A stretch of DNA of 64,000 bases from Altererythrobacter lutimaris (GTDB lineage Bacteria > Pseudomonadota > Alphaproteobacteria > Sphingomonadales > Sphingomonadaceae), in assembly GCF_013371495.1 (NCBI RefSeq), contig NZ_JABWTA010000001.1, positions 2,454,693 to 2,518,692 of the forward strand. The letters are read 5' to 3'. Below, piece after piece: positions 1 to 64,000 of this stretch. The notes beneath the pieces are model-generated. The model did not search any database. It worked only from the letters and a program-made list of their open reading frames with translations, and was not told the DNA's origin. The position numbers were made by a program, and so were the translations under genes. The first letter of the stretch is position 1, and each line of letters starts with the position of its first letter.

Positions 1-536
1 AGCGTCGTCAGCGGCGTGAAAGGCGACGGCTTCAAGACAATCGTGCAGCCGCTCATCAGCGCTGGCACGATCTTCTGGATCGCCATCATGACCGGGAAGT
101 TCCACGGCACGATGCCGCCGACAACGCCCACCGGCACACGGCGCGTGCGGCTGTTGCGCTGCTCGCTGTCCTCGTTGATGACGTCTTCGAGCTTCAGCGT
201 GGATTGCGCCTTGGCCATGCCCGCTGCACCGAAAATCTCGCCTTGAGCTTGCTCATGCGGCTTGCCCTGTTCGCTCGTCAGCAAGCGGAACAGTTCATCA
301 GCGTTGTCCTTGATGGCTGCCGAGATCGCCATGCATACGGCTTGGCGTTCTTCGTGCGAGGTTTTCTTCCAGCTCTTGAACGCTTCGCGTGCGGCCGCAA
401 CAGCACGATCCAGATCATCGCCAGTGCATGCTGGAACCTGGCCGATGACTTCCTCTGTTGCAGGATTGACGACATCCAGCCACTCGCCGGTCGTGACCAT
501 CTCGCCATTAATCAGGTTCTTATATTGGGTAGCCAT
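1..536 (-). CDS. NAD(P)-dependent aldehyde dehydrogenase, 5' part
   Basis: The gene starts at the ATG read leftwards from 536 and runs off the left edge, so only about 178 N-terminal residues are visible. They begin MATQYKNLINGEMV and contain VVNPATEEVIGQVP (near residues 22-35) and GIVPWNFPVMM (near 143-153), the conserved N-terminal and cofactor-binding segments of the aldehyde dehydrogenase superfamily. This family oxidises aldehydes to acids in the cytoplasm. The catalytic Cys and Glu lie outside the window. A purine-rich GAGAGAGAGG sits just upstream of the ATG. The closest types by eye are succinate-semialdehyde or betaine-aldehyde dehydrogenases, but the substrate cannot be set. Confidence 0.9.
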   Translation of the reverse strand, partial: MATQYKNLINGEMVTTGEWLDVVNPATEEVIGQVPACTGDDLDRAVAAAREAFKSWKKTSHEERQAVCMAISAAIKDNADELFRLLTSEQGKPHEQAQGEIFGAAGMAKAQSTLKLEDVINEDSEQRNSRTRRVPVGVVGGIVPWNFPVMMAIQKIVPALMSGCTIVLKPSPFTPLTT

Positions 537-782
537 GGGAGCCTCTCTCTCGTGTCGATTCGCTTGAATTGCGGATTGCTGACAAGATGGAGATTGCGCG
601 CCGCCTTGGCAAATGCATTTCGCCCAGAAACCTTTCTTGAGCAGAGAAACTCATTTCCGCAAGGCAAAGTGCAAGGTTAGGCAAAAACTAACCAAATCTT
701 TGCCAAGTGCAGGCAAATCGCTTTAAACGCGACGAAAGCTCTGATCAGAGCTGCCACTCAACTCTCTTTAGGGGCGCAATGC
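537..782. promoter_or_regulatory. divergent intergenic region with two inverted repeats
   Basis: This 246-base gap separates the divergent aldehyde dehydrogenase and phosphorylase genes. Two short inverted repeats stand out: GGTTAG/CTAACC at 675-693, and TTTGCC/GGCAAA at 699-717. A half copy, GGCAAAGTGC, begins at 663. They could be operators for either gene. No regulator in the window matches them, and I see no clear -35/-10 pair. Confidence 0.3.
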
Positions 783-1655
783 ATGACCAGCCCGTGGACA
801 ATCGGGATTATCGGCGGATCGGGCCTCTACGCGCTGGAGGGGCTCGAAGACGAGCAATGGATCGCTATCGACACGCCTTGGGGCAAGCCTTCCGACGAGA
901 TATTGTGCGGCCGCGTGGGCGATGTGCGGGTCCGTTTCCTGCCGCGTCATGGGCGCGGACATCCCATCCCCCCTACGGAAGTCAATGCACGTGCGAATAT
1001 CGACGCGCTCAAGCGGGCAGGGTGCACAGACATCATTGCCATTTCAGCAGTCGGCTCGTTGCGCGAGGAAATCGAGCCGGGCCGCTTTGCCGTCGTCGAG
1101 CAATTCATTGATCGCACCAAAGAGCGCGTGGACAGCTTTTACGGCAAAGGTTTTGTCGCGCATGTCTCCATGGCCGATCCTGTTTGCGAGCGCCTCTCGA
1201 AGAAACTGACGGATGCGATTGCTGCTGCCAAAGGGAAAATGGCGACCGGTGCGACTTACCTTGCCATGGAAGGTCCGCAATTCTCAACGCGTGCGGAAAG
1301 CCGGATGTATCGCCAATGGGGCGCGGATGTAATTGGAATGACCGCTCTGCCCGAAGCGCGGCTCGCACGCGAAGCGGAGCTGCCTTACGCGCTTGTCGGC
1401 ATGGTGACTGACTATGATTGCTGGCGCGAAGGCGATGCTGTCGACGTCACCCAGGTCGTCGAGCAGATGCAGTCCAATTCAAAACTCGCGCGCGATGTGG
1501 TGACGAACTTCCTGAAGAAGCTGCCCAAGAAACGCGCAGCCTCTCCGATTGATACAGCGCTGGATGATGCGATCATCACTGCGCCGGATCAGCATGATCC
1601 GAAACTGCTAGCCAAGCTTGATGCTGTCGCCGGGCGCTTGCTGAAAGCGGAGTAG
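783..1655 (+). CDS. mtnP: S-methyl-5'-thioadenosine phosphorylase
   Basis: The 290-residue protein is of normal length for the MTAP/PNP family. It cleaves methylthioadenosine with phosphate to adenine and methylthioribose-1-phosphate, the first step of methionine salvage. The start IGIIGGSGLY is the phosphate-binding loop; PRHGRGH and MEGPQFSTRAES are family signatures. The segment GADVIGMTALPEA carries GMT, where purine-nucleoside-specific relatives usually have N-M-T, so an MTA preference is likely. A late segment VTDYDCW is also typical. The start is preceded by AGGGGC. It converges with the hydrolase gene at 1666 and is probably housekeeping rather than part of the catabolic module. Confidence 0.92.
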   Translation: MTSPWTIGIIGGSGLYALEGLEDEQWIAIDTPWGKPSDEILCGRVGDVRVRFLPRHGRGHPIPPTEVNARANIDALKRAGCTDIIAISAVGSLREEIEPGRFAVVEQFIDRTKERVDSFYGKGFVAHVSMADPVCERLSKKLTDAIAAAKGKMATGATYLAMEGPQFSTRAESRMYRQWGADVIGMTALPEARLAREAELPYALVGMVTDYDCWREGDAVDVTQVVEQMQSNSKLARDVVTNFLKKLPKKRAASPIDTALDDAIITAPDQHDPKLLAKLDAVAGRLLKAE

Positions 1656-1665
1656 GCCGCAGAGC

Positions 1666-2301
1666 TTACGCTAGCGAGGCCAGATGCTCGTGGATCTCAG
1701 CCACGGGGACAACATCGCCGTACTTCGCGTTCATGTCGAACAGATTGGCCTCGTGCACCGCTTCGTGACGGTCACCGACAGCTTCTTTCGCCACAATCGG
1801 AATAAATCCATGCTGGCATGCATCCACGCAGGTCGCGCGCACGCAGCCGCTGGTTGAAAGCCCGGTGATGATCAGGCTGTCATTGCCATTGGCCGTGAGC
1901 GTTGAGGCGAGCGACGTGCCGAAAAACGCGCTCGCATATTGCTTGGAGATCACCAGCTCATCCTCGCGCGGGGCCAGCCCTTTGGGCCAAGCGCCCATCG
2001 GATGGCCTGCGACGAAATTTCGCAATGGCGCGACCTTTTGCGCAAAGCGCCCGCCATCCTTCATCGATGGATGGAAGCTTACATTGGTGTAGATGATGAG
2101 AATGCCCGCTTTGCGCGCGGCTTCGACCATTTCAATGCCGGCGGCAAGGGCGTCCTCGACGCCGGCATAGAGTTCGCAATCCTTGTCGAAATAGGCTTCG
2201 ACAAAGTCGATCAGAATGAGGGCCGGCTTCTTCCCGAAGCCGACTCTCCCTTCGAAGACGCCGCTATAGTTTTGTGTTGCGTCTGCGCCTTCTTCACTCA
2301 C
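1666..2301 (-). CDS. isochorismatase-family cysteine hydrolase (N-carbamoylsarcosine/maleamate amidohydrolase-like)
   Basis: The 211-residue protein starts at a GTG preceded by AAAGGAG. The family hydrolyses amides or related C-N bonds with a Cys-Asp-Lys triad, all present: Asp32 in LILIDFVEAY, Lys in VISKQYASAFFGT, and Cys in STSGCVRATCVDA, with the cis-peptide turn before the Cys. That last motif is closest to N-carbamoylsarcosine amidase and maleamate amidohydrolase. The gene lies 28 bases after the TonB receptor and is probably the last gene of the operon starting at 6617. Hydantoinase genes nearby make an N-carbamoyl amino acid or ring-opened amide a reasonable substrate, but this is inference from context. 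Confidence 0.82.
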   Translation of the reverse strand: MSEEGADATQNYSGVFEGRVGFGKKPALILIDFVEAYFDKDCELYAGVEDALAAGIEMVEAARKAGILIIYTNVSFHPSMKDGGRFAQKVAPLRNFVAGHPMGAWPKGLAPREDELVISKQYASAFFGTSLASTLTANGNDSLIITGLSTSGCVRATCVDACQHGFIPIVAKEAVGDRHEAVHEANLFDMNAKYGDVVPVAEIHEHLASLA

Positions 2302-2329
2302 CCGAAGAGCTCCTTTGTGCAGCTCGGCT

Positions 2330-4861
2330 TTAGAACTTGAAGCCCGCTTCTACACCGAAGCGCTGACGCGCACCGGGCGAAATGAACGAACCACCAAACT
2401 CGATAGCCGGGATCACTTCGTTGAGATATTTCTCATTGAAGAGGTTCTCGGCAAAAGCGGTCAGCGACCAGGTCTCTGTCTCGACACCGATACGCAGGTT
2501 CATAACACCAAAAGTATCGCGCTGTGTGAGAGCATAATTGGCATCCCCCAGCTCAGGCGGTGCCATCAGAGCAGAGCCCGGCAGCAAGCCGCTGAACAGC
2601 GTTGGCGTCGTGTTTTCCTGGAAGGTGTGGAACCAGGTCGGGCCCGTGATGCGATAGTCTGCGCGAGTCACGAAATCGAGCGTGTCCGTGATCGGCAGAT
2701 CAAGCTGCGTGCCCAAGTTGATCGTGTAGTCCGCGGTGTATGGCGACTCGTTGCCGACGGTTACCGGACGCGAAGCGTTTTCCTTGATCTCGCTCTCCGT
2801 CACGTTGACCGCGCCAAAGATGTCCCAGCCCGGCAGGATTTCTGCGGTCAGGTTAAGCTCTGCACCGTAGACTTCAACTTCGTCGATGTTCGAGACCACG
2901 CGCAGCAGGCCAAAGGCGCCCACGAAGAACTCGAAGAACTGCATGTCGTCGATAGTCGTATGATAACCAGCGAGGTCAAAAGTTACGCGGCCATCGAGCA
3001 ATTCGCCTTTGAAGCCAGCTTCAAATGCGCTCGACTTCTCTTTGCGGAATTGGTCTTCGATCAGGATATCCGTGCCGATGAAATCGTTGAAGGCCGACTG
3101 GACAATCGCGGCAGAGCCCTGATTGTTGAAGCCGCCGGACTTAAAGCCGATGCCCCAGTTGGCGTAGAAGTTGATGTCGTCGCTCAGCTGGTAGCGCAGC
3201 GAGATCTTCGGCTGCAGCTGCTTGAAGGTCTCTGACTGCGACGGGATCGCCTGGATCACGCCCATATCGACGACTTGGCCCGGGTTAATCGGTCCGCCTG
3301 TGAACGGATCGAAGGCCGCCGGGACGAGACTGTCAACGGAACGGTCTTCAATGTCGTAGCGTGCAGCAAGGCCAATCTCGAAGCGGTCGCTGACTTCAAA
3401 GTCGAGCGAGCCGAACACTGCGTAGACATCCGTCGAGAAGTCATCATTGTAGAGCTGTGTGGTCGGGTTGGTAGAACCTGCCGGATTGAACAGCTCCTCT
3501 GTAATGCCGAAGCCAAGGTCAGCACCCAGGCTCACACCGACCTGACGGTCGATATGCAGGTAGTATGCGCCAACCTGCCAGTCGACATAGCCATCACCGT
3601 TTGATGCAAGACGGATTTCCGTGCTGAAATCGCTCTGCTCGCGGATCTGGTACTGCGTTCCGTCACAGGTCGTTGGGCTGTAAGGTCCGAAAGTCGAACC
3701 ATTCACCGGATCAAAGATGAAGGGTACCGGTGTTGCACCGATGAAAGCCGGCGGATTGAGCGGGAAGCCCGTCAAGTCAGCCGTCGTTGCGAAGCAGGAA
3801 TTCGACGCGTCGATTGAGTCCTGTGTCGCGCCCGGGAATGTGAAGCGCGCGAAATCTGCCGAAGTGCCGTCTGCTGTCAGAGCCTGCTGAACATCGCTGT
3901 AAAGCGCCCATGCAGTCAGGGTGACTGCATCAAATTCATGCTCGATCTTGGCAGAGGCTTCGAAAGTCTGCTGCTCGTTGGTCGGGCGGATATTGGAATA
4001 ATATCCGAACTCCGCATCATTCACGTCCTTGAAGAAGTCGCCGCCGAAATTCTCCAGCGCGAATGCCGCGTTGAAGTTGATCGAAGCGCCGGAGAGCTCT
4101 GCATAGCGAGCCTTCACATCGATCTCTGTTGCAGGACCTAAGTCTGCTACAAAGCGGCCGTCGATCGACCAAACTTCCTGATCGTCAATCGTCTTGGAAT
4201 CGAGGAAGTCGTTGCGGAAGAAGCCGTCGGTCGTGAAGTAGCTGCCTGACAGTACCAGTCCGGCCCCTTCACCCACCGGAGTGGAGATGTAAGCGCTGGC
4301 AGAATAAGTGTTGTCTTCAGCTGCACTGACGCGTGCGCCGCCTTCAAAGAAACCCGATGGCTTCAACGTCTGGATGACAATCGCACCGGCCGCAGCGTTA
4401 CGGCCATAGAGCGCGCCTTGCGGACCTTTGAGGATTTCGATCTGGCGCAGCGTACCCTGATCCTGGTTCAGCTGAGCCGTGTTGGTCTTGAGGATACCGT
4501 CGACAACCAGCGCGACAGAGCTTTCCGCATCGCGTGCACCGTTGATGCCGCGGATGTTGATCTGCGTATCGCCTGCCTCGGCAGTGCCGGTCACGATGGT
4601 CACACCCGGTGTGAGCTGGACGAATTCGTCAGCGCGCTCAATCCCGGTCTTCTCAAGCGTTTCCGCCGTGAAAACGGTGATCGCGGTTGGCACTTCAGCC
4701 AGCGTTTCAGACTGGCGGCGCGCGGTAACGATAATCGCATTACCTTCAGGTGCGTCTTCTGCGCTTTCCTGAGCGCCGGTGTCCTGCGCAAAGGCGGGGG
4801 TGGCTGACAAAAGCGCAGCAAAAGCAGCGCCAGAGGCAAACTTAATCTTCAAATGCTTCAT
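2330..4861 (-). CDS. TonB-dependent outer-membrane receptor
   Basis: The 843-residue receptor imports a ligand across the outer membrane using TonB energy. A signal peptide (residues 1-25, ending ATPAFA) is followed by a TonB-box-like IIVTARR near 43-49, a plug domain with the motif KGPQGALYGRNAAAGAI, and a beta-barrel ending in the usual terminal Phe. The ATG at 4861 is preferred over one five codons upstream because GAGGGAAC lies eight bases before it. Its place between SnoaL and hydrolase genes suggests that the ligand is the substrate of this module. The ligand itself cannot be read from the sequence. Confidence 0.93.
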   Translation of the reverse strand: MKHLKIKFASGAAFAALLSATPAFAQDTGAQESAEDAPEGNAIIVTARRQSETLAEVPTAITVFTAETLEKTGIERADEFVQLTPGVTIVTGTAEAGDTQINIRGINGARDAESSVALVVDGILKTNTAQLNQDQGTLRQIEILKGPQGALYGRNAAAGAIVIQTLKPSGFFEGGARVSAAEDNTYSASAYISTPVGEGAGLVLSGSYFTTDGFFRNDFLDSKTIDDQEVWSIDGRFVADLGPATEIDVKARYAELSGASINFNAAFALENFGGDFFKDVNDAEFGYYSNIRPTNEQQTFEASAKIEHEFDAVTLTAWALYSDVQQALTADGTSADFARFTFPGATQDSIDASNSCFATTADLTGFPLNPPAFIGATPVPFIFDPVNGSTFGPYSPTTCDGTQYQIREQSDFSTEIRLASNGDGYVDWQVGAYYLHIDRQVGVSLGADLGFGITEELFNPAGSTNPTTQLYNDDFSTDVYAVFGSLDFEVSDRFEIGLAARYDIEDRSVDSLVPAAFDPFTGGPINPGQVVDMGVIQAIPSQSETFKQLQPKISLRYQLSDDINFYANWGIGFKSGGFNNQGSAAIVQSAFNDFIGTDILIEDQFRKEKSSAFEAGFKGELLDGRVTFDLAGYHTTIDDMQFFEFFVGAFGLLRVVSNIDEVEVYGAELNLTAEILPGWDIFGAVNVTESEIKENASRPVTVGNESPYTADYTINLGTQLDLPITDTLDFVTRADYRITGPTWFHTFQENTTPTLFSGLLPGSALMAPPELGDANYALTQRDTFGVMNLRIGVETETWSLTAFAENLFNEKYLNEVIPAIEFGGSFISPGARQRFGVEAGFKF

Positions 4862-5023
4862 CGTGAGTTCCCTCATGGTGTGCGGTCTGCGCCGCTTAGA
4901 ATTGTTACGTCCCTGGCTGCTTCAACGCTGGAAACGGTGTTGTGTGCCGCCGGGCCTTCGCAATTGCCGGCATGCTGTGGCCAAAACGCTTCACACATTC
5001 CGGCCAGCGAGCATGAAAGCCAA

Positions 5024-5434
5024 TCAAGTCAGAACGTTAGCGCCGCTCATATAAACATAAACCTCCTGGAACTTCGGACCGTCCGGACCGGGACGAAGCC
5101 GCCAGAAATTGGTGTTGTAGAGCAGTGTCTGGTTTCCATCCGCATCATGCAGCTCGGCCACAAAGCTCGCTGAAATGCGGCCATTGGCTTCATCGACTGT
5201 GCATGTGAAGTCACGGTGGATGATCGTTTCGTATGCCGAAAAGAAGTCTGTGAACATGCGTTTGATTTCGGACTTGCCGACATGACGCTCAAACGCTGTC
5301 TGGATGCAGAACAGTGCTTCATCGTGGAAGCAATCGAGTGTCGCCTCCATGTTCTTCGCATCGACATTGGCGAAGTATTTCATCGTCGCAAAGTCGATCA
5401 GCTCGTCACGGCTCAATGTGGGTTCGTACTGCAT
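5024..5434 (-). CDS. SnoaL-like/NTF2-fold protein
   Basis: The 136-residue protein starts at the ATG at 5434, which overlaps the stop of the upstream gene as TGATG and implies translational coupling. It fits the NTF2/SnoaL alpha+beta fold: an N-terminal helix with ATMKYFANVDAKNMEATLDCF, a central strand region and a C-terminal VYVYMSGANVLT. Members bind or isomerise small hydrophobic molecules. No catalytic residues can be assigned with certainty. It is a paralogue of the next gene upstream, sharing the VYVYMSG-N-L ending, so the two may act as a heterodimer or on sequential intermediates. Confidence 0.75.
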   Translation of the reverse strand: MQYEPTLSRDELIDFATMKYFANVDAKNMEATLDCFHDEALFCIQTAFERHVGKSEIKRMFTDFFSAYETIIHRDFTCTVDEANGRISASFVAELHDADGNQTLLYNTNFWRLRPGPDGPKFQEVYVYMSGANVLT

Positions 5435-5865
5435 CAGGCGTCTCCTTCCTTCAGCAAGTTGTCGCCGCTCATATAGACGTAGACGCGGTGGAACAGGCGG
5501 TCTTTCAGATAGAACCGGTTGCAATTCTCATAGCGCAGCTGCTCGCCGCCATTAGGCGTGATCAGCACTGTGAACTGGCTGTTGATGGTGTTCGTCTGTG
5601 GGTCGGCCGTGTGGACGAAATTGCCGTGCCAGATCTGCTCGAAATCCTCGAACAGCTTCACAAACATCGCTTTGATCGCATCGCGCCCTTCATGGATCGT
5701 GTCGCTAGTCGCTTCATGCAGGACCGCATCGGGCGTGAAGCAGTTAAGCACCTTGTCCAAGTTCTTGTTATCGACGCCGTCGAAATACCGCTTGGTTACG
5801 ATATCGACGTAGAAAGGGTAGGGCAGCGGTGTCTGGCCCGCGCCTCCTTCACTCCATTCACTCAT
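5434..5865 (-). CDS. SnoaL-like/NTF2-fold protein
   Basis: The 143-residue protein (MSEWSEGG start at 5865) overlaps the racemase-family gene upstream by four bases (ATGA). A start three codons earlier is possible but would lengthen the overlap. The sequence RYFDGVDNKNLDKVLNCF and the ending VYVYMSGDNLLKEGDA place it in the same SnoaL-like group as the gene at 5024. Its likely role is binding, cyclising or isomerising a small pathway intermediate in the cytoplasm. There is no signal peptide. The function beyond the fold is unknown. Confidence 0.75.
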   Translation of the reverse strand: MSEWSEGGAGQTPLPYPFYVDIVTKRYFDGVDNKNLDKVLNCFTPDAVLHEATSDTIHEGRDAIKAMFVKLFEDFEQIWHGNFVHTADPQTNTINSQFTVLITPNGGEQLRYENCNRFYLKDRLFHRVYVYMSGDNLLKEGDA

Positions 5866-6617
5866 GAATACCATCCTTTGAGAATGCCTTGAGGGTTGGG
5901 GACTTCAGGCGCGGGAAACGCCTTCTTCGAATGCGTGATGCCAAGCTCGATTTGCGTCTCCAGCATCTTGTAAGCGACTTGGCCCGGGTTCAGCACCGGG
6001 ATGGGCAGTTCGCTATCGAGATAGGCAGCGCTCTGGTGCATGGTGGTTGAGCCGAGCACGATCACGTCCGCGCCGTCCTCTTCCATCGCCTTGGTCGCTT
6101 CGGCTTTCAGTTTACCGAACACGACTTCTTCCTTACCTTCGAGCAGCTCGGTGACGTCAGGCCGCGTATTGATCGAGCGCAGGGACGCGCAGCGTTTCCA
6201 CCAGCCATATTCAGTGAGCGTCTTTTCATAGAGCGGGAACCATTCAGGCCACATCGTCAGCACGGTGAACTTCTTGCCGAGCATCATGGCCATTGCGAAT
6301 GCGGCTTCGCCGGGGCCGACCACGGGAATGCTGAGCGCTGAGCGCAAAGGCCGCATGCCGCTATCGCTGACCGTATCGATCAGCACACCGGCATAGCCTT
6401 CTTGTTCAGCCGTGATGCCGGCCTGGAACACAGTCCAGTCCATCAGCAATGTGTCATGGTAGCTGTCACCAAGGGCCGCGCCCCACTTTACCGCTTCGAA
6501 CTCGGGTTTGAAACCGGGCCTGACGAATTCGTCGGGAAGCTGCTCGGCGCGATTGGCAACACCAGCTTCGTCCATCGGAATGGGCACGATGACTTTGATC
6601 CGGGCGGGATCACTCAT
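5862..6617 (-). CDS. Asp/Glu/hydantoin racemase-family protein lacking both catalytic cysteines
   Basis: The 251-residue protein belongs by pattern to the Asp/Glu/hydantoin racemase superfamily: GYAGVLIDTVSDSGM (near 74-88), IPVVGPGEAA (97-106) and DVIVLGSTTM (184-193). In true racemases and maleate isomerases the second position of the first motif and the LGC of the second carry the two catalytic Cys. Here they are Thr82 and Ser190. Cofactor-free racemisation is therefore unlikely; an isomerase, lyase or decarboxylase activity is possible. The ATG at 6617 is preferred over a GTG nine codons earlier because AGGGAGA lies at the right distance. It is the first gene of the operon, with a TTGTATACAA operator 30 bases upstream. 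Confidence 0.8.
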   Translation of the reverse strand: MSDPARIKVIVPIPMDEAGVANRAEQLPDEFVRPGFKPEFEAVKWGAALGDSYHDTLLMDWTVFQAGITAEQEGYAGVLIDTVSDSGMRPLRSALSIPVVGPGEAAFAMAMMLGKKFTVLTMWPEWFPLYEKTLTEYGWWKRCASLRSINTRPDVTELLEGKEEVVFGKLKAEATKAMEEDGADVIVLGSTTMHQSAAYLDSELPIPVLNPGQVAYKMLETQIELGITHSKKAFPAPEVPNPQGILKGWYS

Positions 6618-6646
6618 ATCCACAATCTCCCTTGACGCGCTCACTT

Positions 6647-6658
6647 ATTGTATACAAT
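6647..6658. promoter_or_regulatory. candidate FCD-GntR operator, copy 1
   Basis: ATTGTATACAAT is a perfect 12-bp palindrome 30 bases upstream of the racemase-family gene. It fits the published FadR-subfamily consensus T-N-G-T-N(0-3)-A-C-N-A. The adjacent regulator at 6814 belongs to that subfamily. The same core recurs once more in the window, at 8832-8841. Binding is inferred, not shown. Confidence 0.7.
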
Positions 6659-6722
6659 TTCATTGCGTCAAGCGAAAAACTGTCTTGGCTTGGTCTAGTT
6701 CCGGTCTGCGATCATTTAGCCG

Positions 6723-6763
6723 GCATCTCGCGAGGTTTCATGGGTATCTACGGGTCATCTAGG
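6723..6763 (+). promoter_or_regulatory. shared promoter element, copy A
   Basis: This stretch starts GCATCTCGCGAG and continues into GGTATCT and GGTCATCT units. It aligns without gaps to the minus strand of 8726-8766: about 31 of the first 38 positions agree, including the first 12. Its CTCGCGAG core (centre 6730.5) lies exactly 78 bp from the TTGTATACAA centre, the same distance as in the other copy. It precedes gntR, while copy B precedes the CoA-transferase gene. It may be a core promoter or a second operator. Confidence 0.6.
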
Positions 6764-6794
6764 GGTCATCTAGGGGGTATCTCCAAGGGTCTCC
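6742..6794 (+). repeat. phased GGTCATCTAG-like short repeats before gntR
   Basis: Five imperfect units of the type GGT(C)ATCTAG follow one another, with GGT starting at 6743, 6753, 6764, 6776 and 6788. The spacing of 10-12 bases puts one unit per DNA turn, as expected for an array of binding half-sites. The first two units belong to shared element A; the others are unique to this promoter. The array ends about 20 bases before the gntR start, so it may also fall in the 5' untranslated region. Confidence 0.55.
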
Positions 6795-6813
6795 AGTGCG
6801 ATTTGGAGGGCTC

Positions 6814-7461
6814 ATGAGCCGCGCTTCGGACACTGCCTACGATGCGATTCGCACGCATGTTTTGAGCGGTGCGACAGCACCCGGCGAGCAGCTCACGGAA
6901 GAACGGCTGGCAGAGATTGCAGGGGTCAGCCGGACGCCTGTTCGGGAGGCTGTGCGGCGGTTGGAAGCAGAGCTGCTGCTGGTGCGCAGCGAATCCAAGC
7001 GCATCTTTGTCGCCGACTGGAGCCGCGATGACATCGACGAGATGTTCACCCTCCGCGAGATGCTCGAAGGCCACGCAGCAGAGCGCGCGGCATTACGCAT
7101 AACGCCGGATCAACTGACTGAGATGGAAGCGGTCAATTCCGAGCTGCATGCAGCAGTGGCCGGTGACGTGCCGGACGTCGAGACGTTCCTTGATGCGAAC
7201 CGCAAATTTCATGAGATCATCACAGCAGCCAGCCACTCCCCGCGCCTCGCTCAAGTGCTAGCCTTGCTGGTTGAAGCGCCAGTCGTCTTGCGCACTGCGC
7301 GCAGTTATTCAGTCGAGGATTTGCGCCAGTCAGCACGCGATCATGACGAGCTGATCGCGGCCTTCCGCGCGCAGGATGCAAGCTGGGCGCGCGCTGTCAT
7401 GGCGAGCCATTTGCGGCGCGCGTTTCACACTTTCGCTGATGCAACGGAAGCGGCCGAATAG
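6814..7461 (+). CDS. GntR-family transcriptional regulator, FCD (FadR/VanR) subfamily
   Basis: The 215-residue regulator has a winged helix-turn-helix at about residues 5-70, with RLAEIAGVSRTPVREAVRRLE as the recognition helix region, and an all-helical FCD ligand-binding domain at about 75-205. FCD metal-binding positions are recognisable in DANRKFHEII, ARDHDELI and ASHLRRA. GGAGGG precedes the ATG at 6814; a GTG six codons earlier is less likely. It is divergent from the racemase-family operon and probably represses it and the HMG-lyase/hydantoinase operon through TTGTATACAA. Its ligand is probably a pathway acid, because FCD proteins commonly bind carboxylates at the metal. Confidence 0.9.
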   Translation: MSRASDTAYDAIRTHVLSGATAPGEQLTEERLAEIAGVSRTPVREAVRRLEAELLLVRSESKRIFVADWSRDDIDEMFTLREMLEGHAAERAALRITPDQLTEMEAVNSELHAAVAGDVPDVETFLDANRKFHEIITAASHSPRLAQVLALLVEAPVVLRTARSYSVEDLRQSARDHDELIAAFRAQDASWARAVMASHLRRAFHTFADATEAAE

Positions 7462-7485
7462 TTGCCGCTGCTGGTGCGTTTCGCC

Positions 7486-8667
7486 TTAGATAATGCCGCG
7501 ATCCTCAAGGTCCTGGCGGGTCTTGGAATCCATGCCCAAGAGCTCGCCATAGACCTCTTCATTGTGCTGGCCGAGCTCAGGACCAACCCAATCAACATGG
7601 CCCGGAGTCTCTGACAATTTCGGCGCAACGTTCTGCATTTTGAAGTTCTCATGCTTCGGATGTGGACGTTCGATAATCGCTTCACGCGCAGCAAAATGCG
7701 GGTCGGCCAGCATCTCCGGCGCGCGGTAGATATTGCCCGCGGGAACCCCATGTTCTTCACACAGATCAAGGACTTGCTGACTGGTGTGCTGCTTCGTCCA
7801 TTCGCCGATCAGCTCGTCAAGTTCGGTCTGGTTCTGTCCGCGCGCAACGTGGCTATTGTAGCGCGGGTCATCGCCAAGCTCTGCCATGCCCATCATTGCG
7901 GACATGCGCTTCCACACGCTGTCCTGATTGCCTGCAACCATCACGCTCCCGTCGCTGGTCGGGTAGACATTGGACGGTGCGACTTTGGGCAGGATCGAGC
8001 CCGTCCGCTCACGAATGTGATCAGCCACGGTGTACTCAGGTATGAGCGATTCCATCATCGCGAGGACCGCTTCGTAAATGGCTGAATCTACTACCTGGCC
8101 TTTGCCTGTCTTATGGCGATAATTGAGCGCCATCATCGCACCAAGGCAAGCGTAAGTGGCAGCGAGCGAATCGCCGATCGAAATGCCTGCACGACTTGGT
8201 GGACGGTCGGGCTCACCTGCGATGTAACGCATGCCCCCCATGGCTTCGCCGATGCCGCCATAGCCGGCGCGCGGTGAGTATGGTCCGGTCTGGCCATAGC
8301 CCGATACGCGGATCATGATCAGCGCTTCATTGATGGCGTGAAGCTCGTCCCAACCAAGGTTCCAGCGCTCCAATGTGCCGGGGCGAAAATTCTCCAGCAG
8401 GAAGTCTGCTTCGGCGGCAAGCTTACGGACGATGTCCTGTCCCTCTTTCTCGCGTAGATTGAGCGTGATCGACTTCTTGTTGCGCCCGACAACGGAGAAC
8501 CATAGCGGAATGCCCTGGCCCCAATTGCGCATCGCATCGCCTACTTTGGGCGGCTCGATCTTGATGACTTCCGCGCCGTGGTCGCCCATCAGCTGACCGC
8601 AGAAAGGGCCCGCAATAAGCTGACCCATTTCAATCAGGCGAAGCCCTTCAAGTGCGCCTTGTCCCAT
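7486..8667 (-). CDS. CaiB/BaiF (class III) CoA transferase
   Basis: The 393-residue protein matches the length and motifs of class III CoA transferases: LRLIEMGQLIAGPFCGQLMG near the N-terminus, GAEVIKIEPP (31-40), LLENFRPGTLERW, and GISIGDSLAA with the likely catalytic Asp166. These enzymes move CoA from a donor such as succinyl-CoA to an organic acid. The partner gene across the promoter is an HMG-CoA-lyase-like enzyme, so the pair could activate a 3-hydroxy acid and cleave its thioester. Its promoter region carries shared element B. The gene converges with gntR and leaves only a short gap. Confidence 0.9.
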   Translation of the reverse strand: MGQGALEGLRLIEMGQLIAGPFCGQLMGDHGAEVIKIEPPKVGDAMRNWGQGIPLWFSVVGRNKKSITLNLREKEGQDIVRKLAAEADFLLENFRPGTLERWNLGWDELHAINEALIMIRVSGYGQTGPYSPRAGYGGIGEAMGGMRYIAGEPDRPPSRAGISIGDSLAATYACLGAMMALNYRHKTGKGQVVDSAIYEAVLAMMESLIPEYTVADHIRERTGSILPKVAPSNVYPTSDGSVMVAGNQDSVWKRMSAMMGMAELGDDPRYNSHVARGQNQTELDELIGEWTKQHTSQQVLDLCEEHGVPAGNIYRAPEMLADPHFAAREAIIERPHPKHENFKMQNVAPKLSETPGHVDWVGPELGQHNEEVYGELLGMDSKTRQDLEDRGII

Positions 8668-8725
8668 GCGAAAATCCTTTCCGTGCCGCGCTCGATTCGC
8701 TGCCTGTGTCCGGCGTGCAGGTGAG

Positions 8726-8766
8726 CTGAGATAACCCGTAGATGACCGTCAGATCTCGCGAGATGC
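8726..8766 (-). promoter_or_regulatory. shared promoter element, copy B
   Basis: Read on the minus strand, this is the partner of 6723-6763. It contains the perfect 12-bp palindrome ATCTCGCGAGAT (8753-8764) followed by GGTCATCT and GGTTATCT units. The palindrome-to-unit spacing is the same as in copy A. The palindrome centre lies 78 bp from the TTGTATACAA centre at 8836.5. It points towards the CoA-transferase gene. Confidence 0.6.
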
Positions 8767-8825
8767 GCTATACTCGACGCAAGACCCATCGGCCCAAAAC
8801 CGAGACGCGCCTATAGAGACACAAT

Positions 8826-8853
8826 TTGCATTTGTATACAATTTGCGTATTGA
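8826..8853 (+). promoter_or_regulatory. promoter with FCD-GntR operator in the spacer
   Basis: TTGCAT (8826-8831) and TATTGA (8848-8853) form a plausible -35/-10 pair with a 16-base spacer. The spacer begins with the palindrome TTGTATACAA (8832-8841), so a bound regulator would block RNA polymerase. The short direct repeat ACAATTTGC starts at 8821 and 8839. The promoter would drive the HMG-lyase-like, hyuA and hyuB genes. Confidence 0.55.
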
Positions 8854-8889
8854 ACCGCTCAGCGAACAACCAAGCAAGGCGATTCCCCC

Positions 8890-9810
8890 ATGACAGCTGC
8901 CGGGCCTAACTCCGCTATCGAGCTGGTCGAAGTCGGTCCACGCGATGGCCTGCAGAACGAGCCGGACATCATCACGACCGAAGATAAGCTCGCGCTTATC
9001 AACCGGATGATCGATTACGGCGCGCGGCGGTTAGAAGTTGCAAGCTTCGTCCATCCTAAGCGAGTCCCGCAAATGGCCGACGCAGAAGACGTCATTGCTG
9101 GCCTGCCTGACCGCGAGGACGTGACGTATATCGGACTGACGCTCAACAAGCGCGGCGTGATGCGCGGCCTTGCCACGCGCGAAGGCGGGAAGCGTGGCAT
9201 TGACCAGGCGGGCTGTGTGATCGTTGCGAGCGATACTTTCGGGCAGAAAAACCAGGGCCAGACCATCGCGGAGGGTATTGAAGAGAACCGTCAGATGATC
9301 CGCTTCGCCAAGGCGGAAGGCATGCGAGTGCAAGTGATGATCTCCGCCGCCTTTGGCTGTCCGTTCGAAGGCGAAGTGAAGCCTGAGACTGTCATGCAAA
9401 TCGCCGAAGAAATGGCAGCGGAAGATCCGGAAGAGATCGCGCTCGCTGATACGATTGGCGTTGGCGTTCCTTCGCAAGTCACAGATCTGTTCGGGCGCTT
9501 GGGCGATTTACTCGGAGGGCGGATACCGATGCGCTGCCATTTCCACGACACGCGCGGCACCGGTATCGCCAATTCGTGGGCGGCCTATCAGGCGGGCGTG
9601 AGCGTGTTTGATGCAAGCCTTGGCGGGCTTGGCGGCTGTCCCTTTGCACCCAATGCGACAGGAAATATCGCGACGGAGGACCTAATCTACATGATGGAGC
9701 GTTCAGGCATTGAAACAGGCATCGATCTCGACGCTGCCATCACGACCAATCACTGGTTCGGCGACAAGTTGAACCGCAAACTGCCTTCGCTGGTCGCACG
9801 CGCGGCCTGA
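8890..9810 (+). CDS. HMG-CoA lyase-family enzyme
   Basis: The 306-residue protein has the normal length and motifs of 3-hydroxy-3-methylglutaryl-CoA lyase: VGPRDGLQNE (15-24, with the metal-binding Asp19), ASFVHP (51-56), the metal ligands in HFHD (217-220), and the signature GGLGGCPFAP with the active-site Cys250. These TIM-barrel enzymes split 3-hydroxy-3-methylacyl-CoA thioesters into acetyl-CoA and a keto acid. Relatives include citramalyl-CoA-type lyases, so the exact substrate is open. It is first in an operon with hyuA (64-base gap) and hyuB and probably works with the CoA transferase at 7486. Confidence 0.88.
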   Translation: MTAAGPNSAIELVEVGPRDGLQNEPDIITTEDKLALINRMIDYGARRLEVASFVHPKRVPQMADAEDVIAGLPDREDVTYIGLTLNKRGVMRGLATREGGKRGIDQAGCVIVASDTFGQKNQGQTIAEGIEENRQMIRFAKAEGMRVQVMISAAFGCPFEGEVKPETVMQIAEEMAAEDPEEIALADTIGVGVPSQVTDLFGRLGDLLGGRIPMRCHFHDTRGTGIANSWAAYQAGVSVFDASLGGLGGCPFAPNATGNIATEDLIYMMERSGIETGIDLDAAITTNHWFGDKLNRKLPSLVARAA

Positions 9811-9874
9811 ACCAAATCAAGATCTTGCGGCTGCTCCCACAGACCGCCGGCAATATGAGGAACCGGGAGACACT

Positions 9875-11935
9875 ATGACCTACAGGCTTGGCGTTGATGT
9901 CGGTGGTACTTTCACTGACCTGCTGCTGTTCGATGAGGAAACCGGCAATTTCTGGCGACACAAGACGCCGTCGACCCCTCACGACAGCTCCGAAGGCATT
10001 CTGAACGGCGTGCAGGCGATCACCAGCGAAGCGGGTGTCGCAGCGAAAGACATTGCGTATTTCCTCCACGGAACGACGGTCGCGACCAATGCTGTCCTGG
10101 AAGGCAAGGGTTCACGCGTCGGTCTGATCGTGACCGAAGGCTACCGCGATGTCATGCAGATCGCGCGCAGCTTCGTTCCCGGCGGTCTTGCTGCATGGAT
10201 TGTTTGGCCCAAGCCTCAGCCATTGGCAGCGCTTGAAGACACTGTTGAAGTACCAGGCCGGATGGATGCGGATGGAAAGGAAGTGCGTCCGCTTGATGAA
10301 GATGCGATCCGCGCGGCTCTTGAGAAACTCCAAGGCCAAGGCATCGAAGCGCTGACCGTCAGCCTGATGAATGCCTACGTCAATGGCGCGCATGAAAAGC
10401 GGATCGGAGTGATCGCAGCCGAAGTGCTGGGCGACAGCACTCCTGTCTCGTTGAGCCACGAAGTGCTGCCGGAAATGCAGGAGTATGAGCGCACGCTTTC
10501 AACGGTTGCGAACGCAGCGGTTCGTCCGGTCGTTGGCAAATATGTTTCGAATCTGCGCAACCGGCTGGAGGACGAAGGACTGGAAGGCAAGCTCTCGCTG
10601 CTGCGCTCCGATGGCGGCCTGATGAGCAGCCAGAAGGCGGAAGAGCATCCGGTAAACATCCTGATGTCCGGTCCTGCGGGCGGTGTGACCGGTGCACTCT
10701 GGGTCGGCAAAAATGCCGGGATCAAGAATATCCTCACTTTGGACGTTGGCGGGACTTCGACTGACGTTGCGCTGATCGAAGGGCTGGAGCCGCGTCGTCA
10801 GCGCACGACGGAAGTCGGCCACCTGTCGGTTCGTGCATCGGCCTTAGATGTGAAGACTGTGGGCGCTGGTGGCGGCTCGATCGCGCACGTGCCTGAACTG
10901 ACCAAGGCGCTGCGCGTCGGTCCAGAAAGCGCGGGCGCGGTTCCGGGTCCGGTGGCTTACAACAAAGGCGGTGAGCTTCCGACTGTGACCGACGCGAATG
11001 TAGTGCTCGGCTATCTGCCGGAAGACCTGCTTGGCGGAACATTCAAGCTCGACCGCGAAGGCGCAAAGAAAGCCGTACAGACAATCGCAGACGCGCTTGG
11101 CATTGATCTCATGCAGGCCGCCCGCGGCATCATCGATATCGTGAATGAGAACATGTTTGGCGCGCTGCGGATGATCTCAGTTCAGCAAGGCTATGACCCG
11201 CGCGATTTTGCGGTGATGGGCTTTGGCGGAGCAGGGCCACTCCATGTGAATGCGGTGGCGAAGCTGATGAACAGCTGGCCAGCGGTCAGCCCTGTGTCAC
11301 CCGGCGTGCTCTGTGCGCTTGGCGATGCGACAACGCGGATGCGGACCGAGACTGCACGCAGTTTTTCAAAGCTTGCCAGGGATACAAGCGTTGCGGATTT
11401 GAAAGCCGTGCTTGATGAAATGGCTGAGCAGACCCGCAGCGAATTGCTCAATGACGGCATTCCGGAAGGCGACATTACCAGCGAGTTTGAAGTCGATATT
11501 CGCTATGCCGGTCAAGCCTTTGAAGTACCGCTGACGATCAGTCAGGACATTCTCGATCAAGACGGGATCGAAGGTATCTTGGCACGATTCGATGACGAGC
11601 ATCGCCGCCTCTTCACTTTCAACATGGACACCCCGCACGAGATCGTGAACTTGCGCGCCGTTGCTTTGGGTCAAGCGCCTGCGCTTCCTGCCGCAGAGCT
11701 TGCAAAGGGCAATGGTGATCCATCGGCTGCCAAGATCCGCGATCACACGCTGTGGATGGACGGCAAGGAGCAGGCTGCTGTGATCTATGATCGCTCTAAG
11801 CTCTTGCAGGGTGACATCATCCCAGGCCCGGCAATCATCACGGAAATGGACTCGACCACTCTTGTGGAGAGCGGTTGCACCGCGACTGTCGACCATGTCG
11901 GCAACATCCTTATCAACCCGAACGAGGAGGGCTGA
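9875..11935 (+). CDS. hyuA: hydantoinase/oxoprolinase subunit A (ATP-dependent)
   Basis: The 686-residue protein is the ATP-binding subunit of the hydantoinase A/5-oxoprolinase/acetone carboxylase family. The actin-like ATPase loops are visible: LGVDVGGTFTDLLLFD at the start and TLDVGGTSTDVALIEG near residue 290, with GAGGGSIAHV following. Characterised members hydrolyse N-methylhydantoin, 5-oxoproline or related cyclic amides, or carboxylate ketones, at the cost of ATP. GGGAGA precedes the ATG. It is followed after four bases by its partner subunit. An N-carbamoyl-type hydrolase gene at 1666 favours a cyclic amide over a ketone substrate, but only by context. Confidence 0.88.
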   Translation: MTYRLGVDVGGTFTDLLLFDEETGNFWRHKTPSTPHDSSEGILNGVQAITSEAGVAAKDIAYFLHGTTVATNAVLEGKGSRVGLIVTEGYRDVMQIARSFVPGGLAAWIVWPKPQPLAALEDTVEVPGRMDADGKEVRPLDEDAIRAALEKLQGQGIEALTVSLMNAYVNGAHEKRIGVIAAEVLGDSTPVSLSHEVLPEMQEYERTLSTVANAAVRPVVGKYVSNLRNRLEDEGLEGKLSLLRSDGGLMSSQKAEEHPVNILMSGPAGGVTGALWVGKNAGIKNILTLDVGGTSTDVALIEGLEPRRQRTTEVGHLSVRASALDVKTVGAGGGSIAHVPELTKALRVGPESAGAVPGPVAYNKGGELPTVTDANVVLGYLPEDLLGGTFKLDREGAKKAVQTIADALGIDLMQAARGIIDIVNENMFGALRMISVQQGYDPRDFAVMGFGGAGPLHVNAVAKLMNSWPAVSPVSPGVLCALGDATTRMRTETARSFSKLARDTSVADLKAVLDEMAEQTRSELLNDGIPEGDITSEFEVDIRYAGQAFEVPLTISQDILDQDGIEGILARFDDEHRRLFTFNMDTPHEIVNLRAVALGQAPALPAAELAKGNGDPSAAKIRDHTLWMDGKEQAAVIYDRSKLLQGDIIPGPAIITEMDSTTLVESGCTATVDHVGNILINPNEEG

Positions 11936-11939
11936 TCCG

Positions 11940-13841
11940 ATGCCAGCACAAATCATCGAAACCAATGACAAGCCCTTCGACAAGATCGACATTGATCCGG
12001 TCACGCTCGACATTATCGAGAACGCGCTGCGTAATGCTCGGATTGAAATGGATGCGACGCTGGTGCGGACAGCCATGTCGCCCGGCATTCGCGAACAAGG
12101 CGATGCTTTCCCTCTGATCGCGGACCCAAAGGGCAAGATGATCGTCGGCCAGTTCGGCAGTTTCATCGACGGCTTCCTCAAAGGTTTTGACGGAACCATC
12201 GAAGATGGCGACATGATCTTCCTGTCAGACCCCTATTCCTGCGACGGCGCAGTGAGCCACTCGAACGACTGGCTGGTGTTGCTGCCGGTATTCAAAGATG
12301 GCCGCTTGATCGCCTACACAGCAATGTTCGGTCACCAGTCCGACATTGGCGGCTCAGTGCCTGGTTCCATGCCCATCGGTGCAAGTTCGATTTTCGAAGA
12401 GGGCGTGCGCATTCCGCCGGTCAAGATCTGGAAGAAGGGTGAATACAATGACGATCTGATGAAGCTCGTCATGCACCAGACCCGCAAGCCAGACTGGTGC
12501 CAGGCCGACTTGAACGCGCTGATCGCAAGCTGCCGTGTCGCCTCCAAGCGCGTCCTCGAGATGGCGGACCGGTTTGGCGACGATGTCTACGTTTCCGCAA
12601 CGCAAGAGCTGCTTGCGCGCAACTATCGCGCGATGGAAGCGCTTATCAGCCAGGCAATTCCGGAAACGCCGGTCAGCTTCGAAGACTACCTGTGCGATGA
12701 CGGTAAGGGCTTTGGCCCCTACAAAATGAAGTGCACGATGTGGCGCGAAGGCGGGAAGGTCATTCTCGATTTTGACGGCACTGACCCGCAGTCAGCCGCG
12801 TCGATCAACTTCCTGCTCAATGAGAACATGTTCAAGATGTTCTTCGGCATCTACATGATCATGGTCTTCGACCCGCAGATCCTGTTCAATGACGGCTTCT
12901 ACGATCTCATCGAGGTCCGCATTCCTGAAGGTTCGCTGCTCAAGCCAAAATTCCCGGCAGCCCTGTCGGGTCGTACGCACGCGCTGGGTCGTATCTTCGA
13001 CATCCTGGGCGGCTTGCTCGGTCAGGGTACACCTGAGTTCCTCAATGCAGCAGGCTTCAGCTCAAGCCCGCACCTGTTCTATTCAGGGTGGGACAACCGC
13101 GAGGTCAGCAAGGGCGAATGGTTCCAGCTGTTCCAGATCGGCTTTGGCGGCATTCCGGGTCGTCCCTTGGGTGACGGTCCGGACGGTCACTCGCTGTGGC
13201 CGGGCTTTACCAATGTGCCGAACGAGTTTCTGGAACGCTACTTCCCCATGCGGATCGAGCGTTACTCAACCGAGCCGGACAGCGGCGGGGCAGGGCTGCA
13301 CCGCGGCGGTAATGGTATCCGGATGAGCTATCGCTTCCTCGCGGACGGCAATATCGCGATCCATGATGACCGCTGGTTCGTGCCCCCTTGGGGCGTGAAT
13401 GGCGGGCATCCGGGCAAGCGCGCGAAGAAGATTCTCGAGAAGGTTGACGGGACGACGCAGATCGTCGGCAACAAGATCGAGGATGTGCCGGTTTCCGCGG
13501 GCGACGTGCTGCACTTCATCACTTGGGGCGGCGGCGGCTGGGGTGACCCGCTGGAGCGCGATCCTGAGCTTGTGGGCTTGGAAATCCGCCAGGGCCTCGT
13601 GACGCCAGAAGGTGCGAAGGATTACGGCGTAGTGGCCGATGCTGATGGCAGGATTGACGCCGATGCGACCGCTAAACTGCGTGATGAAATGAAGGCATCG
13701 CGCGGTGAGCTACCTCTGTTTGACTATGGTCCGGGTATCGAAACCTTGCGCGCCAATTGCGAGGACGAGACCGGACTTCCAGCGCCTATCCAGCCGAAAT
13801 GGGCGGATCAGGACGTCGAATATGCAGAGGCCGCTGAGTAG
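11940..13841 (+). CDS. hyuB: hydantoinase/oxoprolinase subunit B
   Basis: The 633-residue subunit starts at the ATG at 11940, just after GAGGAGGG; upstream in-frame ATG codons lie inside hyuA and are rejected. It shows the HyuB features DAFPLIADPKG, DPYSCDGAVSHSNDW and FGHQSDIGG (near 130-138), whose Asp and His residues bind the active-site metal in this family. The C-terminus WGGGGWGDPLERDP is also typical. It forms a complex with HyuA. The two genes converge with an exported-protein gene, with only a three-base gap at the end. Confidence 0.9.
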   Translation: MPAQIIETNDKPFDKIDIDPVTLDIIENALRNARIEMDATLVRTAMSPGIREQGDAFPLIADPKGKMIVGQFGSFIDGFLKGFDGTIEDGDMIFLSDPYSCDGAVSHSNDWLVLLPVFKDGRLIAYTAMFGHQSDIGGSVPGSMPIGASSIFEEGVRIPPVKIWKKGEYNDDLMKLVMHQTRKPDWCQADLNALIASCRVASKRVLEMADRFGDDVYVSATQELLARNYRAMEALISQAIPETPVSFEDYLCDDGKGFGPYKMKCTMWREGGKVILDFDGTDPQSAASINFLLNENMFKMFFGIYMIMVFDPQILFNDGFYDLIEVRIPEGSLLKPKFPAALSGRTHALGRIFDILGGLLGQGTPEFLNAAGFSSSPHLFYSGWDNREVSKGEWFQLFQIGFGGIPGRPLGDGPDGHSLWPGFTNVPNEFLERYFPMRIERYSTEPDSGGAGLHRGGNGIRMSYRFLADGNIAIHDDRWFVPPWGVNGGHPGKRAKKILEKVDGTTQIVGNKIEDVPVSAGDVLHFITWGGGGWGDPLERDPELVGLEIRQGLVTPEGAKDYGVVADADGRIDADATAKLRDEMKASRGELPLFDYGPGIETLRANCEDETGLPAPIQPKWADQDVEYAEAAE

Positions 13842-13844
13842 GAT

Positions 13845-14621
13845 TTACTCGGCTCGATCAGCTTCAAGCATTTCAGCGGGCGGGGCGAAGATCTCAGGAT
13901 CAATCGCCTCGCCCACTTTCGTTTCAGACCAGAACACCGTGTTGGCTTTGATGCCATCGTAGAGCAGCGTGACCGAGCGCGCCTGCACCCAGCCATTCTC
14001 GAGCTTCACATATTCATCGTACAAACGCTCGTGCCAGCCCCGCGGACTGTCAAACGCCATGTAGCGGATGAAGCCGCTTTCCACGTCGAACCCGAACAAC
14101 GTTTCGGCACCTTGCGGGTCGGTGATCCTGACCATGGCTGTTTCATGTCCGAGAATGTCACGCTGCGGTGCGAGTGACAGCGTAAAGCCGTCATCCAAAG
14201 CTGAGCGGATAATCCCGAACCCGAAATTGTTGGCCCAGTATTCGTCGGCCTGAGCCTTGGGCATGATGCCGCGCTCTGTCCACGTCGTCTCGCCATCATA
14301 GCCGATCGCGAAGATCGTGCGCTCACCGGATTTCGCGATAATTCGCACTTTGCCGTCTGCACCATGCGCTTCAGTCCGGCCGCGCTCGAAGGCTCGCGCC
14401 ATCGTATAATCGTCGGCAATTGCGCGGACCTGCCCTGTCTGGCCATCGAAGAAAGTTGCCGTGCCCGATAGCTGCAACGTGCCCGGATCTAGGAATAGCG
14501 CGCCGCCGTGGACCGCGATGCCGCGTTCGACGACATCACGTGCGCTGGTCGGCTCTTCGGCTTGCGCGAGACCGGCCATGCCCAGCATGATCGCCGCGAG
14601 TGATCCCAACCATTTGCACAT
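13845..14621 (-). CDS. exported protein of unknown function (LolA-like pattern)
   Basis: The 258-residue protein begins with a clear signal peptide (MCKWLGSLAAIMLGMAGLAQA, cut before EEP), so it acts in the periplasm. The start at 14621 follows GGAGAG; a longer frame upstream would cover the operator and destroy the signal peptide. The rest alternates beta strands with GYDGETTWTERG and ETLFGFDVESGFIRYMAFD. This resembles LolA/LolB-type lipid-carrier folds, which is only a guess. It is divergent from the gene at 14698 and shares the TTGTCCGGACAG operator, so it probably belongs to the regulon. Confidence 0.7.
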   Translation of the reverse strand: MCKWLGSLAAIMLGMAGLAQAEEPTSARDVVERGIAVHGGALFLDPGTLQLSGTATFFDGQTGQVRAIADDYTMARAFERGRTEAHGADGKVRIIAKSGERTIFAIGYDGETTWTERGIMPKAQADEYWANNFGFGIIRSALDDGFTLSLAPQRDILGHETAMVRITDPQGAETLFGFDVESGFIRYMAFDSPRGWHERLYDEYVKLENGWVQARSVTLLYDGIKANTVFWSETKVGEAIDPEIFAPPAEMLEADRAE

Positions 14622-14648
14622 TGCTCGCTCTCCACCGCATCCGGCAAT

Positions 14649-14660
14649 TTGTCCGGACAG
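14649..14660. promoter_or_regulatory. UTRA-GntR operator, site 1
   Basis: TTGTCCGGACAG matches the palindrome TTGTCCGGACAA in 11 of 12 positions. It lies between the divergent genes at 14621 and 14698, 28 and 37 bases from their starts. It is one of six sites assigned to the regulator at 25592. Confidence 0.65.
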
Positions 14661-14697
14661 CTTTTCAACCACCTCCGCGTGGTTTAGGCAAGCACGC

Positions 14698-15336
14698 ATG
14701 AAAAACTGTATCGCTCTAGCTAGCCTCACAGCGTTTGTACTTGCTGTACCTGCGCAAGCTGAAACGCGGCTCGAACCGGGAATCTGGACCAACACGGAGG
14801 ACGTCTATTTCGCTGAGGAAGAGGGCCGCGAGAGAGCAGAATGGCGCGCTTATGAGATTTCGAACGACAGGCAGTGGCGGCTGATCGATGAATTTGGCAA
14901 GCCGGTTGACGGGATTGACGGCCAATGGACTGTCGGTGCGATCCCAAGTCTGACAGAGCGTGAAGAGGGCGGCTGGCAGATCGGCGCAAGCGAGCTTCGC
15001 AAAGCCAACCCTTTTTCATGCTGGGTATCAGTGCGCAAATATGCTGCGAAAGAGGATGGCTCGCCTGATTGGACCTTCGCGCGCGACCTGCAGATCTTCG
15101 ATCAAGGCGGGCGCATTCTGGTTAAAGGCAATGGCGATGCGCCCGACGTAACATTCCGGATGCGCAATGTGACCTGGGCCAAGGGCAGCCGCAACAAACC
15201 TTCGCTCGTACTTTATGTGCACAAGGATGATCCGGTGCTCGCAGAAAGTTATAGCTGGGCGTCGCCGGATACGGATATGGTGGGCATAAATCTGCGCTGG
15301 GTTCAGGGCAGTTGCAGCCGTGTACAAGGAAACTGA
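14698..15336 (+). CDS. exported protein of unknown function
   Basis: The 212-residue protein starts at the ATG at 14698 with a signal peptide (MKNCIALASLTAFVLAVPAQA, then ETRLEPG). In-frame codons further upstream would run through the operator and the divergent gene and are rejected. The mature part has many Trp and charged residues (GIWTNTEDVYFAEEEG, WTVGAIPSLTEREEGGW) and no motif I recognise. The first of a three-gene operon with a lipoprotein (three-base gap) and an AhpD-like protein, it is probably controlled by the operator at 14649. A periplasmic binding or processing role is possible. Confidence 0.65.
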   Translation: MKNCIALASLTAFVLAVPAQAETRLEPGIWTNTEDVYFAEEEGRERAEWRAYEISNDRQWRLIDEFGKPVDGIDGQWTVGAIPSLTEREEGGWQIGASELRKANPFSCWVSVRKYAAKEDGSPDWTFARDLQIFDQGGRILVKGNGDAPDVTFRMRNVTWAKGSRNKPSLVLYVHKDDPVLAESYSWASPDTDMVGINLRWVQGSCSRVQGN

Positions 15337-15339
15337 ATT

Positions 15340-15852
15340 ATGAAAAGAGCGCTCGCAATCCTCCCGCTGTCCGTCCTGCTCATGGCCTGCCCACCGTCCG
15401 AAAAGATGGTGCAGCAATGGGCGGAGATGCAGCAGGAACAAGAGCTGCAACTCGCTGCAGAAGGCGAACGCTGGCTCACCCATTATCAGGCGGGCGATTG
15501 GGAAGCGCTACGGGCGCTCTACACTGACGATGCAGTGTTGATGACTCAGGGCCAAGAAAAGATCGTCGGGGCGGACAACATCATCACCTTTCTGCGTCGC
15601 CTGCCTGATTCGGGCGCGCTGGTGCAATTCCAGTTCGAGAATGAAGAGGTCGATGCAGGTGGCCGCTACACCTATGTCAATGGCTTCGTCACCGCCAAAT
15701 ACATGATGACGATCACTTTCCCTGGACAAGAGCCAGTGCAGGTCGCCGGGCGATCCTTCCTCGTCTACAAATGGGTTGATGGTCAGTGGAAGCTGTGGCG
15801 CGATATTGATAATCTTGCGCCAGATGTGACTCCAGCAGACTTCGCGCAATGA
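15340..15852 (+). CDS. SnoaL/DUF4440-like lipoprotein
   Basis: The 170-residue protein has a lipoprotein signal ending in the lipobox LLMAC (Cys near residue 17). It should be anchored to a membrane facing the periplasm. The mature part has the NTF2/DUF4440 pattern: a helix with GERWLTHYQAGDWEALRALYTDDAVLM, then strands ending in YKWVDGQWKLWRDIDN. The fold commonly binds small hydrophobic ligands or isomerises them. It overlaps the next gene by four bases (ATGA). A ligand-binding role in uptake or early processing is an inference. Confidence 0.72.
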   Translation: MKRALAILPLSVLLMACPPSEKMVQQWAEMQQEQELQLAAEGERWLTHYQAGDWEALRALYTDDAVLMTQGQEKIVGADNIITFLRRLPDSGALVQFQFENEEVDAGGRYTYVNGFVTAKYMMTITFPGQEPVQVAGRSFLVYKWVDGQWKLWRDIDNLAPDVTPADFAQ

Positions 15853-16442
15853 CACGCATCCCGCCGCTTGCGCCTGCTGAAGCTTTCGGCGGCGACGAGA
15901 ATGCGGAATTTGCTCGTGAATTGATGGGATATGTGCCCAATTCCGTGCTGACCATGGCGCATTGGCCGGAGCTTTTAACGGCCTTTCGAGGGCTCGTTGC
16001 AGTGATCTATGGCGAGAGCAAGCTCGACAACGGCTTCAAGCGGCTGATTGGTCACGCGGCGAGCCTTGCAGCTGGTTGTCGCTATTGTCAGGCCCACACC
16101 GCGCATGGAGCTGAGGGATTAGGGGTCAGTGAAGCGAAGCTGTCCGCGCTGTATGATTTCGAAGGGTCAGAGGAGTTCACTGAGGCCGAGCGCGCAGCGC
16201 TTGCGCTCGCTTTTGCGGCAGGCGCCACGCCCAATGCAGCAGAAGACGCGCATTTCGCCCGGCTTTCAGAGCATTATTCCCACGCTGAGCAAGTCGAGAT
16301 CATGGCGGTGATCTCGATGTTTGGATTTCTCAACCGCTGGAATGATACGCTTGCGACCTCGCTTGAAGCCGAACCGCTAAAGCACGCTGAGACGATGCTG
16401 ACCGGACACGGCTGGGAGGCCGGTCGTCACTTAAGAGACTAG
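15849..16442 (+). CDS. carboxymuconolactone decarboxylase/AhpD-family protein
   Basis: The 197-residue all-helical protein carries the AhpD-type redox motif CRYCQAHT (Cys77, Cys80, His83) after GHAASLAAG. AhpD proteins act as thiol reductants for peroxide defence; related carboxymuconolactone decarboxylases lack the Cys pair. The Cys pair here favours a thiol-redox role, though the substrate is unknown. The start overlaps the lipoprotein stop by four bases. Its stop and the stop of the convergent gene at 16439 share the palindrome CTAG, so the two genes end on the same four bases. Confidence 0.82.
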   Translation: MTRIPPLAPAEAFGGDENAEFARELMGYVPNSVLTMAHWPELLTAFRGLVAVIYGESKLDNGFKRLIGHAASLAAGCRYCQAHTAHGAEGLGVSEAKLSALYDFEGSEEFTEAERAALALAFAAGATPNAAEDAHFARLSEHYSHAEQVEIMAVISMFGFLNRWNDTLATSLEAEPLKHAETMLTGHGWEAGRHLRD

Positions 16443-16747
16443 CCCTGCTTCCAGGTCGCGCCGCCAACCCAGTCACCAGCGACGGCTATGAATTCTTCGC
16501 TGCGAATGGATTGCCATACGCCGGCAGAGAAGTAGGGATCTGCTTCGAACTTGGCGCGTGCTTCGTCCTGATTGTCGGCCTTGATGACAAGGAATGAGCC
16601 GACGGTTTCATCGCCGCGTTTCAAAGGGCCTGCCACCGCATAGTCGTCTATATGGGCTTCGACATGCGCCAGATGCGCGTGCAAGTCCCGCTCACGCAGT
16701 CTCGCGCCATGCTCGCCGTCGCGGCAATAGAAAGCGTACAGCGCCAT
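16439..16747 (-). CDS. YciI-family protein
   Basis: The 102-residue protein has the ferredoxin-like YciI pattern: YAFYCRDGEHGARLRERDLHAHLAHVE, AGPLKRGDETVGSFLVIKADN and DPYFSAGVWQSI. The family has a conserved His and Asp and can act in dehydrohalogenation, chlorocatechol metabolism or similar small-molecule steps. It is the last gene of the long minus-strand operon starting at 25553, four bases after the glyoxalase-fold gene. The specific reaction is not known. Confidence 0.82.
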   Translation of the reverse strand: MALYAFYCRDGEHGARLRERDLHAHLAHVEAHIDDYAVAGPLKRGDETVGSFLVIKADNQDEARAKFEADPYFSAGVWQSIRSEEFIAVAGDWVGGATWKQG

Positions 16748-16751
16748 TATC

Positions 16752-17648
16752 TTATCCTACCTCTACACATTCGATGAGTTCTGTGCCTGAGCCGATGGCG
16801 GTTGCGGCACGTCGCCCTCCATACATCGCGCCTTGCCGTACGGAAGGCTCTTCAATCCATTCCGCTTCACATTCATCGAGGTTTTCCACCGCGAGTGTGA
16901 CTAGTGCATTACCTGGCGGTAGCATGCCTTCATGACGCGGTCGGCGCATGGCGCTGCGCGGATAGTCATCGACTTCAACGATCGGCATGCGGCCCTGCTT
17001 GACCATGCTGATCGTCGTCAGTGTGTCGTCGGGCAGTCCGAACGCATCATTGATCATGGAATAGGGCAACGTGTAGTCGGCACCGCGCTCAAGCCCCAGA
17101 TTGTCGGCATACCATTCGAGGCTCGCCTTGCGGTCCGGAGTTGCAAGGATGACGATAAAGATGCGGTCAACATCGGATTTGGCTCGCGGCAAGTCCGTGT
17201 CATCCATATTCTTCAGCACCTGGTTGAGATAGATCATCTCCTTGCCTGGCCCGAGCGCTTGCATCGGGATGAAAGCTGGTTCGATGTTCTCAAGCGTCTT
17301 GGGCGGTCCGACTATGGTGAAGTGATTTTCTGGCAGAGCGTCCGGCCATTTCCAGACATCTTCGACTGTCAGTTCGAACGCGGCCCAGCCATAGGTTGTG
17401 GTCGGTTTGAAACCGCCAAAGTCTGGCTGCTCGACCAATCGCAGAAAGCACGGCTCACCTGATTTGGGCTGGAGCACAGCATAGGGAGAGCCATAATTTC
17501 CCGAACAGTTCCAGCTTGCTGCAAGACTTTCGTCAAGCTCGCCTTGTTCCACTAGATCGAGGCCGAGAACATCGCGATAGGCAGCGATGCCAGCCTTGAG
17601 ATCGGGGACTGTTGAAAGTCCGCCAAGGATCGTGCCGTGTTCTATCAT
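16752..17648 (-). CDS. two-module VOC (glyoxalase/dioxygenase-fold) protein
   Basis: The 298-residue protein contains two glyoxalase/VOC modules, about 5-125 (GTILGGLSTVPDLKAGIAAY) and 140-290 (RIFIVILATPDRKASLEWY), as in extradiol dioxygenases and lactoylglutathione-lyase relatives. Metal ligands of the usual H-H-E or H-E type are not obvious, so isomerisation, epimerisation or ligand binding is as likely as dioxygenation. It lies 130 bases after the crotonase gene in the same direction. At least three other VOC-fold proteins occur in the regulon, which hints at an enolisable or quinone-like intermediate. Confidence 0.78.
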   Translation of the reverse strand: MIEHGTILGGLSTVPDLKAGIAAYRDVLGLDLVEQGELDESLAASWNCSGNYGSPYAVLQPKSGEPCFLRLVEQPDFGGFKPTTTYGWAAFELTVEDVWKWPDALPENHFTIVGPPKTLENIEPAFIPMQALGPGKEMIYLNQVLKNMDDTDLPRAKSDVDRIFIVILATPDRKASLEWYADNLGLERGADYTLPYSMINDAFGLPDDTLTTISMVKQGRMPIVEVDDYPRSAMRRPRHEGMLPPGNALVTLAVENLDECEAEWIEEPSVRQGAMYGGRRAATAIGSGTELIECVEVG

Positions 17649-17778
17649 CGCTGCATTCTCTCCCGTGTCAGGGTCGGCCCTTGTGGCCTAACTCAAAGCA
17701 GCAGTCCTGCGACTTTGGCGTCTGCAGATGATCGACGCGCGGACATAAGAAGGGTTCCCTCTACTCTGGCAGGGTCGT

Positions 17779-18531
17779 TCAGAATTTCGGCTTTCGTTTC
17801 TCCATGAATGCCCTCGTGCCTTCCGCAAAGTCATCACGCGTGAAGGCAGCATCGAAAATCCCAAGGGTCTCGTGATCGTCCTCGCTCTGCCCGTCCAGAA
17901 CTCGCTGAATGAACCGTTTGCTTTGCCGTGCAGTATGGCTGGACGCAGCCAGCAATTGTTCGATCAGGAAGGCGCTATCTTCGGCGACAAACTCGACCAG
18001 ACCGATGCGCTGGGCCTCCGCCGCATCAATCAGCTCGCCTGTGTAAAGCATTCGCTTGGCTTGACCTGGACCGACGAGGTCAACCAGCAGTTTTACATCG
18101 TGAAGCGGATAAACAAGGCCGAGTTTTGCTGGGGTGATCCCGAAACGCGCGGCCTTTGTTGCAACGCGCATATCGCATGCCATCGCGAGGCCGCATCCGC
18201 CACCGACGCAGTCTCCTTCAACGAAGGCAATGGTCGGGATGTCCGCCCGGGCGAGCTCATGCTGGACCCGGTTTATCTCGGCCTGATTGGCGTTCCGCCA
18301 GCTGGAATTGTCCTTGTTCTCCATCAATTCCTTGATGTCTGCACCTGCGCAGAAGGCGTTTCCAGCAACTGCTGAACGCAATTCCAGTACGCGGATCGCT
18401 GGATCGGATACAGCATCATTCAGCAATGCCGGAAAGGCTTCCCACATCGCCATATTGAACGCGTTGCGCTTGTCAGCCCGGTCAATCAGCAATCGGGCGA
18501 TGGCCCCGTCTTTTTCCAGTCTCAAACTCAT
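17779..18531 (-). CDS. crotonase-family (enoyl-CoA hydratase/isomerase-like) enzyme
   Basis: The 250-residue protein starts at the ATG at 18531, overlapping the upstream stop by four bases. The crotonase oxyanion-hole segments are present: NAFCAGADIKEL (58-69) and GDCVGGGCGLAMACD (106-120). The two catalytic Glu of classic enoyl-CoA hydratases are replaced by Gly114 and Ala135. It is therefore probably not a simple hydratase; C-C hydrolase, decarboxylase, dehalogenase or isomerase activity on an acyl-CoA is more likely. Its operon also encodes a PaaK-like ligase, which could supply the CoA thioester. Confidence 0.85.
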   Translation of the reverse strand: MSLRLEKDGAIARLLIDRADKRNAFNMAMWEAFPALLNDAVSDPAIRVLELRSAVAGNAFCAGADIKELMENKDNSSWRNANQAEINRVQHELARADIPTIAFVEGDCVGGGCGLAMACDMRVATKAARFGITPAKLGLVYPLHDVKLLVDLVGPGQAKRMLYTGELIDAAEAQRIGLVEFVAEDSAFLIEQLLAASSHTARQSKRFIQRVLDGQSEDDHETLGIFDAAFTRDDFAEGTRAFMEKRKPKF

Positions 18532-19418
18532 GCCGGATTGGTCTCCATGAAGTGATCCGCGATTGCTTTGCGCGTTGTCACCCATACACCATCATGTGCG
18601 CGGACATGCTTGAAAAATTCTTCCAGCGCCCAGATGCGCCCGGGCCGCCCGATAATACGCAAATGCAGTCCCAGGCCCATCATCTTGGGATTGCCTTCCA
18701 CGCCTTCGCGATAGACTTGGTCGAAATTCGCTTTGGCATAGTCGAGCCATTGATGCGGCGTGAAAGCCGGGTCGGTCCACATCTTCATATCATTGTTGTC
18801 GAGCTGATAGGGGACGATGCACATGGGGCTGCCTTCGGGCGGTCCGCCAGGGCCGCTGCCGCGATCCCAGAACGGCACGTCGCCTGAGTAGTCGTCCATG
18901 TGATAGGTGAAGCCCTCTTCCGCCAAGAGGCGGCGCGTATTGTCCGTCAGAAGATAGCGGCTGAGCCAGCCATAAGGACGCACGCCGCAGGTCTTTTCGA
19001 TACTGCTCACAGCCTTGCGGATGAACTCGCGCTCTTCGTCTTCTTCCATCTTGAACTGATGTACCCAGCGATAGCCATGGCTGACCGGCTCATGACCCAG
19101 CTCTACAATCGCTTCAGCGATCTCGGGATGGTTTTCGAGCGCAAGTGCGGCAACAGTCCAGCTTGCCATGATGTCATACTGCTTCAGCAAGTTGACGATG
19201 CGCGGTGCGCCAGCTTTGATGCCGTATAGGTAGTTGCTCTCGTTTGAATAGTTGCGGATCTTCGACTTTACAAAGACGCCCAACTCGTCGACCGGCTCCA
19301 TCCCTCGGTCGCCGCGCGCGATAGTCATTTCACTACCTTCTTCGACATTGACGACGACGCTTAGCGCCATCTTTGCGCCGTCAGGCCAGTCGATCCGTTC
19401 TTCAGGAAGCGGCATCAA
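18528..19418 (-). CDS. polysaccharide deacetylase-family (PuuE-like) hydrolase
   Basis: The 296-residue protein belongs to the NodB/carbohydrate esterase 4 fold and looks most like the PuuE allantoinase branch: LGHEPVSHGYRWVHQFKM carries the His pair, and AGAPRIVNLLKQYDIMASWTV and GVRPYGWLSRYLLTDNTRRLL are the neighbouring NodB segments. The branch hydrolyses ring or linear amides without sugar substrates. It has four-base overlaps with both neighbours. With the amidase at 20538 it suggests that the pathway opens at least one C-N bond. Confidence 0.82.
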   Translation of the reverse strand: MMPLPEERIDWPDGAKMALSVVVNVEEGSEMTIARGDRGMEPVDELGVFVKSKIRNYSNESNYLYGIKAGAPRIVNLLKQYDIMASWTVAALALENHPEIAEAIVELGHEPVSHGYRWVHQFKMEEDEEREFIRKAVSSIEKTCGVRPYGWLSRYLLTDNTRRLLAEEGFTYHMDDYSGDVPFWDRGSGPGGPPEGSPMCIVPYQLDNNDMKMWTDPAFTPHQWLDYAKANFDQVYREGVEGNPKMMGLGLHLRIIGRPGRIWALEEFFKHVRAHDGVWVTTRKAIADHFMETNPA

Positions 19419-20215
19419 TGCATTTCCTCTCCGCCACTAACATTCAAGGCTTCGCCCGTCACATAGAACGCTGCATCGCTCGCTAGCCACAAGCATGCGG
19501 CCGCAGTGTCAGATGGCAGGCCGGGACGGCCCATGGGATTTTTCGCGCTCATATTGGCAAGGTAATCCTCGACTGTGTCAAAGCCCAAGAGCTTGGAGAA
19601 ATACTCGTTCTGCTGTGCGCCAAGGCCGGTTGTCACATGGTTCGGGCACACCGCATTCACAGTGATGCCATGCGCTCCGAGTTCAACGGCCGAGGCACGC
19701 GTCAGCCCGACCATGCCGTGCTTGGAAGAAACATAGGCAGGCAAATGCGGAAAGCCCGTTTTGGCTGCTTGGCTGGCGATATTGATAATCCGCCCGCCAT
19801 TGCCTTTCGCCACCATCGCGCGCGCGGCAGCTTGCGAGCAGTAGAAAGCGCCCGACAGATTGACGCTGAGCACTTGGTCCCATTCGGTGGCTGTGTCGAC
19901 TTCGAGGAACGGTTTCATCTTGAAGCCGATGCCAGCATTGTTGACCATCACATCGACAGCGCCGAAATGCTCGATAGTCTGCGCGACCAATGCCTGACAC
20001 TGCTCGGCGCTGGATACATCACATGCAATGGTCGCTACCTTCGCCCCGCGGCGGCGCAGCTCCTCAGCCACCCCGTCGGCTTCAGCATCAATCGCAAGGT
20101 CTGAGACGACGCAATTCGCACCATCATCGGCAAAGGCCTGCAAGATGCCTTGACCAAGCCCCCGCTCCTTGCCGGAGCCTGTGACGACAATGGTCTTTCC
20201 AGTAAACTGGCCCAC
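19415..20215 (-). CDS. short-chain dehydrogenase/reductase
   Basis: The 266-residue SDR has the Rossmann motif VVTGSGKERGLGQG (10-23), the NNAG motif (92-95) and the catalytic Ser148, Tyr161 and Lys165 (YVSSK). An acid residue (Asp39) after the second strand suggests NAD rather than NADP. It would oxidise or reduce an alcohol/ketone intermediate. It sits one base after the small HapK-like gene and overlaps the deacetylase-like gene by four bases. The C-terminal NVSGGEEMH is typical of 3-oxoacyl-reductase-like SDRs. Confidence 0.9.
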   Translation of the reverse strand: MGQFTGKTIVVTGSGKERGLGQGILQAFADDGANCVVSDLAIDAEADGVAEELRRRGAKVATIACDVSSAEQCQALVAQTIEHFGAVDVMVNNAGIGFKMKPFLEVDTATEWDQVLSVNLSGAFYCSQAAARAMVAKGNGGRIINIASQAAKTGFPHLPAYVSSKHGMVGLTRASAVELGAHGITVNAVCPNHVTTGLGAQQNEYFSKLLGFDTVEDYLANMSAKNPMGRPGLPSDTAAACLWLASDAAFYVTGEALNVSGGEEMH

Positions 20216-20216
20216 C

Positions 20217-20525
20217 TTAGAGGTCTTCCGTCAGGATAAACTGCGGCGCATCAGCATAGACCTGAAAAGGCGCTGCAGCCTCTTGGAATTCAGGGTTTGA
20301 AATGTCTGCAATGAAGTCATCCATACTCGTGATGTCGAGCACTTCGAAATAGGCATAGGGCGATGGCGTATCCGGATCGCCAAACAGCCCGGTTGCCTTG
20401 TGCACGGTAAAGCTGGTGACAGAAGGAAGCGCGCTTGCGGTCGGCACATCCTTGGTCTTTGCCCATTCCTCATATTCCGCCACATCGGTGCCGGGCTTCA
20501 AATTGAACGGTACGATGATGCGCAT
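20217..20525 (-). CDS. small REDY/HapK-like alpha-beta protein
   Basis: The 102-residue protein (MRIIVPFNLKPGTDVAEYEEW) resembles the small REDY-like/HapK group and, more broadly, dimeric alpha-beta barrel proteins such as EthD. It has no signal peptide and no clear catalytic motif. The segments VTSFTVHKATG and YAYFEVLDITSMDDF fit two ferredoxin-like beta-alpha-beta units. It is tightly packed in the operon between an amidase and an SDR. A role as a small-molecule isomerase or lactone-handling enzyme is only a suggestion. Confidence 0.6.
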   Translation of the reverse strand: MRIIVPFNLKPGTDVAEYEEWAKTKDVPTASALPSVTSFTVHKATGLFGDPDTPSPYAYFEVLDITSMDDFIADISNPEFQEAAAPFQVYADAPQFILTEDL

Positions 20526-20537
20526 GGATTTTCTCCT

Positions 20538-21683
20538 TCAGCATGCAGGCGCGCGGTAAGCGCGCAGATTGTTATCGAGGAAACGAGCAAGAGCGAACAG
20601 GCCTTTCTCAAAGCCCGGCGCGCAAAGCATTTGCACGCCCAGTGGCAAGCCCCATTCCGTGCAGCCCATCGGCATGCTCAAAGCAGGTACGCCTGCGATA
20701 TTGGCCAGACAAGTAAAGTCTGCCTGTGCTGGCGGTTCAGGCTCGGTATGCTTGAACGGCGGATTGGGCACTGTCGGCATGATGAGGAAGCCATGCTCTG
20801 CGATGATAGTCCGCACTGTCTCGGATGTTCGTTCGAGGATGTGCCGATCCTCCCCCCACTTCTCGCTTGCACGGGCAGGACCATAAGTCAGCAATTTGGC
20901 GAGATGATCGGAGACGGGAACGCCTTGCAAGTGCTTTGCCATGACCTTTGAGACCTGAATGAAGCCGGCATAGCGGATGCGGCTGCAGGGATGCTCAAGC
21001 GATACTTCGGCCGGTGGCGCTTTCAGCCCTGCGACCGTGCGGCGGAAAGCGCGGGCCACTTCGGAGTCGATTTCAACGCCGTGATCGACCAGCACCGCCC
21101 CGCTAAAGGCCTCCTGATTTTCGCCGAAATCGGAGATGACTCGCGCAGCCTTTTCAAGCGTATCAAGATCGCGCGCGAGTGGTCCAATGGCATCGAGTGA
21201 CAGGTCCGCTGGCTCCAAGCCGTCCTGGCTGACCCGCGAAGTTGCGGGTTTGAAGCCGTACACCCCGCAATGAGATGCCGGAATGCGAACCGAGCCCATC
21301 GTGTCTGTGCCAAACGCAATATCGACAAGGCCCGCTGAAACCGCTGCTCCACTTCCACCGGACGAACCCCCGGGAGAAAAGCCTTCGCCATGCGGATTCT
21401 GCACAGGACCGAAATGGGGGTTATCCGTCTTGGAACCGAGCGCTGCTTCTTCCATATGCAGCACGCCTGTGATCGCAGCGCCAGCTGCGCGCAGCTTTGC
21501 GACCACTTCTGCGTCGCGATCAGCCTTGCGATACTCCCAAGCGCCGATCCCGGCATGGAATGGCATGCCTTCGACCATGATGTTTGCTTTCACGCCTACG
21601 CTCAGGCCAGCGAGCGTGCCATCCTCGCTGCCCGTTGCCGCATCATCGCGGTAAGCAAAGGCGTTATAGCGGTCGAGGGTCAT
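20538..21683 (-). CDS. amidase-signature hydrolase
   Basis: The 381-residue enzyme has the complete Ser-cisSer-Lys triad of the amidase signature family: Lys32 in GVKANI, the cis-Ser Ser107 in SPGGSSGGSG, and the nucleophile Ser131 in GTDTMGSVRIPAS. At 381 residues it is shorter than GatA-type members (about 480) and closer to small aliphatic or aryl amidases. It would hydrolyse a carboxamide in the cytoplasm. It overlaps the PaaK-like ligase gene by four bases, so the acid released could be the acid then activated with CoA. Confidence 0.92.
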   Translation of the reverse strand: MTLDRYNAFAYRDDAATGSEDGTLAGLSVGVKANIMVEGMPFHAGIGAWEYRKADRDAEVVAKLRAAGAAITGVLHMEEAALGSKTDNPHFGPVQNPHGEGFSPGGSSGGSGAAVSAGLVDIAFGTDTMGSVRIPASHCGVYGFKPATSRVSQDGLEPADLSLDAIGPLARDLDTLEKAARVISDFGENQEAFSGAVLVDHGVEIDSEVARAFRRTVAGLKAPPAEVSLEHPCSRIRYAGFIQVSKVMAKHLQGVPVSDHLAKLLTYGPARASEKWGEDRHILERTSETVRTIIAEHGFLIMPTVPNPPFKHTEPEPPAQADFTCLANIAGVPALSMPMGCTEWGLPLGVQMLCAPGFEKGLFALARFLDNNLRAYRAPAC

Positions 21684-23047
21684 GCGTTTCTTTCATCGAT
21701 CAAGCGCAGCGGCTTTTGGCGAGTGTCGATCTCTGTCGCCTGGGCTGTACCACCTGGCTCGCAAAGCGCGACATCGACCTCAACGCCCAGCCCTTGTTTC
21801 AGCGTTGCAGCAAGTGCTGCTTGGTCGGTCCCGCCGCGGCTTTCCAGCGTCACCCGCATCGCATCGCGGCCACTCGCATCGCGAGACAGATGGCAGACAT
21901 ATTCGCCGGTCAAATCCGGGCTGTTCTCAATGATCGCGCCGATCGCGTGCGGAAAGACATTAATCCCGCGCAGTTTGACCATGTTATCGCTGCGGCCACG
22001 GAAACCGGCGATTCGCTTGAAAGCGATCTCGCCGCGTCCATCGAGCTCATGCGTGATATCATGCGTATTGAAGCGAATGCAGGGTGCCACGTCATCTTTG
22101 TAGAGACACGTCACGACCATGTCGCCGGTTTCGCCTTTGGCAACAGGATTGCGATCATCGACGCCGAGCAGCTCGAGATATTGCGCGTCTTCCCAGACAT
22201 ACATCCCGTCGCGCTCAGGCCCTTCGCCGGCGATAGAACCAGTATCGCCGACGCCGTACCAGTCATACGCCTTGGCGCCGTGCCATGCGGCTTCAGTCGC
22301 TGATCGATCTTCTGTGCCGAGATGCCCGATGATCATCTTGATATTGATGCGGTCAAACAGGCCTTCGGCTTCGGCTGTTTCAGCAAGCTTGCGGATGTAG
22401 TCGACAAAGCCAACCAGCGTTGTGACGCCGAAATCCGCCATCAGCCGTACTTGATTGACGCTGCGTGTTTCTATGCCTGTGCCAGCGGATAGGAACACGG
22501 AGTTTGTGAACTTGGTCACAGCCTCGCGGATGTAATGACCGCCATTGATCATGCCGTGGCCATAGACTGACTGGACTACGTCTGTAGGCTCCAGCCCCAT
22601 CCAGCGATACATGCGCCCGACAAGCAAATTGCCGACCTCGCGTCCCTTGGGGCCGAACATCAAGACCTGGGGCTTGCCGGTCGTGCCGGACGTCGTGTGG
22701 AAGACGGACGGCGTGCGGCCCGAAGGTTCTCCGAGGCCATGAAAGTCGCCATAGGGTGGATGCTCGTCGATCGAGGCCATCAGGTCCGATTTGTCATAGA
22801 CTGGAAGCTTTGTGATGTCGGTGAGACCAGCGATATCGCCCGGCTCGATCCCATGTGCGCCCCACAGGCGCTGATAGAATGGAATTTCCCAACCGCGCTT
22901 CATTAGCCGTTTGAACTGGGTGTCCTGGATCGCAAACAGCTCATCCTGGCTCATGCCGCGATAACGCGAAAGGAAGTCATCTCCGATTGGGTAATCAGCG
23001 AGCATCTGCTTGGCATCAAAGGCTTCAAAATAGGTCGGGTAAGTCAT
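21680..23047 (-). CDS. phenylacetate-CoA ligase (PaaK)-like AMP-forming ligase
   Basis: The 455-residue protein fits the adenylate-forming PaaK branch. TTSGTTGKP (118-126) is the ATP/AMP phosphate loop, and YDWYGVGDTGSIAGEG and GRSDNMVKLRGINVFP are the AMP-binding and hinge segments. The C-terminal domain ends near ATEIDTRQKPLRL with the likely catalytic Lys. It activates a carboxylic acid, aromatic or branched, to its CoA thioester. Four-base overlaps on both sides place it in the middle of the regulated operon between an amidase and two MmgE/PrpD genes. Confidence 0.88.
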   Translation of the reverse strand: MTYPTYFEAFDAKQMLADYPIGDDFLSRYRGMSQDELFAIQDTQFKRLMKRGWEIPFYQRLWGAHGIEPGDIAGLTDITKLPVYDKSDLMASIDEHPPYGDFHGLGEPSGRTPSVFHTTSGTTGKPQVLMFGPKGREVGNLLVGRMYRWMGLEPTDVVQSVYGHGMINGGHYIREAVTKFTNSVFLSAGTGIETRSVNQVRLMADFGVTTLVGFVDYIRKLAETAEAEGLFDRINIKMIIGHLGTEDRSATEAAWHGAKAYDWYGVGDTGSIAGEGPERDGMYVWEDAQYLELLGVDDRNPVAKGETGDMVVTCLYKDDVAPCIRFNTHDITHELDGRGEIAFKRIAGFRGRSDNMVKLRGINVFPHAIGAIIENSPDLTGEYVCHLSRDASGRDAMRVTLESRGGTDQAALAATLKQGLGVEVDVALCEPGGTAQATEIDTRQKPLRLIDERNA

Positions 23048-24330
23048 GATTTCCGAGTGAAATAATCCAAAGGATCGTCGAAGATGCGCGGGTCAGCATC
23101 GGCGGGCACAAGCTCACGAGCCAGTGCCATGCGTCTTGCAGATTGCGTATCCGTAAGCGGATTGTCCGGGCTGCCGAGTGTGGCTGCGATGGCGTGTTTT
23201 GTGATGGAACCGTCGTTTAGCGTGACAGTCAAAGACTGCGGAAACAGCGCATTGGGATCCTCATTGTCGTCCGGCACGAGTGCGAGCTTCTGTGCCAAAG
23301 CGGCCAGCCCTGGGTCTGCCATATGTTCAGGCGTGAAGCGGCGCGGGTCTATGCGTCCATCTGTCAGCATTAGTGCGCTCAGCCATTGCAGGCAGAGCCG
23401 CGCATAAGCTGGCGTCATTTCTTGTTTGTAAGGCCGTGCGACCAAGCGCCGGATCAAGGGCGGACAGGCAAGTTCAATGCTTTCCACTTGCTTGGGGTCA
23501 AGTGCGAGCTCTTCCAGTTTGCCCAGCGCCGCATGGCTCGCCCGGCCTGACGGATAGGGCTTCACGCTGATCTCGCTAACCCGCCAGATGTTCCCCAGAT
23601 GATTGGTGTATGATGCGAGATCACCTTGGTCGAACAGCGTGAAATAGCCGAACTGACCTTGCAGCGGATCTTTCGGGCCGGGAAAACCTGCTTTGGCGAG
23701 ATCGCTCGCGGTAATAGCCGCGCGCGCAGCATTGGCTATCTGAAAGGGCAGCGTTGCAAGCCCTTCGACATGCGCTTGCATGGTGCCAGCGGCAGAGGAG
23801 TAAGCGACACCCAACGTGTCATCCAATGGTGCGCCATCGATCCGCGCCACAGCCAGCGCGGCTCCCATCACGCCTGCGGTCGCCGGACGGAAAAAGCTTA
23901 GGCCGCTTGTTGCGGCGAGGCCCAGGCCTGAAGCAACATCAACGCCGACAGAGAGCGCCACCAGTGCTTCTTCCGGGTCGCAGCCGCCTTTGCGATCGAT
24001 CGCTGCACCGAGCGCGGCGACAACGGTGCTCATCGCGTGAACTACGGCAGGCTCATGCACCGCATCCCATTCCAGGCAATGAACGCGGTAGCCATTGACG
24101 AAGGCCGCAGCGGGGGCAGGAAGCATCTCGGACGTACCGAGCAGGCGCGCTTCTGCTACGGTTCCCATCGCGCGCGCTGCGGATAGGATTTGATCCGCGC
24201 CTGGCGCGTCAACCGCGGCCGCGCCCACGGCAAGCGTGTCGCCCAGCAAGCGTTCTGCATCCGCGCGGGCATCCGCGGGAAGCACATGGTCCGCACCGGC
24301 AAACTCCAACAGCTTTTCAGTCGGGCTCAT
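23044..24330 (-). CDS. MmgE/PrpD-family protein, paralogue 1
   Basis: The 428-residue protein starts at the ATG at 24330, overlapping the upstream stop by four bases; a TTG three codons earlier is less likely. It shows the MmgE/PrpD pattern (VNGYRVHCLEWDAVHEPAVVHAMSTVVAALGAA, VEGLATLPFQIANAARAAI and a C-terminal DDPLDY). The family includes 2-methylcitrate dehydratase and aconitate decarboxylase, enzymes that dehydrate or decarboxylate polycarboxylic acids. It is next to a second member, so the two may form a hetero-oligomer. Confidence 0.85.
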   Translation of the reverse strand: MSPTEKLLEFAGADHVLPADARADAERLLGDTLAVGAAAVDAPGADQILSAARAMGTVAEARLLGTSEMLPAPAAAFVNGYRVHCLEWDAVHEPAVVHAMSTVVAALGAAIDRKGGCDPEEALVALSVGVDVASGLGLAATSGLSFFRPATAGVMGAALAVARIDGAPLDDTLGVAYSSAAGTMQAHVEGLATLPFQIANAARAAITASDLAKAGFPGPKDPLQGQFGYFTLFDQGDLASYTNHLGNIWRVSEISVKPYPSGRASHAALGKLEELALDPKQVESIELACPPLIRRLVARPYKQEMTPAYARLCLQWLSALMLTDGRIDPRRFTPEHMADPGLAALAQKLALVPDDNEDPNALFPQSLTVTLNDGSITKHAIAATLGSPDNPLTDTQSARRMALARELVPADADPRIFDDPLDYFTRKS

Positions 24331-25553
24331 CGAGTCCAAGCCTCCAACATCGCATCAAGCGCATCGACGTCGTCGCTTTGCAAGGCGAGGTTCACCGCCT
24401 TCTCCGCTTCTTTTGGCTGCAGTCCGCCCCATTTTGCGAGGGAGAGCATTTTCGCAATGATGTCGTCTTCGCTTACGGGACGCTCCGGATCACCAAGTGT
24501 ATCGACCAGCTCAAACCCGTTTACGCGCGCGCCGAAATGCGCCGGATAGCGGGCGGTAATCGCTGGGTCCTCGCTGACAGTCACTTGCGCGCGCAGCTCG
24601 CTAAGCGCACAGACCGCTTCCATTGTGAAATCCTGCGGTTCGGCTTGTCTGCCGTCTGCGACAACTGCAATCGCATGCTGGAGCGAGAACTTTGCTTCCA
24701 GCTCCGTTTCTGGCTCTGGCCTGTCGCAAAATGTCAGCGCGTCTTTGAAAGTCTCCACTTGGAATGGCGCTTCTAGTTTGCCGGCCCTGCGCAGCTCCAT
24801 TGCCGCATCGATTGCGGGGTGCGCATGCCTGCAAGCAGCGAAGGGCTTGAAGCTGACCGTGTCGATCATCCAGCCATCGCCGTTCGAGGCAAGCTCGCCC
24901 GGTCCTTTGGTGAAAGCCTCAAAAAGCCCCTGAGGACCTTCCAGAATGCCTTGCGGTCCGGTTGCGCCGTAGTGGACATGCATTGCTGCATCGCGGCCAG
25001 TGCGTACCGCATGATAGATATGCCATTGCTTCGTGAGCACATCGTCATGCCGCATATGCCAAAGGCCGCCTGCGACAGAGCCCGCATTGCCCAGCGCATT
25101 CGCGTATTCGACGGGCGCGAAGCCAATCAGTGAACCGAACGACGCGCATGCACCAAACACGCCCATTGTCGCGGTCGGATGCCAATGCGCGTAGTGATGC
25201 GCGTCAAATGCTGCGCCGATCGCAATCATCGCTTCATAGCCGCGCACCGCTGCATCAAGCCGCGTGTCCATGTCGGCACTCGGCATGGAAAGGGCCGCTG
25301 GCCAGATCACAGGCCCCGGATGAAGCAGCGAAGTGCGGTGCACATCGTCCATCTCGAGCACATTGCCGGAATAGCTCGCGCTTTCCCAGCCGCGCGTTGA
25401 AATCGCGCTGCCCATCGCATGAGCTTCAGTGCCGCGCGCGCCTGCGATGCAGGCAAGCCAGTCAAGCAAATGCAGTCTTGCACGCTGACGCTCGCTTTTG
25501 CTGACAGGACGCGCTAATGTCCGGACAAGTCGGGAGAGCAGAGGCTCGCTCAT
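24327..25553 (-). CDS. MmgE/PrpD-family protein, paralogue 2
   Basis: The 408-residue protein starts at the ATG at 25553, nine bases after AGGAGG; an earlier in-frame start would enter the divergent regulator promoter. Segments LDWLACIAGARGTEAHAMG and GNVLEMDDVHRTSLLHPGPVIWPAAL match the MmgE/PrpD fold, with DDVHR as the usual substrate-binding stretch. It is the first gene of a ten-gene minus-strand operon. The operator TGTCCGGACA lies within its first dozen codons (25517-25528), downstream of the start. The reaction is unknown. Confidence 0.85.
   Translation of the reverse strand: MSEPLLSRLVRTLARPVSKSERQRARLHLLDWLACIAGARGTEAHAMGSAISTRGWESASYSGNVLEMDDVHRTSLLHPGPVIWPAALSMPSADMDTRLDAAVRGYEAMIAIGAAFDAHHYAHWHPTATMGVFGACASFGSLIGFAPVEYANALGNAGSVAGGLWHMRHDDVLTKQWHIYHAVRTGRDAAMHVHYGATGPQGILEGPQGLFEAFTKGPGELASNGDGWMIDTVSFKPFAACRHAHPAIDAAMELRRAGKLEAPFQVETFKDALTFCDRPEPETELEAKFSLQHAIAVVADGRQAEPQDFTMEAVCALSELRAQVTVSEDPAITARYPAHFGARVNGFELVDTLGDPERPVSEDDIIAKMLSLAKWGGLQPKEAEKAVNLALQSDDVDALDAMLEAWTR
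25517..25528. promoter_or_regulatory. UTRA-GntR operator, site 2 (autoregulatory)
   Basis: ATGTCCGGACAA matches TTGTCCGGACAA in 11 of 12 positions. It lies 63 bases upstream of the gntR start at 25592 and inside the first codons of the divergent MmgE/PrpD gene. CTGACA about 11 bases to its left would fit a -35 box for gntR. Autoregulation is the simplest reading. Confidence 0.6.
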
Positions 25554-25591
25554 CGCAGCGATCCTCCTAACAGGACTGGAAGACGAACTAA

Positions 25592-26365
25592 GTGGCAAGC
25601 AAAGCGGCCAAGAAGGCCAAATCCGGTAAATCGAGCAAGACCCCGCGTTACCTGCAATTGGCCGGTATGCTGCGCGAAGCGATCCTTGCAGGCGACTTTG
25701 CCGACGGTGGTCAATTCCCGACGGAAACCGTGTTGTGCAAGCAATTCGATGTCAGCCGTTTCACGGTGCGCGAAGCTTTGCGCCGCTTGGAAGCGGAAGG
25801 GCTTATCCAGCGCAAGCGCGGTTCCGGCACCACGGTACAGCCAGCTGCGGCACGCGGAGGCGCGTTGCATCAGCCATTGAGCAATGTGGGTGAGATCCTG
25901 CAATATGCCCGTGGAAGCGCGGTGGTGTACCGGCCTGCTGGAACGAGCCCTTTGCCAAGCGATATTGCTGAACAGATCGCGCCCAGTACTTCTGGTAACT
26001 GGACGATGTTTAGCGGCATCCGCCAACAGGATTTTGGCGAAAAACCATTGGCCGCCACTGCTGCCTATTTCCACGAAAGCCTCGGCGATGCGATCGAAAA
26101 CTTGGATTTGAATGCCAGTTCGCAAACGCTGTTCAGTCAGATCGAGCAGCTTGCAGGCGTCAGCGCTCGCACTGTCACGCAGGACATTCAAGCGATTGCT
26201 GCAGACAAAGATATGGCTGAGAAGCTCGATGTTCCTGAAGGCAGTCCGGTGCTGCAAATCCTGCGGTGCTACATCGATGCCAAAGGCCGCGTGTTCGAGA
26301 TCTCGGTCAATCACCACCCTGGTGACCGCTTCGCTTACGCGATGCATATCGACGTCGACAGCTAA
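25592..26365 (+). CDS. GntR-family transcriptional regulator, HutC/UTRA subfamily
   Basis: The 257-residue regulator starts at GTG with a Lys/Ser-rich tail (about residues 1-16), then the GntR winged helix (about 20-80, FPTETVLCKQFDVSRFTVRE). The UTRA ligand domain (about 105-250) shows SDIAEQIAPSTSGNWTMFSG and the ending GRVFEISVNHHPGDRFAYAM. HutC-type proteins bind palindromes with GT-N4-AC spacing, and TTGTCCGGACAA at six promoters of the window fits that spacing. It is the obvious candidate repressor of the surrounding genes, released by a pathway intermediate. It converges with the CoA-transferase gene at 26368, two bases away. Confidence 0.92.
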   Translation: MASKAAKKAKSGKSSKTPRYLQLAGMLREAILAGDFADGGQFPTETVLCKQFDVSRFTVREALRRLEAEGLIQRKRGSGTTVQPAAARGGALHQPLSNVGEILQYARGSAVVYRPAGTSPLPSDIAEQIAPSTSGNWTMFSGIRQQDFGEKPLAATAAYFHESLGDAIENLDLNASSQTLFSQIEQLAGVSARTVTQDIQAIAADKDMAEKLDVPEGSPVLQILRCYIDAKGRVFEISVNHHPGDRFAYAMHIDVDS

Positions 26366-26367
26366 GC

Positions 26368-27462
26368 TCATTTTTCGCCAAGCCCAGGTACATCGCCAGG
26401 TTCCCAGTCTTCTTCTGCGAAGCGAATGGCTGGTGCGACGTGTTTGCCTCCGCCGGGGGCCTCAACCAGCAATCCCCGCTCTACGATATGCGCCTCGTCC
26501 AGCGCTTCGCGGTAATCAAGAACGGGCGCAAATGCGACGTCCTTGTCTGCAAACCATTCCACCCACTCTTCACGAGTCTTGCTTCCGAAGGTCTCTTGTA
26601 AAAATGCGACGAGTTCGCCTTGTTCGCCTGCAGGATCCTCAGCGATGGGAAGCAAGTCTTCGCGTCCAAGTGCGGTGAGCAGGTTCCTCGAAAACTTGAG
26701 CTCGCGTCCGCCAAGTACAACGTGTTTGTCATCTGCAGTTTTGTAGACCTGATAGAAGGCTGCACCACCAAGGCTTCGCTGCGAAGCTGATCGCGGACTT
26801 TCACCCCCTGCAATCGCGCTACCAGCGGTGTGCGCGCACCATGGCAGCAGGCTATCGAACATCGCGCAGTCAATATACGCGCCTTCGCCGTTCCGATCGC
26901 GCCCGACCATCGCCATCAGAACCGCAGACAGAGCGGTCAGGCCAGCTGCAAGATCCGCGCTCGGCGCGCCGGGAACGACCGGCGTTCCATCCACTCCGTC
27001 ATTAACTGAGAGGAAACCGGCCAATGCTTGCACGGCCATGTCATGGGCCGGATGATGGGCGAGCGTTCCTTCTTGTCCGAAGGCAGATATCGAGCAGTAG
27101 ATGATGTCAGGCCTGATCGCTTTTACAGCGTCATAGTCAAAACCGAGCCGCTTCATCACGCCGGGGCGAAAGCCTTCGACAAATACATCAGCGTTGGCAA
27201 TGAGGTCGCGCAAAGCCGCTTTCCCGGCGTCAGCTTTAAGATCGAGCACAACGCTTTTTTTGCCCCGATTGAGATTGGCGAACCAAACCGAATGCTCCTC
27301 ATCGCCATAGGTGTCGAAAGGAGCCTGGTCGCGTGCAGGGTCACCATAGGTCGGCTCGACCTTGATGACTTCAGCGCCTTGATCCGCCATCATGACCGTC
27401 ATCATTGGTCCCGGCAAAAACATCGAGAGATCGACAACACGAATGCCGGAGAGTTTGCCCAT
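26368..27462 (-). CDS. CaiB/BaiF (class III) CoA transferase
   Basis: The 364-residue protein has class III CoA-transferase segments: IRVVDLSMFLPGPMMTVMMADQGAEVIKVEP, FVEGFRPGVMKRLG and APSADLAAGL with the likely catalytic Asp. The sequence is shorter than the usual 390-400 residues, with a shortened C-terminal domain. It is five bases downstream of a second CoA transferase, so the pair may form a heteromer or act on successive acids. The operon is led by the CitE-like lyase gene and the operator at 31362. Confidence 0.88.
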   Translation of the reverse strand: MGKLSGIRVVDLSMFLPGPMMTVMMADQGAEVIKVEPTYGDPARDQAPFDTYGDEEHSVWFANLNRGKKSVVLDLKADAGKAALRDLIANADVFVEGFRPGVMKRLGFDYDAVKAIRPDIIYCSISAFGQEGTLAHHPAHDMAVQALAGFLSVNDGVDGTPVVPGAPSADLAAGLTALSAVLMAMVGRDRNGEGAYIDCAMFDSLLPWCAHTAGSAIAGGESPRSASQRSLGGAAFYQVYKTADDKHVVLGGRELKFSRNLLTALGREDLLPIAEDPAGEQGELVAFLQETFGSKTREEWVEWFADKDVAFAPVLDYREALDEAHIVERGLLVEAPGGGKHVAPAIRFAEEDWEPGDVPGLGEK

Positions 27463-27467
27463 GATGC

Positions 27468-28685
27468 TCAGATCGTTCCATTCGCTCGCAGCTTCGCAAC
27501 TGCGTCTTGGTCATAGCCGAGCTCGGCCAGCACATCCTCGCTGTCCGCGCCCAGCAATGGCGCTGCACGGTTGGGCACTCGCTGCCCATCAAACTTGATC
27601 GGGCTTGCAAGGATTTGCAGGTCATCCTTGTCCGGATGCTGGACTTCGTCCCGCATCCCGATGGTCTTAAGCCAGGGATTGTCGAGCGCATCGCCCAGTT
27701 CATAGACCGGCGCGACAGGCACGTGGCCAGCCAGCAGCTCTTGCCAATGCGCCATGGTGTGCTCGCTGAAATGCGCGTCGAGAAGTTCGGTTAGAGCATC
27801 GCGATTGGCGAGCCGCGAAGGATTGTCGGCAAAGCGCAGATCATCGCGTAGGTCCGGCCGCTCAAGCCGTTCGACCAGAATGTCCCAGAACTTGGGCAGC
27901 TGGCACATCACAAACATCCAGCCATCCTTGGCTTTGAACATCTGGCTCGGCGTTGCTTGCGGGTGCGCGGAACGCGGTGTTCGCTGCGTTTCGTCGCCGT
28001 CATTCATGTACCAGATCGCGGGATAGCTTGTCTGATGGATCGCTGCGCTGAGCAGGTCGGTATCTACATCGCGGCCTTTGCCGCTGGATCGTGCATCGAC
28101 CAATGCGCCGAGCAGCCCGATGCAGAAGATTGTGCCGGTCATAAAATCGACCATGGAGAGGCCCATGCGCTGCGGATCTCCGCCTGGCTCGCCTGTCATC
28201 TGGCAATAGCCCGCCTCGGCCTGCATCAAATAGTCATAGCCGGGCCATTTGGCGCGTTCATTGTCGCGCCCATAGGCAGAGAGATGCGCACAAACGATCG
28301 CAGGGTTAATGCTCTCAAGCGCATCGTAAGTGAGGCCCAGACGCTCTGGCAGATCACCGCGGAGATTGTTCGCCACAACATCGCAGGTCGCGACAAGTTT
28401 GTGCAGGATTTCCTGCCCTTCATCGCTGTTCAAATCGAGCGTGAGTGAGCGCTTGTTAAGATTGAAAGCCTGAAAATAAGTGCTTTCACCTTTGCGAAGG
28501 TAATGCGGACCGACGAGCCTTGCGGTGTCGCCGCCGCCTCGCCGCTCGCCGTCAGGACCGACTTTACCAGGCGGCTCGATCTTGATGACCTCCGCGCCCA
28601 TTTGCGCGAGGAACATCGTGCCATAGGGGCCTGCACCGTATTGCTCGGCGCTGATGACTCTGATGCCTTTAAGCGGCAGATGCAT
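27468..28685 (-). CDS. CaiB/BaiF (class III) CoA transferase
   Basis: The 405-residue protein is of full length for the family. It shows IRVISAEQYGAGPYGTMFLAQMGAEVIKIEPPG, NLRGDLPERLGL and GLSMVDFMTG with the likely catalytic Asp. It would transfer CoA between organic acids, for example from a product thioester to a new substrate acid. It lies 69 bases after the acyl-CoA dehydrogenase gene and five before a second transferase. Two CoA transferases plus a PaaK-like ligase give the regulon at least two activation routes. Confidence 0.88.
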   Translation of the reverse strand: MHLPLKGIRVISAEQYGAGPYGTMFLAQMGAEVIKIEPPGKVGPDGERRGGGDTARLVGPHYLRKGESTYFQAFNLNKRSLTLDLNSDEGQEILHKLVATCDVVANNLRGDLPERLGLTYDALESINPAIVCAHLSAYGRDNERAKWPGYDYLMQAEAGYCQMTGEPGGDPQRMGLSMVDFMTGTIFCIGLLGALVDARSSGKGRDVDTDLLSAAIHQTSYPAIWYMNDGDETQRTPRSAHPQATPSQMFKAKDGWMFVMCQLPKFWDILVERLERPDLRDDLRFADNPSRLANRDALTELLDAHFSEHTMAHWQELLAGHVPVAPVYELGDALDNPWLKTIGMRDEVQHPDKDDLQILASPIKFDGQRVPNRAAPLLGADSEDVLAELGYDQDAVAKLRANGTI

Positions 28686-28754
28686 CTTCAGCTCCCTTCC
28701 CAGACTGTTCCGCTTTTCGCGCGGCTTGTTGTTCTTGCATGCGAAAGCGAATGA

Positions 28755-29939
28755 TCAGATCGGGTTTGCTTTCAAATGCTGCTTCGCAATGATGATGCGC
28801 TGCATTTCATTGGTGCCTTCGCCAATACACATCAACAGACTGTCGCGGTAATAGCGTTCGATGTCATATTCCTTGGAGTAGGAATAGCCGCCATAGATGC
28901 GCATTGCTTCCTGGCTGTTTTCAACCGCTGCTTCTGACGCGAAATACTTCGCCATGCCCGCTTCCATGTCGCAGCGCTCGCCTTTGTCATAGGCTTCGGA
29001 GGCGTCGAGCGTCAGCAGCCGGGCAGCGCGTGCGCGGGTCGCCATTTCACCGAGCTTGAGTTGGATCGCCTGATGATGCGCTATGGGCTTGCCCATGGTC
29101 TCGCGCTGCTGCGCGTATTCGGTGGCGTGGCGCAGTGACCCTTCAGCAAGGCCTACGCCGCGAGCTGCGACGTTGATCCGGCCAAGCTCAAGCCCGCCGG
29201 TTGCCTGGAAAAAGCCTTGCCCTTCAACACCGCCGATGAGTTGATCAGCCGGTATGCGATAGTCTTCCATGATGAGTTCAGCACTATCGATTGATTTGTA
29301 GCCAAGCTTGTCGAATTTCTTGCCGGTGGTCAGCCCGTCGCGCTTGTCGGCAATGAACAGACTCATGCCTTTGTAGCGCGGGTCTGCATCAGGATCAGTC
29401 TTGGCAAGAAGCGCAAAGCACTGGCCATTCAATGCGTTGGAAATCCAGGTCTTAGTGCCGTTGAGCACATAGTCGTCGCCATCACGCTTCGCCACTGTGC
29501 GGATCGCTTGAAGGTCCGTTCCGGCATTGGGCTCAGTCAAAGCCAGACCGCCGCGAATCTCTCCGGTCGCGAATTTCGGAAGCCATTTGGCTTTCTGCTC
29601 GGGGGTGCCGAAACGCTCAACCGCGGCCGCCATGATCAAATGCGAATTAAAGATACCTGTGATCGCCATCCAGTGGCTGGAGATCTTCATCACGATCTTG
29701 GCATAAGTTGTGGCAGGCAGACCAAGCCCGCCATATTCCTGACTGATCGTGGCGCCGAATAGGCCCATTTCCGCCATTTGCTCGACCAGCTTTTCCGGCC
29801 AGATATCGCCGTGGTCATGCTCTTTGATGACAGGGATAACTTCGCGTTCCAGCCAACGGTCGATCGCGTCCATGAATGCGCGTTCTTCGTCCGGATCGAT
29901 TGACCGGATCGCGTCGTCGAGCTGTACTGCGGTTGCCAT
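28755..29939 (-). CDS. acyl-CoA dehydrogenase
   Basis: The 394-residue flavoenzyme has normal length and the family segments LTEPNAGTDLQAIRT, NGTKTWISNA and IGEGTNEMQR, where the Glu before G-T is the likely catalytic base. It oxidises an acyl-CoA to the 2,3-enoyl-CoA and passes electrons to ETF. It is 37 bases downstream of the MaoC hydratase gene in the same operon, which fits a dehydrogenation-hydration-lyase sequence together with the CitE-type enzyme. The chain type is not clear from the sequence; branched or glutaryl-like substrates are possible. Confidence 0.92.
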   Translation of the reverse strand: MATAVQLDDAIRSIDPDEERAFMDAIDRWLEREVIPVIKEHDHGDIWPEKLVEQMAEMGLFGATISQEYGGLGLPATTYAKIVMKISSHWMAITGIFNSHLIMAAAVERFGTPEQKAKWLPKFATGEIRGGLALTEPNAGTDLQAIRTVAKRDGDDYVLNGTKTWISNALNGQCFALLAKTDPDADPRYKGMSLFIADKRDGLTTGKKFDKLGYKSIDSAELIMEDYRIPADQLIGGVEGQGFFQATGGLELGRINVAARGVGLAEGSLRHATEYAQQRETMGKPIAHHQAIQLKLGEMATRARAARLLTLDASEAYDKGERCDMEAGMAKYFASEAAVENSQEAMRIYGGYSYSKEYDIERYYRDSLLMCIGEGTNEMQRIIIAKQHLKANPI

Positions 29940-29976
29940 GATATCTGTCCTTTGAGGTATTCAGGTCTTTGTCGTC

Positions 29977-30486
29977 TTAATCGTCGAGATTGCCGAAGCC
30001 GCGCTTCCACACGAGCACCGTGCGTTTGTAGTGCGCGACCACATCACTGTGCTGGTTCTTGGCCGTCGTTTTGAAAGTCACAATGCCTTGTTCCGGCCGG
30101 CTCTTGCTCTCGCGTTTCTCCAGCACTTCGCTTTCGCAATAGACTGTGTCGCCAACGAACAGTGGATGCGTCATGCGCACTTCGTCCCAGCCCAGATTGG
30201 CGATCGCTTTGCCGCTCGTGTCTGAGACGCTCATGCCGGTCATGATTGCGATGGTGAACGGGCTGACGACCAGCGGCTTCCCGAATTCGGTATCTTTGGA
30301 GAGTTCATAGTCGAAATGTGCAGGATGCGTGTTCATAGTAAGCAGCGTGAACCAGACATTGTCAGCGTCAGTAATCGTGCGACCGGGACGATGCTCGTAA
30401 ATATGGCCGACGACGAAATCGTCGAAATAGCGACCTTGCACTTCGCGAAAGCGCCCGGGGGCGACTTCGATGACTCCATCACGCAT
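29977..30486 (-). CDS. MaoC-family (hotdog) dehydratase
   Basis: The 169-residue protein has the single hotdog domain of MaoC/mesaconyl-CoA hydratase types: ADNVWFTLLTMNTHPAHFDYELSK carries the Asn-Thr-His-Pro variant of the hydratase motif, and LFVGDTVYCESEVLEKRES is the following strand region. It would add water to an enoyl-CoA. Its start overlaps the CitE-like stop (TAATG). The combination of acyl-CoA dehydrogenase, MaoC and CitE-like lyase resembles the methylsuccinyl/mesaconyl/methylmalyl-CoA steps of known C4-C5 dicarboxylate pathways. Confidence 0.88.
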   Translation of the reverse strand: MRDGVIEVAPGRFREVQGRYFDDFVVGHIYEHRPGRTITDADNVWFTLLTMNTHPAHFDYELSKDTEFGKPLVVSPFTIAIMTGMSVSDTSGKAIANLGWDEVRMTHPLFVGDTVYCESEVLEKRESKSRPEQGIVTFKTTAKNQHSDVVAHYKRTVLVWKRGFGNLDD

Positions 30487-31304
30487 TACGCTTGTCCTTT
30501 ATGTCGCGCGAGGATTGCGCGGTATGTCTTTATCATCGGCGCTTCCAGCATGCGGCCTTTGTGGCGCACGGCCTTGCCGCCGGTTTCCTCGTAAACCTTG
30601 AGCGCCTCTTGAGCTTCTGCGACCTGCTCGGCAGTAGGCGCAAATACATCTTCGATGATCGGCACTTGCTTGGGGTGGATTGCAGACTTGGCCGTGATGC
30701 CGATAGCGCGAGCCGCTTCGCATTCGCGGCGCAAGCCGTCTTCGTCATCCAGATGAATGTAAGGTACATCTATCAGCGGCGTGCGCGCTTCAGCGCAAGC
30801 CAATACCAATTGCTGGCGGGCTGCAAGCAAGGGCTCCCAAGACACAGCGACTTGCAGCTCGCCAGAGAAATCCGCGCCTCCAAACATCAGGGCAGAGACT
30901 TTGGCGTGGCTCGCGATCGCAAGTGCGTTGCGCAGTCCTTTGGGCGTTTCAATGAGGGGGATAAGGGCAGGGCAGCGCTCCCCAAAGGCGCTTGCGATAA
31001 TGTCCAGCTCCACCGCGCTTTCCACCATGGGCACCATCAGTGTCGCAGGTAAAACATCGCTTTGCGTAAGCGCGGCCAGGTCACGAATACCTTCTGGCGT
31101 GGTCAAGGCATTGATCCGGATCGCAAAACCTTCGCTTGCTTCGCGCACTTGCTTGAGTGCCGCTTCACGAGCGGATTCCTTGTCTGTTGGCCCGACTGCA
31201 TCTTCCAGATCGATCACGACAAGGCCAGCGCTCGCCGCGCCTGCCTTGGCAAAGCGGTCCGGACGCGATCCCGGCACAAATAGCAGGCTTGAAGCTGCAA
31301 ACAT
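30486..31304 (-). CDS. CitE/malyl-CoA lyase-family enzyme
   Basis: The 272-residue protein begins at the ATG at 31304 (MFAASSLLFVPGSRPDRF); a much longer frame upstream would cross the operator. It has the CitE/HpcH family residues: VIDLEDAV (30-37), Arg63, the Mg-binding Glu119 in LIETPKG and Asp145 in FGGADFSGEL. The family splits or forms malyl-CoA, methylmalyl-CoA or citramalyl-CoA. It is the first gene of the five-gene operon behind operator 31362-31377. Cleavage of a 3-hydroxyacyl-CoA made by the MaoC hydratase is the likely step. Confidence 0.88.
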   Translation of the reverse strand: MFAASSLLFVPGSRPDRFAKAGAASAGLVVIDLEDAVGPTDKESAREAALKQVREASEGFAIRINALTTPEGIRDLAALTQSDVLPATLMVPMVESAVELDIIASAFGERCPALIPLIETPKGLRNALAIASHAKVSALMFGGADFSGELQVAVSWEPLLAARQQLVLACAEARTPLIDVPYIHLDDEDGLRRECEAARAIGITAKSAIHPKQVPIIEDVFAPTAEQVAEAQEALKVYEETGGKAVRHKGRMLEAPMIKTYRAILARHKGQA

Positions 31305-31361
31305 TAAGCAAAGCACCTTTCCTGCGGCTGGCTTTCGCGCCGCTTGAATTCTCGTTTTACA

Positions 31362-31377
31362 ATTTGTCCGGACAAAT
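31362..31377. promoter_or_regulatory. UTRA-GntR operator, site 3 (divergent)
   Basis: ATTTGTCCGGACAAAT is a perfect 16-bp palindrome, the longest of the six sites. Its core (31364-31375) lies almost midway between the divergent starts at 31304 and 31434, about 59 bases from each. On the minus strand TTGACT stands seven bases before TGTCCGGACA. TATAAA at 31401-31406 could be the -10 box towards the plus-strand operon. Confidence 0.8.
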
Positions 31378-31433
31378 CTAAAGTCAAGCGCAAATCGGGA
31401 TATAAACGCATTTGAGGGGGAATCTTTCCAGCT

Positions 31434-31910
31434 ATGACTGACATCATCAAGCGCACAACTCTCATGGTTCGCGATGCGGAGAAAGCAGCGCAATGGTATG
31501 AGGATGTGCTTGGGATGAGCCGCTGGATGGATACGCCATTCACGCTTTCAGGAACCCAGCTGGCCGCAGGCAATAAAGGTGACAAGACTCGCCTTGTAAT
31601 TATGAAGGCCGAACATGAGACCATCGGCATGATCGGCCTGCTGCAATGGGTTGATCCGGAGCGGGAAGATGCACCCGCCGAGCTACCGACAGAACTAAGC
31701 TTTGGCGCGCCCATATTCGTTGTTGCAGCCGAAGACACCCGCGCCACGGTTGAACGGGCGCGTGCTGCCGGATCGCGCATCCATAGCGAGCCGCGCGATT
31801 GGACGGTCACCGGGGCGGACGGCAAGCAAAAGGATATGGTCGGCGCAAGCTTCTGGGATCTGGACGGCTATTTCTATGAAGTGAATCAGGTGGTGCAGGT
31901 CCACGGCTGA
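31434..31910 (+). CDS. VOC (glyoxalase-fold) protein
   Basis: The 158-residue protein is a one-module-length VOC protein: KRTTLMVRDAEKAAQWYEDVLGM at the start, and KQKDMVGASFWDLDGYFYEVNQ at the end with the usual terminal Glu. It probably acts on an enolisable intermediate as an epimerase, isomerase or binding protein. It leads a four-gene plus-strand operon, and its stop overlaps the MDR reductase start (TGATG). No substrate can be assigned. Confidence 0.82.
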   Translation: MTDIIKRTTLMVRDAEKAAQWYEDVLGMSRWMDTPFTLSGTQLAAGNKGDKTRLVIMKAEHETIGMIGLLQWVDPEREDAPAELPTELSFGAPIFVVAAEDTRATVERARAAGSRIHSEPRDWTVTGADGKQKDMVGASFWDLDGYFYEVNQVVQVHG

Positions 31911-32998
31911 TGGGCGCTGCGGAAGAACTCGCAGCGTTTGACGCATTGGCAGCCAAGCGCATTGATGATGATGCGAACTATCAATGGCGTATCGCTCGCA
32001 GGCCGGTTGGCAATGTGAGACCGGAAGACTTCGAGTTCGGCGTTACAGAGATCCCAGAGCCGCGCGAAGGCGAAGTGCTTTTGAAGACACATTACCTGGG
32101 GCTCGCCCCGGTGATGCGGTTTTATATGCAAGCAACAGCGCGCACAGGCGATGTGTCGCTCGGCATTGGTGATGTGATCCATGGGCGCGGTGTTGCTCAA
32201 ATTGTGAAGAGCCGTCACCCCGATTGGCGCGAAGGCGAGATCGTTCAGGGCCAGATGGGCTGGCAGACCTACAAAGTCAGCAAGATGACAGCACAGGAAA
32301 AGTTCTTCCGCATGCCAAACAATGGCCTGGATGCAGCTTTGGGTGCAGGTGTCCTCGGTATGACGGGACTGAGCGCGCATGCGGGCTTGTTCGCTTGTGG
32401 CTCTCCCAAAGAGGGTGATCGCATGGTCTTGTCCGGTGCGGCAGGCGGGGTCGGCTCCATGGTCAGCCAGATGGCCGCGAATGTCGTCGGCTGCGATGTC
32501 GTCGGCATCGCCGGAGGCCCGGAGAAATGCGCCTTCATCCGCGAGCATGGGTGCCGCGCATCGATTGACTACAAGGCAGACGATATCGAGGCGATGCTCG
32601 ATCAGTTGCGTCCTGAAGGCATCGATCTCTATTTTGACAATGTGGGAGGCGAAACGCTGGAAGCCTGTCTCGAGCGGCTGCGCATGCATGCCCGCATTGT
32701 CTTATGCGGCTCGATCAGCGAGTACACCCGCGAGGAGCCGTTCAAGCTTTCCAATTACACGAGGCTGCGGGCCACAGACAGCGTCATGCGGGGCTTCTTT
32801 GTTTACAATCATTTGAGCGATTGGGACCGTGTCATGGGCGAGATGTCCGGCTGGATCGCGGACGGGAAGTTGAAGCCAGTGCAGGATATCGAGCAGGGCT
32901 TTGGCGCGATGCCAAGGGCGCTCGCCAATCTCTATTATGGCCGCAATGTCGGCGTGCAATGCTGCTCTGTGAGGGGCGAACCGGAGGAATGGGTGTGA
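31910..32998 (+). CDS. zinc-independent MDR NADP-dependent oxidoreductase
   Basis: The 362-residue protein matches the leukotriene-B4 12-hydroxydehydrogenase/CurA-like branch of the medium-chain dehydrogenases. It has no zinc ligands, an NADP-binding VLSGAAGGVGSMVSQMAA and GVLGMTGLSAHAGLF before it. This branch reduces the C=C bond of enones or enals. The start shares a base with the previous stop. It overlaps a VOC gene at the end. Reduction of an alpha,beta-unsaturated carbonyl compound in the pathway is likely. Confidence 0.87.
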   Translation: MGAAEELAAFDALAAKRIDDDANYQWRIARRPVGNVRPEDFEFGVTEIPEPREGEVLLKTHYLGLAPVMRFYMQATARTGDVSLGIGDVIHGRGVAQIVKSRHPDWREGEIVQGQMGWQTYKVSKMTAQEKFFRMPNNGLDAALGAGVLGMTGLSAHAGLFACGSPKEGDRMVLSGAAGGVGSMVSQMAANVVGCDVVGIAGGPEKCAFIREHGCRASIDYKADDIEAMLDQLRPEGIDLYFDNVGGETLEACLERLRMHARIVLCGSISEYTREEPFKLSNYTRLRATDSVMRGFFVYNHLSDWDRVMGEMSGWIADGKLKPVQDIEQGFGAMPRALANLYYGRNVGVQCCSVRGEPEEWV

Positions 32999-33447
32999 GT
33001 GAGAAACCGGCGGTGCGCTTCCAGCGGGCGAATTTTGTAGTCAGCGATCTGGATCGCGCGCTCACTTTCTACGAGGGCGTGCTGGGCTTTGAAGTGGCCT
33101 ATCGCAAAGGGCACAATCCAGACAGTTATTCCGTTCCGGTGTTCGAGATACCCGATGGCGCAGAACTTGGCTTTGCTATCCTGTCACTCCCAGGCCAGCC
33201 GCGTGTGATGGCGCTTTCTGAGATCAAGGCCATCGACATGCAGCCCGTTCCTCATCCGCGCAGAGGCGCGATCGTGCTGGAAACGCAAGACCCGGACAAA
33301 GTAATGGCGGAAAGCCGTGCACTTGGCCTGAAAGTTTATGAAGAAGGCCGCTTGGAAACACATGATGGCCGTATCGGTCGCGAGATCGGGATCGTCGATT
33401 TCGACGACAACTTGGTCGTCATCTACATCATTCCGGATGCTGACTGA
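32995..33447 (+). CDS. VOC (glyoxalase-fold) protein
   Basis: The 150-residue protein most likely starts at the GTG at 32995, which overlaps the previous stop as GTGA and lies seven bases after GGAGG. The ATG six bases earlier is too close to that site. It shows FQRANFVVSDLDRALTFYEGVLGFEV and ends with VDFDDNLVVIYIIPDAD, the normal VOC pattern. It is the third gene of the operon and its stop overlaps the MFS start (TGATG). The reaction is unknown. Confidence 0.8.
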   Translation: MSEKPAVRFQRANFVVSDLDRALTFYEGVLGFEVAYRKGHNPDSYSVPVFEIPDGAELGFAILSLPGQPRVMALSEIKAIDMQPVPHPRRGAIVLETQDPDKVMAESRALGLKVYEEGRLETHDGRIGREIGIVDFDDNLVVIYIIPDAD

Positions 33448-34808
33448 TGCCTGCTGAAGCCGCCGCACCCGCTGAGGTCGAAGCCGCTGCAAGCGCAGCC
33501 AAGCCTTATCCGTCGGCTACTGCTGGCTGGTTCCTCGTGGTCATGCTGACCATTGCCTACATCTTCAGCTTTGTTGACCGCTACATCCTCGGGCTGCTGG
33601 TTGAACCGATCAAGGAAGAGTTCGACCTTTCCGACATTCAGATTGGCTATTTGTTGAGCGCTTTCACCATTGTTTATGGTTTTGTCGGCATTTTCATGGG
33701 TTGGTTGATCGACCGCGGCAAGCGCATGTGGATCGTGTCCGTCGGCATTGCCTTATGGTCCGCTGCGACGGTCGCGACAGGCATGGCTAAGAACTTCGTG
33801 CAATTGTTCGCGGCGCGCATGGGCGTAGGGGTTGGTGAGGCAACGCTCTCGCCAGCGACATTCTCCATGATCGGCGACAGCTTCCCGCCGGAAAAGCGGG
33901 GCAAGCCGATCGCGTTTTATTCCAGCGCGCTGCCGATTGGCGCTGGTGTGGCTTCGCTCGTCAGCGCCGGGATCATCGCTTGGGCTGCGTCAGGCGGGTC
34001 GCAGAGCCTCCCGCTATTCGGCGAGCTTTCGCCATGGCGCTTCACGCTGATCGTCGTCGGCTTGCCAGGCCTGCTGCTCGCGTTGTTCTTCCTCTTCATG
34101 AAAGAGCCTGCGCGTCGGCCTGCGCGTGTTTCAGAAGATGTCGTTGGGGGCAGCGGGTTTACCGATGCGCTCAAATACATCTTCAAGAATTTCGCGCTTT
34201 ATGCAGGCGTCATCCTGATTGTGTGCTGCATGACTGCCATTGCATACAGTCAGGGTCTGCTGCCATCGACGTTTGAGCGCACCTGGGGCTGGAGCCCGCA
34301 GAAATACGCGCTCATCAATGGGGTCGCTCTGCTGATTATTGGCCCTATCAACATGATGATTTTCGGCAGCCTGTCGGATAGGCTCTCTGCCAAGGGGATC
34401 AAGGATGCGCCGCTGAAGATCCTCTATATCGGCTTCTTCATCATGGTGCCGTCAGGCGTGCTGCCATACTTCATGCCAACGCCAGAGCTCGCCTTTGCGG
34501 TTCTGTGCATCAACACTGTCGGCATCGGAATTGTCTCGGCCATCGGAGTAACCGCGCTGCTCGGTATCACTCCTGCGCAAATCCGCGGGCAAGTGATCGC
34601 GCTTTATTATCTCGGGATCAGCTGGTTCGGCTCGCTCGGCCCGATCGCGACGGGATATTTCTCCAGCAATGTCTTCGGCGAAGAGAATATCCGTTATGCC
34701 GTGGCCGTCGTGCCGGTCCTGTTTGCGATCCTGCCGCTCATTCTGATGCCGCTGACCCGCCGGCTTTACCTGCAGCAGATCGAGCGCATCGGTGAAGGCA
34801 GCAATTGA
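33447..34808 (+). CDS. MFS transporter
   Basis: The 453-residue protein has about 12 hydrophobic segments and the MFS loop motif GWLIDRGKRMW between helices 2 and 3. The early segment AYIFSFVDRYILGLLVEPIKEEFDLSD is typical of the sphingomonad Spinster/ACS-like carriers of organic acids. An Ala-rich N-terminal tail of about 25 residues precedes helix 1. It presumably moves the substrate or a product across the inner membrane after TonB uptake. TTGACC at its very end doubles as the -35 box of the next gene. Confidence 0.9.
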   Translation: MPAEAAAPAEVEAAASAAKPYPSATAGWFLVVMLTIAYIFSFVDRYILGLLVEPIKEEFDLSDIQIGYLLSAFTIVYGFVGIFMGWLIDRGKRMWIVSVGIALWSAATVATGMAKNFVQLFAARMGVGVGEATLSPATFSMIGDSFPPEKRGKPIAFYSSALPIGAGVASLVSAGIIAWAASGGSQSLPLFGELSPWRFTLIVVGLPGLLLALFFLFMKEPARRPARVSEDVVGGSGFTDALKYIFKNFALYAGVILIVCCMTAIAYSQGLLPSTFERTWGWSPQKYALINGVALLIIGPINMMIFGSLSDRLSAKGIKDAPLKILYIGFFIMVPSGVLPYFMPTPELAFAVLCINTVGIGIVSAIGVTALLGITPAQIRGQVIALYYLGISWFGSLGPIATGYFSSNVFGEENIRYAVAVVPVLFAILPLILMPLTRRLYLQQIERIGEGSN

Positions 34809-34833
34809 CCCTTCACAAAATGTCCGGACAAAT
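34805..34833 (+). promoter_or_regulatory. promoter overlapping UTRA-GntR operator, site 4
   Basis: TTGACC (34805-34810) and ACAAAT (34828-34833) form a -35/-10 pair with a 17-base spacer. The operator ATGTCCGGACAA (34820-34831) covers the spacer and part of the -10 box. The geometry, TTGACM then ten bases then TGTCCGGACAAAT, is identical to that at 39837-39865. The -35 box overlaps the MFS stop codon. The DUF1838 gene starts 38 bases further on. Confidence 0.65.
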
Positions 34834-34871
34834 TTACAGTCAAGCCAATCCACAGGAAGAGGAACCGATCT

Positions 34872-35807
34872 ATGCGTTTTAAATCTTTGCTTGCTGGCGT
34901 AGCTGCGCTGGTCACCGCAGGTACGATAGCGGCCACTCCTGCTGCGGCTCGCACGCTTGATCCCAATGTGCCGGAAGATGCGCTGGAGATCTCCAAGCGC
35001 TTGCAATGCGGCGTCTCGGCTGACGAGCCTGCTGTCTATCACTGGTCAGGCAATATCTATGGCCGCTCGCCTGGCATCCGCGACAAGCTGCTTTTCAAGG
35101 GCGAAGGCATGAACATCCGCCGCTGCGTCGAGGTTGATGATCCGGAGCGCGGGAAGGGCTGGCGCTTGATCAGCCGCGAGATCATGCTGATGCTCGATCC
35201 GGAAACGGGTGAAGTCGTCGATGAATGGGTGAACCCCTACACGGGCGAGACCAATCAGGTCATGCAGATCCATAATGATCCCGTGAACGGTCGCCCCAAC
35301 TTCGCGTACAATGCAGACGGTTCGCCGATGCGGATGAGCACGCTGCGTGAGGCAGGGCCTTATGTGTTCATTCCGTTTGAAGTGCCGCTGTTTTACACGA
35401 ATCCGCTTGCAGGGGCCTATCAGGACTATGTTGGCAACCAGTATCATGCGATGGAAATCTTTGATTTTGCAGCGCTAAAAGATGACTTATACGACACTGA
35501 CAAGCCGACCGCCTATCCAATGATTAGCTGGGTGCGGATTTCGCAATGGGCACCATGGATGAAGATGGGCTCGCGGCCCGGCCTGATGATTTTCAATGCG
35601 ATGGGTCGCAAATTGCCCGGCGGATTTGAAGAATTGCCTGATGTGCTTAAGGATGAAATCCGCGAAAACTACCCGATCTACGAATATGCCCCGCCCAAAG
35701 ATGACACGCGCAGAAACGAGACGACCTGGACAAAGTTCAAGATGCTCGAAGATGAGCGACGCGAAGCGGCAGGTGAAGACGCTCCCGCTGCGGGTCACTC
35801 AGACTAA
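34872..35807 (+). CDS. DUF1838-family exported protein
   Basis: The 311-residue protein starts with a signal peptide (MRFKSLLAGVAALVTAGTIAATPAAA, then RTLDPN). The body is typical of DUF1838: DALEISKRLQCGVSADEPAVYHWSGNIYGR, LLFKGEGMNIRRCVEVDD and EIMLMLDPETGEVVDEWVNPYTGE. The family has no known function. The protein should act in the periplasm. It has its own promoter with operator site 4 and a strong terminator after it, so it is a one-gene unit of the regulon. I would treat it as a candidate hydrolase or binding protein for the substrate. Confidence 0.87.
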   Translation: MRFKSLLAGVAALVTAGTIAATPAAARTLDPNVPEDALEISKRLQCGVSADEPAVYHWSGNIYGRSPGIRDKLLFKGEGMNIRRCVEVDDPERGKGWRLISREIMLMLDPETGEVVDEWVNPYTGETNQVMQIHNDPVNGRPNFAYNADGSPMRMSTLREAGPYVFIPFEVPLFYTNPLAGAYQDYVGNQYHAMEIFDFAALKDDLYDTDKPTAYPMISWVRISQWAPWMKMGSRPGLMIFNAMGRKLPGGFEELPDVLKDEIRENYPIYEYAPPKDDTRRNETTWTKFKMLEDERREAAGEDAPAAGHSD

Positions 35808-35852
35808 GCGGCAAGTCACCAATTCAAGCGACACGATAGTCGCAGGAGGACA

Positions 35853-35892
35853 AGGCGGGTGCTTCAAAACGAAGCGCTCGCCTTTCTTTTTT
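35853..35892 (+). terminator. rho-independent terminator
   Basis: AAGGCGGGTGCTTC (35853-35866) pairs with GAAGCGCTCGCCTT (35871-35884) around a four-base loop, with one or two weak pairs. A T-rich run follows (CTTTCTTTTTT). It closes the DUF1838 transcript, and the A-rich left flank may also serve the convergent SnoaL gene. Confidence 0.85.
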
Positions 35893-35909
35893 ACAAATGT
35901 TTTGAGCTG

Positions 35910-36356
35910 CTAGTTCAGCCGGACGCTGGATTGCGCGATGATGACCCAGCCTGCATCCTCGCGCTTTTCCCAGACCTGCATGACGCGAAAGCGAGCCTCG
36001 CTCATGCCGGTGCGGGTGCGCGCATTGATGTAAGTCACAATAGCGCGGCCTTCGCTGAGCCGAACAGCGACCTCGCTATTGTCCCACGCTTCAAAGCCGT
36101 TGCCGAGATCGAACAGAGCAGCTTCCCGACCGTATACCTTGCCTGACTGTGAGATGAGGACGAGATCGTTGGCGAATATCTGCCCGGCTTTTTCCGGTTC
36201 ACTCTCCAATGCGGCCATCCGGACCGTCTCTAGCGAGCCGCGGATTGCGCCTTCGTCCGGCGCCATGATAGATTGAGCATTCGCAAGCGACAGCGCGCCG
36301 ATCGCAGATAGCAAAAGGCAGCGAAACATCGCGATGATGCTCCGCTGCCTTTGCAT
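35910..36356 (-). CDS. exported SnoaL/DUF4440-like protein
   Basis: The protein has 148 residues from the ATG at 36356, or 139 from the ATG at 36329. Both starts leave a signal peptide (FRCLLLSAIGALSLANA, then QS). The mature part is the NTF2/DUF4440 type: GAIRGSLETVRMAALESEPEKAGQIFANDLVLISQSGKVYGREAALFD. It lies 18 bases after the TonB receptor gene in the same direction, so it is probably cotranscribed from operator site 5. Binding or isomerising the imported ligand in the periplasm is a plausible role. Confidence 0.75.
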   Translation of the reverse strand: MQRQRSIIAMFRCLLLSAIGALSLANAQSIMAPDEGAIRGSLETVRMAALESEPEKAGQIFANDLVLISQSGKVYGREAALFDLGNGFEAWDNSEVAVRLSEGRAIVTYINARTRTGMSEARFRVMQVWEKREDAGWVIIAQSSVRLN

Positions 36357-36373
36357 GGGGTGATCCCGGACGA

Positions 36374-38857
36374 TTAGAATTGAAGCCGCAGAATGGCCCC
36401 GAAACGCCGGCTCGGACGATTGTTGTATTGGAACCCGCGCGACTGACCTGCGGATGCCAGGTTGAAGCCGTTCGCAATGTTGGTCCCGCCAACCACGAGG
36501 CTTCCATTGCCGCCCGTTGGATCAATGAAGCGCAGCACACCGAGCGGTGCATCTTCATTGGTCAGGTTCTTCCCGTAGAAAGCGAGGCTCAGATTGTCGC
36601 CGTATTTGAATGTGATGCGCGCATCCAATTCAAACGAGCTGCCCGTTTCAGCAAGGTTCTGGACCTGCGCAAAGCGGCTTGAGAGATAATTCCCGTTGAT
36701 CGAGAAGATCGTCGAGAAATCTCCGCTCAGGTCAGCCTCATAATCGCCGAAGAACGCGGCCTGATGGCGTGCCTGACGCGGCAGCGACTGGCCGGTCAGA
36801 TCGGGGTCTCCGAACACTGCGCCTTGCGTGGCTTCACTGCCTGAGGTGAAGTTAGTGTCCGTCCATGCATAGGAGCCGCCCAGTGTCAGGCCCGGCAGAG
36901 ATGCAGGCGACCAGACCGTATCGAGCTCGACCCCGAAGATCTCAACATCGCCCAGGTTCGCTGTCACAGACCCGGTGGTAGAGGCTGCACCCAGCGCAGC
37001 AAGGTTCTCCGTCAGCTGATAGTCTTTCAGCTTCGAGAAGAAGCCAGCCGCGTTGAAGATCAGCTGATTGTCAAAGAAGGCGTTCTTCGAACCAATCTCA
37101 AACTGCCATACGGATTCTTCATCAAACGTGCCGAAGCCGAATTCGAAACCTTGTGCACCGTTAAATCCGCCCGGCTTAGTGCCCTTTGCAGCGCTTGCGT
37201 AAAGCAGACTGTCCGGCGTTGCTTCAAAATCGAGGATGAAGCGCGGCGTGGTGGCCTTGAAGTTCGCTTCCACGTTGAACGGCGTCACGCCGTCATTGAG
37301 GAAGATCAGATTGCCTGTGTCGATGTCGAACACGCGCAGTTGCTGATCTTCGGAAGCCCAGCGTAGTTCAGCGGTGGCCGTCAAACGATCGGACAGATCA
37401 TAAGCTACCGAACCGAAGATCGAGACGTTCTCGATCAGGCTTCTCTCAATGTCTGGCGGACCAAGATCAACGAATTCGCTATCAGTCAAGTTGACTGCAA
37501 CAAAAGCACCGGAAGCAGCCGCGACCTGTGCCAGCGTGGCATCGCGGGATGCAAGAATGGCTGCTTCACGTTCTGAAGTGAACGCATCGCGCAGCGTGTC
37601 GTCTTTCTCTTCATTGCGGAAGTAATAACCGCCGATCCTCCAGCGGAAAGCTTCCGTCTGAGGAGAGTCCAGACGAAGTTCTGCCACGTAAGTGTTCTGC
37701 GTGTCATTGTCATTGGTTGTAAAGTCAAATGGCAGCAAGCCGATGCCGACGACGCCTGGGCCGAGCGGGAATGGCCCGAAAATCCGAGCTGTGCCAAATG
37801 AACCTGGTTGGCCGTCGCTATCAATGAGATCGCGGAACCGCTCGCGTGTATAACCAAGCGTGGAAACCAGCGTGTAGTCGCCTAACTCGAATTCGTTGTT
37901 CAGTGAGAAAAACAGCTCTTCACGCTCAAGGCCGCCACCTTCGCCGATGATGTTCGGCAATTGATCGCTGCCGCTCGGATTCGAGCCTTGCGCACGAACA
38001 ATGCCTTGGAAGAATGGCTGGACGCCGCCCAGGTCAATTCCGCCCGGGACATTGACGTTCAGCGTCTCAAAGCCGGCAAGACCAATCGGGAAATGTCCGT
38101 CATCATCCTTGTTGTACGCTACGCGAAGCTTGCTGGTCCAAGTATCGGTTGGACGGAACTCAAGCGTGCCGCCAACGCTGATCGATGATTCATTGCCAAG
38201 GCTGGGATTGAGATTGCCCGGGCGATCAAACTCGCTCTTGAAATCGTAATAACGTGCAGCGAGGGAGAAGAACAATTTGTCTTCCACCAGCGGGCCGCGC
38301 ACATTTGCAAGGACTTCATAAAGGTCGTCTTCACCCACTTCCAGGCTGATCTCGCCGCCGAAATCATTGGTCGGCTGGCGGGTCGTGATGTTGATCGCAC
38401 CAGAGTAGGTGTTACGGCCGAACAGCGCAGACTGCGGGCCTTTGATGATCTCAATGGTTTCGATATCGCCGAAGTTCAGGCTGCGGATCGACTGAGTGAC
38501 GTTCACATTGTCGATGAAGACTGAAACGCCTGAACTGCCAAGGATGTTGGCTTGTCCGCGAATGATCGGACGGTCGAACTGCCGACCGAACGGCGTGTCA
38601 AAGATGAAGCCAGGTGTCCGCTTGGAAAGGTCATCGATATTGCCGATACCTTGCTCAAATAAGTCTTCCGAAGTGAACGCGGAGACCGCGATCGGAACAT
38701 CCTGGATGCTCTCTTCTTTTTTACGAGCCGTAACAATGATGACGTTTTCGTTCGTCGCTTCTTCCTCTGGGGCATCCTGAGCTACGGCAATTGCGGGGGT
38801 TAGTCCGGTGGCCAGAACAGATGCGGCGAGAAGAGCCGTACGCGTCGCGCGGATCAT
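36374..38857 (-). CDS. TonB-dependent outer-membrane receptor
   Basis: The 827-residue receptor has a signal peptide (1-26, ending TPAIAVA), a TonB-box region VIIVTARKKEESIQDVPIAV, a plug with KGPQSALFGRNTYSGAINI and a beta-barrel ending FGAILRLQF. GGGAGA precedes the ATG. It shares the QDVPIA plug type with the receptor at 39956, so the two are related and may import similar ligands. The operator AATTTGTCCAGACAAATT lies 80 bases upstream. Ligand unknown. Confidence 0.93.
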   Translation of the reverse strand: MIRATRTALLAASVLATGLTPAIAVAQDAPEEEATNENVIIVTARKKEESIQDVPIAVSAFTSEDLFEQGIGNIDDLSKRTPGFIFDTPFGRQFDRPIIRGQANILGSSGVSVFIDNVNVTQSIRSLNFGDIETIEIIKGPQSALFGRNTYSGAINITTRQPTNDFGGEISLEVGEDDLYEVLANVRGPLVEDKLFFSLAARYYDFKSEFDRPGNLNPSLGNESSISVGGTLEFRPTDTWTSKLRVAYNKDDDGHFPIGLAGFETLNVNVPGGIDLGGVQPFFQGIVRAQGSNPSGSDQLPNIIGEGGGLEREELFFSLNNEFELGDYTLVSTLGYTRERFRDLIDSDGQPGSFGTARIFGPFPLGPGVVGIGLLPFDFTTNDNDTQNTYVAELRLDSPQTEAFRWRIGGYYFRNEEKDDTLRDAFTSEREAAILASRDATLAQVAAASGAFVAVNLTDSEFVDLGPPDIERSLIENVSIFGSVAYDLSDRLTATAELRWASEDQQLRVFDIDTGNLIFLNDGVTPFNVEANFKATTPRFILDFEATPDSLLYASAAKGTKPGGFNGAQGFEFGFGTFDEESVWQFEIGSKNAFFDNQLIFNAAGFFSKLKDYQLTENLAALGAASTTGSVTANLGDVEIFGVELDTVWSPASLPGLTLGGSYAWTDTNFTSGSEATQGAVFGDPDLTGQSLPRQARHQAAFFGDYEADLSGDFSTIFSINGNYLSSRFAQVQNLAETGSSFELDARITFKYGDNLSLAFYGKNLTNEDAPLGVLRFIDPTGGNGSLVVGGTNIANGFNLASAGQSRGFQYNNRPSRRFGAILRLQF

Positions 38858-38936
38858 AAGTGAGTCTCCCTGTCATTTCAGCTTCGTCGATCCCATTCGC
38901 GAAGCCTTACATTGCATATAGTTTCGCCATGCGCAC

Positions 38937-38954
38937 AATTTGTCCAGACAAATT
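38937..38954. promoter_or_regulatory. UTRA-GntR operator, site 5
   Basis: AATTTGTCCAGACAAATT is an 18-bp palindrome with one central mismatch and the core TTGTCCAGACAA at 38940-38951. It differs from the consensus at one central base. It lies 80 bases upstream of the TonB receptor start at 38857. A clear -35/-10 pair could not be assigned here. Confidence 0.7.
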
Positions 38955-39055
38955 TGATAAATCCGTCTACAAGCCGTCAATTGTGAACGGATTTAGTGGT
39001 ATGATTGCAACGCCATCCGACGTGATCCAGATCGCCTTTTGTGCTCGCAGAGAGC

Positions 39056-39739
39056 TCAGAAAACCGGCTTCACATTCCCGAGAAACGCTGTGATCATCAA
39101 CAGAATATAGACAATCCAGACCCAGATCCGGGTCTTGTCCATTGTCCGCCGCAGAGGAATCTCGGTCTCGTCGCTCGATCCTTTCTCAAGCAATGCGCCC
39201 AATTGTGCGCCGACCGGCTTAAAGGCGACATCGATCATGATGGCAGCGACAAAGATTGCTCCGAACAGCAATGCTTTCCATGCGAGCCAGTCGGGCATGA
39301 GCGGTCCGTCTGTTGCGAGGCTGAGCCCTCCTAGACCAAGATAGAATGCGCCAATTGTCCAACTGATCACGCTTTCGATCTTGCGATTGCGCGCTGCACG
39401 AGGCGTCATGTCATGCTTGTGCGAATCCCACACCAGCCAAAGCCATGCGAGCCCAATAGTCCATGCTGCAATCGAGAGCGCCATGGGCACGTCCCACCAA
39501 TTGCCCATATCGACGACCGTCAGCGAAAGCGGAACCATCAGCGCCCAAGCGCTGCGTGGGACCATGTCCACCTCGACCAGAAGCTTGAGCAAGGCGATGC
39601 GCTGATCAAGCGTGTATGTCTCGCGTTTGCGGAAATGCTGACCAAGCAGAAACACGCCGACATCCGCACCCAACCATAAGACGAATAGCAGCAAGTGAAT
39701 ATATACAAGCGTCGGGTAGGCGAGATCGGCGAAGCTCAT
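39056..39739 (-). CDS. integral membrane protein of unknown function
   Basis: The 227-residue protein has about six hydrophobic segments: YIHLLLFVLWLGADVGVFLLG, SAWALMVPLSLTVVD, ALSIAAWTIGLAWLWLVW and more towards the C-terminus. The first segment, with its conserved His, resembles copper-resistance D/DUF2269-like membrane proteins. It is divergent from the TonB receptor at 39956 and shares the operator at 39852. A role in inner-membrane transport or heme/copper handling cannot be separated by sequence alone. Confidence 0.7.
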   Translation of the reverse strand: MSFADLAYPTLVYIHLLLFVLWLGADVGVFLLGQHFRKRETYTLDQRIALLKLLVEVDMVPRSAWALMVPLSLTVVDMGNWWDVPMALSIAAWTIGLAWLWLVWDSHKHDMTPRAARNRKIESVISWTIGAFYLGLGGLSLATDGPLMPDWLAWKALLFGAIFVAAIMIDVAFKPVGAQLGALLEKGSSDETEIPLRRTMDKTRIWVWIVYILLMITAFLGNVKPVF

Positions 39740-39836
39740 GGTCGCTCCTTGAGAAGTTTTGCCGCAGCAGTGTTACTCGAGCGCCTCACCATGCGACATA
39801 ATGTTGCTTAGCGCGGCGCAACTTGCACTGTTTTGC

Positions 39837-39865
39837 TTGACAAGCAACCCTTTGTCCGGACAAAT
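39837..39865 (+). promoter_or_regulatory. promoter overlapping UTRA-GntR operator, site 6
   Basis: TTGACA (39837-39842) and ACAAAT (39860-39865) have a 17-base spacer. The perfect palindrome TTTGTCCGGACAAA (39851-39864) covers the spacer and the -10 box. It would drive the TonB receptor and the genes after it, leaving a leader of about 85 bases. It is shared with the divergent membrane-protein gene. The geometry is the same as at 34805-34833. Confidence 0.75.
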
Positions 39866-39955
39866 CCGCCGCGGACGGAGGGACAGGTGCGGCTTTGACC
39901 GGGCAAACCGGCATGGCTGCTGTAAAGCGTACCTTATCCAGGGAAGGAAAATTTC

Positions 39956-42589
39956 ATGAAATTCCGTAAGTTGAACCCGGTGGTTCTGGCTAGCACGTCT
40001 TCGGCGTTGGCTTTGGCTACCATGGCAACTCCTGCTCTGGCGCAGGACGCTGATACTGATCCGCAAGAAGCAGAAGAGCAAAGCGGGGTCACCACGATCA
40101 TCGTAACCGCGCAGCGACGCGAGGAAAGCGTCCAGGATGTGCCGATTGCTATCAGCGCGTTCAATCAGGAGACTCTGGAGCAGCGCGGCATTGGTACTGC
40201 GCTCGAAGTTGCACAATTCGTGCCTAACCTTGTGGGCCTCAACAACACAGGGCTTGGGACGGCGAACGCCTATTATTTGCGCGGCATTGGTAACACGGAA
40301 TCAATCGCGACCTTCGATCCGCCAATCGGCACATATGTCGATGACATCTATCTTTCGCGCCAGAACGCAAACAACCTCTCATTGTTCGATGTCGAGCGCG
40401 TTGAAGTCCTTCGCGGCCCTCAAGGGACTCTGTTCGGCCGCAACACGACCGGCGGTGCGGTTAATGTCTTCCTGTCCGAGCCAGGCGACGACTTTTCGGG
40501 ATATGCGGAATTTGGCTACGGTTCATACGAGCAAAAGCTGGTTCGTGCATCGGTCGACCTACCTCTCGCTGACAGCTTCGCAATCAAAATCTCCGGCTAT
40601 TGGCAGAATGATGACGGATACGCGAAGAACACCTTCACGGGCGAGCGGACCAACGAGAATGATGGCTGGGGTGTACGCCTGGGCCTGCGCGGCGAGTTAT
40701 CTGATACAGCACGGTGGACGGGTTCTTACATCCATACCTTCGCCGACAGCGCCAACATCCTGAACTTCGACTGCGATCCGCTTGATCCGACCAATTGCGA
40801 TGGCCGCTTCGTCACGACCGGCCTCCGCTCTGACAGCAATTTCACGAGCTCTGTGTTCGGAGATCTCCTCACGGGCGATAAGAATGATTTCGGTCTCGGC
40901 AACGAAGCCACGATGGACTTCGTGTCGTCCAACTTCGAATTTGAGATTAGCCCGGACTGGTCCGTCAACATCATCACTGGTTTTGTCGACATCAGCCAGA
41001 AGTTTGCTTTGGATTTCGCCGATGGGCGCGGGCTTCCGAGCGTTGCGAACCCGTTCCCGGCGGTGTTTGCGCCCAACCCGGATCCGCTCGCTGATCCGAT
41101 CCCATCGCGTTACACTTTTGGCGGCTTTACCATCGCCAACGATGGACAGCACACGCAGTTCACACAGGAAGTGAAGTTCAACGGCTCAATCGCCGACGGA
41201 CTGCTCGATGTCGTGGCCGGTGTCTATTACTTCTACGAAGACAACAAGACCGACTTCGGTGACATCTTCACGCTGCCGTTCGCTCCTGCGCCTGACGGCT
41301 TCCCGTTTGTTTTAGCAGACCGCACGCTCGACAATACTGCGGAAGCCTGGGCTGGCTATATTCAGGGTGACTTGAACGTTACCGATCAGCTCACGATCAC
41401 TGCTGGTATTCGCTACACAGACGAAGAGAAAACCTTTGGCGTTCGCGACAATCGTGCGTCATGCAATGACGGCACGATCGAAGCGACATGTCTTGATACC
41501 TCAAATCTGTTTGCCCCGGTTTTGCGACGCGATGAGAATGGCGATGTTGTTCTCGACGTGGATGATAATCCAGTCATTGATACGGTCGCAATCCCGACGA
41601 AACAAAGCGTAGGTATCTGGACGCCGCGTTTTGCGATCAATTATGCAGTGACTGACGACGTCCTGCTGTTTGCAAGCGCAACGCGCGGCTTCAAGTCAGG
41701 CGGCTGGAATGCGCGCGGCACGTCCGCAGGCGAGTTGCTGCCGTTCGCTCCAGAAAAAGCATGGAGCTATGAGGCTGGTGCTAAAACGACGTTGTTCGAC
41801 CGTTTGCTTCAATTCAACGTCACTGCTTTCTGGCTGGACGTAGGCGGTCTGCAAACGCCGTCAGCATTCGTCCGTGGCGATGGTTCGCTTGCCTTCATTA
41901 CGCGCAACTTTGCAGATTATCGTAACAAAGGCGTGGAAGTGGAGCTTACCGCTGCCCCGACTGACGGCCTCAACCTGTTCGCCGCCATCGGCTATCAGGA
42001 CGATGAATATCGCCTTGATGACGATAGTCCCGACTTCGACGAGTTCGGCATCAAGTCCGTTGGCCTTCAGCTTGCCGATTGCCGCGCTCAATTGGCTAAC
42101 GGATTGCTTCCGAATACTGCTGGGCCGGACAATGCGCCTGACTGCGGCGTCGGCATCGTTGCACCCAATGGCGAACTTGCCGAACCGGTGCGTACGCCTG
42201 AATGGACAGTGGCACTTGGCGGTAGCTACGAGTTTGTCTTTGGCGACTTGTCTCTAACCCCTGCAATCAACGCCAACTGGCGCGCGGAAAGCGAAGTGGG
42301 CACTAGCCAAGTCACAATCTTCGAAGGCGAAGTCACCGGCGCTTCCGACACTGATTATCCGTTCAACACACTCGGAGTTGGCACCCCGGTTGTCCCAACG
42401 ACCGGATCTTTCAGTGATGATCGCTGGATTGTTAATGCGTCGATAACGCTGTCGAGTGTTAGTGGCTGGTCAATTCTGGCAGAGTGCAAGAACTGCTTCG
42501 ATGAAGAGGCTGTTGAATCTGCTTTGGCGAATTACAGCTATCTCAACCCGCCACGTACATGGGCCGTTCGCGCCAAGTACGAATTCTGA
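39956..42589 (+). CDS. TonB-dependent outer-membrane receptor
   Basis: The 877-residue receptor has a signal peptide (1-29, ending MATPALA), the TonB-box region TIIVTAQRREESVQDVPIAI, a plug with LRGPQGTLFGRNTTGGAVNV and a barrel ending WAVRAKYEF. AAGGAAAATTTC precedes the ATG. It begins a run of seven tightly coupled genes through 49626; its stop overlaps the next start (TGATG). The barrel contains several Cys residues (FDCDPLDPTNC, DCRAQL), which may form disulfides in outer loops. The ligand is unknown. Confidence 0.94.
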   Translation: MKFRKLNPVVLASTSSALALATMATPALAQDADTDPQEAEEQSGVTTIIVTAQRREESVQDVPIAISAFNQETLEQRGIGTALEVAQFVPNLVGLNNTGLGTANAYYLRGIGNTESIATFDPPIGTYVDDIYLSRQNANNLSLFDVERVEVLRGPQGTLFGRNTTGGAVNVFLSEPGDDFSGYAEFGYGSYEQKLVRASVDLPLADSFAIKISGYWQNDDGYAKNTFTGERTNENDGWGVRLGLRGELSDTARWTGSYIHTFADSANILNFDCDPLDPTNCDGRFVTTGLRSDSNFTSSVFGDLLTGDKNDFGLGNEATMDFVSSNFEFEISPDWSVNIITGFVDISQKFALDFADGRGLPSVANPFPAVFAPNPDPLADPIPSRYTFGGFTIANDGQHTQFTQEVKFNGSIADGLLDVVAGVYYFYEDNKTDFGDIFTLPFAPAPDGFPFVLADRTLDNTAEAWAGYIQGDLNVTDQLTITAGIRYTDEEKTFGVRDNRASCNDGTIEATCLDTSNLFAPVLRRDENGDVVLDVDDNPVIDTVAIPTKQSVGIWTPRFAINYAVTDDVLLFASATRGFKSGGWNARGTSAGELLPFAPEKAWSYEAGAKTTLFDRLLQFNVTAFWLDVGGLQTPSAFVRGDGSLAFITRNFADYRNKGVEVELTAAPTDGLNLFAAIGYQDDEYRLDDDSPDFDEFGIKSVGLQLADCRAQLANGLLPNTAGPDNAPDCGVGIVAPNGELAEPVRTPEWTVALGGSYEFVFGDLSLTPAINANWRAESEVGTSQVTIFEGEVTGASDTDYPFNTLGVGTPVVPTTGSFSDDRWIVNASITLSSVSGWSILAECKNCFDEEAVESALANYSYLNPPRTWAVRAKYEF

Positions 42590-43644
42590 TGCGCAAATGC
42601 CTCGAAGTCTTCGGGGTGATGGTGGGGCTGATGCTGTTCGCAGTGTCAGCCCCCACTGCTTTGGCTGATGAGGACGCAGATGCCGCCCAGTTCGGCGTCG
42701 CACCGTGGAGCGAAGCGATCGTCAGTGTATCCGATCTTCAGGAAAGTTCTTCCTGGCTGATAAAGGACGGCGATTGGCGCATCATTGCCGAAGGCGAGCT
42801 TGAGGCGAGCGAGCTGCTATATTGGAAGCAAACGGAAGGCGTTGGCGCTGCATTCCGGCTCATCTGTGCGGCCAAAGAAGAGACCGGCTGTATACGTTTC
42901 ATCCGGTTTGATGGTGCAGAAAAGCAGCGACCGATTCGTCGCACCGCGCGGCCGTGGGATACAGGCGGTATTTTCTCGATCATGCTTAGAAGCGAGGACA
43001 CCGAAGCGCTTTACGAGGCCGCGATTGCACGCGGGTGGTGGGCCGAAAGCGAGCCCTATCGATTCAGTTTTGGCGGTTCGGACCTAGTCAATGTCGTCAT
43101 TCGCGGCCCTCACGGTGTCAATTATGCATTGTATGAAAGAGAGGCGCCACCTTTCACAGGATTTCCCATCGGCCGTCTCAGTCAAGCCTTCAATACGATG
43201 CGAATGGTGAAAGATCAGCCAGCCAGCCTGGCATTCTACCACGACACTCTTGGGCTCGACGTTTTGTTCGATGCGCCGTTTACAGATCCGGAGCCGCGCT
43301 CCAACAATTTCTCTGTGCCTGCCAATCTGGCCACCACTCTGGTCCGTCGAGCTGCAGTGGTGCAGCCCAAGCTGCCAGGTGAAACAGGCCGCATCGAAGT
43401 GATGCAGTTCGAAGGCTTTGAAGGTCGCGATCTGTCTGAGCATGCAGTTCCGCCCAATCTCGGGATTTTATCCGTTCGCTATCCGGTCGCTGATTTGGCG
43501 GGCTATCGCTCTATGCTGGAAACACGCGGAGTTACCATCGACTATGAAGGGCAAAACGTGCCAATCCCAGGCATCGGGACAGTCGACATCTTTGCAGTCC
43601 GTTCACCCGATGGCGCGATCACGGAGTTTTATGATGCGCCTTGA
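42589..43644 (+). CDS. exported VOC (glyoxalase-fold) protein
   Basis: The 351-residue protein starts at the ATG that overlaps the receptor stop. It has a signal peptide (CLEVFGVMVGLMLFAVSAPTALA, then DED). Two VOC modules follow: about 40-190 (SVSDLQESSSWLI, HGVNYALYERE) and about 200-350 (NTMRMVKDQPASLAFYHDTLGLDVLF, DIFAVRSPDGAITEFYDAP). Export of a glyoxalase-fold protein is uncommon. Being coupled to a TonB receptor, it may bind or convert the ligand in the periplasm. It overlaps the serine hydrolase gene by about ten bases. Confidence 0.82.
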   Translation: MRKCLEVFGVMVGLMLFAVSAPTALADEDADAAQFGVAPWSEAIVSVSDLQESSSWLIKDGDWRIIAEGELEASELLYWKQTEGVGAAFRLICAAKEETGCIRFIRFDGAEKQRPIRRTARPWDTGGIFSIMLRSEDTEALYEAAIARGWWAESEPYRFSFGGSDLVNVVIRGPHGVNYALYEREAPPFTGFPIGRLSQAFNTMRMVKDQPASLAFYHDTLGLDVLFDAPFTDPEPRSNNFSVPANLATTLVRRAAVVQPKLPGETGRIEVMQFEGFEGRDLSEHAVPPNLGILSVRYPVADLAGYRSMLETRGVTIDYEGQNVPIPGIGTVDIFAVRSPDGAITEFYDAP

Positions 43645-44854
43645 TCGGCTTGTTCTTGCACTCGCGGCGTTGCTTTCCGCACCTGCGCTGGCGCAGGATG
43701 GCGCAGAGCAAGTGGACGAGAATTTTGAGCGTCGCTGGGAAAGTCTGGCTGCAGGCGGATATCAGCCGCTCACGATCCCGGTGGATTGGTATGATCCGAT
43801 TGCAGAAGTTGCTGGCGATCCCAAGCCTTATTCGCTGACGACGCCGCAAGCTGCCGGAATTGCGACGACTTCTATCGCGTCGGCAGATGCTTGGGCCAAG
43901 TCGCAGAATTCCACTGCGCTGATTATCGCGAGAGACGGCAAGGTCGTTCACGAGCGTTATTGGCAGGGCTCTGGCCGAGATACGCTGTTCAATCCGCAAA
44001 GCATGTCGAAAACGCTGACGGCGATGCTCGTAGGGACTGCGATTGCGCGGGGTGAGATCGCGTCGGTCAACGATCCGATCGGCAAATATATCAGCGAATG
44101 GGCCGACGATCCGCGCGGGCAAATCCCGTTGCGCCATATGCTCTGGATGGCGAGCGGGCTTGAGCAAGGCGATGATGGCTATGGCTATCAAGTCACGCGC
44201 GATAATCCGATTGTGCGCCATTCGCTTGGCAGCGATTTTACAAAGCGACTATTGACGCTCAATCAGCGTGGGTCTTCCGGCGAGACTTTCGACTATAACA
44301 ATCAAGTCAATCAGCTGGTTGGCATGGTGCTCGAAGGCGCGACTGGCAAAGACTACGAGATCTTGCTGTCCGAACGCTTGTGGCAGCCGCTAGGGCTTGC
44401 CGATGCAAAGATGCCTTTGGACCGTGAAGGCGGAATGGTCTTGTCGAGCTGCTGTGTGATCTCGCGCCCGATAGACTGGGTGCGGATCGGCGGTGTGTTT
44501 GTCGATGCTGAGAAGGTCGGTGCACGCCAGATCATTTCGCGCGAATGGCTTGCTGAAATGGCGGAACCCTCACCTGGCTATGCGGGTTACGGCTTTCAGG
44601 TGTGGACTGGCAATCAGCAGATTGGCGGCGAGCGTCCGCCTGGCGTTCCACTCATCCCGTGGCAAAGCGAAGCATTCGCTGCGCCAAAAGTGATCGTCTT
44701 TCACGGTCATGGCGGTCAGCGGACTTATGTGTTGCCCGATAAAGGCCTCGTTATCGTCCGAGCTGCGAGAGACTGGCCGGATGCCTGGGACGACGCTTTA
44801 CTGCCCAATGTGATATGGCGCGGGACCAGCGCACAAAAAGGAATAACTGAGTGA
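43634..44854 (+). CDS. exported serine hydrolase of the beta-lactamase/penicillin-binding fold
   Basis: The 406-residue protein starts at one of two adjacent ATG codons; the second (43634) lies seven bases after GGAG. A signal peptide ends APALA (about residue 20). The nucleophile motif S-x-x-K is SMSK (Ser123-Lys126) and Tyr-Asn-Asn (FDYNNQVNQL) is the second motif. These class C/esterase-like enzymes cleave esters or amides of small molecules in the periplasm. In this operon a first hydrolysis of the imported compound is likely. It is followed by an MFS gene with a GTGA overlap. Confidence 0.9.
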   Translation: MRLDRLVLALAALLSAPALAQDGAEQVDENFERRWESLAAGGYQPLTIPVDWYDPIAEVAGDPKPYSLTTPQAAGIATTSIASADAWAKSQNSTALIIARDGKVVHERYWQGSGRDTLFNPQSMSKTLTAMLVGTAIARGEIASVNDPIGKYISEWADDPRGQIPLRHMLWMASGLEQGDDGYGYQVTRDNPIVRHSLGSDFTKRLLTLNQRGSSGETFDYNNQVNQLVGMVLEGATGKDYEILLSERLWQPLGLADAKMPLDREGGMVLSSCCVISRPIDWVRIGGVFVDAEKVGARQIISREWLAEMAEPSPGYAGYGFQVWTGNQQIGGERPPGVPLIPWQSEAFAAPKVIVFHGHGGQRTYVLPDKGLVIVRAARDWPDAWDDALLPNVIWRGTSAQKGITE

Positions 44855-46167
44855 CCACAACTGCAAATTCCATGACGGACGACCGCGGCGAGTTTTCCAA
44901 GGGCTGGAAAGTCCTGCTCGCTGGTGTTCTCGGCGTCATGTGCGGCGCAAGTCCGATACCTTACAACGTAATCGGATTTACAGCTGAGCCCTTGCAGGCT
45001 GAATTCGGCTGGTCGCAGACGCAGGTTCTTTTGCCAATCAGCCTGTTTGGTGTGATCGCGAGCCTTCTTGCGCCGGTATTCGGCTGGATGGCCGATCGCT
45101 TTGGCGTTCGCCCGGTCGCGCTGTGGTCATTGTTCGCGTTTGGCGCTGCGTTTGCCGCGATCAGCCTAACCCCGACCAGCGATGAGGCTTCAACGCTCTA
45201 CATCTATTACGGTCTGTGGATTATGGTGGGGCTCGTAGGCATTGGCTCGACGCCTGTCACGTGGAGTCGCGCAATCAATCTGTGGTTCTTCAAGAACCGG
45301 GGGCTGGCGCTCGGCATCCTGCTGATGGGCACGAGTATCGCTGCGATGATTGTGCCTCAGGTCGCCGTTTGGGCAATCGAGACTTATGGCTGGCGAGCCA
45401 TGTTTGCGATTATCGCGCTGTTTCCGGCTGCTGCGCTTATCATTGCCTTCTTCCTGTTTCGTGAGCCGCACGCGGACGAGCGCCCTGCGGATATTGCAGG
45501 GGCCAGCGGGCGGTTGACAGGCGTTACGCTCGGCACAGCCCTCAAGGATTACCGCTTTTGGCTGATCTGGCTCTCCATTGCACTGATCGCAGTGAGCTTC
45601 GGCGGTGCGTTCATCAACATGCCGACAATGCTGCGCTTGCGCGATGTCGATGCGCAGTCTGCTGCGACCGTCATGGGCATTCTCGGTTTCGGCATCTTCG
45701 CGGGCCGCCTGATAACAGGCTTCCTGCTCGACCGGTTCTGGCAGGGCTTTGTTGCATTCCCGCTGCTGTGCCTTCCTGCAATCTCCGCGTGGATATTGCT
45801 GGGTGACAGCATCACTTTCCCGCTTGCAGCGCTTGCCGGTTTCCTGCTCGGCTTTGCCGCAGGCGCGGAAAGCGATCTGATCGCCTATCTGACCGGCCGC
45901 TATTTCGGCATGGCGCATTATGGCAAGATCTACGGCATGCTTTACATGCCGTTCGGCTTTTTCTCAGCCGCATCACCTGTGATCTACGCACAGGTTTTCG
46001 ACCGTACTGGCAGCTTCGATCCCATTCTCGAGCTCGCCATCTTTGGGTTCATCATAGGCGGCGGTTTGCTGCTGTTCCTCGGACGATATCCAGACAGCTT
46101 CCCCGAAAGCGATGATGAAGCTGGCACCCCTTCAACCCCCACTCAAACCCAACTGGAGGCCGCCTGA
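44851..46167 (+). CDS. MFS transporter
   Basis: The 438-residue protein starts at a GTG that overlaps the previous stop (GTGA). It has about 12 hydrophobic segments, the loop motif GWMADRFGVRPV after helix 2, and KNRGLALGILLMG in the middle. The pattern matches the oxalate/formate or monocarboxylate-like MFS carriers. It probably moves a product of the periplasmic hydrolase into the cell. It is the second MFS gene of the regulon and overlaps the oxidase gene (TGATG). Confidence 0.9.
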   Translation: MTTTANSMTDDRGEFSKGWKVLLAGVLGVMCGASPIPYNVIGFTAEPLQAEFGWSQTQVLLPISLFGVIASLLAPVFGWMADRFGVRPVALWSLFAFGAAFAAISLTPTSDEASTLYIYYGLWIMVGLVGIGSTPVTWSRAINLWFFKNRGLALGILLMGTSIAAMIVPQVAVWAIETYGWRAMFAIIALFPAAALIIAFFLFREPHADERPADIAGASGRLTGVTLGTALKDYRFWLIWLSIALIAVSFGGAFINMPTMLRLRDVDAQSAATVMGILGFGIFAGRLITGFLLDRFWQGFVAFPLLCLPAISAWILLGDSITFPLAALAGFLLGFAAGAESDLIAYLTGRYFGMAHYGKIYGMLYMPFGFFSAASPVIYAQVFDRTGSFDPILELAIFGFIIGGGLLLFLGRYPDSFPESDDEAGTPSTPTQTQLEAA

Positions 46168-47729
46168 TGGCAACCCTCGCAACTGACAACCCGCTAGCTC
46201 CGATCCGTTCCGCTGTAGACGAAGCTGCGCTCCTGACCGACGCGGACAATCTCGCGCTTTACAGCCATGACGTTTTGTCTCGCGGAAGCGAGCCAGTGGC
46301 TGTCTTTCGCCCTTCAAGCGTTGAGGAACTGGCCGCGGGGGTTGGCGCTGCAACCAAGGCAGGCCTTGCTATTGTTCCGCGCGGTGGCGGGATGAGCTAT
46401 ACCAGCGGCTATCTCTATGAGGGCGGGCCCTTCCTGCTGATTGATACAGGCGCACTCAACGCCGTGCTCGACATCAATGAGACAGACATGACTGTCACGG
46501 TCGAAGCAGGCTGTACCTGGGACAAGCTCTATCGCGAATTGAAGCCGCGCGGACTGCGGGTGCTGGCATGGGGTACGCTCTCCGGCATCCGCGCGGCGAT
46601 CGGCGGCGGGATGAGCCAGAACGGCATCTTCTGGGGCGCGCGCAATGGCACCGCAGTCGACAGCGCGCTGAGTATGGATGTTGTGCTCGCTGACGGTACA
46701 GTTGTGTCTACTGGCTCTGAATTCTTCCGCCCGTTTGGCCCTGACCTGACAGGCTTGTTTGCGGCTGATTGCGGCGCGCTTGGAGTGAAGGCCCGCGTGA
46801 CTCTAAAGCTCGTCCGCGAAGCTACGGCATTCGCCTATGGCTCTTTCAGTTTTGACACTCATGAAGCGCTTTACGCCAGTATGAGCGAGATCGCTCGCGC
46901 AGAACTGGCATCGGAAAGCTTCGCCTTTGATCCATTCCTGCAAGCACAGCGTATGAAGCGCGACACTCTGCTCAAGGATGCCCAACAGCTAGGCAATATG
47001 ATGAAAGAGCAAGTGAAGTCCGGCGGCGTTCTCAAAGCCATGAAGGAAGGCGCGAAAGTTGCGATGGCGGGGCGCTCTTTCCTCGATGATGTGCCGTTCA
47101 GCCTCCACTGTGTCGCCGAGGGACGTCACCAGGCCGCAGTCGATGCTGACATGAAAGCCATCGAAGCGATTGTCACCGGCAATGGTGGGAAAGTGATCGA
47201 GAATTCCATTCCTAAAATCCTGCGTGCCAATCCTTTCCCTCCGCCCAATTCCATGCTTGGCCCAGATGGCGAGCGCTGGGTTCCAGTGCATGGCTTCCTG
47301 CCGCATTCCAAACTCGTGGAATGCTGGGATCGCTTGCAGGCGCTTTGGGATGAGCATGCCGAAGATATGGCCCGCCTGAAGGTTGAAACCGGCGCTCTTA
47401 TCGCCGCGACTAGCCGCACCAGCTGCCTGATCGAGCCGGTGTTCTTCTGGCCAGGCGAACACAATCCTTTCCACAAACTCGCGGTTGAGCCTGACCATAT
47501 GGCGAAACTGCAAGAGCAGCCTGATAATCCCGAGGCCAATGCGCTGGTTATGGAGCTACGCCGAAAAGTGATCGATATCTTCCATGCAAGGGGCGCAATC
47601 CATTTGCAGATCGCGCGCTCCTATCCCTTGAAGGAAAGCCATCAGCCAGAGGCATGGAACATCCTTGCTGCATTGAAGCACCAAGTCGATCCGCGCGGAC
47701 TTATGAACCCGGGCTCGCTAGGCCTTTAA
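46167..47729 (+). CDS. FAD-binding oxidoreductase (GlcD/VAO-type)
   Basis: The 520-residue protein has the PCMH/VAO FAD domain at about residues 35-220: VFRPSSVEELAAGVGAATKAGLAIVPRGGG, TVTVEAGCTWDKLYRELKPRG and GTLSGIRAAIGGGMSQNG. The substrate domain follows and ends PRGLMNPGSLGL, as in glycolate/D-lactate dehydrogenase relatives. It probably oxidises an alcohol or 2-hydroxy acid, passing electrons to a quinone or oxygen. It has no signal peptide. The start overlaps the MFS stop, and a two-base gap leads to the nitrilase-fold gene. Confidence 0.88.
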   Translation: MATLATDNPLAPIRSAVDEAALLTDADNLALYSHDVLSRGSEPVAVFRPSSVEELAAGVGAATKAGLAIVPRGGGMSYTSGYLYEGGPFLLIDTGALNAVLDINETDMTVTVEAGCTWDKLYRELKPRGLRVLAWGTLSGIRAAIGGGMSQNGIFWGARNGTAVDSALSMDVVLADGTVVSTGSEFFRPFGPDLTGLFAADCGALGVKARVTLKLVREATAFAYGSFSFDTHEALYASMSEIARAELASESFAFDPFLQAQRMKRDTLLKDAQQLGNMMKEQVKSGGVLKAMKEGAKVAMAGRSFLDDVPFSLHCVAEGRHQAAVDADMKAIEAIVTGNGGKVIENSIPKILRANPFPPPNSMLGPDGERWVPVHGFLPHSKLVECWDRLQALWDEHAEDMARLKVETGALIAATSRTSCLIEPVFFWPGEHNPFHKLAVEPDHMAKLQEQPDNPEANALVMELRRKVIDIFHARGAIHLQIARSYPLKESHQPEAWNILAALKHQVDPRGLMNPGSLGL

Positions 47730-47731
47730 GA

Positions 47732-48901
47732 ATGGCGCTTGAGACGGACCGACGTCGCGCAATCGCAGCGGGCATGACCGCAGCGGTTGTGGGGTCGGTT
47801 CCTCTGGCCGCGCCGCTTGCTGTACAACAGGACAAAGATGTGACTGACACTGCCACTTACTCCGCCATCGCCATGCAGTTGACCGCACGCTCGCTGGAGC
47901 GGCTGCCGGATGAAGCGAGTGCACGCAAAGCGATCCAGGATCACATTGCAGAGCTGGAAACGCCGATCCGCACCAGCGCGATCTTCGTCCAGCAATATGC
48001 GGGAAAGCCAGTGAAGCTGGCCGTGCTGCCCGAATATCTCTTTACGTCTTATCCCGGGCGCATTTCCATCCCCGATTTCGCGCGCAAGGTCGGATTTGCG
48101 CCGGGCGGCGCGGAATACGAAGCGCTGGGTAATCTCGCGAGCAAATTGGGCATGTTTGTCGCAGGCAATGCCTATGAGACCGACGATGCTTTCCCGGACT
48201 TCTATTTCCAGACGAGCTTCGTGGTTGCGCCGAATGGCGACACAGTCCTGCGCTATCGCCGCCTGATTTCCATGTTTGCCCCAAGCCCGCACGATGTGTG
48301 GGAGACGTATCTCGACAAGTATGGGCTTGAAGCGGCGTTTCCGGTTGCTAAGACGGAGATTGGCAATCTGGCAGCGATTGCGAGCGAAGAAATCCTCTAC
48401 CCTGAGATTGCCCGCGCGCTCGCGCTGCGCGGAGCGGAGCTTTTCTGCCATTCCTCTTCGGAAGTCGGCAGTCCAATCGCCACCAACAAGGATATCGCCA
48501 AGCAGGCCCGCGCGTTCGAAAACCTTGCTTATGTCGTGAGCGCCAACACTGCCGGGATTTCAGGCGCAGGCCTCCCGCTTAGCAGCGCTGAAGGCAACAG
48601 CCAGGTTGTCGACTATAAAGGCCGCGTGATTGCGCAATCGGGCGACGGCGAGACCTTCACCGCATTCGCGAACATAGACCTTGGCAGTCTGCGCGAAGCT
48701 CGCCGGACACCTGCCATGACCAACTATCTCGCGCGGCAAAGACCCGCGCTGTGGGCGGAAGCCTATGCGGCGGCGGCGGACAATTTCCACCGCGCAGACG
48801 GAATGATGGCAGATGGAAGACCGGCGATCCCTGAACGCGATTACTTCAAGCGCGCGCAAGAGAAAGTCATCGAGCGTTTGGACAAAGCGGGGATCATCTG
48901 A
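47732..48901 (+). CDS. nitrilase-fold protein with altered catalytic triad, probably exported
   Basis: The 389-residue protein starts at the ATG at 47732 and has a Tat-like leader (TDRRRAIAAGMTAAVVGS). Its core follows the nitrilase/amidase superfamily: VKLAVLPEYLF carries Glu101, LRYRRLISMFAP has Arg177 where the family has Lys, and AAIASEEILYPEIARAL has Ser218 where the family has the nucleophilic Cys. The triad Glu-Arg-Ser suggests either a lost activity or a different chemistry, possibly a binding role. Compare the intact relative at 53863 (Glu44, Lys117, Cys159). It is coupled to the next gene by TGATG. Confidence 0.85.
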   Translation: MALETDRRRAIAAGMTAAVVGSVPLAAPLAVQQDKDVTDTATYSAIAMQLTARSLERLPDEASARKAIQDHIAELETPIRTSAIFVQQYAGKPVKLAVLPEYLFTSYPGRISIPDFARKVGFAPGGAEYEALGNLASKLGMFVAGNAYETDDAFPDFYFQTSFVVAPNGDTVLRYRRLISMFAPSPHDVWETYLDKYGLEAAFPVAKTEIGNLAAIASEEILYPEIARALALRGAELFCHSSSEVGSPIATNKDIAKQARAFENLAYVVSANTAGISGAGLPLSSAEGNSQVVDYKGRVIAQSGDGETFTAFANIDLGSLREARRTPAMTNYLARQRPALWAEAYAAAADNFHRADGMMADGRPAIPERDYFKRAQEKVIERLDKAGII

Positions 48902-49626
48902 TGCAGCACAGAAACGTCCGCGGGAAGATCCGCTATTCGTCGATGAAGCCCGGCATGGAAGGGCAGGAGCGCGGGCGTGAGTGGTTCAATTTCACCCACC
49001 ATGCCGATGGCTCTGTCATTATGAGCGCGCAATGCGAGATCGAGGAGCCTGATCCCACCGTGCTCCGCAATATCGTTTGTCATATCGGACCGGACCGCAA
49101 GCCGCAGAACCTGCTCGTGCATCTAACACTCGGCGATGAGTTCCTGGGCTCAGGCTGGATGGCTTACGATCAGTCAGCGAACCAGATTACATGCGAAAGC
49201 CAGGGTCCTTCGATCGGGCGTAATTCAGAAACGCGCGAAGCGGGCGAGTTTGATGCGTTCGGCACTCATCCGGTAGTGGGCGATGGCTTCACCACACGGC
49301 TGATGGACATCTCCAAAGGTCCGCATCGCCGCAAATTGCGGTTTTTCCTGCCATCACCGGACCATCGCGGCGCGACACCTCCGCAAATCGCGGAAGTGTT
49401 CATGACCATGGAATATGTCGGCGAAGAGGAAAAGACAGTTGAAGCAGGCACCTTCCAATGCCGCCGCTATCGCTATGTCGATGACAGCGACGAAGGCATG
49501 GGCGGGGAACGCCACCCGGACTTCGACATGTGGGTGACGGCAGATAACGACTCGGTGCTCGTTTACGGTTCTATCGACGGGTACATGATGAACCGTTACG
49601 AGCTGGTCGAGCTCGAGCGAGACTAA
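48901..49626 (+). CDS. conserved hypothetical protein, cytoplasmic
   Basis: The 241-residue protein starts at the ATG overlapping the previous stop. No signal peptide or known motif is visible. The sequence is rich in charged residues and in strand-like segments (GSVIMSAQCEIEEPDPTVLR, LLVHLTLGDEFLGSGWMAYD, FDMWVTADNDSVLVYGSIDG). The pattern suggests an all-beta, lipocalin- or ketosteroid-like shape, but this is weak. It is the last gene of the seven-gene operon behind operator site 6. A role as a pathway enzyme or ligand-binding partner cannot be decided. Confidence 0.7.
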   Translation: MQHRNVRGKIRYSSMKPGMEGQERGREWFNFTHHADGSVIMSAQCEIEEPDPTVLRNIVCHIGPDRKPQNLLVHLTLGDEFLGSGWMAYDQSANQITCESQGPSIGRNSETREAGEFDAFGTHPVVGDGFTTRLMDISKGPHRRKLRFFLPSPDHRGATPPQIAEVFMTMEYVGEEEKTVEAGTFQCRRYRYVDDSDEGMGGERHPDFDMWVTADNDSVLVYGSIDGYMMNRYELVELERD

Positions 49627-49684
49627 TTCGCTGTCGTTGCTCGGCCATTGTTCACCGGGCGTCTAGCCATGGGCTGATAGCCGC

Positions 49685-50656
49685 ATGGCCATGCCCCCAA
49701 CCTTCAAATACATTCTCGCTGCCGGCTTCGCTTATCTTTTTGCGAGCACTGTATTGGCGCAGGACGCTCCGTCGCAGAGCGAGATTGTCGTCACAGCACA
49801 GCGCTCGGGCGCGCCGATGTGGACCATCGACACGGCTGGCGGGACGGTCATTCTGGTCGGCGAAATCACAGCTGTGCCCAAGTCGACGCCTTGGCAGCCG
49901 GACCGGCTTGAAGAGGCCACCAAAGAGGCAAGCCGCGTTATTATCCGTGCGCGGCCCAAGTTCTCGCCGGGCGATGTGTTTCGCCTGATCTTTCGCGGAG
50001 GGCGGATCACTAAGCTGCCCAAAGAATCAGTTGCTGCCGATTACCTCTCATCTGAGCAACGCGCAGAGCTCGCCGCTCTCGAAGCAGAGTATGACATTGA
50101 TTATGATCGGCGTAGCTTTCTCATGACATCATTCGATCTGCTCGCGCGGCGGCTCGATTTTGACGACGATACGACAAAGGACGCGACAGACATAGTGCGC
50201 AAGGCCGCTGGCCGCGCAGATGTGCCGATTTCGCGGCCAGAGCGCTTTCGCGGAGAAGACTTGCTCGACGATCTGGCTGAAGCTGACCCTGAGAGCCACA
50301 TTCCATGCCTGGAAGCGGCGATGGCTGCCACTCGGGCAGGGCAGGATATCATCGCCGAGCGGGGCAATGCGTGGCGCAAATATGATGTGCCCGCCGTCAT
50401 GGCGAACCCGCTTGAAATCGCGCTGGGTAAATGCTGGCCTTGGGCGGATGAAGAGATCGGCGAGGAAATTCGCGATCAATGGACAGGCATGATCGCCGAT
50501 GCTGCCAATGAGACCGGCGTAACGCTAGCGGTTGTTCCGCTCAGGGTACTTGCAGAAGAAGGTGGCGTGCTTGATCAACTTGAAGCGCGCGATCTCACCA
50601 TCAGCGGTCCAGAGTGGCGCGCCGCTCCAGCAACTACATCTGCGCCTACGCCTTGA
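49685..50656 (+). CDS. TraB/GumN-family protein
   Basis: The 323-residue protein has a signal peptide (about 1-25, ending TVLA) and the TraB/GumN start PMWTIDTAGGTVILVGEITAVP, followed by a helical body with YLSSEQRAELAALEAEYD. The family is thought to be a metal-dependent peptidase-like group, with no clear substrate in bacteria. It starts 58 bases after the regulon and has no operator, so it is probably independent. Its last codons (TPstop) fall inside the 42-bp msrA-type repeat at 50646, so its 3' end may have been altered by the insertion next to it. Confidence 0.78.
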   Translation: MAMPPTFKYILAAGFAYLFASTVLAQDAPSQSEIVVTAQRSGAPMWTIDTAGGTVILVGEITAVPKSTPWQPDRLEEATKEASRVIIRARPKFSPGDVFRLIFRGGRITKLPKESVAADYLSSEQRAELAALEAEYDIDYDRRSFLMTSFDLLARRLDFDDDTTKDATDIVRKAAGRADVPISRPERFRGEDLLDDLAEADPESHIPCLEAAMAATRAGQDIIAERGNAWRKYDVPAVMANPLEIALGKCWPWADEEIGEEIRDQWTGMIADAANETGVTLAVVPLRVLAEEGGVLDQLEARDLTISGPEWRAAPATTSAPTP

Positions 50657-50703
50657 CCTTGTCCTGAAAGCTCTTGCGAAGCTTCATGGGCTTAGGAGGA
50701 ATC
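50646..50703 (-). pseudogene. remnant of the msrA 3' end (direct repeat, copy 1)
   Basis: The minus strand encodes IPPKPMKLRKSFQDKVKA and a stop, the C-terminus of MsrA (IPPKLMKLRKSFQDKVKA in the intact gene at 52287). The 42 bases at 50646-50687 are identical to 52287-52328. The next 16 or so bases have mostly synonymous changes, and homology then stops. There is no start codon or rest of the gene here. It is one border of the inserted segment with the lipoprotein hydrolase gene. Confidence 0.85.
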
Positions 50704-50726
50704 GAAGAGTATACCGACTCTGATTT

Positions 50727-52169
50727 CTAATTCTTGAGGAAGGTCGATCCTTGCAGCGAAACGCGTGATGGGATCTTCGAATGATCGCAGGTCACAGTGA
50801 TCCCCAGATTTGGGTAGATAAACTCACCATCGCCAAGATGGACCAGCCCATAGTCTCCATCCTTGTTGCGCAACACAGCTTTCCCGTCTTGCTGTAGCAA
50901 GTTGATGGTACTCGCTGGCTCGTCTTGGTTGGAGAATTCGCCCAGGCATGATTGAGCGACTTTTTCACTCATGGCCTTCCGGACGACCGTGCGAGCTACA
51001 GGATCGTCATAACCCAGATTTGCGCCAAAGCCGCGATTGCTTTCTGTCGCCAGCTGGATGCCATCGGGGTGGTTGGTCATCACGACTGAAACGGCGCGAT
51101 CTTTTGGAAAAGCGCTGAAACTGGCGCGATATCCAGTGTTGCTGCCATGGTGCTCAAAGGACTCAACGGTACCGTCTTCAGCCATCAGAATTCCGAGACC
51201 CAAGCCATACCCGCGCGAGCGTCCCGTATCGCCGACAACAGTCAGCATATCTTTTGCAACTGATGTCGGAAGGCCGGTGTTTGTTTCGCCACCCGCAGCC
51301 TCCATAACAGCCACGATGAACTTTCCGTAGTCTTCAGCGGTGGTCCAAAGCCCTGCTGCTGCAAGTTCAGGGAAGTTGTGCCAACCACCTTCAACTGCCC
51401 CGCTGCGTTCAAATCCTTCAACCGGGAAAAGCGGCGCGACCGCTTGTGGATCGAGCGCGATGATGAATGCACTACGTTCCATGCCAACAGGATCGAGAAC
51501 CAGATCTTTGGCCAAATCACCAAACGACTTGTTTGAAACATCTTCCGCGAAGGCCTGGGCGATTTGATAGCCGCCCCCTGAATAATACCACTTGCCTTCT
51601 TCCTGTGTGAATTCGACGGGCTTGGAGTTTGTTGCGTCAGAGCCGAAAATGACGTCCACATTCGATGGAATGGGGTCGGTGCGAGGGTATCCGGCAAAGC
51701 CCCCGACATCGCTTTGCGACGTGTGAGAGAGGAGCTCGCGGAGCGTGACAGGCGCTTGGTAACCCTTCACGGACGTCAGATCGAAGCTGGTGATATATGG
51801 GGCAATGTCTTCATCCAGGCTGACGCCTTCGCGCTCAGCCAGAATGGCGATGGTGGCAGCCGCCACGGCCTTGGAAAGCGACGCGCTCTGGAACAGGCTA
51901 TCAGGGCCAATATCTTCGCCTACAAATTCCTGATGGATCAGCTCACCATCCTTGAAAAGCGCATATCCAGCAGCCGGAATCCCAAGCTCCTTGGCATATT
52001 GTTCAAGAGAAGCATAAGAGAGTGGTGCACCCTCTACAGCTATGCGCGGAGCTGGATTGTAAGCGATGGCCGCAAGGCGAGCCTGCTCCGCTTCCCCGTC
52101 ACTATCGGAGCTATTTGTGCAAGCTGTCGCAAGAGCGGCAAGCGGCAGGATTTTCAGATGCTTGAGAAT
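50727..52169 (-). CDS. beta-lactamase-fold serine hydrolase, lipoprotein
   Basis: The protein is about 480 residues long. A lipoprotein signal HLKILPLAALATAC precedes a Ser/Asp-rich linker. The nucleophile motif is SLSK in FQSASLSKAVAAAT. The usual Tyr-x-Asn is replaced by YSG in YYSGGGYQ, and HHGSNTG takes the place of the Lys-Thr-Gly box. The start is unusual. GGAGGAGG lies five bases before an ATT codon at 52167-52169; the first canonical candidate, a TTG at 52223, lies inside the upstream palindrome and would put 18 more residues before the signal. The gene looks less GC-rich than its neighbours and sits between direct repeats. Confidence 0.8.
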   Translation of the reverse strand: MLKHLKILPLAALATACTNSSDSDGEAEQARLAAIAYNPAPRIAVEGAPLSYASLEQYAKELGIPAAGYALFKDGELIHQEFVGEDIGPDSLFQSASLSKAVAAATIAILAEREGVSLDEDIAPYITSFDLTSVKGYQAPVTLRELLSHTSQSDVGGFAGYPRTDPIPSNVDVIFGSDATNSKPVEFTQEEGKWYYSGGGYQIAQAFAEDVSNKSFGDLAKDLVLDPVGMERSAFIIALDPQAVAPLFPVEGFERSGAVEGGWHNFPELAAAGLWTTAEDYGKFIVAVMEAAGGETNTGLPTSVAKDMLTVVGDTGRSRGYGLGLGILMAEDGTVESFEHHGSNTGYRASFSAFPKDRAVSVVMTNHPDGIQLATESNRGFGANLGYDDPVARTVVRKAMSEKVAQSCLGEFSNQDEPASTINLLQQDGKAVLRNKDGDYGLVHLGDGEFIYPNLGITVTCDHSKIPSRVSLQGSTFLKN

Positions 52170-52200
52170 TGGAACCTCCTCCAAGAGTGAGACCCAGCGT

Positions 52201-52226
52201 ATATTGATTACACATGTAGTCAATAT
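52201..52226. promoter_or_regulatory. BlaI/MecI-like operator
   Basis: A 26-bp inverted repeat with arms matching at 11 of 13 positions contains TACA-CA-TGTA at its centre. It matches the TACA-N2-TGTA dyad of BlaI/MecI/CopY repressors of beta-lactamase genes and lies just upstream of a beta-lactamase-fold gene. TTGACT on the minus strand inside it may be the -35 box. No BlaI-like gene is in the window. Confidence 0.5.
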
Positions 52227-52286
52227 AGTATTTCAAGCTCGAACAGGCCCACAGCGTGGCCTATCGAATGACTGGCGACTGCTTTG

Positions 52287-52328
52287 CTACGCCTTGACCT
52301 TGTCCTGAAAGCTCTTGCGAAGCTTCAT
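52287..52328. repeat. 42-bp direct repeat, copy 2 (3' end of msrA)
   Basis: These 42 bases, starting CTACGCCTTGACC and ending GAAGCTTCAT, are identical and in the same orientation as 50646-50687. The two copies bracket about 1.6 kb containing one gene and its operator-like palindrome. They look like the borders of an integration or homologous-recombination event at the 3' end of msrA. Confidence 0.9.
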
Positions 52329-52832
52329 CAGCTTGGGCGGGATCACAGCGAGGCAGTAGGGGTTCCGCTGGCCTTCTCCTTCCCAGTATTCCTGATGGTA
52401 GTCTTCTGCCGGGAACCATGTCGCTGCAAGGCCACCTTCAGTACCTTCAATGGTCGTGACTGCCTCTTGCCCGGGATGTTCGCCATTCCAGCGCGCGATG
52501 GCTGCCTCAGCCTCGGTCTTTTGCGCGTCATCAAGCGGGAAGATCGCACTGCGATATTGCGTACCGACATCGTTGCCCTGGCGATTGAGCTGCGTCGGAT
52601 CATGCGTGCCGAGAAACACATCGTAGATCTCAGCCAGTGAAATGACAGCTGGGTCGAAGGTCACGCGAATGCCTTCGGCATGGCCAGTGCCGCCAGTGCA
52701 GACCTGCTTATATGACGGGTTCTCGATTGTGCCGCCGATATAACCGCTTTCCACTTCGGAAACGCCGACGACATCGCGGAACACAGCTTCAGTGCACCAG
52801 AAACAGCCGCCAGCTATGATAGCCTTTTCCAT
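52287..52832 (-). CDS. msrA: peptide-methionine (S)-S-oxide reductase
   Basis: The 181-residue enzyme repairs oxidised methionine using thioredoxin. The active-site motif GCFWC is at residues 9-13, with catalytic Cys10, and GYIGGTIENPSYKQVCTGGTGHAEGI is the following conserved region. The ATG at 52832 (after GAGGATTT) is preferred over the GTG one codon earlier. The last 42 bases (52287-52328) are repeated at 50646-50687. The coding sequence itself is complete and normal in length, so it should be functional. Confidence 0.95.
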   Translation of the reverse strand: MEKAIIAGGCFWCTEAVFRDVVGVSEVESGYIGGTIENPSYKQVCTGGTGHAEGIRVTFDPAVISLAEIYDVFLGTHDPTQLNRQGNDVGTQYRSAIFPLDDAQKTEAEAAIARWNGEHPGQEAVTTIEGTEGGLAATWFPAEDYHQEYWEGEGQRNPYCLAVIPPKLMKLRKSFQDKVKA

Positions 52833-52967
52833 CACGAAATCCTCGCCATTTGCAGAAACTCCTTGCTCGCTTGTCAGTTAGGTATTGTGCGAGCGCTTGT
52901 CATCTGCCTGCGCTCAACTATTGCTGATATTTGCAACTCTGCGCATCCCCCATGGAGAGGACCTGAC

Positions 52968-53825
52968 ATGAAAAAGCCCCTTATTGCCCTTGCTGCCTTG
53001 GCTCTCGCTGCCCCCGTTGCTCCGGCGTTCGCCGATGATCATGGCGACCATTCCGCCGCACCCAAGCTTGAAGACGTGCTTGCGCATGAGCGCCGCGATG
53101 GTGACCGCGCGCGCGATCAGTATCGCAACCCGGCTGAGACGCTCGCATTCTTCGGTATCGAGCCAACTATGACAGTGATTGAATGGGGGCCGGGCGGGCG
53201 CTGGTATACCCGTGTCCTCGCGCCGTATTTGATGCCTGCTGGCAAGTATATCGCAGTCAATGCAGACAGCGATGCACGCGAATACAGCAACCGTGCTCAG
53301 GAAGCGCGCTCCAAAGGCTGGACGGAAAACTTCAAGAACACCGTTGCTGAGAATATGGGCATTGAAGCGGATGCAGTCCACGCGTTTGAAATCGACGAAG
53401 TGCCGGAAGAGCTTAATGGAACAGTCGATCGTGTCGTGATCTTCCGGTCCATGCACGGCCTGCACCACAATAGCCTTGCGGATGGCGTCCTGCGCACGCT
53501 TCGTCCGCTGCTGAAGGATGATGGCATGATCGGTGTCGTCCAGCACCGTGCGCCCGATGGCGCAAGCTATGACGATTACGGTGCGCGCCAGCGCGGCTAC
53601 ATGCGCACAGAAGACGTCATCGCGACATTCGAAGCGGCTGGCTTCGAGCTGGCTGGCAGTTCTGAAATCAACGCGAATCCCAATGACCCGGCGGATTGGG
53701 AAGGCGGCGTATGGACGCTTCCTCCGATGCTGAGCTTTGGCCGTCAGAGCGAAGAAGAACAGGTCAAGCATCGCGCGATCGGCGAAAGCGACCGCATGAC
53801 GCTTCTGTTCAAGAAAGCGGACTGA
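52968..53825 (+). CDS. exported class I methyltransferase-like protein
   Basis: The 285-residue protein starts at the ATG at 52968 (after GGAGAGG) with a signal peptide (MKKPLIALAALALAAPVAPAFA). The mature part has the Rossmann pattern of class I methyltransferases: MTVIEWGPGGRWYTRVLAPYL and VDRVVIFRSMHGLHHNSLADGVLRTLRPLLKDDGMIGVV, with motif I as WGPGG rather than GxGxG. Exported methyltransferase-like proteins of this group (COG4798-like) are of unknown substrate; SAM is not known to be present in the periplasm. It may bind another ligand. Confidence 0.8.
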   Translation: MKKPLIALAALALAAPVAPAFADDHGDHSAAPKLEDVLAHERRDGDRARDQYRNPAETLAFFGIEPTMTVIEWGPGGRWYTRVLAPYLMPAGKYIAVNADSDAREYSNRAQEARSKGWTENFKNTVAENMGIEADAVHAFEIDEVPEELNGTVDRVVIFRSMHGLHHNSLADGVLRTLRPLLKDDGMIGVVQHRAPDGASYDDYGARQRGYMRTEDVIATFEAAGFELAGSSEINANPNDPADWEGGVWTLPPMLSFGRQSEEEQVKHRAIGESDRMTLLFKKAD

Positions 53826-53830
53826 CTTTT

Positions 53831-53845
53831 CAGTTTCTGAAACTG
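53831..53845. repeat. 15-base inverted repeat before aguB
   Basis: CAGTTTC and GAAACTG form a perfect inverted repeat around a single T. It lies 18 bases before the aguB start and right after the methyltransferase-like stop. It may be an operator or part of a weak terminator; there is no T-run after it. Confidence 0.35.
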
Positions 53846-53862
53846 GGCTTAAAGGGCGGCAC

Positions 53863-54729
53863 ATGAGAGAGATCACTGTTGCCGCCCTTCAGCTGCCGCT
53901 TGGCAGCGATGACGAGGCTGAGAACATCGCCGCGGTCAGCGAGCTGGTCGAACAGGCGGCCGCGCGCGGAGCAGAGCTGATCCTACCGCCCGAACTTTTC
54001 TCAGGGCCTTATTTTTGCAAGACCGAAGATGAAGCGCTGTTTGCGCTTGCTCGTCCGACACTGGAGCATCCCTCGGTCATCGCCATGCGCAAGCTTGCGG
54101 CGAGACTGAAAGTGACCATCCCGACGAGCTTCTTCGAACGCGACGGACATCACTATTACAACACGCTCGCGATGATCGATCCGCGCGGCGAGGTCACAGG
54201 CACTTACCGCAAGAGCCACATTCCCGATGGGCCGGGCTATGAGGAGAAGTTCTATTTCCGCCCGGGCAATGACGGGTTCAAGGTCTGGGACATTGCGCTG
54301 CGGGAAGGCGGCTCTGCCAAGATCGGCGTCGGCATTTGCTGGGACCAATGGTATCCCGAATGCGCCCGCGTGATGGCATTGATGGGCGCAGAGATGCTCC
54401 TCTATCCGACCGCAATTGGCTCTGAGCCCTATGATGCGGATCTGGACACCAGCCGTATGTGGCAACGCGCCATGCAAGGCCATGCGGTCTCCAATTGTAT
54501 GCCGGTGATCGCTGCAAACCGGATTGGCGAAGAACAAGGCCAGGCCTTTTACGGACATTCCTTCATCACCAATGAATGGGGCGACAAGGTAGTAGAATTC
54601 GGCAAGGAAGAAGACGGCATCCTCGTTGCAACACTCGATCTCGATCAAGCCGCGACGCACCGCGCAGGCATGGGCTTCTTTCGCGATCGGCGTCCGCAGC
54701 TTTATGGCCGCATCGCAGAAGACACATGA
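53863..54729 (+). CDS. aguB: N-carbamoylputrescine amidase
   Basis: The 288-residue nitrilase-family enzyme has the full triad: Glu44 in LPPELF, Lys117 in YRKSHIPDGPGYEEKFYF and Cys159 in GVGICWDQWYPE. The segment SHIPDGPGYEEKFYFRPG is characteristic of N-carbamoylputrescine amidase, which makes putrescine from the agmatine route in the cytoplasm. The length is normal. It overlaps folK by four bases (ATGA), but the two functions are unrelated. Confidence 0.92.
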   Translation: MREITVAALQLPLGSDDEAENIAAVSELVEQAAARGAELILPPELFSGPYFCKTEDEALFALARPTLEHPSVIAMRKLAARLKVTIPTSFFERDGHHYYNTLAMIDPRGEVTGTYRKSHIPDGPGYEEKFYFRPGNDGFKVWDIALREGGSAKIGVGICWDQWYPECARVMALMGAEMLLYPTAIGSEPYDADLDTSRMWQRAMQGHAVSNCMPVIAANRIGEEQGQAFYGHSFITNEWGDKVVEFGKEEDGILVATLDLDQAATHRAGMGFFRDRRPQLYGRIAEDT

Positions 54730-55271
54730 GCACGGCAGCTGAGCTAGCGGACCCAGCTGGTGATCTGGCGGCAAAGGTGTCGCATCGTTATGTGCTCGCG
54801 TTCGGCTCCAATATGCGTGTCGCGGGTATCGGGAGCCCTAGCGAGGTGATCAAAGCAGCGATCGAGGACTTAGAGGACCTCGGGCTCTGGTTTCACAGCG
54901 TCTCCCCTTTCATTCGCAGCGCTGCCGTCGGTCCATCGAGCCGCGAGTATACGAACGCAGTGGCACTGGTTGAGACCTACCGTACGCCTGCCAGCATGTT
55001 GCTGCTCGCCCGCGCGGTTGAAGATGGCCTGCGCCGCAAGCGCCGCGGTCAGCTCTGGAAAGCGCGGACAATCGACATTGATATTGTGCTGTGGGATGGC
55101 GGAATTTTCGTGATCGAAGACTTGGCAATCCCGCATCCGCGCTTCCGCGAGCGGGACTTTGTTCTGGGCCCTGCCAAAACGGTGGCTGCTGACTGGCATG
55201 ACCCGGTGACCGGACTTTCTTTAGCACAGCTGTTTGCACGCTTGACCCGCCCGCGCGGTGTCACTAGGTGA
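54726..55271 (+). CDS. folK: 2-amino-4-hydroxy-6-hydroxymethyldihydropteridine diphosphokinase
   Basis: The 181-residue protein is HPPK of folate synthesis, transferring pyrophosphate from ATP to the pterin. Signatures include YVLAFGSNM, the LWKARTIDIDIVLWDG stretch (the family's Arg/Asp-rich metal motif) and IPHPRFRERDFVLGP. A short N-terminal tail of about 20 residues precedes the core. It overlaps aguB by four bases and is followed by tRNA-Lys about 50 bases later. Confidence 0.93.
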   Translation: MSTAAELADPAGDLAAKVSHRYVLAFGSNMRVAGIGSPSEVIKAAIEDLEDLGLWFHSVSPFIRSAAVGPSSREYTNAVALVETYRTPASMLLLARAVEDGLRRKRRGQLWKARTIDIDIVLWDGGIFVIEDLAIPHPRFRERDFVLGPAKTVAADWHDPVTGLSLAQLFARLTRPRGVTR

Positions 55272-55322
55272 GCCGTCTCGCGCATGCGCCGACATAGAGT
55301 CTTGTGCGAGCCCACAAAGTGG

Positions 55323-55398
55323 GGGCCCTTAGCTCAGTCGGTAGAGCAACTGACTTTTAATCAGTAGGTCGCAGGTTCGACCCCTGCAGGGCTCACCA
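55323..55398 (+). tRNA. tRNA-Lys (anticodon TTT)
   Basis: The 76-base sequence folds as a full cloverleaf. Acceptor GGGCCCT pairs with AGGGCTC with one G-T pair. The D-arm begins GCTCAGTCGG. The anticodon stem ACTGA/TCAGT has loop CTTTTAA with anticodon TTT. The T-arm is GCAGG TTCGACC CCTGC. The discriminator A and CCA are encoded. Confidence 0.97.
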
Positions 55399-55474
55399 CC
55401 TTTCCCAATCAGTCTTTCCTTGACCTAGGGGCGCTCAGCGGGCGATCTTGAGCGACGTCTGAGGAGGACCCGCA

Positions 55475-56881
55475 ATGATTACCCGTCGCTCCGCATTAAA
55501 GGGCAGTGCAGCAGCTATTCTCGCAGGGGCTGCGCCGCGCATGGCATGGGCGGCGACGCAGGATGAAGTGGTCATCATTGGTGCGGGCTTTGCGGGGCTT
55601 GCCGCGGCGAGAATGCTTGAGTTTTCAGGTGCTAAAGTCACGGTTCTGGAAGCGCGCGACAGAATAGGCGGGCGCGCGCACACGCTCGACGATTTGCCCG
55701 GTGCGCCAGAAGCAGGCGGCATCCAGATCGGCAGCGGCTATACAAGGCTGCGCGCTGCTGCTGACGCATTGGGCATAGAGCTAGTCACAGGTGGCGGAGC
55801 GGGCGCTGGCATCGCAGATCTGCCCGGCAATGCCTACGCGATCGCAGGCGATGCGGCGATTGCCCCTGATGCCTGGCCCACTAGCTTAGCCAACAAGTTG
55901 GAAGAGCCGCTTCGCCAGACAGAGCCTGCGGCGCTCTTGCGGACTTATATGCGCGGCTTGTCGCAACTTTCCTCTCCAGCAGCGTGGATGAATGCCCCGC
56001 AAGAGCTCGACATTTCCTTGCGTACGGCATTGGCAAATGCGGGTGCGGATGAGCAAGCGCTGCGTCTGATGGAAGCGAATTTCAACGGGAACACACTTGC
56101 TGGAACCTCGCAGCTCAATGCCTTGCGCAGCGCAGCGATCTACCGCAGCCAGCCGGGCCCGATATACACCGTCAAAGGCGGGACGCAGCGGTTGCCGGAA
56201 GCCATGGCGGCATCGCTCAAGGGGCCAGTGCGCACAGGTGTGAAGATCACTGCCATTCGCGAAGAAGCTGACCGAGTGGTCTTGGAGACTTCCGCGGGCA
56301 CAATAAAGGCACGGCAGGTGCTCTGCACCATACCGTTTGCAGCATTGCGCCAGATCAAGCTTGAAACTCCATTGATGCCTCCGGCTGCGAGGATGATCGC
56401 AGAGCTTCCATACACCCGCGCGAGCTTTGCCTTCATTCAAGCTAAGACACCATTCTGGCGCGAGGACGGATTGCCCGCGACGACCTGGACCGATGATCCT
56501 TTGCTTGGCCGTGTTTTCGTTCTTGGCGACAGCCCTCCCATGTTGAAGCTTTGGACGACCGGGGCAGGGGCAGACATGCTGGACCGATTGCCGCGCGAGA
56601 CGGCGAAAGCGATGATTGTGGAGCGGCTCACTCAAGCGCGTCCATCTTCGCAAGGTCAGATAGAAGACATTGCGTTCTATAGTTGGCAGCGCTCGCCATT
56701 CAGCGCAGGCATCTACCACCATATCGGGACTGGCATGGCGAGCGATCTCGCGGCAACTGTCCGGCGCGCAGGCCGACGCTTGCACTTTGCAGGCGAGCAT
56801 CTCGCGCGCGCTAGCACAGGGATGGAAGCAGCGTTCGAAAGCGGCGAGCGCGCTGCGGCTGTGGTAGCCGCTTCGCTCTAG
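55475..56881 (+). CDS. Tat-exported FAD amine oxidase-like protein
   Basis: The 468-residue flavoprotein starts with a Tat signal (TRRSALKG, then a hydrophobic run to about residue 26). The FAD dinucleotide fold VVIIGAGFAGLAAARMLEFSGAKVTVLEARDRIGGRAH begins at about 32, followed by GGTQRLPEAMAASL and the C-terminal FAD-contact region HFAGEHLARASTGMEAAFESGERAA. It belongs to the flavin-containing monoamine oxidase group and oxidises an amine or amino acid in the periplasm. GAGGAGG precedes the ATG. It converges with the queuosine transporter gene with one base between. Confidence 0.88.
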   Translation: MITRRSALKGSAAAILAGAAPRMAWAATQDEVVIIGAGFAGLAAARMLEFSGAKVTVLEARDRIGGRAHTLDDLPGAPEAGGIQIGSGYTRLRAAADALGIELVTGGGAGAGIADLPGNAYAIAGDAAIAPDAWPTSLANKLEEPLRQTEPAALLRTYMRGLSQLSSPAAWMNAPQELDISLRTALANAGADEQALRLMEANFNGNTLAGTSQLNALRSAAIYRSQPGPIYTVKGGTQRLPEAMAASLKGPVRTGVKITAIREEADRVVLETSAGTIKARQVLCTIPFAALRQIKLETPLMPPAARMIAELPYTRASFAFIQAKTPFWREDGLPATTWTDDPLLGRVFVLGDSPPMLKLWTTGAGADMLDRLPRETAKAMIVERLTQARPSSQGQIEDIAFYSWQRSPFSAGIYHHIGTGMASDLAATVRRAGRRLHFAGEHLARASTGMEAAFESGERAAAVVAASL

Positions 56882-56882
56882 T

Positions 56883-57569
56883 TCAAAGCGGTTTCTGGTC
56901 GAGCCAACGCGCGAGTTTGACGCCGCCGGTGATCAGGAATGGCACCAAGACAATGCTCAATGTCACCTTCGCGATCACCTGACCAATCAGCAGATCCGTA
57001 ATGTCGAACTCGCCGTAGAATGCGAGCGTAACAAAAATCACAGAGTCAATTGCCTGGCTCAAGGCCGACGCGATCGCGCCGCGCACCATCAAACCGAATG
57101 TGTCCGCTTCACCGTCTCCGCGAAGGCGCGAGAAAATCCACACATTGAGCAGCAGGGAAACGATGTAAGCAGCGGGTCCGGCCAGCATGATCCGCGGTGT
57201 CTGCGAAAGCACGGTTTCGAAGGCGGCCAGATCGCCTGTACGAAATTCCAGCATTTCCGGTGAGGCAGGTAGGATATTGACGAGGCCAATGAGTGCAGCG
57301 GAGATGCACAGAGGCACAAAGCCCCACCAAACCAGGCGCTTCGCCATGCTCTCTCCATAGAGCTGCGCGATTGTGCTGCTGATCACGACCAGCATCAGGA
57401 ACGCGAAAATTCCCGCTTCAACTGCGAGCTGTGTGGGCCAAAGCTGGACTTGTTTGAAAGCCAGTACGCCTGCAATCACAGTCATGCCGCCATACAGCAG
57501 CAGATAGACAAACAATCCGCGCGGCATTGTCATGCCCGCGACCGTATCCGTTTCTTCGCTTGCGTTCAT
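56883..57569 (-). CDS. queuosine precursor transporter (VUT/YhhQ family)
   Basis: The 228-residue protein has about six hydrophobic segments and the VUT family pattern VVISSTIAQLYGESMAKRLVWWG and RGAIASALSQAIDSVIFVTLAFYG. YhhQ/VUT proteins import queuosine precursors (preQ0/preQ1) through the inner membrane. The ATG at 57569 (MNASEET) is preferred over a TTG two codons earlier. It is a single gene, divergent from the nucleoside transporter at 57723. Confidence 0.88.
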   Translation of the reverse strand: MNASEETDTVAGMTMPRGLFVYLLLYGGMTVIAGVLAFKQVQLWPTQLAVEAGIFAFLMLVVISSTIAQLYGESMAKRLVWWGFVPLCISAALIGLVNILPASPEMLEFRTGDLAAFETVLSQTPRIMLAGPAAYIVSLLLNVWIFSRLRGDGEADTFGLMVRGAIASALSQAIDSVIFVTLAFYGEFDITDLLIGQVIAKVTLSIVLVPFLITGGVKLARWLDQKPL

Positions 57570-57722
57570 CCGCAAGGCCTATGCGCGAGCGGTTGAAAAG
57601 GGAAGATGTCGCGTCTGACAGCCTGTGGGAAGCGTGTGCTATCAGGCTTTCAGAATTTGACTGACGCGCGACAAAAGGCGAGACGCTGCCATTCCATCGA
57701 TTCTGGCCGCTGAAGGGGTCTC

Positions 57723-58973
57723 ATGCCGCCATTTCTCATAAATATTGCCGGGATACTCGTAATCCTCGCTATCGCTTTCCTGCTTTCAACGGGCAAGAAA
57801 CGGATCAAGTTGCGCGTTGTTGGCGCGGCCTTTGCGTTGCAGGCGCTCATCGCCTTGCTCGTTTTGCGTACGTCTTTCGGGGTGGGCGTGATCGAGTTCA
57901 TGTCCGACGGAGTGATCGCGTTGCTCAGCTACTCCGTTGCCGGGATCGAGACGATTTTCGGACCCATGGACAGCAATCCCTTTGCAAGCACGTTTCTGAT
58001 CGCGGCTTTGCCGGTTATCGTGTTCTTCGCAGCGCTTGTGTCGATCCTTTACTATCTGCAAATCATGCAACGGTTGGTGCGCTGGGTTGGCGGGGCAATC
58101 GGGTGGATTACCGGCATCAGCAAAGTCGAGGCGCTGGGCAGCGCTGCCAATATCTTCGTGGGTCAATCGGAGAGCCCGCTGGTTGTGCGACCCTATCTGG
58201 CGGCTTTACCGCCAAGCCGCCTGTTCACGCTCATGTGCGTTGGCATGGCGGGTGTCGCGGGCACCATTCTTGCCGCTTATGCTGCTTTCCTCGGCAATGA
58301 CGCAGTTCCGTATTTGCTCGCTGCCGCGTTCATGTCTGCGCCTGGCGGTATCCTGATGGCGAAAATCATCATGCCGGATGACCCGGAAGAAGCCGCTGAA
58401 CACGACAAGCTGATGGCTGATGTCGCGGTGTCTGAAACCTTCGAGGACGGCCATAACCCTGCAAACATTATCGAAGCGGCAGCCCAAGGTACGCAAACCG
58501 GTGTAAAGCTGGCTGTAGCGGTTGGCGCCATGGTCATGGTGTTTGTCGCGCTTGTAGCGCTTGCGAACGGCATTCTTGGCGGAATTGGCGGCTGGTTCGG
58601 GTATCCTGATGTCTCATTCCAGCAATTGCTCGGTTATGTCTTTGCGCCGGTCATGTTCCTGATCGGCATCCCGTGGGCAGATGCGGGTGCTGCCGGAGGC
58701 CTGTTCGGCACGAAGATCGTGCTCAACGAATTCGTCGCATTCATCGATCTGGGCCAGATGGAGGGTCTGTCTGAAAGGAGCCGTGCGGTCGTCACCTTCG
58801 CCCTTTGCGGATTTGCGAATTTCTCCTCGATCGCGATCCAGATGGCTGTGACCGGAGGGCTTGCGCCAAATCAAAGACCCGTAATCGCAAAGCTGGGATT
58901 GCGGGCTCTGGCTGCTGGCAGTCTCGCCAATTTGATGAGCGCGGCGCTGGCAGGCCTGTTTCTGCCTTACTAA
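57723..58973 (+). CDS. concentrative nucleoside transporter (NupC family)
   Basis: The 416-residue membrane protein has the CNT fold with about nine to ten hydrophobic segments. Typical stretches are GWITGISKVEALGSAANIFVGQSESPLV (the substrate-binding QSE), YAAFLGND, and GTKIVLNEFVAFIDL in the second half (the NEF motif). It imports nucleosides with H+ or Na+. It is 150 bases from the divergent queuosine transporter. The next gene starts 30 bases after its stop. Confidence 0.93.
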   Translation: MPPFLINIAGILVILAIAFLLSTGKKRIKLRVVGAAFALQALIALLVLRTSFGVGVIEFMSDGVIALLSYSVAGIETIFGPMDSNPFASTFLIAALPVIVFFAALVSILYYLQIMQRLVRWVGGAIGWITGISKVEALGSAANIFVGQSESPLVVRPYLAALPPSRLFTLMCVGMAGVAGTILAAYAAFLGNDAVPYLLAAAFMSAPGGILMAKIIMPDDPEEAAEHDKLMADVAVSETFEDGHNPANIIEAAAQGTQTGVKLAVAVGAMVMVFVALVALANGILGGIGGWFGYPDVSFQQLLGYVFAPVMFLIGIPWADAGAAGGLFGTKIVLNEFVAFIDLGQMEGLSERSRAVVTFALCGFANFSSIAIQMAVTGGLAPNQRPVIAKLGLRALAAGSLANLMSAALAGLFLPY

Positions 58974-59002
58974 GATCATCTTGCCTGACTAAAGTGACCG
59001 AT

Positions 59003-59944
59003 ATGACTGAGTCTCAAAACAACATCGCGGTTGTGAGCCTTGCCCAGCCGCTTGAAACCATCGCTGACGAGCTGGGCCGTAGCTTTGCCGAGTTTGGCTT
59101 CGCGGTCGTGCGCGACCACGGCATCCCCCAGGATCTGATCGAACAGGCAGAAGCCAAGTCGAAGGAGTTCTTCGCACTGCCGGAGGATGTGAAGCGCAGC
59201 TATCACAAGCCCGGCATTGGCGGGTCGCGTGGATATACCCCGTTTGGGACGGAAAAAGCCAAGGACGCGCAGATCTTCGACTTGAAGGAATTCTGGCACG
59301 TGGGCCGCTCTTTGCCAGAAGGGCATCCTCTAGCTGAGTTTATGGCGCCCAATATGTGGCCCGATGAAGTTGAAGGCTTTCGCGAGACATTCAGCACGCT
59401 CTATGCAGCGTTCGAAACAGCGGGCTTGCGGGTCCTTGAAGCAATCGCTTTGCATCTGGGGCTAAATCAGCAGTATTTCGCATCGACTGTCGAAGACGGC
59501 AATTCGGTGATGCGACTGCTCCATTATCCGCCGCTTGGCGAAGACGCACCTGATGGTGCAATCCGAGCCGCAGCGCATGGCGATATCAATACGATCACAC
59601 TGCTACTGGGCGCTGAAGAAGCAGGGCTTGAACTGCTGACCAGGCAAGGAAACTGGAAGGCTGTGGACGTGCCGGAAGGTGCGCTCGTCATCAATGTCGG
59701 TGACATGCTCGACCGGCTTACGAATAGCCGTCTGCGCTCGACCACTCACCGGGTTGTAAATCCGCATGGCGCTGCGAAAACACGCTCGCGCTATTCGATG
59801 CCTTTCTTCCTGCATTTCCGTCCTGACTATGTGATCGAGACTTTGGAAAGCTGCGTCGAAAAAGGGCGCGAATCGGAGGCGCCTGAGCCTATTTCCAGCC
59901 ATGAATTTCTTCAGCAACGGCTGCGAGAGATCAATCTGGCTTAG
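59003..59944 (+). CDS. 2-oxoglutarate/Fe(II)-dependent oxygenase (isopenicillin N synthase-like)
   Basis: The 313-residue enzyme starts at the ATG at 59003; frames opening inside the transporter gene are rejected. The iron ligands His192 and Asp194 (AAHGDINTITLL) and His249 (STTHRVVNP), and the 2-oxoglutarate-binding Arg263-x-Ser265 are visible. The N-terminal FGFAVVRDHGIP and FFALPEDVKRSYHKPG are typical of the IPNS/gibberellin-oxidase type. It hydroxylates or oxidises a small molecule. Bacterial members in this position are usually of unknown substrate. Confidence 0.9.
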   Translation: MTESQNNIAVVSLAQPLETIADELGRSFAEFGFAVVRDHGIPQDLIEQAEAKSKEFFALPEDVKRSYHKPGIGGSRGYTPFGTEKAKDAQIFDLKEFWHVGRSLPEGHPLAEFMAPNMWPDEVEGFRETFSTLYAAFETAGLRVLEAIALHLGLNQQYFASTVEDGNSVMRLLHYPPLGEDAPDGAIRAAAHGDINTITLLLGAEEAGLELLTRQGNWKAVDVPEGALVINVGDMLDRLTNSRLRSTTHRVVNPHGAAKTRSRYSMPFFLHFRPDYVIETLESCVEKGRESEAPEPISSHEFLQQRLREINLA

Positions 59945-60201
59945 GTCAGCGGGAAAAGGTTACAAGCCTCTCCTGTTTTTTGGAGTCTGTTGCGTTGCAG
60001 CAACATGGTGCTCAACACCGCGGATTCCCGTAGCTACAGCACGGCCTGCATAGGCTTGATACCAACTGCTCTGGTGCAAAGCTGTGGTTTTTCACATTTC
60101 TGTCACAAAACCGCCTTTTGGCTGTCTCGGAATCTCCCTAGGCGGGGAGCATCACGGAATTTCGTTCTCTCTCCATTCATGTGATCAAGGGACAGACCAA
60201 C
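59945..60201. promoter_or_regulatory. long upstream region of the Oar-like receptor
   Basis: The 257-base gap holds no gene. GTTGC/GCAAC form an inverted repeat at 59989-60004. CTCCC/GGGAG (60134-60149) could form a small hairpin close to the start. TGTG/CACA flank a T-run near 60082. I cannot assign a -35/-10 pair with confidence; a long leader is likely. Confidence 0.35.
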
Positions 60202-63200
60202 ATGAAAATCAAATATCTTCTTGCAGCGAGCGCAGTCAGCCTCACTGCGGCAGCGACTTTTGCAGCGCCGGCTGCAGCACAGGAAGTGACTTCTTCGGTT
60301 CAGGGTGTTGTGACCACTGAGGCAGGTGAGCCTGTTGGCGGTGCAAGCGTAACGATTACTGACACCCGTACAGGTCGCACCTCGACAGTAACGACTTCAA
60401 GTTCAGGCGGCTTTACCTTCCGCAGCCTGGAAGTTGGTGGCCCTTTCACAGTTTCAGCAAATGCGGCTGGTTATCAGGGTGAGCGCGTCGAAGGTATCTT
60501 CGCGACGCTTGGTGATACAACCTCACTGCGCTTCGAATTGGCTGACACGAATGAGGCCATGGACGAGATCATCGTTTCTGCGACAGCGATCGTAACCACG
60601 CCGCGCGCGCTTGGCCCGGGTTCTTCCTACGATCTGCAGGTCCTCCAAAGCCAGCCGTCTGCGACACGCGACATTCGTGACATTATCCAGACCGACCCGC
60701 GTGTTCTGCTGGATTCGACCTTTCCGGACAGCGCATCAAACCGCGGTACGGTGTCTTGCTTGGGTGCTTCGACCCGCGTCAACTCACTGACGGTTGACGG
60801 CGTTCGCCAGGATGATGGTTTTGGCTTGAACGACTCGGGTTTCCCGAGTGAATCCCAGCCGTTCCCGTTCGAAGCGCTCTCGTCAGTTTCTGTCGAGTTT
60901 GCTCCATTTGATGTCCAGTACGGCCTGTTCTCAGGCTGTAACATCAACGCCGTTACCAAGTCGGGGACCAACGAGTTCTCTGGCGGTGCTTTTTTCTACT
61001 ACAACGACGACAGCTTAGTCGGCGATACCGTGAACGGTCGCGACGTGACTATCGCGAGCTTCGATAACAAGAAGTATGGTGCATATCTCGGCGGCCCGAT
61101 CATCAAGGACAAGCTGTTCTTCCACCTGACCTATGACAAGGAAGAGGGTAGCGAAGGTGTCGATACTGGACCTGCCGGTTCGGGCCTTGGCCGTATAGCC
61201 GAAGACGTAACGCTCGATGAAATCGCTCAGGTCCAACAAATCATGCAGGATGTGTATGGTTTTGACGCTGGTGACTTCCTTCCGTCAATTCCCCGTGAAA
61301 CAGAGCGTATTCTTGCGCGTATTGACGCTAATTTGAGCGACACTCAGCGGGTCGCGTTCAATTACCAGCGTACCCGCGAGAACTTCGTAACCACTCAGAA
61401 CCTCGATGATCGCGATAGCGAAATTGGTCTGTCTTCAAACTGGTATCAGTCGGGCAACAAGATCGACTCTTATTCGCTGCGCTTGTTCTCTGATTGGTCT
61501 GACAACTTCTCGACCGAAGTGCGTGTTTCTCGGATCGAGAACTCCGACCAGCAAGACAGTTTGAATGGCGTCGATTTCCAAGAGTTTGAAATCACAACGC
61601 CAAGCGGCGGTGTGATCTTTGTCGGTCCGGACGAGTTCCGTCAGGCCAACGATCTGCGCACTACGACTGACCAAGTCAAAGTTGCGGGCTTCCTCACTGC
61701 CGGCAATCACAACTTCACCATCGGTGCTGAGTATGACCGGTTCGATGTGTTCAACCTGTTTATTCAGTCCGGTAATGGCGTTGCTGAGTTCGACAGCTTT
61801 GCAGACCTGATCGCGCAAACACCGACCGCATTCCGTGTTCGCGCGCCCGTTTCGGGTGATCGCGATGATGCGACCGCCATCTTCGAGCGCGAAATCTACA
61901 GCTTCTACATTCAGGACGAGTGGCTTGCTACGCCTGACCTGACGCTCCAGTTCGGTCTGCGTTATGATTTCTACAATGGCAGTGTGAATCCAGCGCAGAA
62001 CCCAACGTTCTTGCAGCGGTACGGCTTCACCAACCAGACCGGCTACGACAATCTCGACGCATTGCAGCCACGTTTCGGCTTCCGTTACGATGCGGGCGAG
62101 ACCTTTGCCGGGAACACCACGTTCCGCGGCGGTGTCGGCATCTTCTCCGGTGGCGACCCGTCCGTGATCTTCTCGAACAGCTACACCAACAATGGTGTAA
62201 CGCTGGACGATGTCGACGAAGACGATCTGGCTGATGCAGGCATCCCGTTGGTCACCAACGGTTTCAGCCTGCCAACCGGGACAGAAGGCTTGCTTGTGGC
62301 AGGTGATGGTGAAGTCAACGCGATTGATCCAAACTTCAATATTCCGACCTTCCTGCGGGCGAACCTGGGTCTCGACCATGAGTTCAACAACGGTTGGCGC
62401 TTCATGGTCGATTACCTGTACTCGAAGTCATACGACCCGCTGTTTGTTCAGGATTTGACACTTGCACAGACCGGTACAGCGCCTGATGGCCGTCCGCTCT
62501 ATCGCCAGGTTGATTTCCTTGACCCCGATTGCGCTACAACTCCGGGAGACTCCGATGAGCTGAGCCCGACATTCTGTGCAAGCCGTCCGACAAGTGATTA
62601 TCTGCTAACGAACGGCAAGGGTGGTCGCGGTCATGTCATCAGCACCTCGCTCAGCAATCGCTGGAGCCAGGAAGCCGGGCCATTGGGCATCGGGGGTAGC
62701 GTGCTGCTCGCCTACAGCTTCCAGGATGTGACGGAAATTCAGCCGCTTACATCGAGCCGCGCAGTGTCGAACTTCGGCAACTTCTCGAAAGCGGATGTGA
62801 ACAACCCACTGGCTTCGACAGCGAACGCTTCGCGTAAGCATAACGCGGTTTTCCGCTTGAACCTTGAGAAAGATATCTTTGGAGACAACGAGACACAGTT
62901 CACGTTCTTCCTGAAGTATCGCACCGGTCAACCGTTCAGCTACAACTATGAAACGTCATCGTTCCCTTGCAGTGATCCTGATGCTGGGCGTAACCCGTTC
63001 GGCGACAGCCGCTGCTTTGAAGATCGCGTACTTTTGTATGTTCCGACGCTCAACGACCCGAATGTTGTCTTCGCATCGCCTGACGTCGAGGCCGACTTCA
63101 ATGCATTCGTCGCTGACTTTGGACTGGAAGAGTTCCGTGGCCAAATTCTTGATCGCAACCAGTTCCGTTCAAGCGATTATTGGGACTTGGACCTTCGCTT

Positions 63201-63459
63201 CACGCAAGAGCTTCCAGGGTTCTTCGATCGTGACCGTTTCCGTCTGATCCTTGACGTTGAGAATGCCCTCAACCTGATTGACAGCAGCTGGAACACGCTC
63301 GAGCAAATCGGCTTTGAGTATAACCTTCCGGTTGTTGACACGACAATCAATGATGCTGGTCAGTACGTGTATGAGCGCGTTCGTTCACCGAACACAGAAC
63401 GTTTCTCGACCTTCCCATCTGTCTGGCAGATCCAAGTGGGTATCACTTACGACTTCTAA
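60202..63459 (+). CDS. Oar-like TonB-dependent receptor with carboxypeptidase regulatory domain
   Basis: The 1085-residue protein starts at the ATG at 60202, after AAGGGA. It has a signal peptide (1-26, ending AAPAAA), then a carboxypeptidase regulatory-like (Ig-type) domain at about 28-105 (SVQGVVTTEAGEPVGGASVTITD, VEGIFATLGDTTSLRFEL). The plug (IIVSATAIVTTPR, IIQTDPRVLLDSTF) and a long barrel follow, ending QIQVGITYDF. Oar-like receptors in sphingomonads can be very abundant and import peptides or other large nutrients. A strong terminator follows. It shows no operator of the two GntR types. Confidence 0.93.
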   Translation: MKIKYLLAASAVSLTAAATFAAPAAAQEVTSSVQGVVTTEAGEPVGGASVTITDTRTGRTSTVTTSSSGGFTFRSLEVGGPFTVSANAAGYQGERVEGIFATLGDTTSLRFELADTNEAMDEIIVSATAIVTTPRALGPGSSYDLQVLQSQPSATRDIRDIIQTDPRVLLDSTFPDSASNRGTVSCLGASTRVNSLTVDGVRQDDGFGLNDSGFPSESQPFPFEALSSVSVEFAPFDVQYGLFSGCNINAVTKSGTNEFSGGAFFYYNDDSLVGDTVNGRDVTIASFDNKKYGAYLGGPIIKDKLFFHLTYDKEEGSEGVDTGPAGSGLGRIAEDVTLDEIAQVQQIMQDVYGFDAGDFLPSIPRETERILARIDANLSDTQRVAFNYQRTRENFVTTQNLDDRDSEIGLSSNWYQSGNKIDSYSLRLFSDWSDNFSTEVRVSRIENSDQQDSLNGVDFQEFEITTPSGGVIFVGPDEFRQANDLRTTTDQVKVAGFLTAGNHNFTIGAEYDRFDVFNLFIQSGNGVAEFDSFADLIAQTPTAFRVRAPVSGDRDDATAIFEREIYSFYIQDEWLATPDLTLQFGLRYDFYNGSVNPAQNPTFLQRYGFTNQTGYDNLDALQPRFGFRYDAGETFAGNTTFRGGVGIFSGGDPSVIFSNSYTNNGVTLDDVDEDDLADAGIPLVTNGFSLPTGTEGLLVAGDGEVNAIDPNFNIPTFLRANLGLDHEFNNGWRFMVDYLYSKSYDPLFVQDLTLAQTGTAPDGRPLYRQVDFLDPDCATTPGDSDELSPTFCASRPTSDYLLTNGKGGRGHVISTSLSNRWSQEAGPLGIGGSVLLAYSFQDVTEIQPLTSSRAVSNFGNFSKADVNNPLASTANASRKHNAVFRLNLEKDIFGDNETQFTFFLKYRTGQPFSYNYETSSFPCSDPDAGRNPFGDSRCFEDRVLLYVPTLNDPNVVFASPDVEADFNAFVADFGLEEFRGQILDRNQFRSSDYWDLDLRFTQELPGFFDRDRFRLILDVENALNLIDSSWNTLEQIGFEYNLPVVDTTINDAGQYVYERVRSPNTERFSTFPSVWQIQVGITYDF

Positions 63460-63489
63460 TCCTCACCGATTAGGTATCGCAGAAGAGAG

Positions 63490-63522
63490 CGGCGGGGCTT
63501 CAACACGAAGCTCCGCCGTTTT
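63490..63522 (+). terminator. rho-independent terminator
   Basis: CGGCGGGGCTTC (63490-63501) pairs with GAAGCTCCGCCG (63507-63518) around a five-base loop, followed by TTTTC. It ends the Oar-like receptor transcript. The hairpin also lies directly after the convergent kinase gene and may act for both. Confidence 0.85.
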
Positions 63523-63538
63523 CATTTGCAACGCGGTG

Positions 63539-64000
63539 TTATTCTTTGTCCGCCGTCTGACCCTTGAGCGATGAGGCCGTACGCGCTGTCTCCAGCAATT
63601 GCTTTGCCAGACCTCGCCGCTCACCAGACTGCGCATCGTTCTTGAGTGACCTTTCCAGTTCAGAGGCACATTCGCCGAGCTTCGCTTCGCCAAACATGCC
63701 GGCAGTGCCTGCAAGTGTATGGACAAGGTTGGCGAGCGCTTCGGCATCTTCCCCTCTCAGGGCATCGTCTCTCAGAGCAGCGCTCACAGCATCGAGCGTT
63801 TCGCGCCGGCGGACTTGCCATTTCTCGACCAAAGAAGGCGAATGCACTGTGCCTGCCGGATCGTTTCCAGGAGCCTGGTGGGCAGAGGGAGTCGCTAGCT
63901 CGCTCGTCTCTTCAACAATACGAACGGGTAGCCATCGCTGCAGCGCTTGCACGAGGTCCGCAAACGCCAGCGGTTTGGCGAGATGACCTTGCATGCCCGC
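63539..64000 (-). CDS. C-terminal part of a hybrid histidine kinase (receiver end and HPt domain)
   Basis: The frame runs off the right edge, so only about 153 C-terminal residues are visible. AGMQGHLAKPLAFADLVQAL is the end of a receiver domain with its conserved Lys-Pro. A Pro/Ala-rich linker follows, then a histidine phosphotransfer domain with His in VHTLAGTAGMFGEAKLGECASELE. Such proteins pass phosphate His-Asp-His. The sensor part and kinase domains must lie outside the window. It converges with the Oar-like receptor gene. Confidence 0.87.
   Translation of the reverse strand, partial: AGMQGHLAKPLAFADLVQALQRWLPVRIVEETSELATPSAHQAPGNDPAGTVHSPSLVEKWQVRRRETLDAVSAALRDDALRGEDAEALANLVHTLAGTAGMFGEAKLGECASELERSLKNDAQSGERRGLAKQLLETARTASSLKGQTADKE

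Follow-up and report, generated by a model that had tools for sequence, protein, structure and literature searches.

The GT-N4-AC palindrome is the form of HutC-type operators, and itaconate degradation is carried out by a CaiB CoA-transferase, a RipB/Ich hydratase and a RipC/Ccl lyase. In the HutC regulons of Sphingomonadales, genes for TonB-dependent transporters were predicted as members, according to the available part of the report (PMC5343134), and the accessible text of another study links the PuuE family to cyclic imide hydrolases (PMC9304392). Elements of these systems come together in the 64-kb window of Altererythrobacter lutimaris analysed here (the window is the whole stretch of DNA examined), where one GntR-UTRA regulator appears, from sequence comparison, to control about 55 genes through one DNA word. 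We regard the locus as probably a local catabolic regulon under a HutC-type repressor, with uptake proteins, hydrolases and a CoA pathway. The analysis delimits a regulator, an operator and some 55 genes of a pathway, so far uncharacterised, that occurs in many Sphingomonadales and in Steroidobacter.

Operator sites and extent of the cluster

The word TTGTCCGGACAA was found with no or one mismatch at the six window positions listed in Table 1, two exact and four with one mismatch, each where the earlier note had placed it. That note was also right about the three sites between divergent genes and the two intergenic ones at 34820 and 38940, whereas the site that it had put beside gntR falls in the first codons of the divergent MmgE/PrpD gene (codons 9-13 of gene 1, if the start is the ATG at 25553 behind AGGAGG). 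The MmgE operon may be transcribed from the 31364 promoter instead of one at 25517.

Table 1. Predicted operators and genes of the right block of the cluster, in window coordinates.
Feature	Position	Strand	Remarks
Predicted exported protein, family not assigned	13845..14621	-	
Operator TTGTCCGGACAG, one mismatch	14649..14660	+	between divergent genes 13845-14621 (-) and 14698-15336 (+)
Exported-like protein, SnoaL/DUF4440-like protein, carboxymuconolactone decarboxylase-family protein	14698..16442	+	
Core operon: YCII, VOC, enoyl-CoA hydratase, PuuE-like cyclic amide hydrolase (18528-19418), SDR, HapK-like, amidase, PaaK-like CoA ligase, MmgE/PrpD 2 and 1	16439..25553	-	
Operator ATGTCCGGACAA, one mismatch	25517..25528	+	inside 5' end of MmgE/PrpD gene 1, 63 bp before gntR start codon
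GntR-UTRA (HutC-type) regulator, 257 aa	25592..26365	+	PF00392 73.3 bits (cut-off 27), PF07702 60 bits (cut-off 23.8)
Core CoA operon: CaiB-type x2, acyl-CoA dehydrogenase, RipB-like MaoC hydratase, RipC-like HpcH lyase	26368..31304	-	in 63-71/80 loci
Operator TTGTCCGGACAA, exact	31364..31375	+	between the divergent HpcH and VOC operons (genes 30486-31304 - and 31434-31910 +)
VOC protein, zinc-type dehydrogenase, VOC protein, MFS transporter	31434..34808	+	
Operator ATGTCCGGACAA, one mismatch	34820..34831	+	intergenic, co-directional genes, before DUF1838; TTGACC 15 bases upstream
DUF1838 protein, predicted beta-barrel	34872..35807	+	
DUF4440 protein and TonB-dependent receptor 1 (36374-38857)	35910..38857	-	
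Operator TTGTCCAGACAA, one mismatch	38940..38951	+	intergenic, co-directional genes, before TonB receptor 1
Membrane protein, no Pfam match	39056..39739	-	
Operator TTGTCCGGACAA, exact	39852..39863	+	between divergent 39056-39739 (-) and 39956-42589 (+), before TonB receptor 2; TTGACA 15 bases upstream
TonB-dependent receptor 2, exported VOC protein, beta-lactamase-type protein, MFS, FAD-linked oxidase, nitrilase homologue without expected cysteine, protein with weak DUF3108 match	39956..49626	+	

When up to two mismatches were allowed, the window contained nine matches, compared with 1.82 ± 1.17 in shuffled windows, and none of 100 shuffles reached nine. The whole-genome search (2.95 Mb) proposed in the earlier note yielded 12 sites with at most one mismatch, 6/12 of them inside the window; the reversed control pattern gave three matches in the same genome at this tolerance. 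Among the six sites outside, two are exact and belong to a second block of the cluster (see below), two are in coding ORFs and two are in other neighbourhoods, namely the exact site 1845774 in another catabolic neighbourhood and the one-mismatch site 2336049, which precedes Rieske/cytochrome b genes. The latter two and the pair in coding ORFs may represent a wider regulon or chance. The idea that site 1845774 lies in a photosynthesis cluster was rejected, as its neighbours are catabolic or without known role and the single weak BchO match is far under the cut-off.

The regulator has an N-terminal GntR helix-turn-helix and a C-terminal UTRA domain, both over the Pfam cut-off. It is the single HutC-type regulator that had been noticed in the middle of the cluster, and it proved to be the only UTRA protein encoded in the whole genome. 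A recount of the stretch between 13845 and 49626 gave about 35 genes, close to the previous figure of about 34. The limit of 36 kb was, in contrast, too small: some 20 further genes, among which two exact operators lie, form a block 33-53 kb left of the window (2401916-2421838). The cluster in this genome is split into the right block of Table 1 and this left block, and the whole cluster is contiguous in five relatives (gene order was compared in six). Genes of the relatives and of the left block were called with a simple ORF caller, by which some were missed or misplaced. The left block also encodes a 230-aa membrane protein similar in kind to the product of 39056-39739. Members of the operon at 16439-25553, except YCII, which was not counted, adjoin the regulator at 63-71 of the 80 loci.

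Co-occurrence of operator and regulator in related genomes

The regulator is present in 31 of 114 Erythrobacter genomes (25 of the 31 orthologues were used for its alignment), and all 31 carry the exact motif, with 172 copies in total and 1-8 per genome. The 83 genomes without the regulator contain it in four cases, one copy apiece, rather than showing the frequent occurrence away from these genes that the earlier note had named as a refutation; the comparison of related genomes that it had suggested shows that the exact motif tracks the regulator (Fisher p 7e-24 for 114 genomes that are related and hence not independent). The reversed control pattern occurred 14 times across the 114 genomes. 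Across the 80 loci taken from named genomes, the exact word was counted 125 times, whereas 59 control palindromes built of the same half-site letters averaged 0.12 copies and never exceeded 3. An exact site at 4.5-7.5 kb past the regulator start, the position of 31364 here, was found in 60 of the 66 loci that were sufficiently long, 14/80 being set aside as too short. The coupling of regulator and motif reaches other Sphingomonadales and Steroidobacter. Within Erythrobacter, the culturable E. tepidarius and E. cryptus are among the species that encode an orthologue of the regulator. One exact site in the relative G079 is far from its cluster.

The operator consensus from 188 sites was ATTTGTCCGGACAAAT, with the core GTCCGGAC. 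After 60 of 237 sites were removed as near copies, an exact TTGAC preceded the operator by 10-18 bases, mostly by 12 or 15, in only 67 of the remaining 177. At these sites, the computed position places the operator over the -35/-10 spacer, which suggests that the regulator is a repressor. From such computed co-occurrence, gene linkage and operator position, we infer binding, repression and an inducer as follows: the HutC-type regulator would bind the palindrome, most likely as a dimer, and repress transcription, and a pathway intermediate in the UTRA domain would release it from the operator. In 64 of 79 loci, gntR is preceded by no site of one mismatch or fewer within 250 bp, indicating that autoregulation is not general.

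Enzymes, candidate chemistry and alternatives

We infer the chemistry and the substrate from gene families. The cluster is predicted to take up and degrade a compound that probably contains nitrogen. Two TonB receptors and MFS carriers would import it, followed by hydrolases and then a CoA pathway. Ring opening and deamination of cyclic imides or amides would fall to three PuuE-type hydrolases together with an amidase and a cysteine amidohydrolase; the resulting methyl-branched unsaturated dicarboxylates would be hydrated by LeuCD and the MmgE/PrpD paralogues and activated by CaiB-type CoA-transferases, and the CoA esters would be cleaved to pyruvate and acyl-CoA by RipC-like and HMG-CoA-lyase-like enzymes. 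We hold this order of cyclic-imide/amide hydrolysis and an itaconate/citramalate-like CoA route tentatively, at slightly less than an even chance.

The PuuE-like proteins resemble cyclic imide hydrolases by family membership, and the nearest solved relative of one of them is PuuE allantoinase (220 bits). The CaiB-type proteins are relatives of CoA:oxalate and succinyl-CoA:mesaconate CoA-transferases, and the HMG-CoA lyase-like protein is over its subfamily cut-off. The LeuC paralogue scored 521 bits against the LeuC equivalog cut-off of 560 and passed broader LeuC subfamily models, and a separate canonical LeuC is encoded elsewhere in the genome (761 bits). The NCBIfam equivalog cut-off was reached for LeuD, but not for RipB, RipC, PuuE, LeuC and the CoA-transferases. 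In the open-access literature, we found neither a pathway for this gene set nor a bacterial operator with this core; for a bacterial operator with TGTCCGGACA, this was judged by titles and the beginnings of abstracts. The reading in the earlier note of a regulon for a plausibly new degradation pathway is thus supported by the tracking of motif and regulator and by the lack of a matching pathway in that literature, with the pathway deduced from gene families.

It is possible, although we consider it doubtful, that the same regulon serves a nitrogen-free branched polycarboxylate, such as an alkyl-itaconate or alkyl-citrate natural product, in which case esters or side chains would be the targets of the PuuE-like, isochorismatase-type and amidase proteins. 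The two MmgE/PrpD proteins, of which the one examined is related to cis-aconitate decarboxylase, and the CaiB/RipB/RipC-like set fit an itaconate-like acid. However, the three PuuE-family proteins and the cysteine amidohydrolase, which keeps D, K and C where the motif would have them, indicate C-N bonds. That the regulon serves an N-heterocycle of the purine, pyrimidine or creatinine type, similar to hydantoin or allantoin, is distinctly unlikely: the nearest solved relatives, PuuE allantoinase and, for the cysteine amidohydrolase, N-carbamoylsarcosine amidohydrolase, agree with it and hydantoinase-type HydA/HydB genes adjoin the cluster, but HydA/HydB have no operator, the three PuuE-family proteins score 243, 110 and 108 bits against TIGR03212, under the allantoinase cut-off of 424.6, and the LeuCD, MmgE, CaiB, RipB/RipC-like and HMG-CoA-lyase-like enzymes would be superfluous for such substrates. 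That another protein binds the palindrome and the GntR-UTRA gene merely travels with the cluster is very improbable; binding of the motif by the regulator is predicted and gntR is near a site in only 15/79 loci, but GT-N4-AC is HutC-like and the motif accompanies the regulator both at loci where the neighbouring genes belong to the distal module and not to the core (L123, L126 and L144) and in the decayed cluster of the relative G006. PheR of Sphingobium was rejected as the regulator, being of the IclR family in the part of the source available (PMC13273656).

Tetrapyrrole products as candidate substrates, and known systems

Within the proposed imide and CoA chemistry, the substrate might derive from the breakdown of chlorophyll-like or bile-like pigments. 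According to the accessible part of PMC8669743, tetrapyrrole pigments yield maleimides when they are degraded, and bacterial growth on porphyrins has already been published. A regulon dedicated to drawing carbon and nitrogen from degraded tetrapyrroles (bilins or the catabolites of chlorophyll or haem) is, in our estimation, unlikely but worth considering, and the open-access literature matches listed contained no description of a comparable gene cluster. In such a regulon, the rings would be oxidised to methyl-substituted maleimides, opened by the three PuuE-like imidases and deaminated by amidohydrolases; hydration would give 3-alkyl-citramalates, and cleavage of their CoA esters would release pyruvate together with butyryl-CoA from the ethyl ring or glutaryl-CoA from the propionate ring. 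For the regulon proteins scanned, Pfam gave no match to a haem oxygenase or a Rieske oxygenase, although one of the VOC proteins could act as a ring-cleaving dioxygenase. Should the substrate be a tetrapyrrole product, the cluster would supply genes for the bacterial recycling of very abundant nitrogen-containing pigments.

The small calycin-type barrels, of 152 and 169 aa, and perhaps DUF1838, would bind the pigment. A co-regulated 152-aa protein has a predicted fold of the bilin/haem-binding calycin type, matching BFA1 (Z 16.7, rmsd 2.9, 138 aligned), nitrobindin (Z 15.5, rmsd 2.9, 141 aligned) and CpeS (Z 14.6, rmsd 3.0, 140 aligned). It is likened to bilin/haem binders by its modelled fold, which is also common to the spirocyclase OssO (Z 15.5) and fatty-acid-binding proteins (Z up to 11.8). 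For the predicted DUF1838 structure, Foldseek gave no match with E <= 0.001, the best being haemophore 8xjc (E 1.2e-3, TM 0.26); it aligned with CpeS at Z 7.7 (rmsd 3.8, 140 aligned) and likewise with porins at Z up to 8.5.

Haem TonB receptors carry FRAP and NPNL boxes with haem histidines. Neither box was found in the two receptors here, which have two His in each, and haem uptake by them was rejected. A link to photosynthesis was rejected as well: reaction-centre genes are present in 26/31 regulator-bearing and 59/83 other genomes (p = 0.23), so that no association with the regulator was demonstrated.

Among known systems, CpeS-type phycobiliprotein lyases, nitrobindins, DUF3598 and BFA1 are similar to the 152-aa protein in predicted calycin fold but at most 16% identical to it, and fatty-acid-binding proteins have the same fold. 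The family of cyclic imide hydrolases and PuuE allantoinase (e.g., HxnM of fungal nicotinate use) is represented by the three NodB-like regulon proteins, although their scores are below the PuuE cut-off and the remaining pathway is unlike nicotinate use. As in itaconate degradation, CaiB, RipB-like MaoC (223 bits) and RipC-like HpcH (219 bits) proteins are encoded in one operon; unlike there, RipB and RipC are under their equivalog cut-offs (340 and 375, respectively), an acyl-CoA dehydrogenase, two MmgE/PrpD proteins, LeuCD and an HMG-CoA lyase are extra, and the regulator is of the GntR-UTRA type. Compared with HutC regulons, the operator core here is GTCCGGAC and the roughly 55 genes belong to another pathway without histidine genes, with no hut-type families among the scanned neighbours of the regulator (Pfam), whereas the two-domain GntR-UTRA regulator, the catabolic cluster and the GT-N4-AC type of palindrome are alike.

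The regulator and its palindrome

The palindrome TTGTCCGGACAA, with zero or one mismatch, is present at all six places in the window where the earlier note had located it (14649, 25517, 31364, 34820, 38940 and 39852). With up to two mismatches, nine matches were counted in the window against 1.82 expected, a number reached in none of 100 shuffles. The window spans G000:C10:2454693-2518692. When the whole genome (2.95 Mb) was searched with up to one mismatch, 12 places were found, six of them inside the window, which also holds two of the five exact copies. The site described as lying beside gntR is 63 bp from that gene, and its position can be refined: if the divergent MmgE/PrpD gene starts at the ATG at 25553 after AGGAGG, the 25517 site occupies its codons 9-13. 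An exact copy elsewhere in this genome, at G000:C10:1845774-1845785 (L001:5775-5786), lies in a different catabolic setting, with genes of the acyl-CoA dehydrogenase, FAD monooxygenase, Asp/Glu racemase-like and E1-like types, and may be an additional target or a chance match. A one-mismatch site at G000:C10:2336049-2336060 (L004:6050-6061) directly precedes Rieske/cytochrome b genes.

The GntR-UTRA regulator, claimed as the only one of its kind in the window, is the sole UTRA protein in the entire genome. At E <= 1e-40, it was found in 31 of 114 Erythrobacter genomes, own genome included. Every one of these 31 carries the exact motif, with 1 to 8 copies each and 172 in total, as do four of the 83 genomes lacking the regulator, with a single copy each (Fisher p = 7e-24, with kin genomes not independent); a reversed control pattern gave 14 copies across the 114 genomes. 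For the six relatives with a complete listing of exact sites (G004, G012, G041, G042, G064 and G085), all such sites lie on the regulator's contig, within ~45 kb of it, and the genome G079 has one exact site away from the regulator neighbourhood.

The association was also seen in 80 loci listed from named genomes, mostly Sphingomonadales together with Steroidobacter and Peristeroidobacter. A site with at most one mismatch is present in 71 of these 80, and their 125 exact copies compare with a mean of 0.12 and a maximum of 3 for 59 other palindromes built from the same half-site letters. In 60 of the 66 sufficiently long loci, an exact site lies 4.5-7.5 kb past the start of the regulator gene, which corresponds to the position of the 31364 site; the exceptions are L065, L098, L123, L126, L132 and L144. 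On the palindrome, the regulator and the coupling between them, the earlier note was right.

Architecture of the putative operator

The operator consensus is ATTTGTCCGGACAAAT (188 sites). Neighbouring operators less than 260 bp apart are spaced by 39-42 bp in 19 of 29 pairs; tandem pairs at a distance of 39 or 42 bp, close to four helical turns, occur in the loci L066, L067, L075 and L082, among others. After near copies were removed, 67 of 177 sites had, in one orientation or both, a TTGAC starting 10-18 bases ahead of the operator; the commonest offset was 12 (41 cases), followed by 15 (12 cases). TTGAC was counted 70 times over these offsets, against 43-54 for shifted permutations overlapping TTGACTT and 9 for the best other permutation. 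The box is TTGACA at the 39852 site and TTGACC at the 34820 site. With a spacer of ~17 bp, the operator would lie over the spacer and the beginning of the -10 box, which fits a repressor; the regulator probably binds the operator and represses.

Extent of the proposed regulon

The limits of the proposed 36-kb regulon were drawn too narrowly: the predicted regulon is broader and in this genome is split into two blocks, which together comprise ~55 genes when counted by adjacency to operators. Gene order was read in six relatives over 20-kb stretches with a simple ORF caller. In five of them (G004, G012, G041, G042 and G085), a single contiguous cluster runs from the core operons through the receptors and the transport and oxidase genes to the distal module, where operators lie between the genes for the amidohydrolase and the alpha/beta hydrolase, and ahead of a methyltransferase-like gene. 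The sixth, G006 (L163), has a decayed cluster, of which the regulator, a pair of CaiB genes and a single exact operator are left.

In the genome studied here, this module forms a separate block that lies 33-53 kb to the left of the window and has two exact operators (2401886 and 2414407). For the genes between the blocks (2421878 to ~2456000), the clusters of the relatives offer no more than weak reciprocal matches (28-40%); close to the right block, some are common to G042, G085 or G041. At the loci L123, L126 and L144, the regulator adjoins members of the distal module and not the core, supporting a single regulon for both blocks.

Regulator (window coordinates) and distal-module genes (contig coordinates)
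Feature	Position	Strand	Content
GntR + UTRA domain regulator	25592-26365	+	257 aa
Distal module	2401916-2421838		two 400-aa methyltransferase-fold proteins, membrane protein, exported-like nitrilase homologue, DUF1330 proteins, VOC lipoprotein-like protein
Distal module (continued)	2401916-2421838		CaiB-type, HMG-CoA-lyase-like, LeuD, LeuC, 169- and 152-aa calycin-type proteins
Distal module (concluded)	2401916-2421838		alpha/beta hydrolase, amidohydrolase, two PuuE-like proteins, aldehyde dehydrogenase, zinc-type dehydrogenase

Neighbours of the regulator were counted out of the 80 loci listed, some of which are incomplete: MmgE1 71, the CaiB pair 71 and 70, PaaK 70, MmgE2 70, SDR 69, HapK-like 69, acyl-CoA dehydrogenase 69, amidase 68, PuuE-like 66, MaoC 66, enoyl-CoA hydratase 64, VOC 63, HpcH 63, membrane protein 46, TonB receptor 46 and DUF1838 38. 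HMG-CoA-lyase-like and HydA/HydB hydantoinase-type genes at window 8890-13841 adjoin the cluster without an operator and are 82-90% conserved beside it in some relatives. A flavin amine oxidase gene (window 55475-56881) lies outside the block here, and its orthologues (56-60% identity) adjoin DUF1838 within the cluster in G042 and G004.

Enzyme families and candidate substrates

Three of the four PuuE-like proteins in the genome belong to the regulon. The one in the window matches PuuE of the PDB set with 220 bits and scores 243 in NCBIfam, those in the left block 110 and 108 (NCBIfam), and all three NCBIfam scores are below the PuuE cut-off of 424.6. The left-block amidohydrolase matches N-carbamoylsarcosine amidohydrolase entries, and its sequence retains the D, K and C that an active enzyme should have, each at the expected position. 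MaoC is closest to RipB and HpcH to RipC, both below cut-off; the CaiB pair is closest to CoA:oxalate and succinyl-CoA:mesaconate CoA-transferases, and MmgE2 to cis-aconitate decarboxylase and IDS epimerase. The left block also has an HMG-CoA-lyase-subfamily protein and a LeuC paralogue (521 bits against a cut-off of 560); a canonical LeuC is encoded separately at 133432 (761 bits). Two nitrilase-superfamily homologues of the regulon (window 47732-48901 and G000:C10:2404254-2405393 in the left block) have signal-like N-termini and lack a cysteine at the expected catalytic place, as judged by eye. One paper describes HxnM, a fungal relative, as a cyclic imide hydrolase and groups the PuuE-like family with cyclic imidases (PMC9304392). 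Judged from the gene families, a cyclic imide or amide may undergo ring opening, deamination, hydration and CoA activation, and then would be cleaved to pyruvate and an acyl-CoA.

Tetrapyrrole breakdown products are a rather unlikely substrate, proposed from bilin/haem-type folds, cyclic imidases and citramalate-type cleavage taken together. As modelled by AlphaFold (pLDDT 95.9), the left block's 152-aa protein matches BFA1, DUF3598, the CpeS phycobiliprotein lyase and nitrobindin, and DUF1838 is a predicted beta-barrel (pLDDT 88.4) with weak structure matches, the haemophore 8xjc at the top. Tetrapyrrole rings bear a beta-methyl group, and with this group on maleimide rings citramalate-type acids would result; that tetrapyrroles give rise to maleimides is stated in another paper (PMC8669743). 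However, the fold of the 152-aa protein is also common to fatty-acid-binding proteins and a spirocyclase, haem-receptor boxes are absent from the two TonB receptors, no haem oxygenase was recognised among the regulon proteins scanned, and photosynthesis genes showed no association with the regulator across the 114 genus genomes, all of which counts against tetrapyrroles.

As the earlier note had supposed, no described pathway for this gene set was found in the open-access literature searched, so the pathway, putatively from a cyclic imide or amide to pyruvate, appears to be undescribed; its mode of control is familiar in kind.
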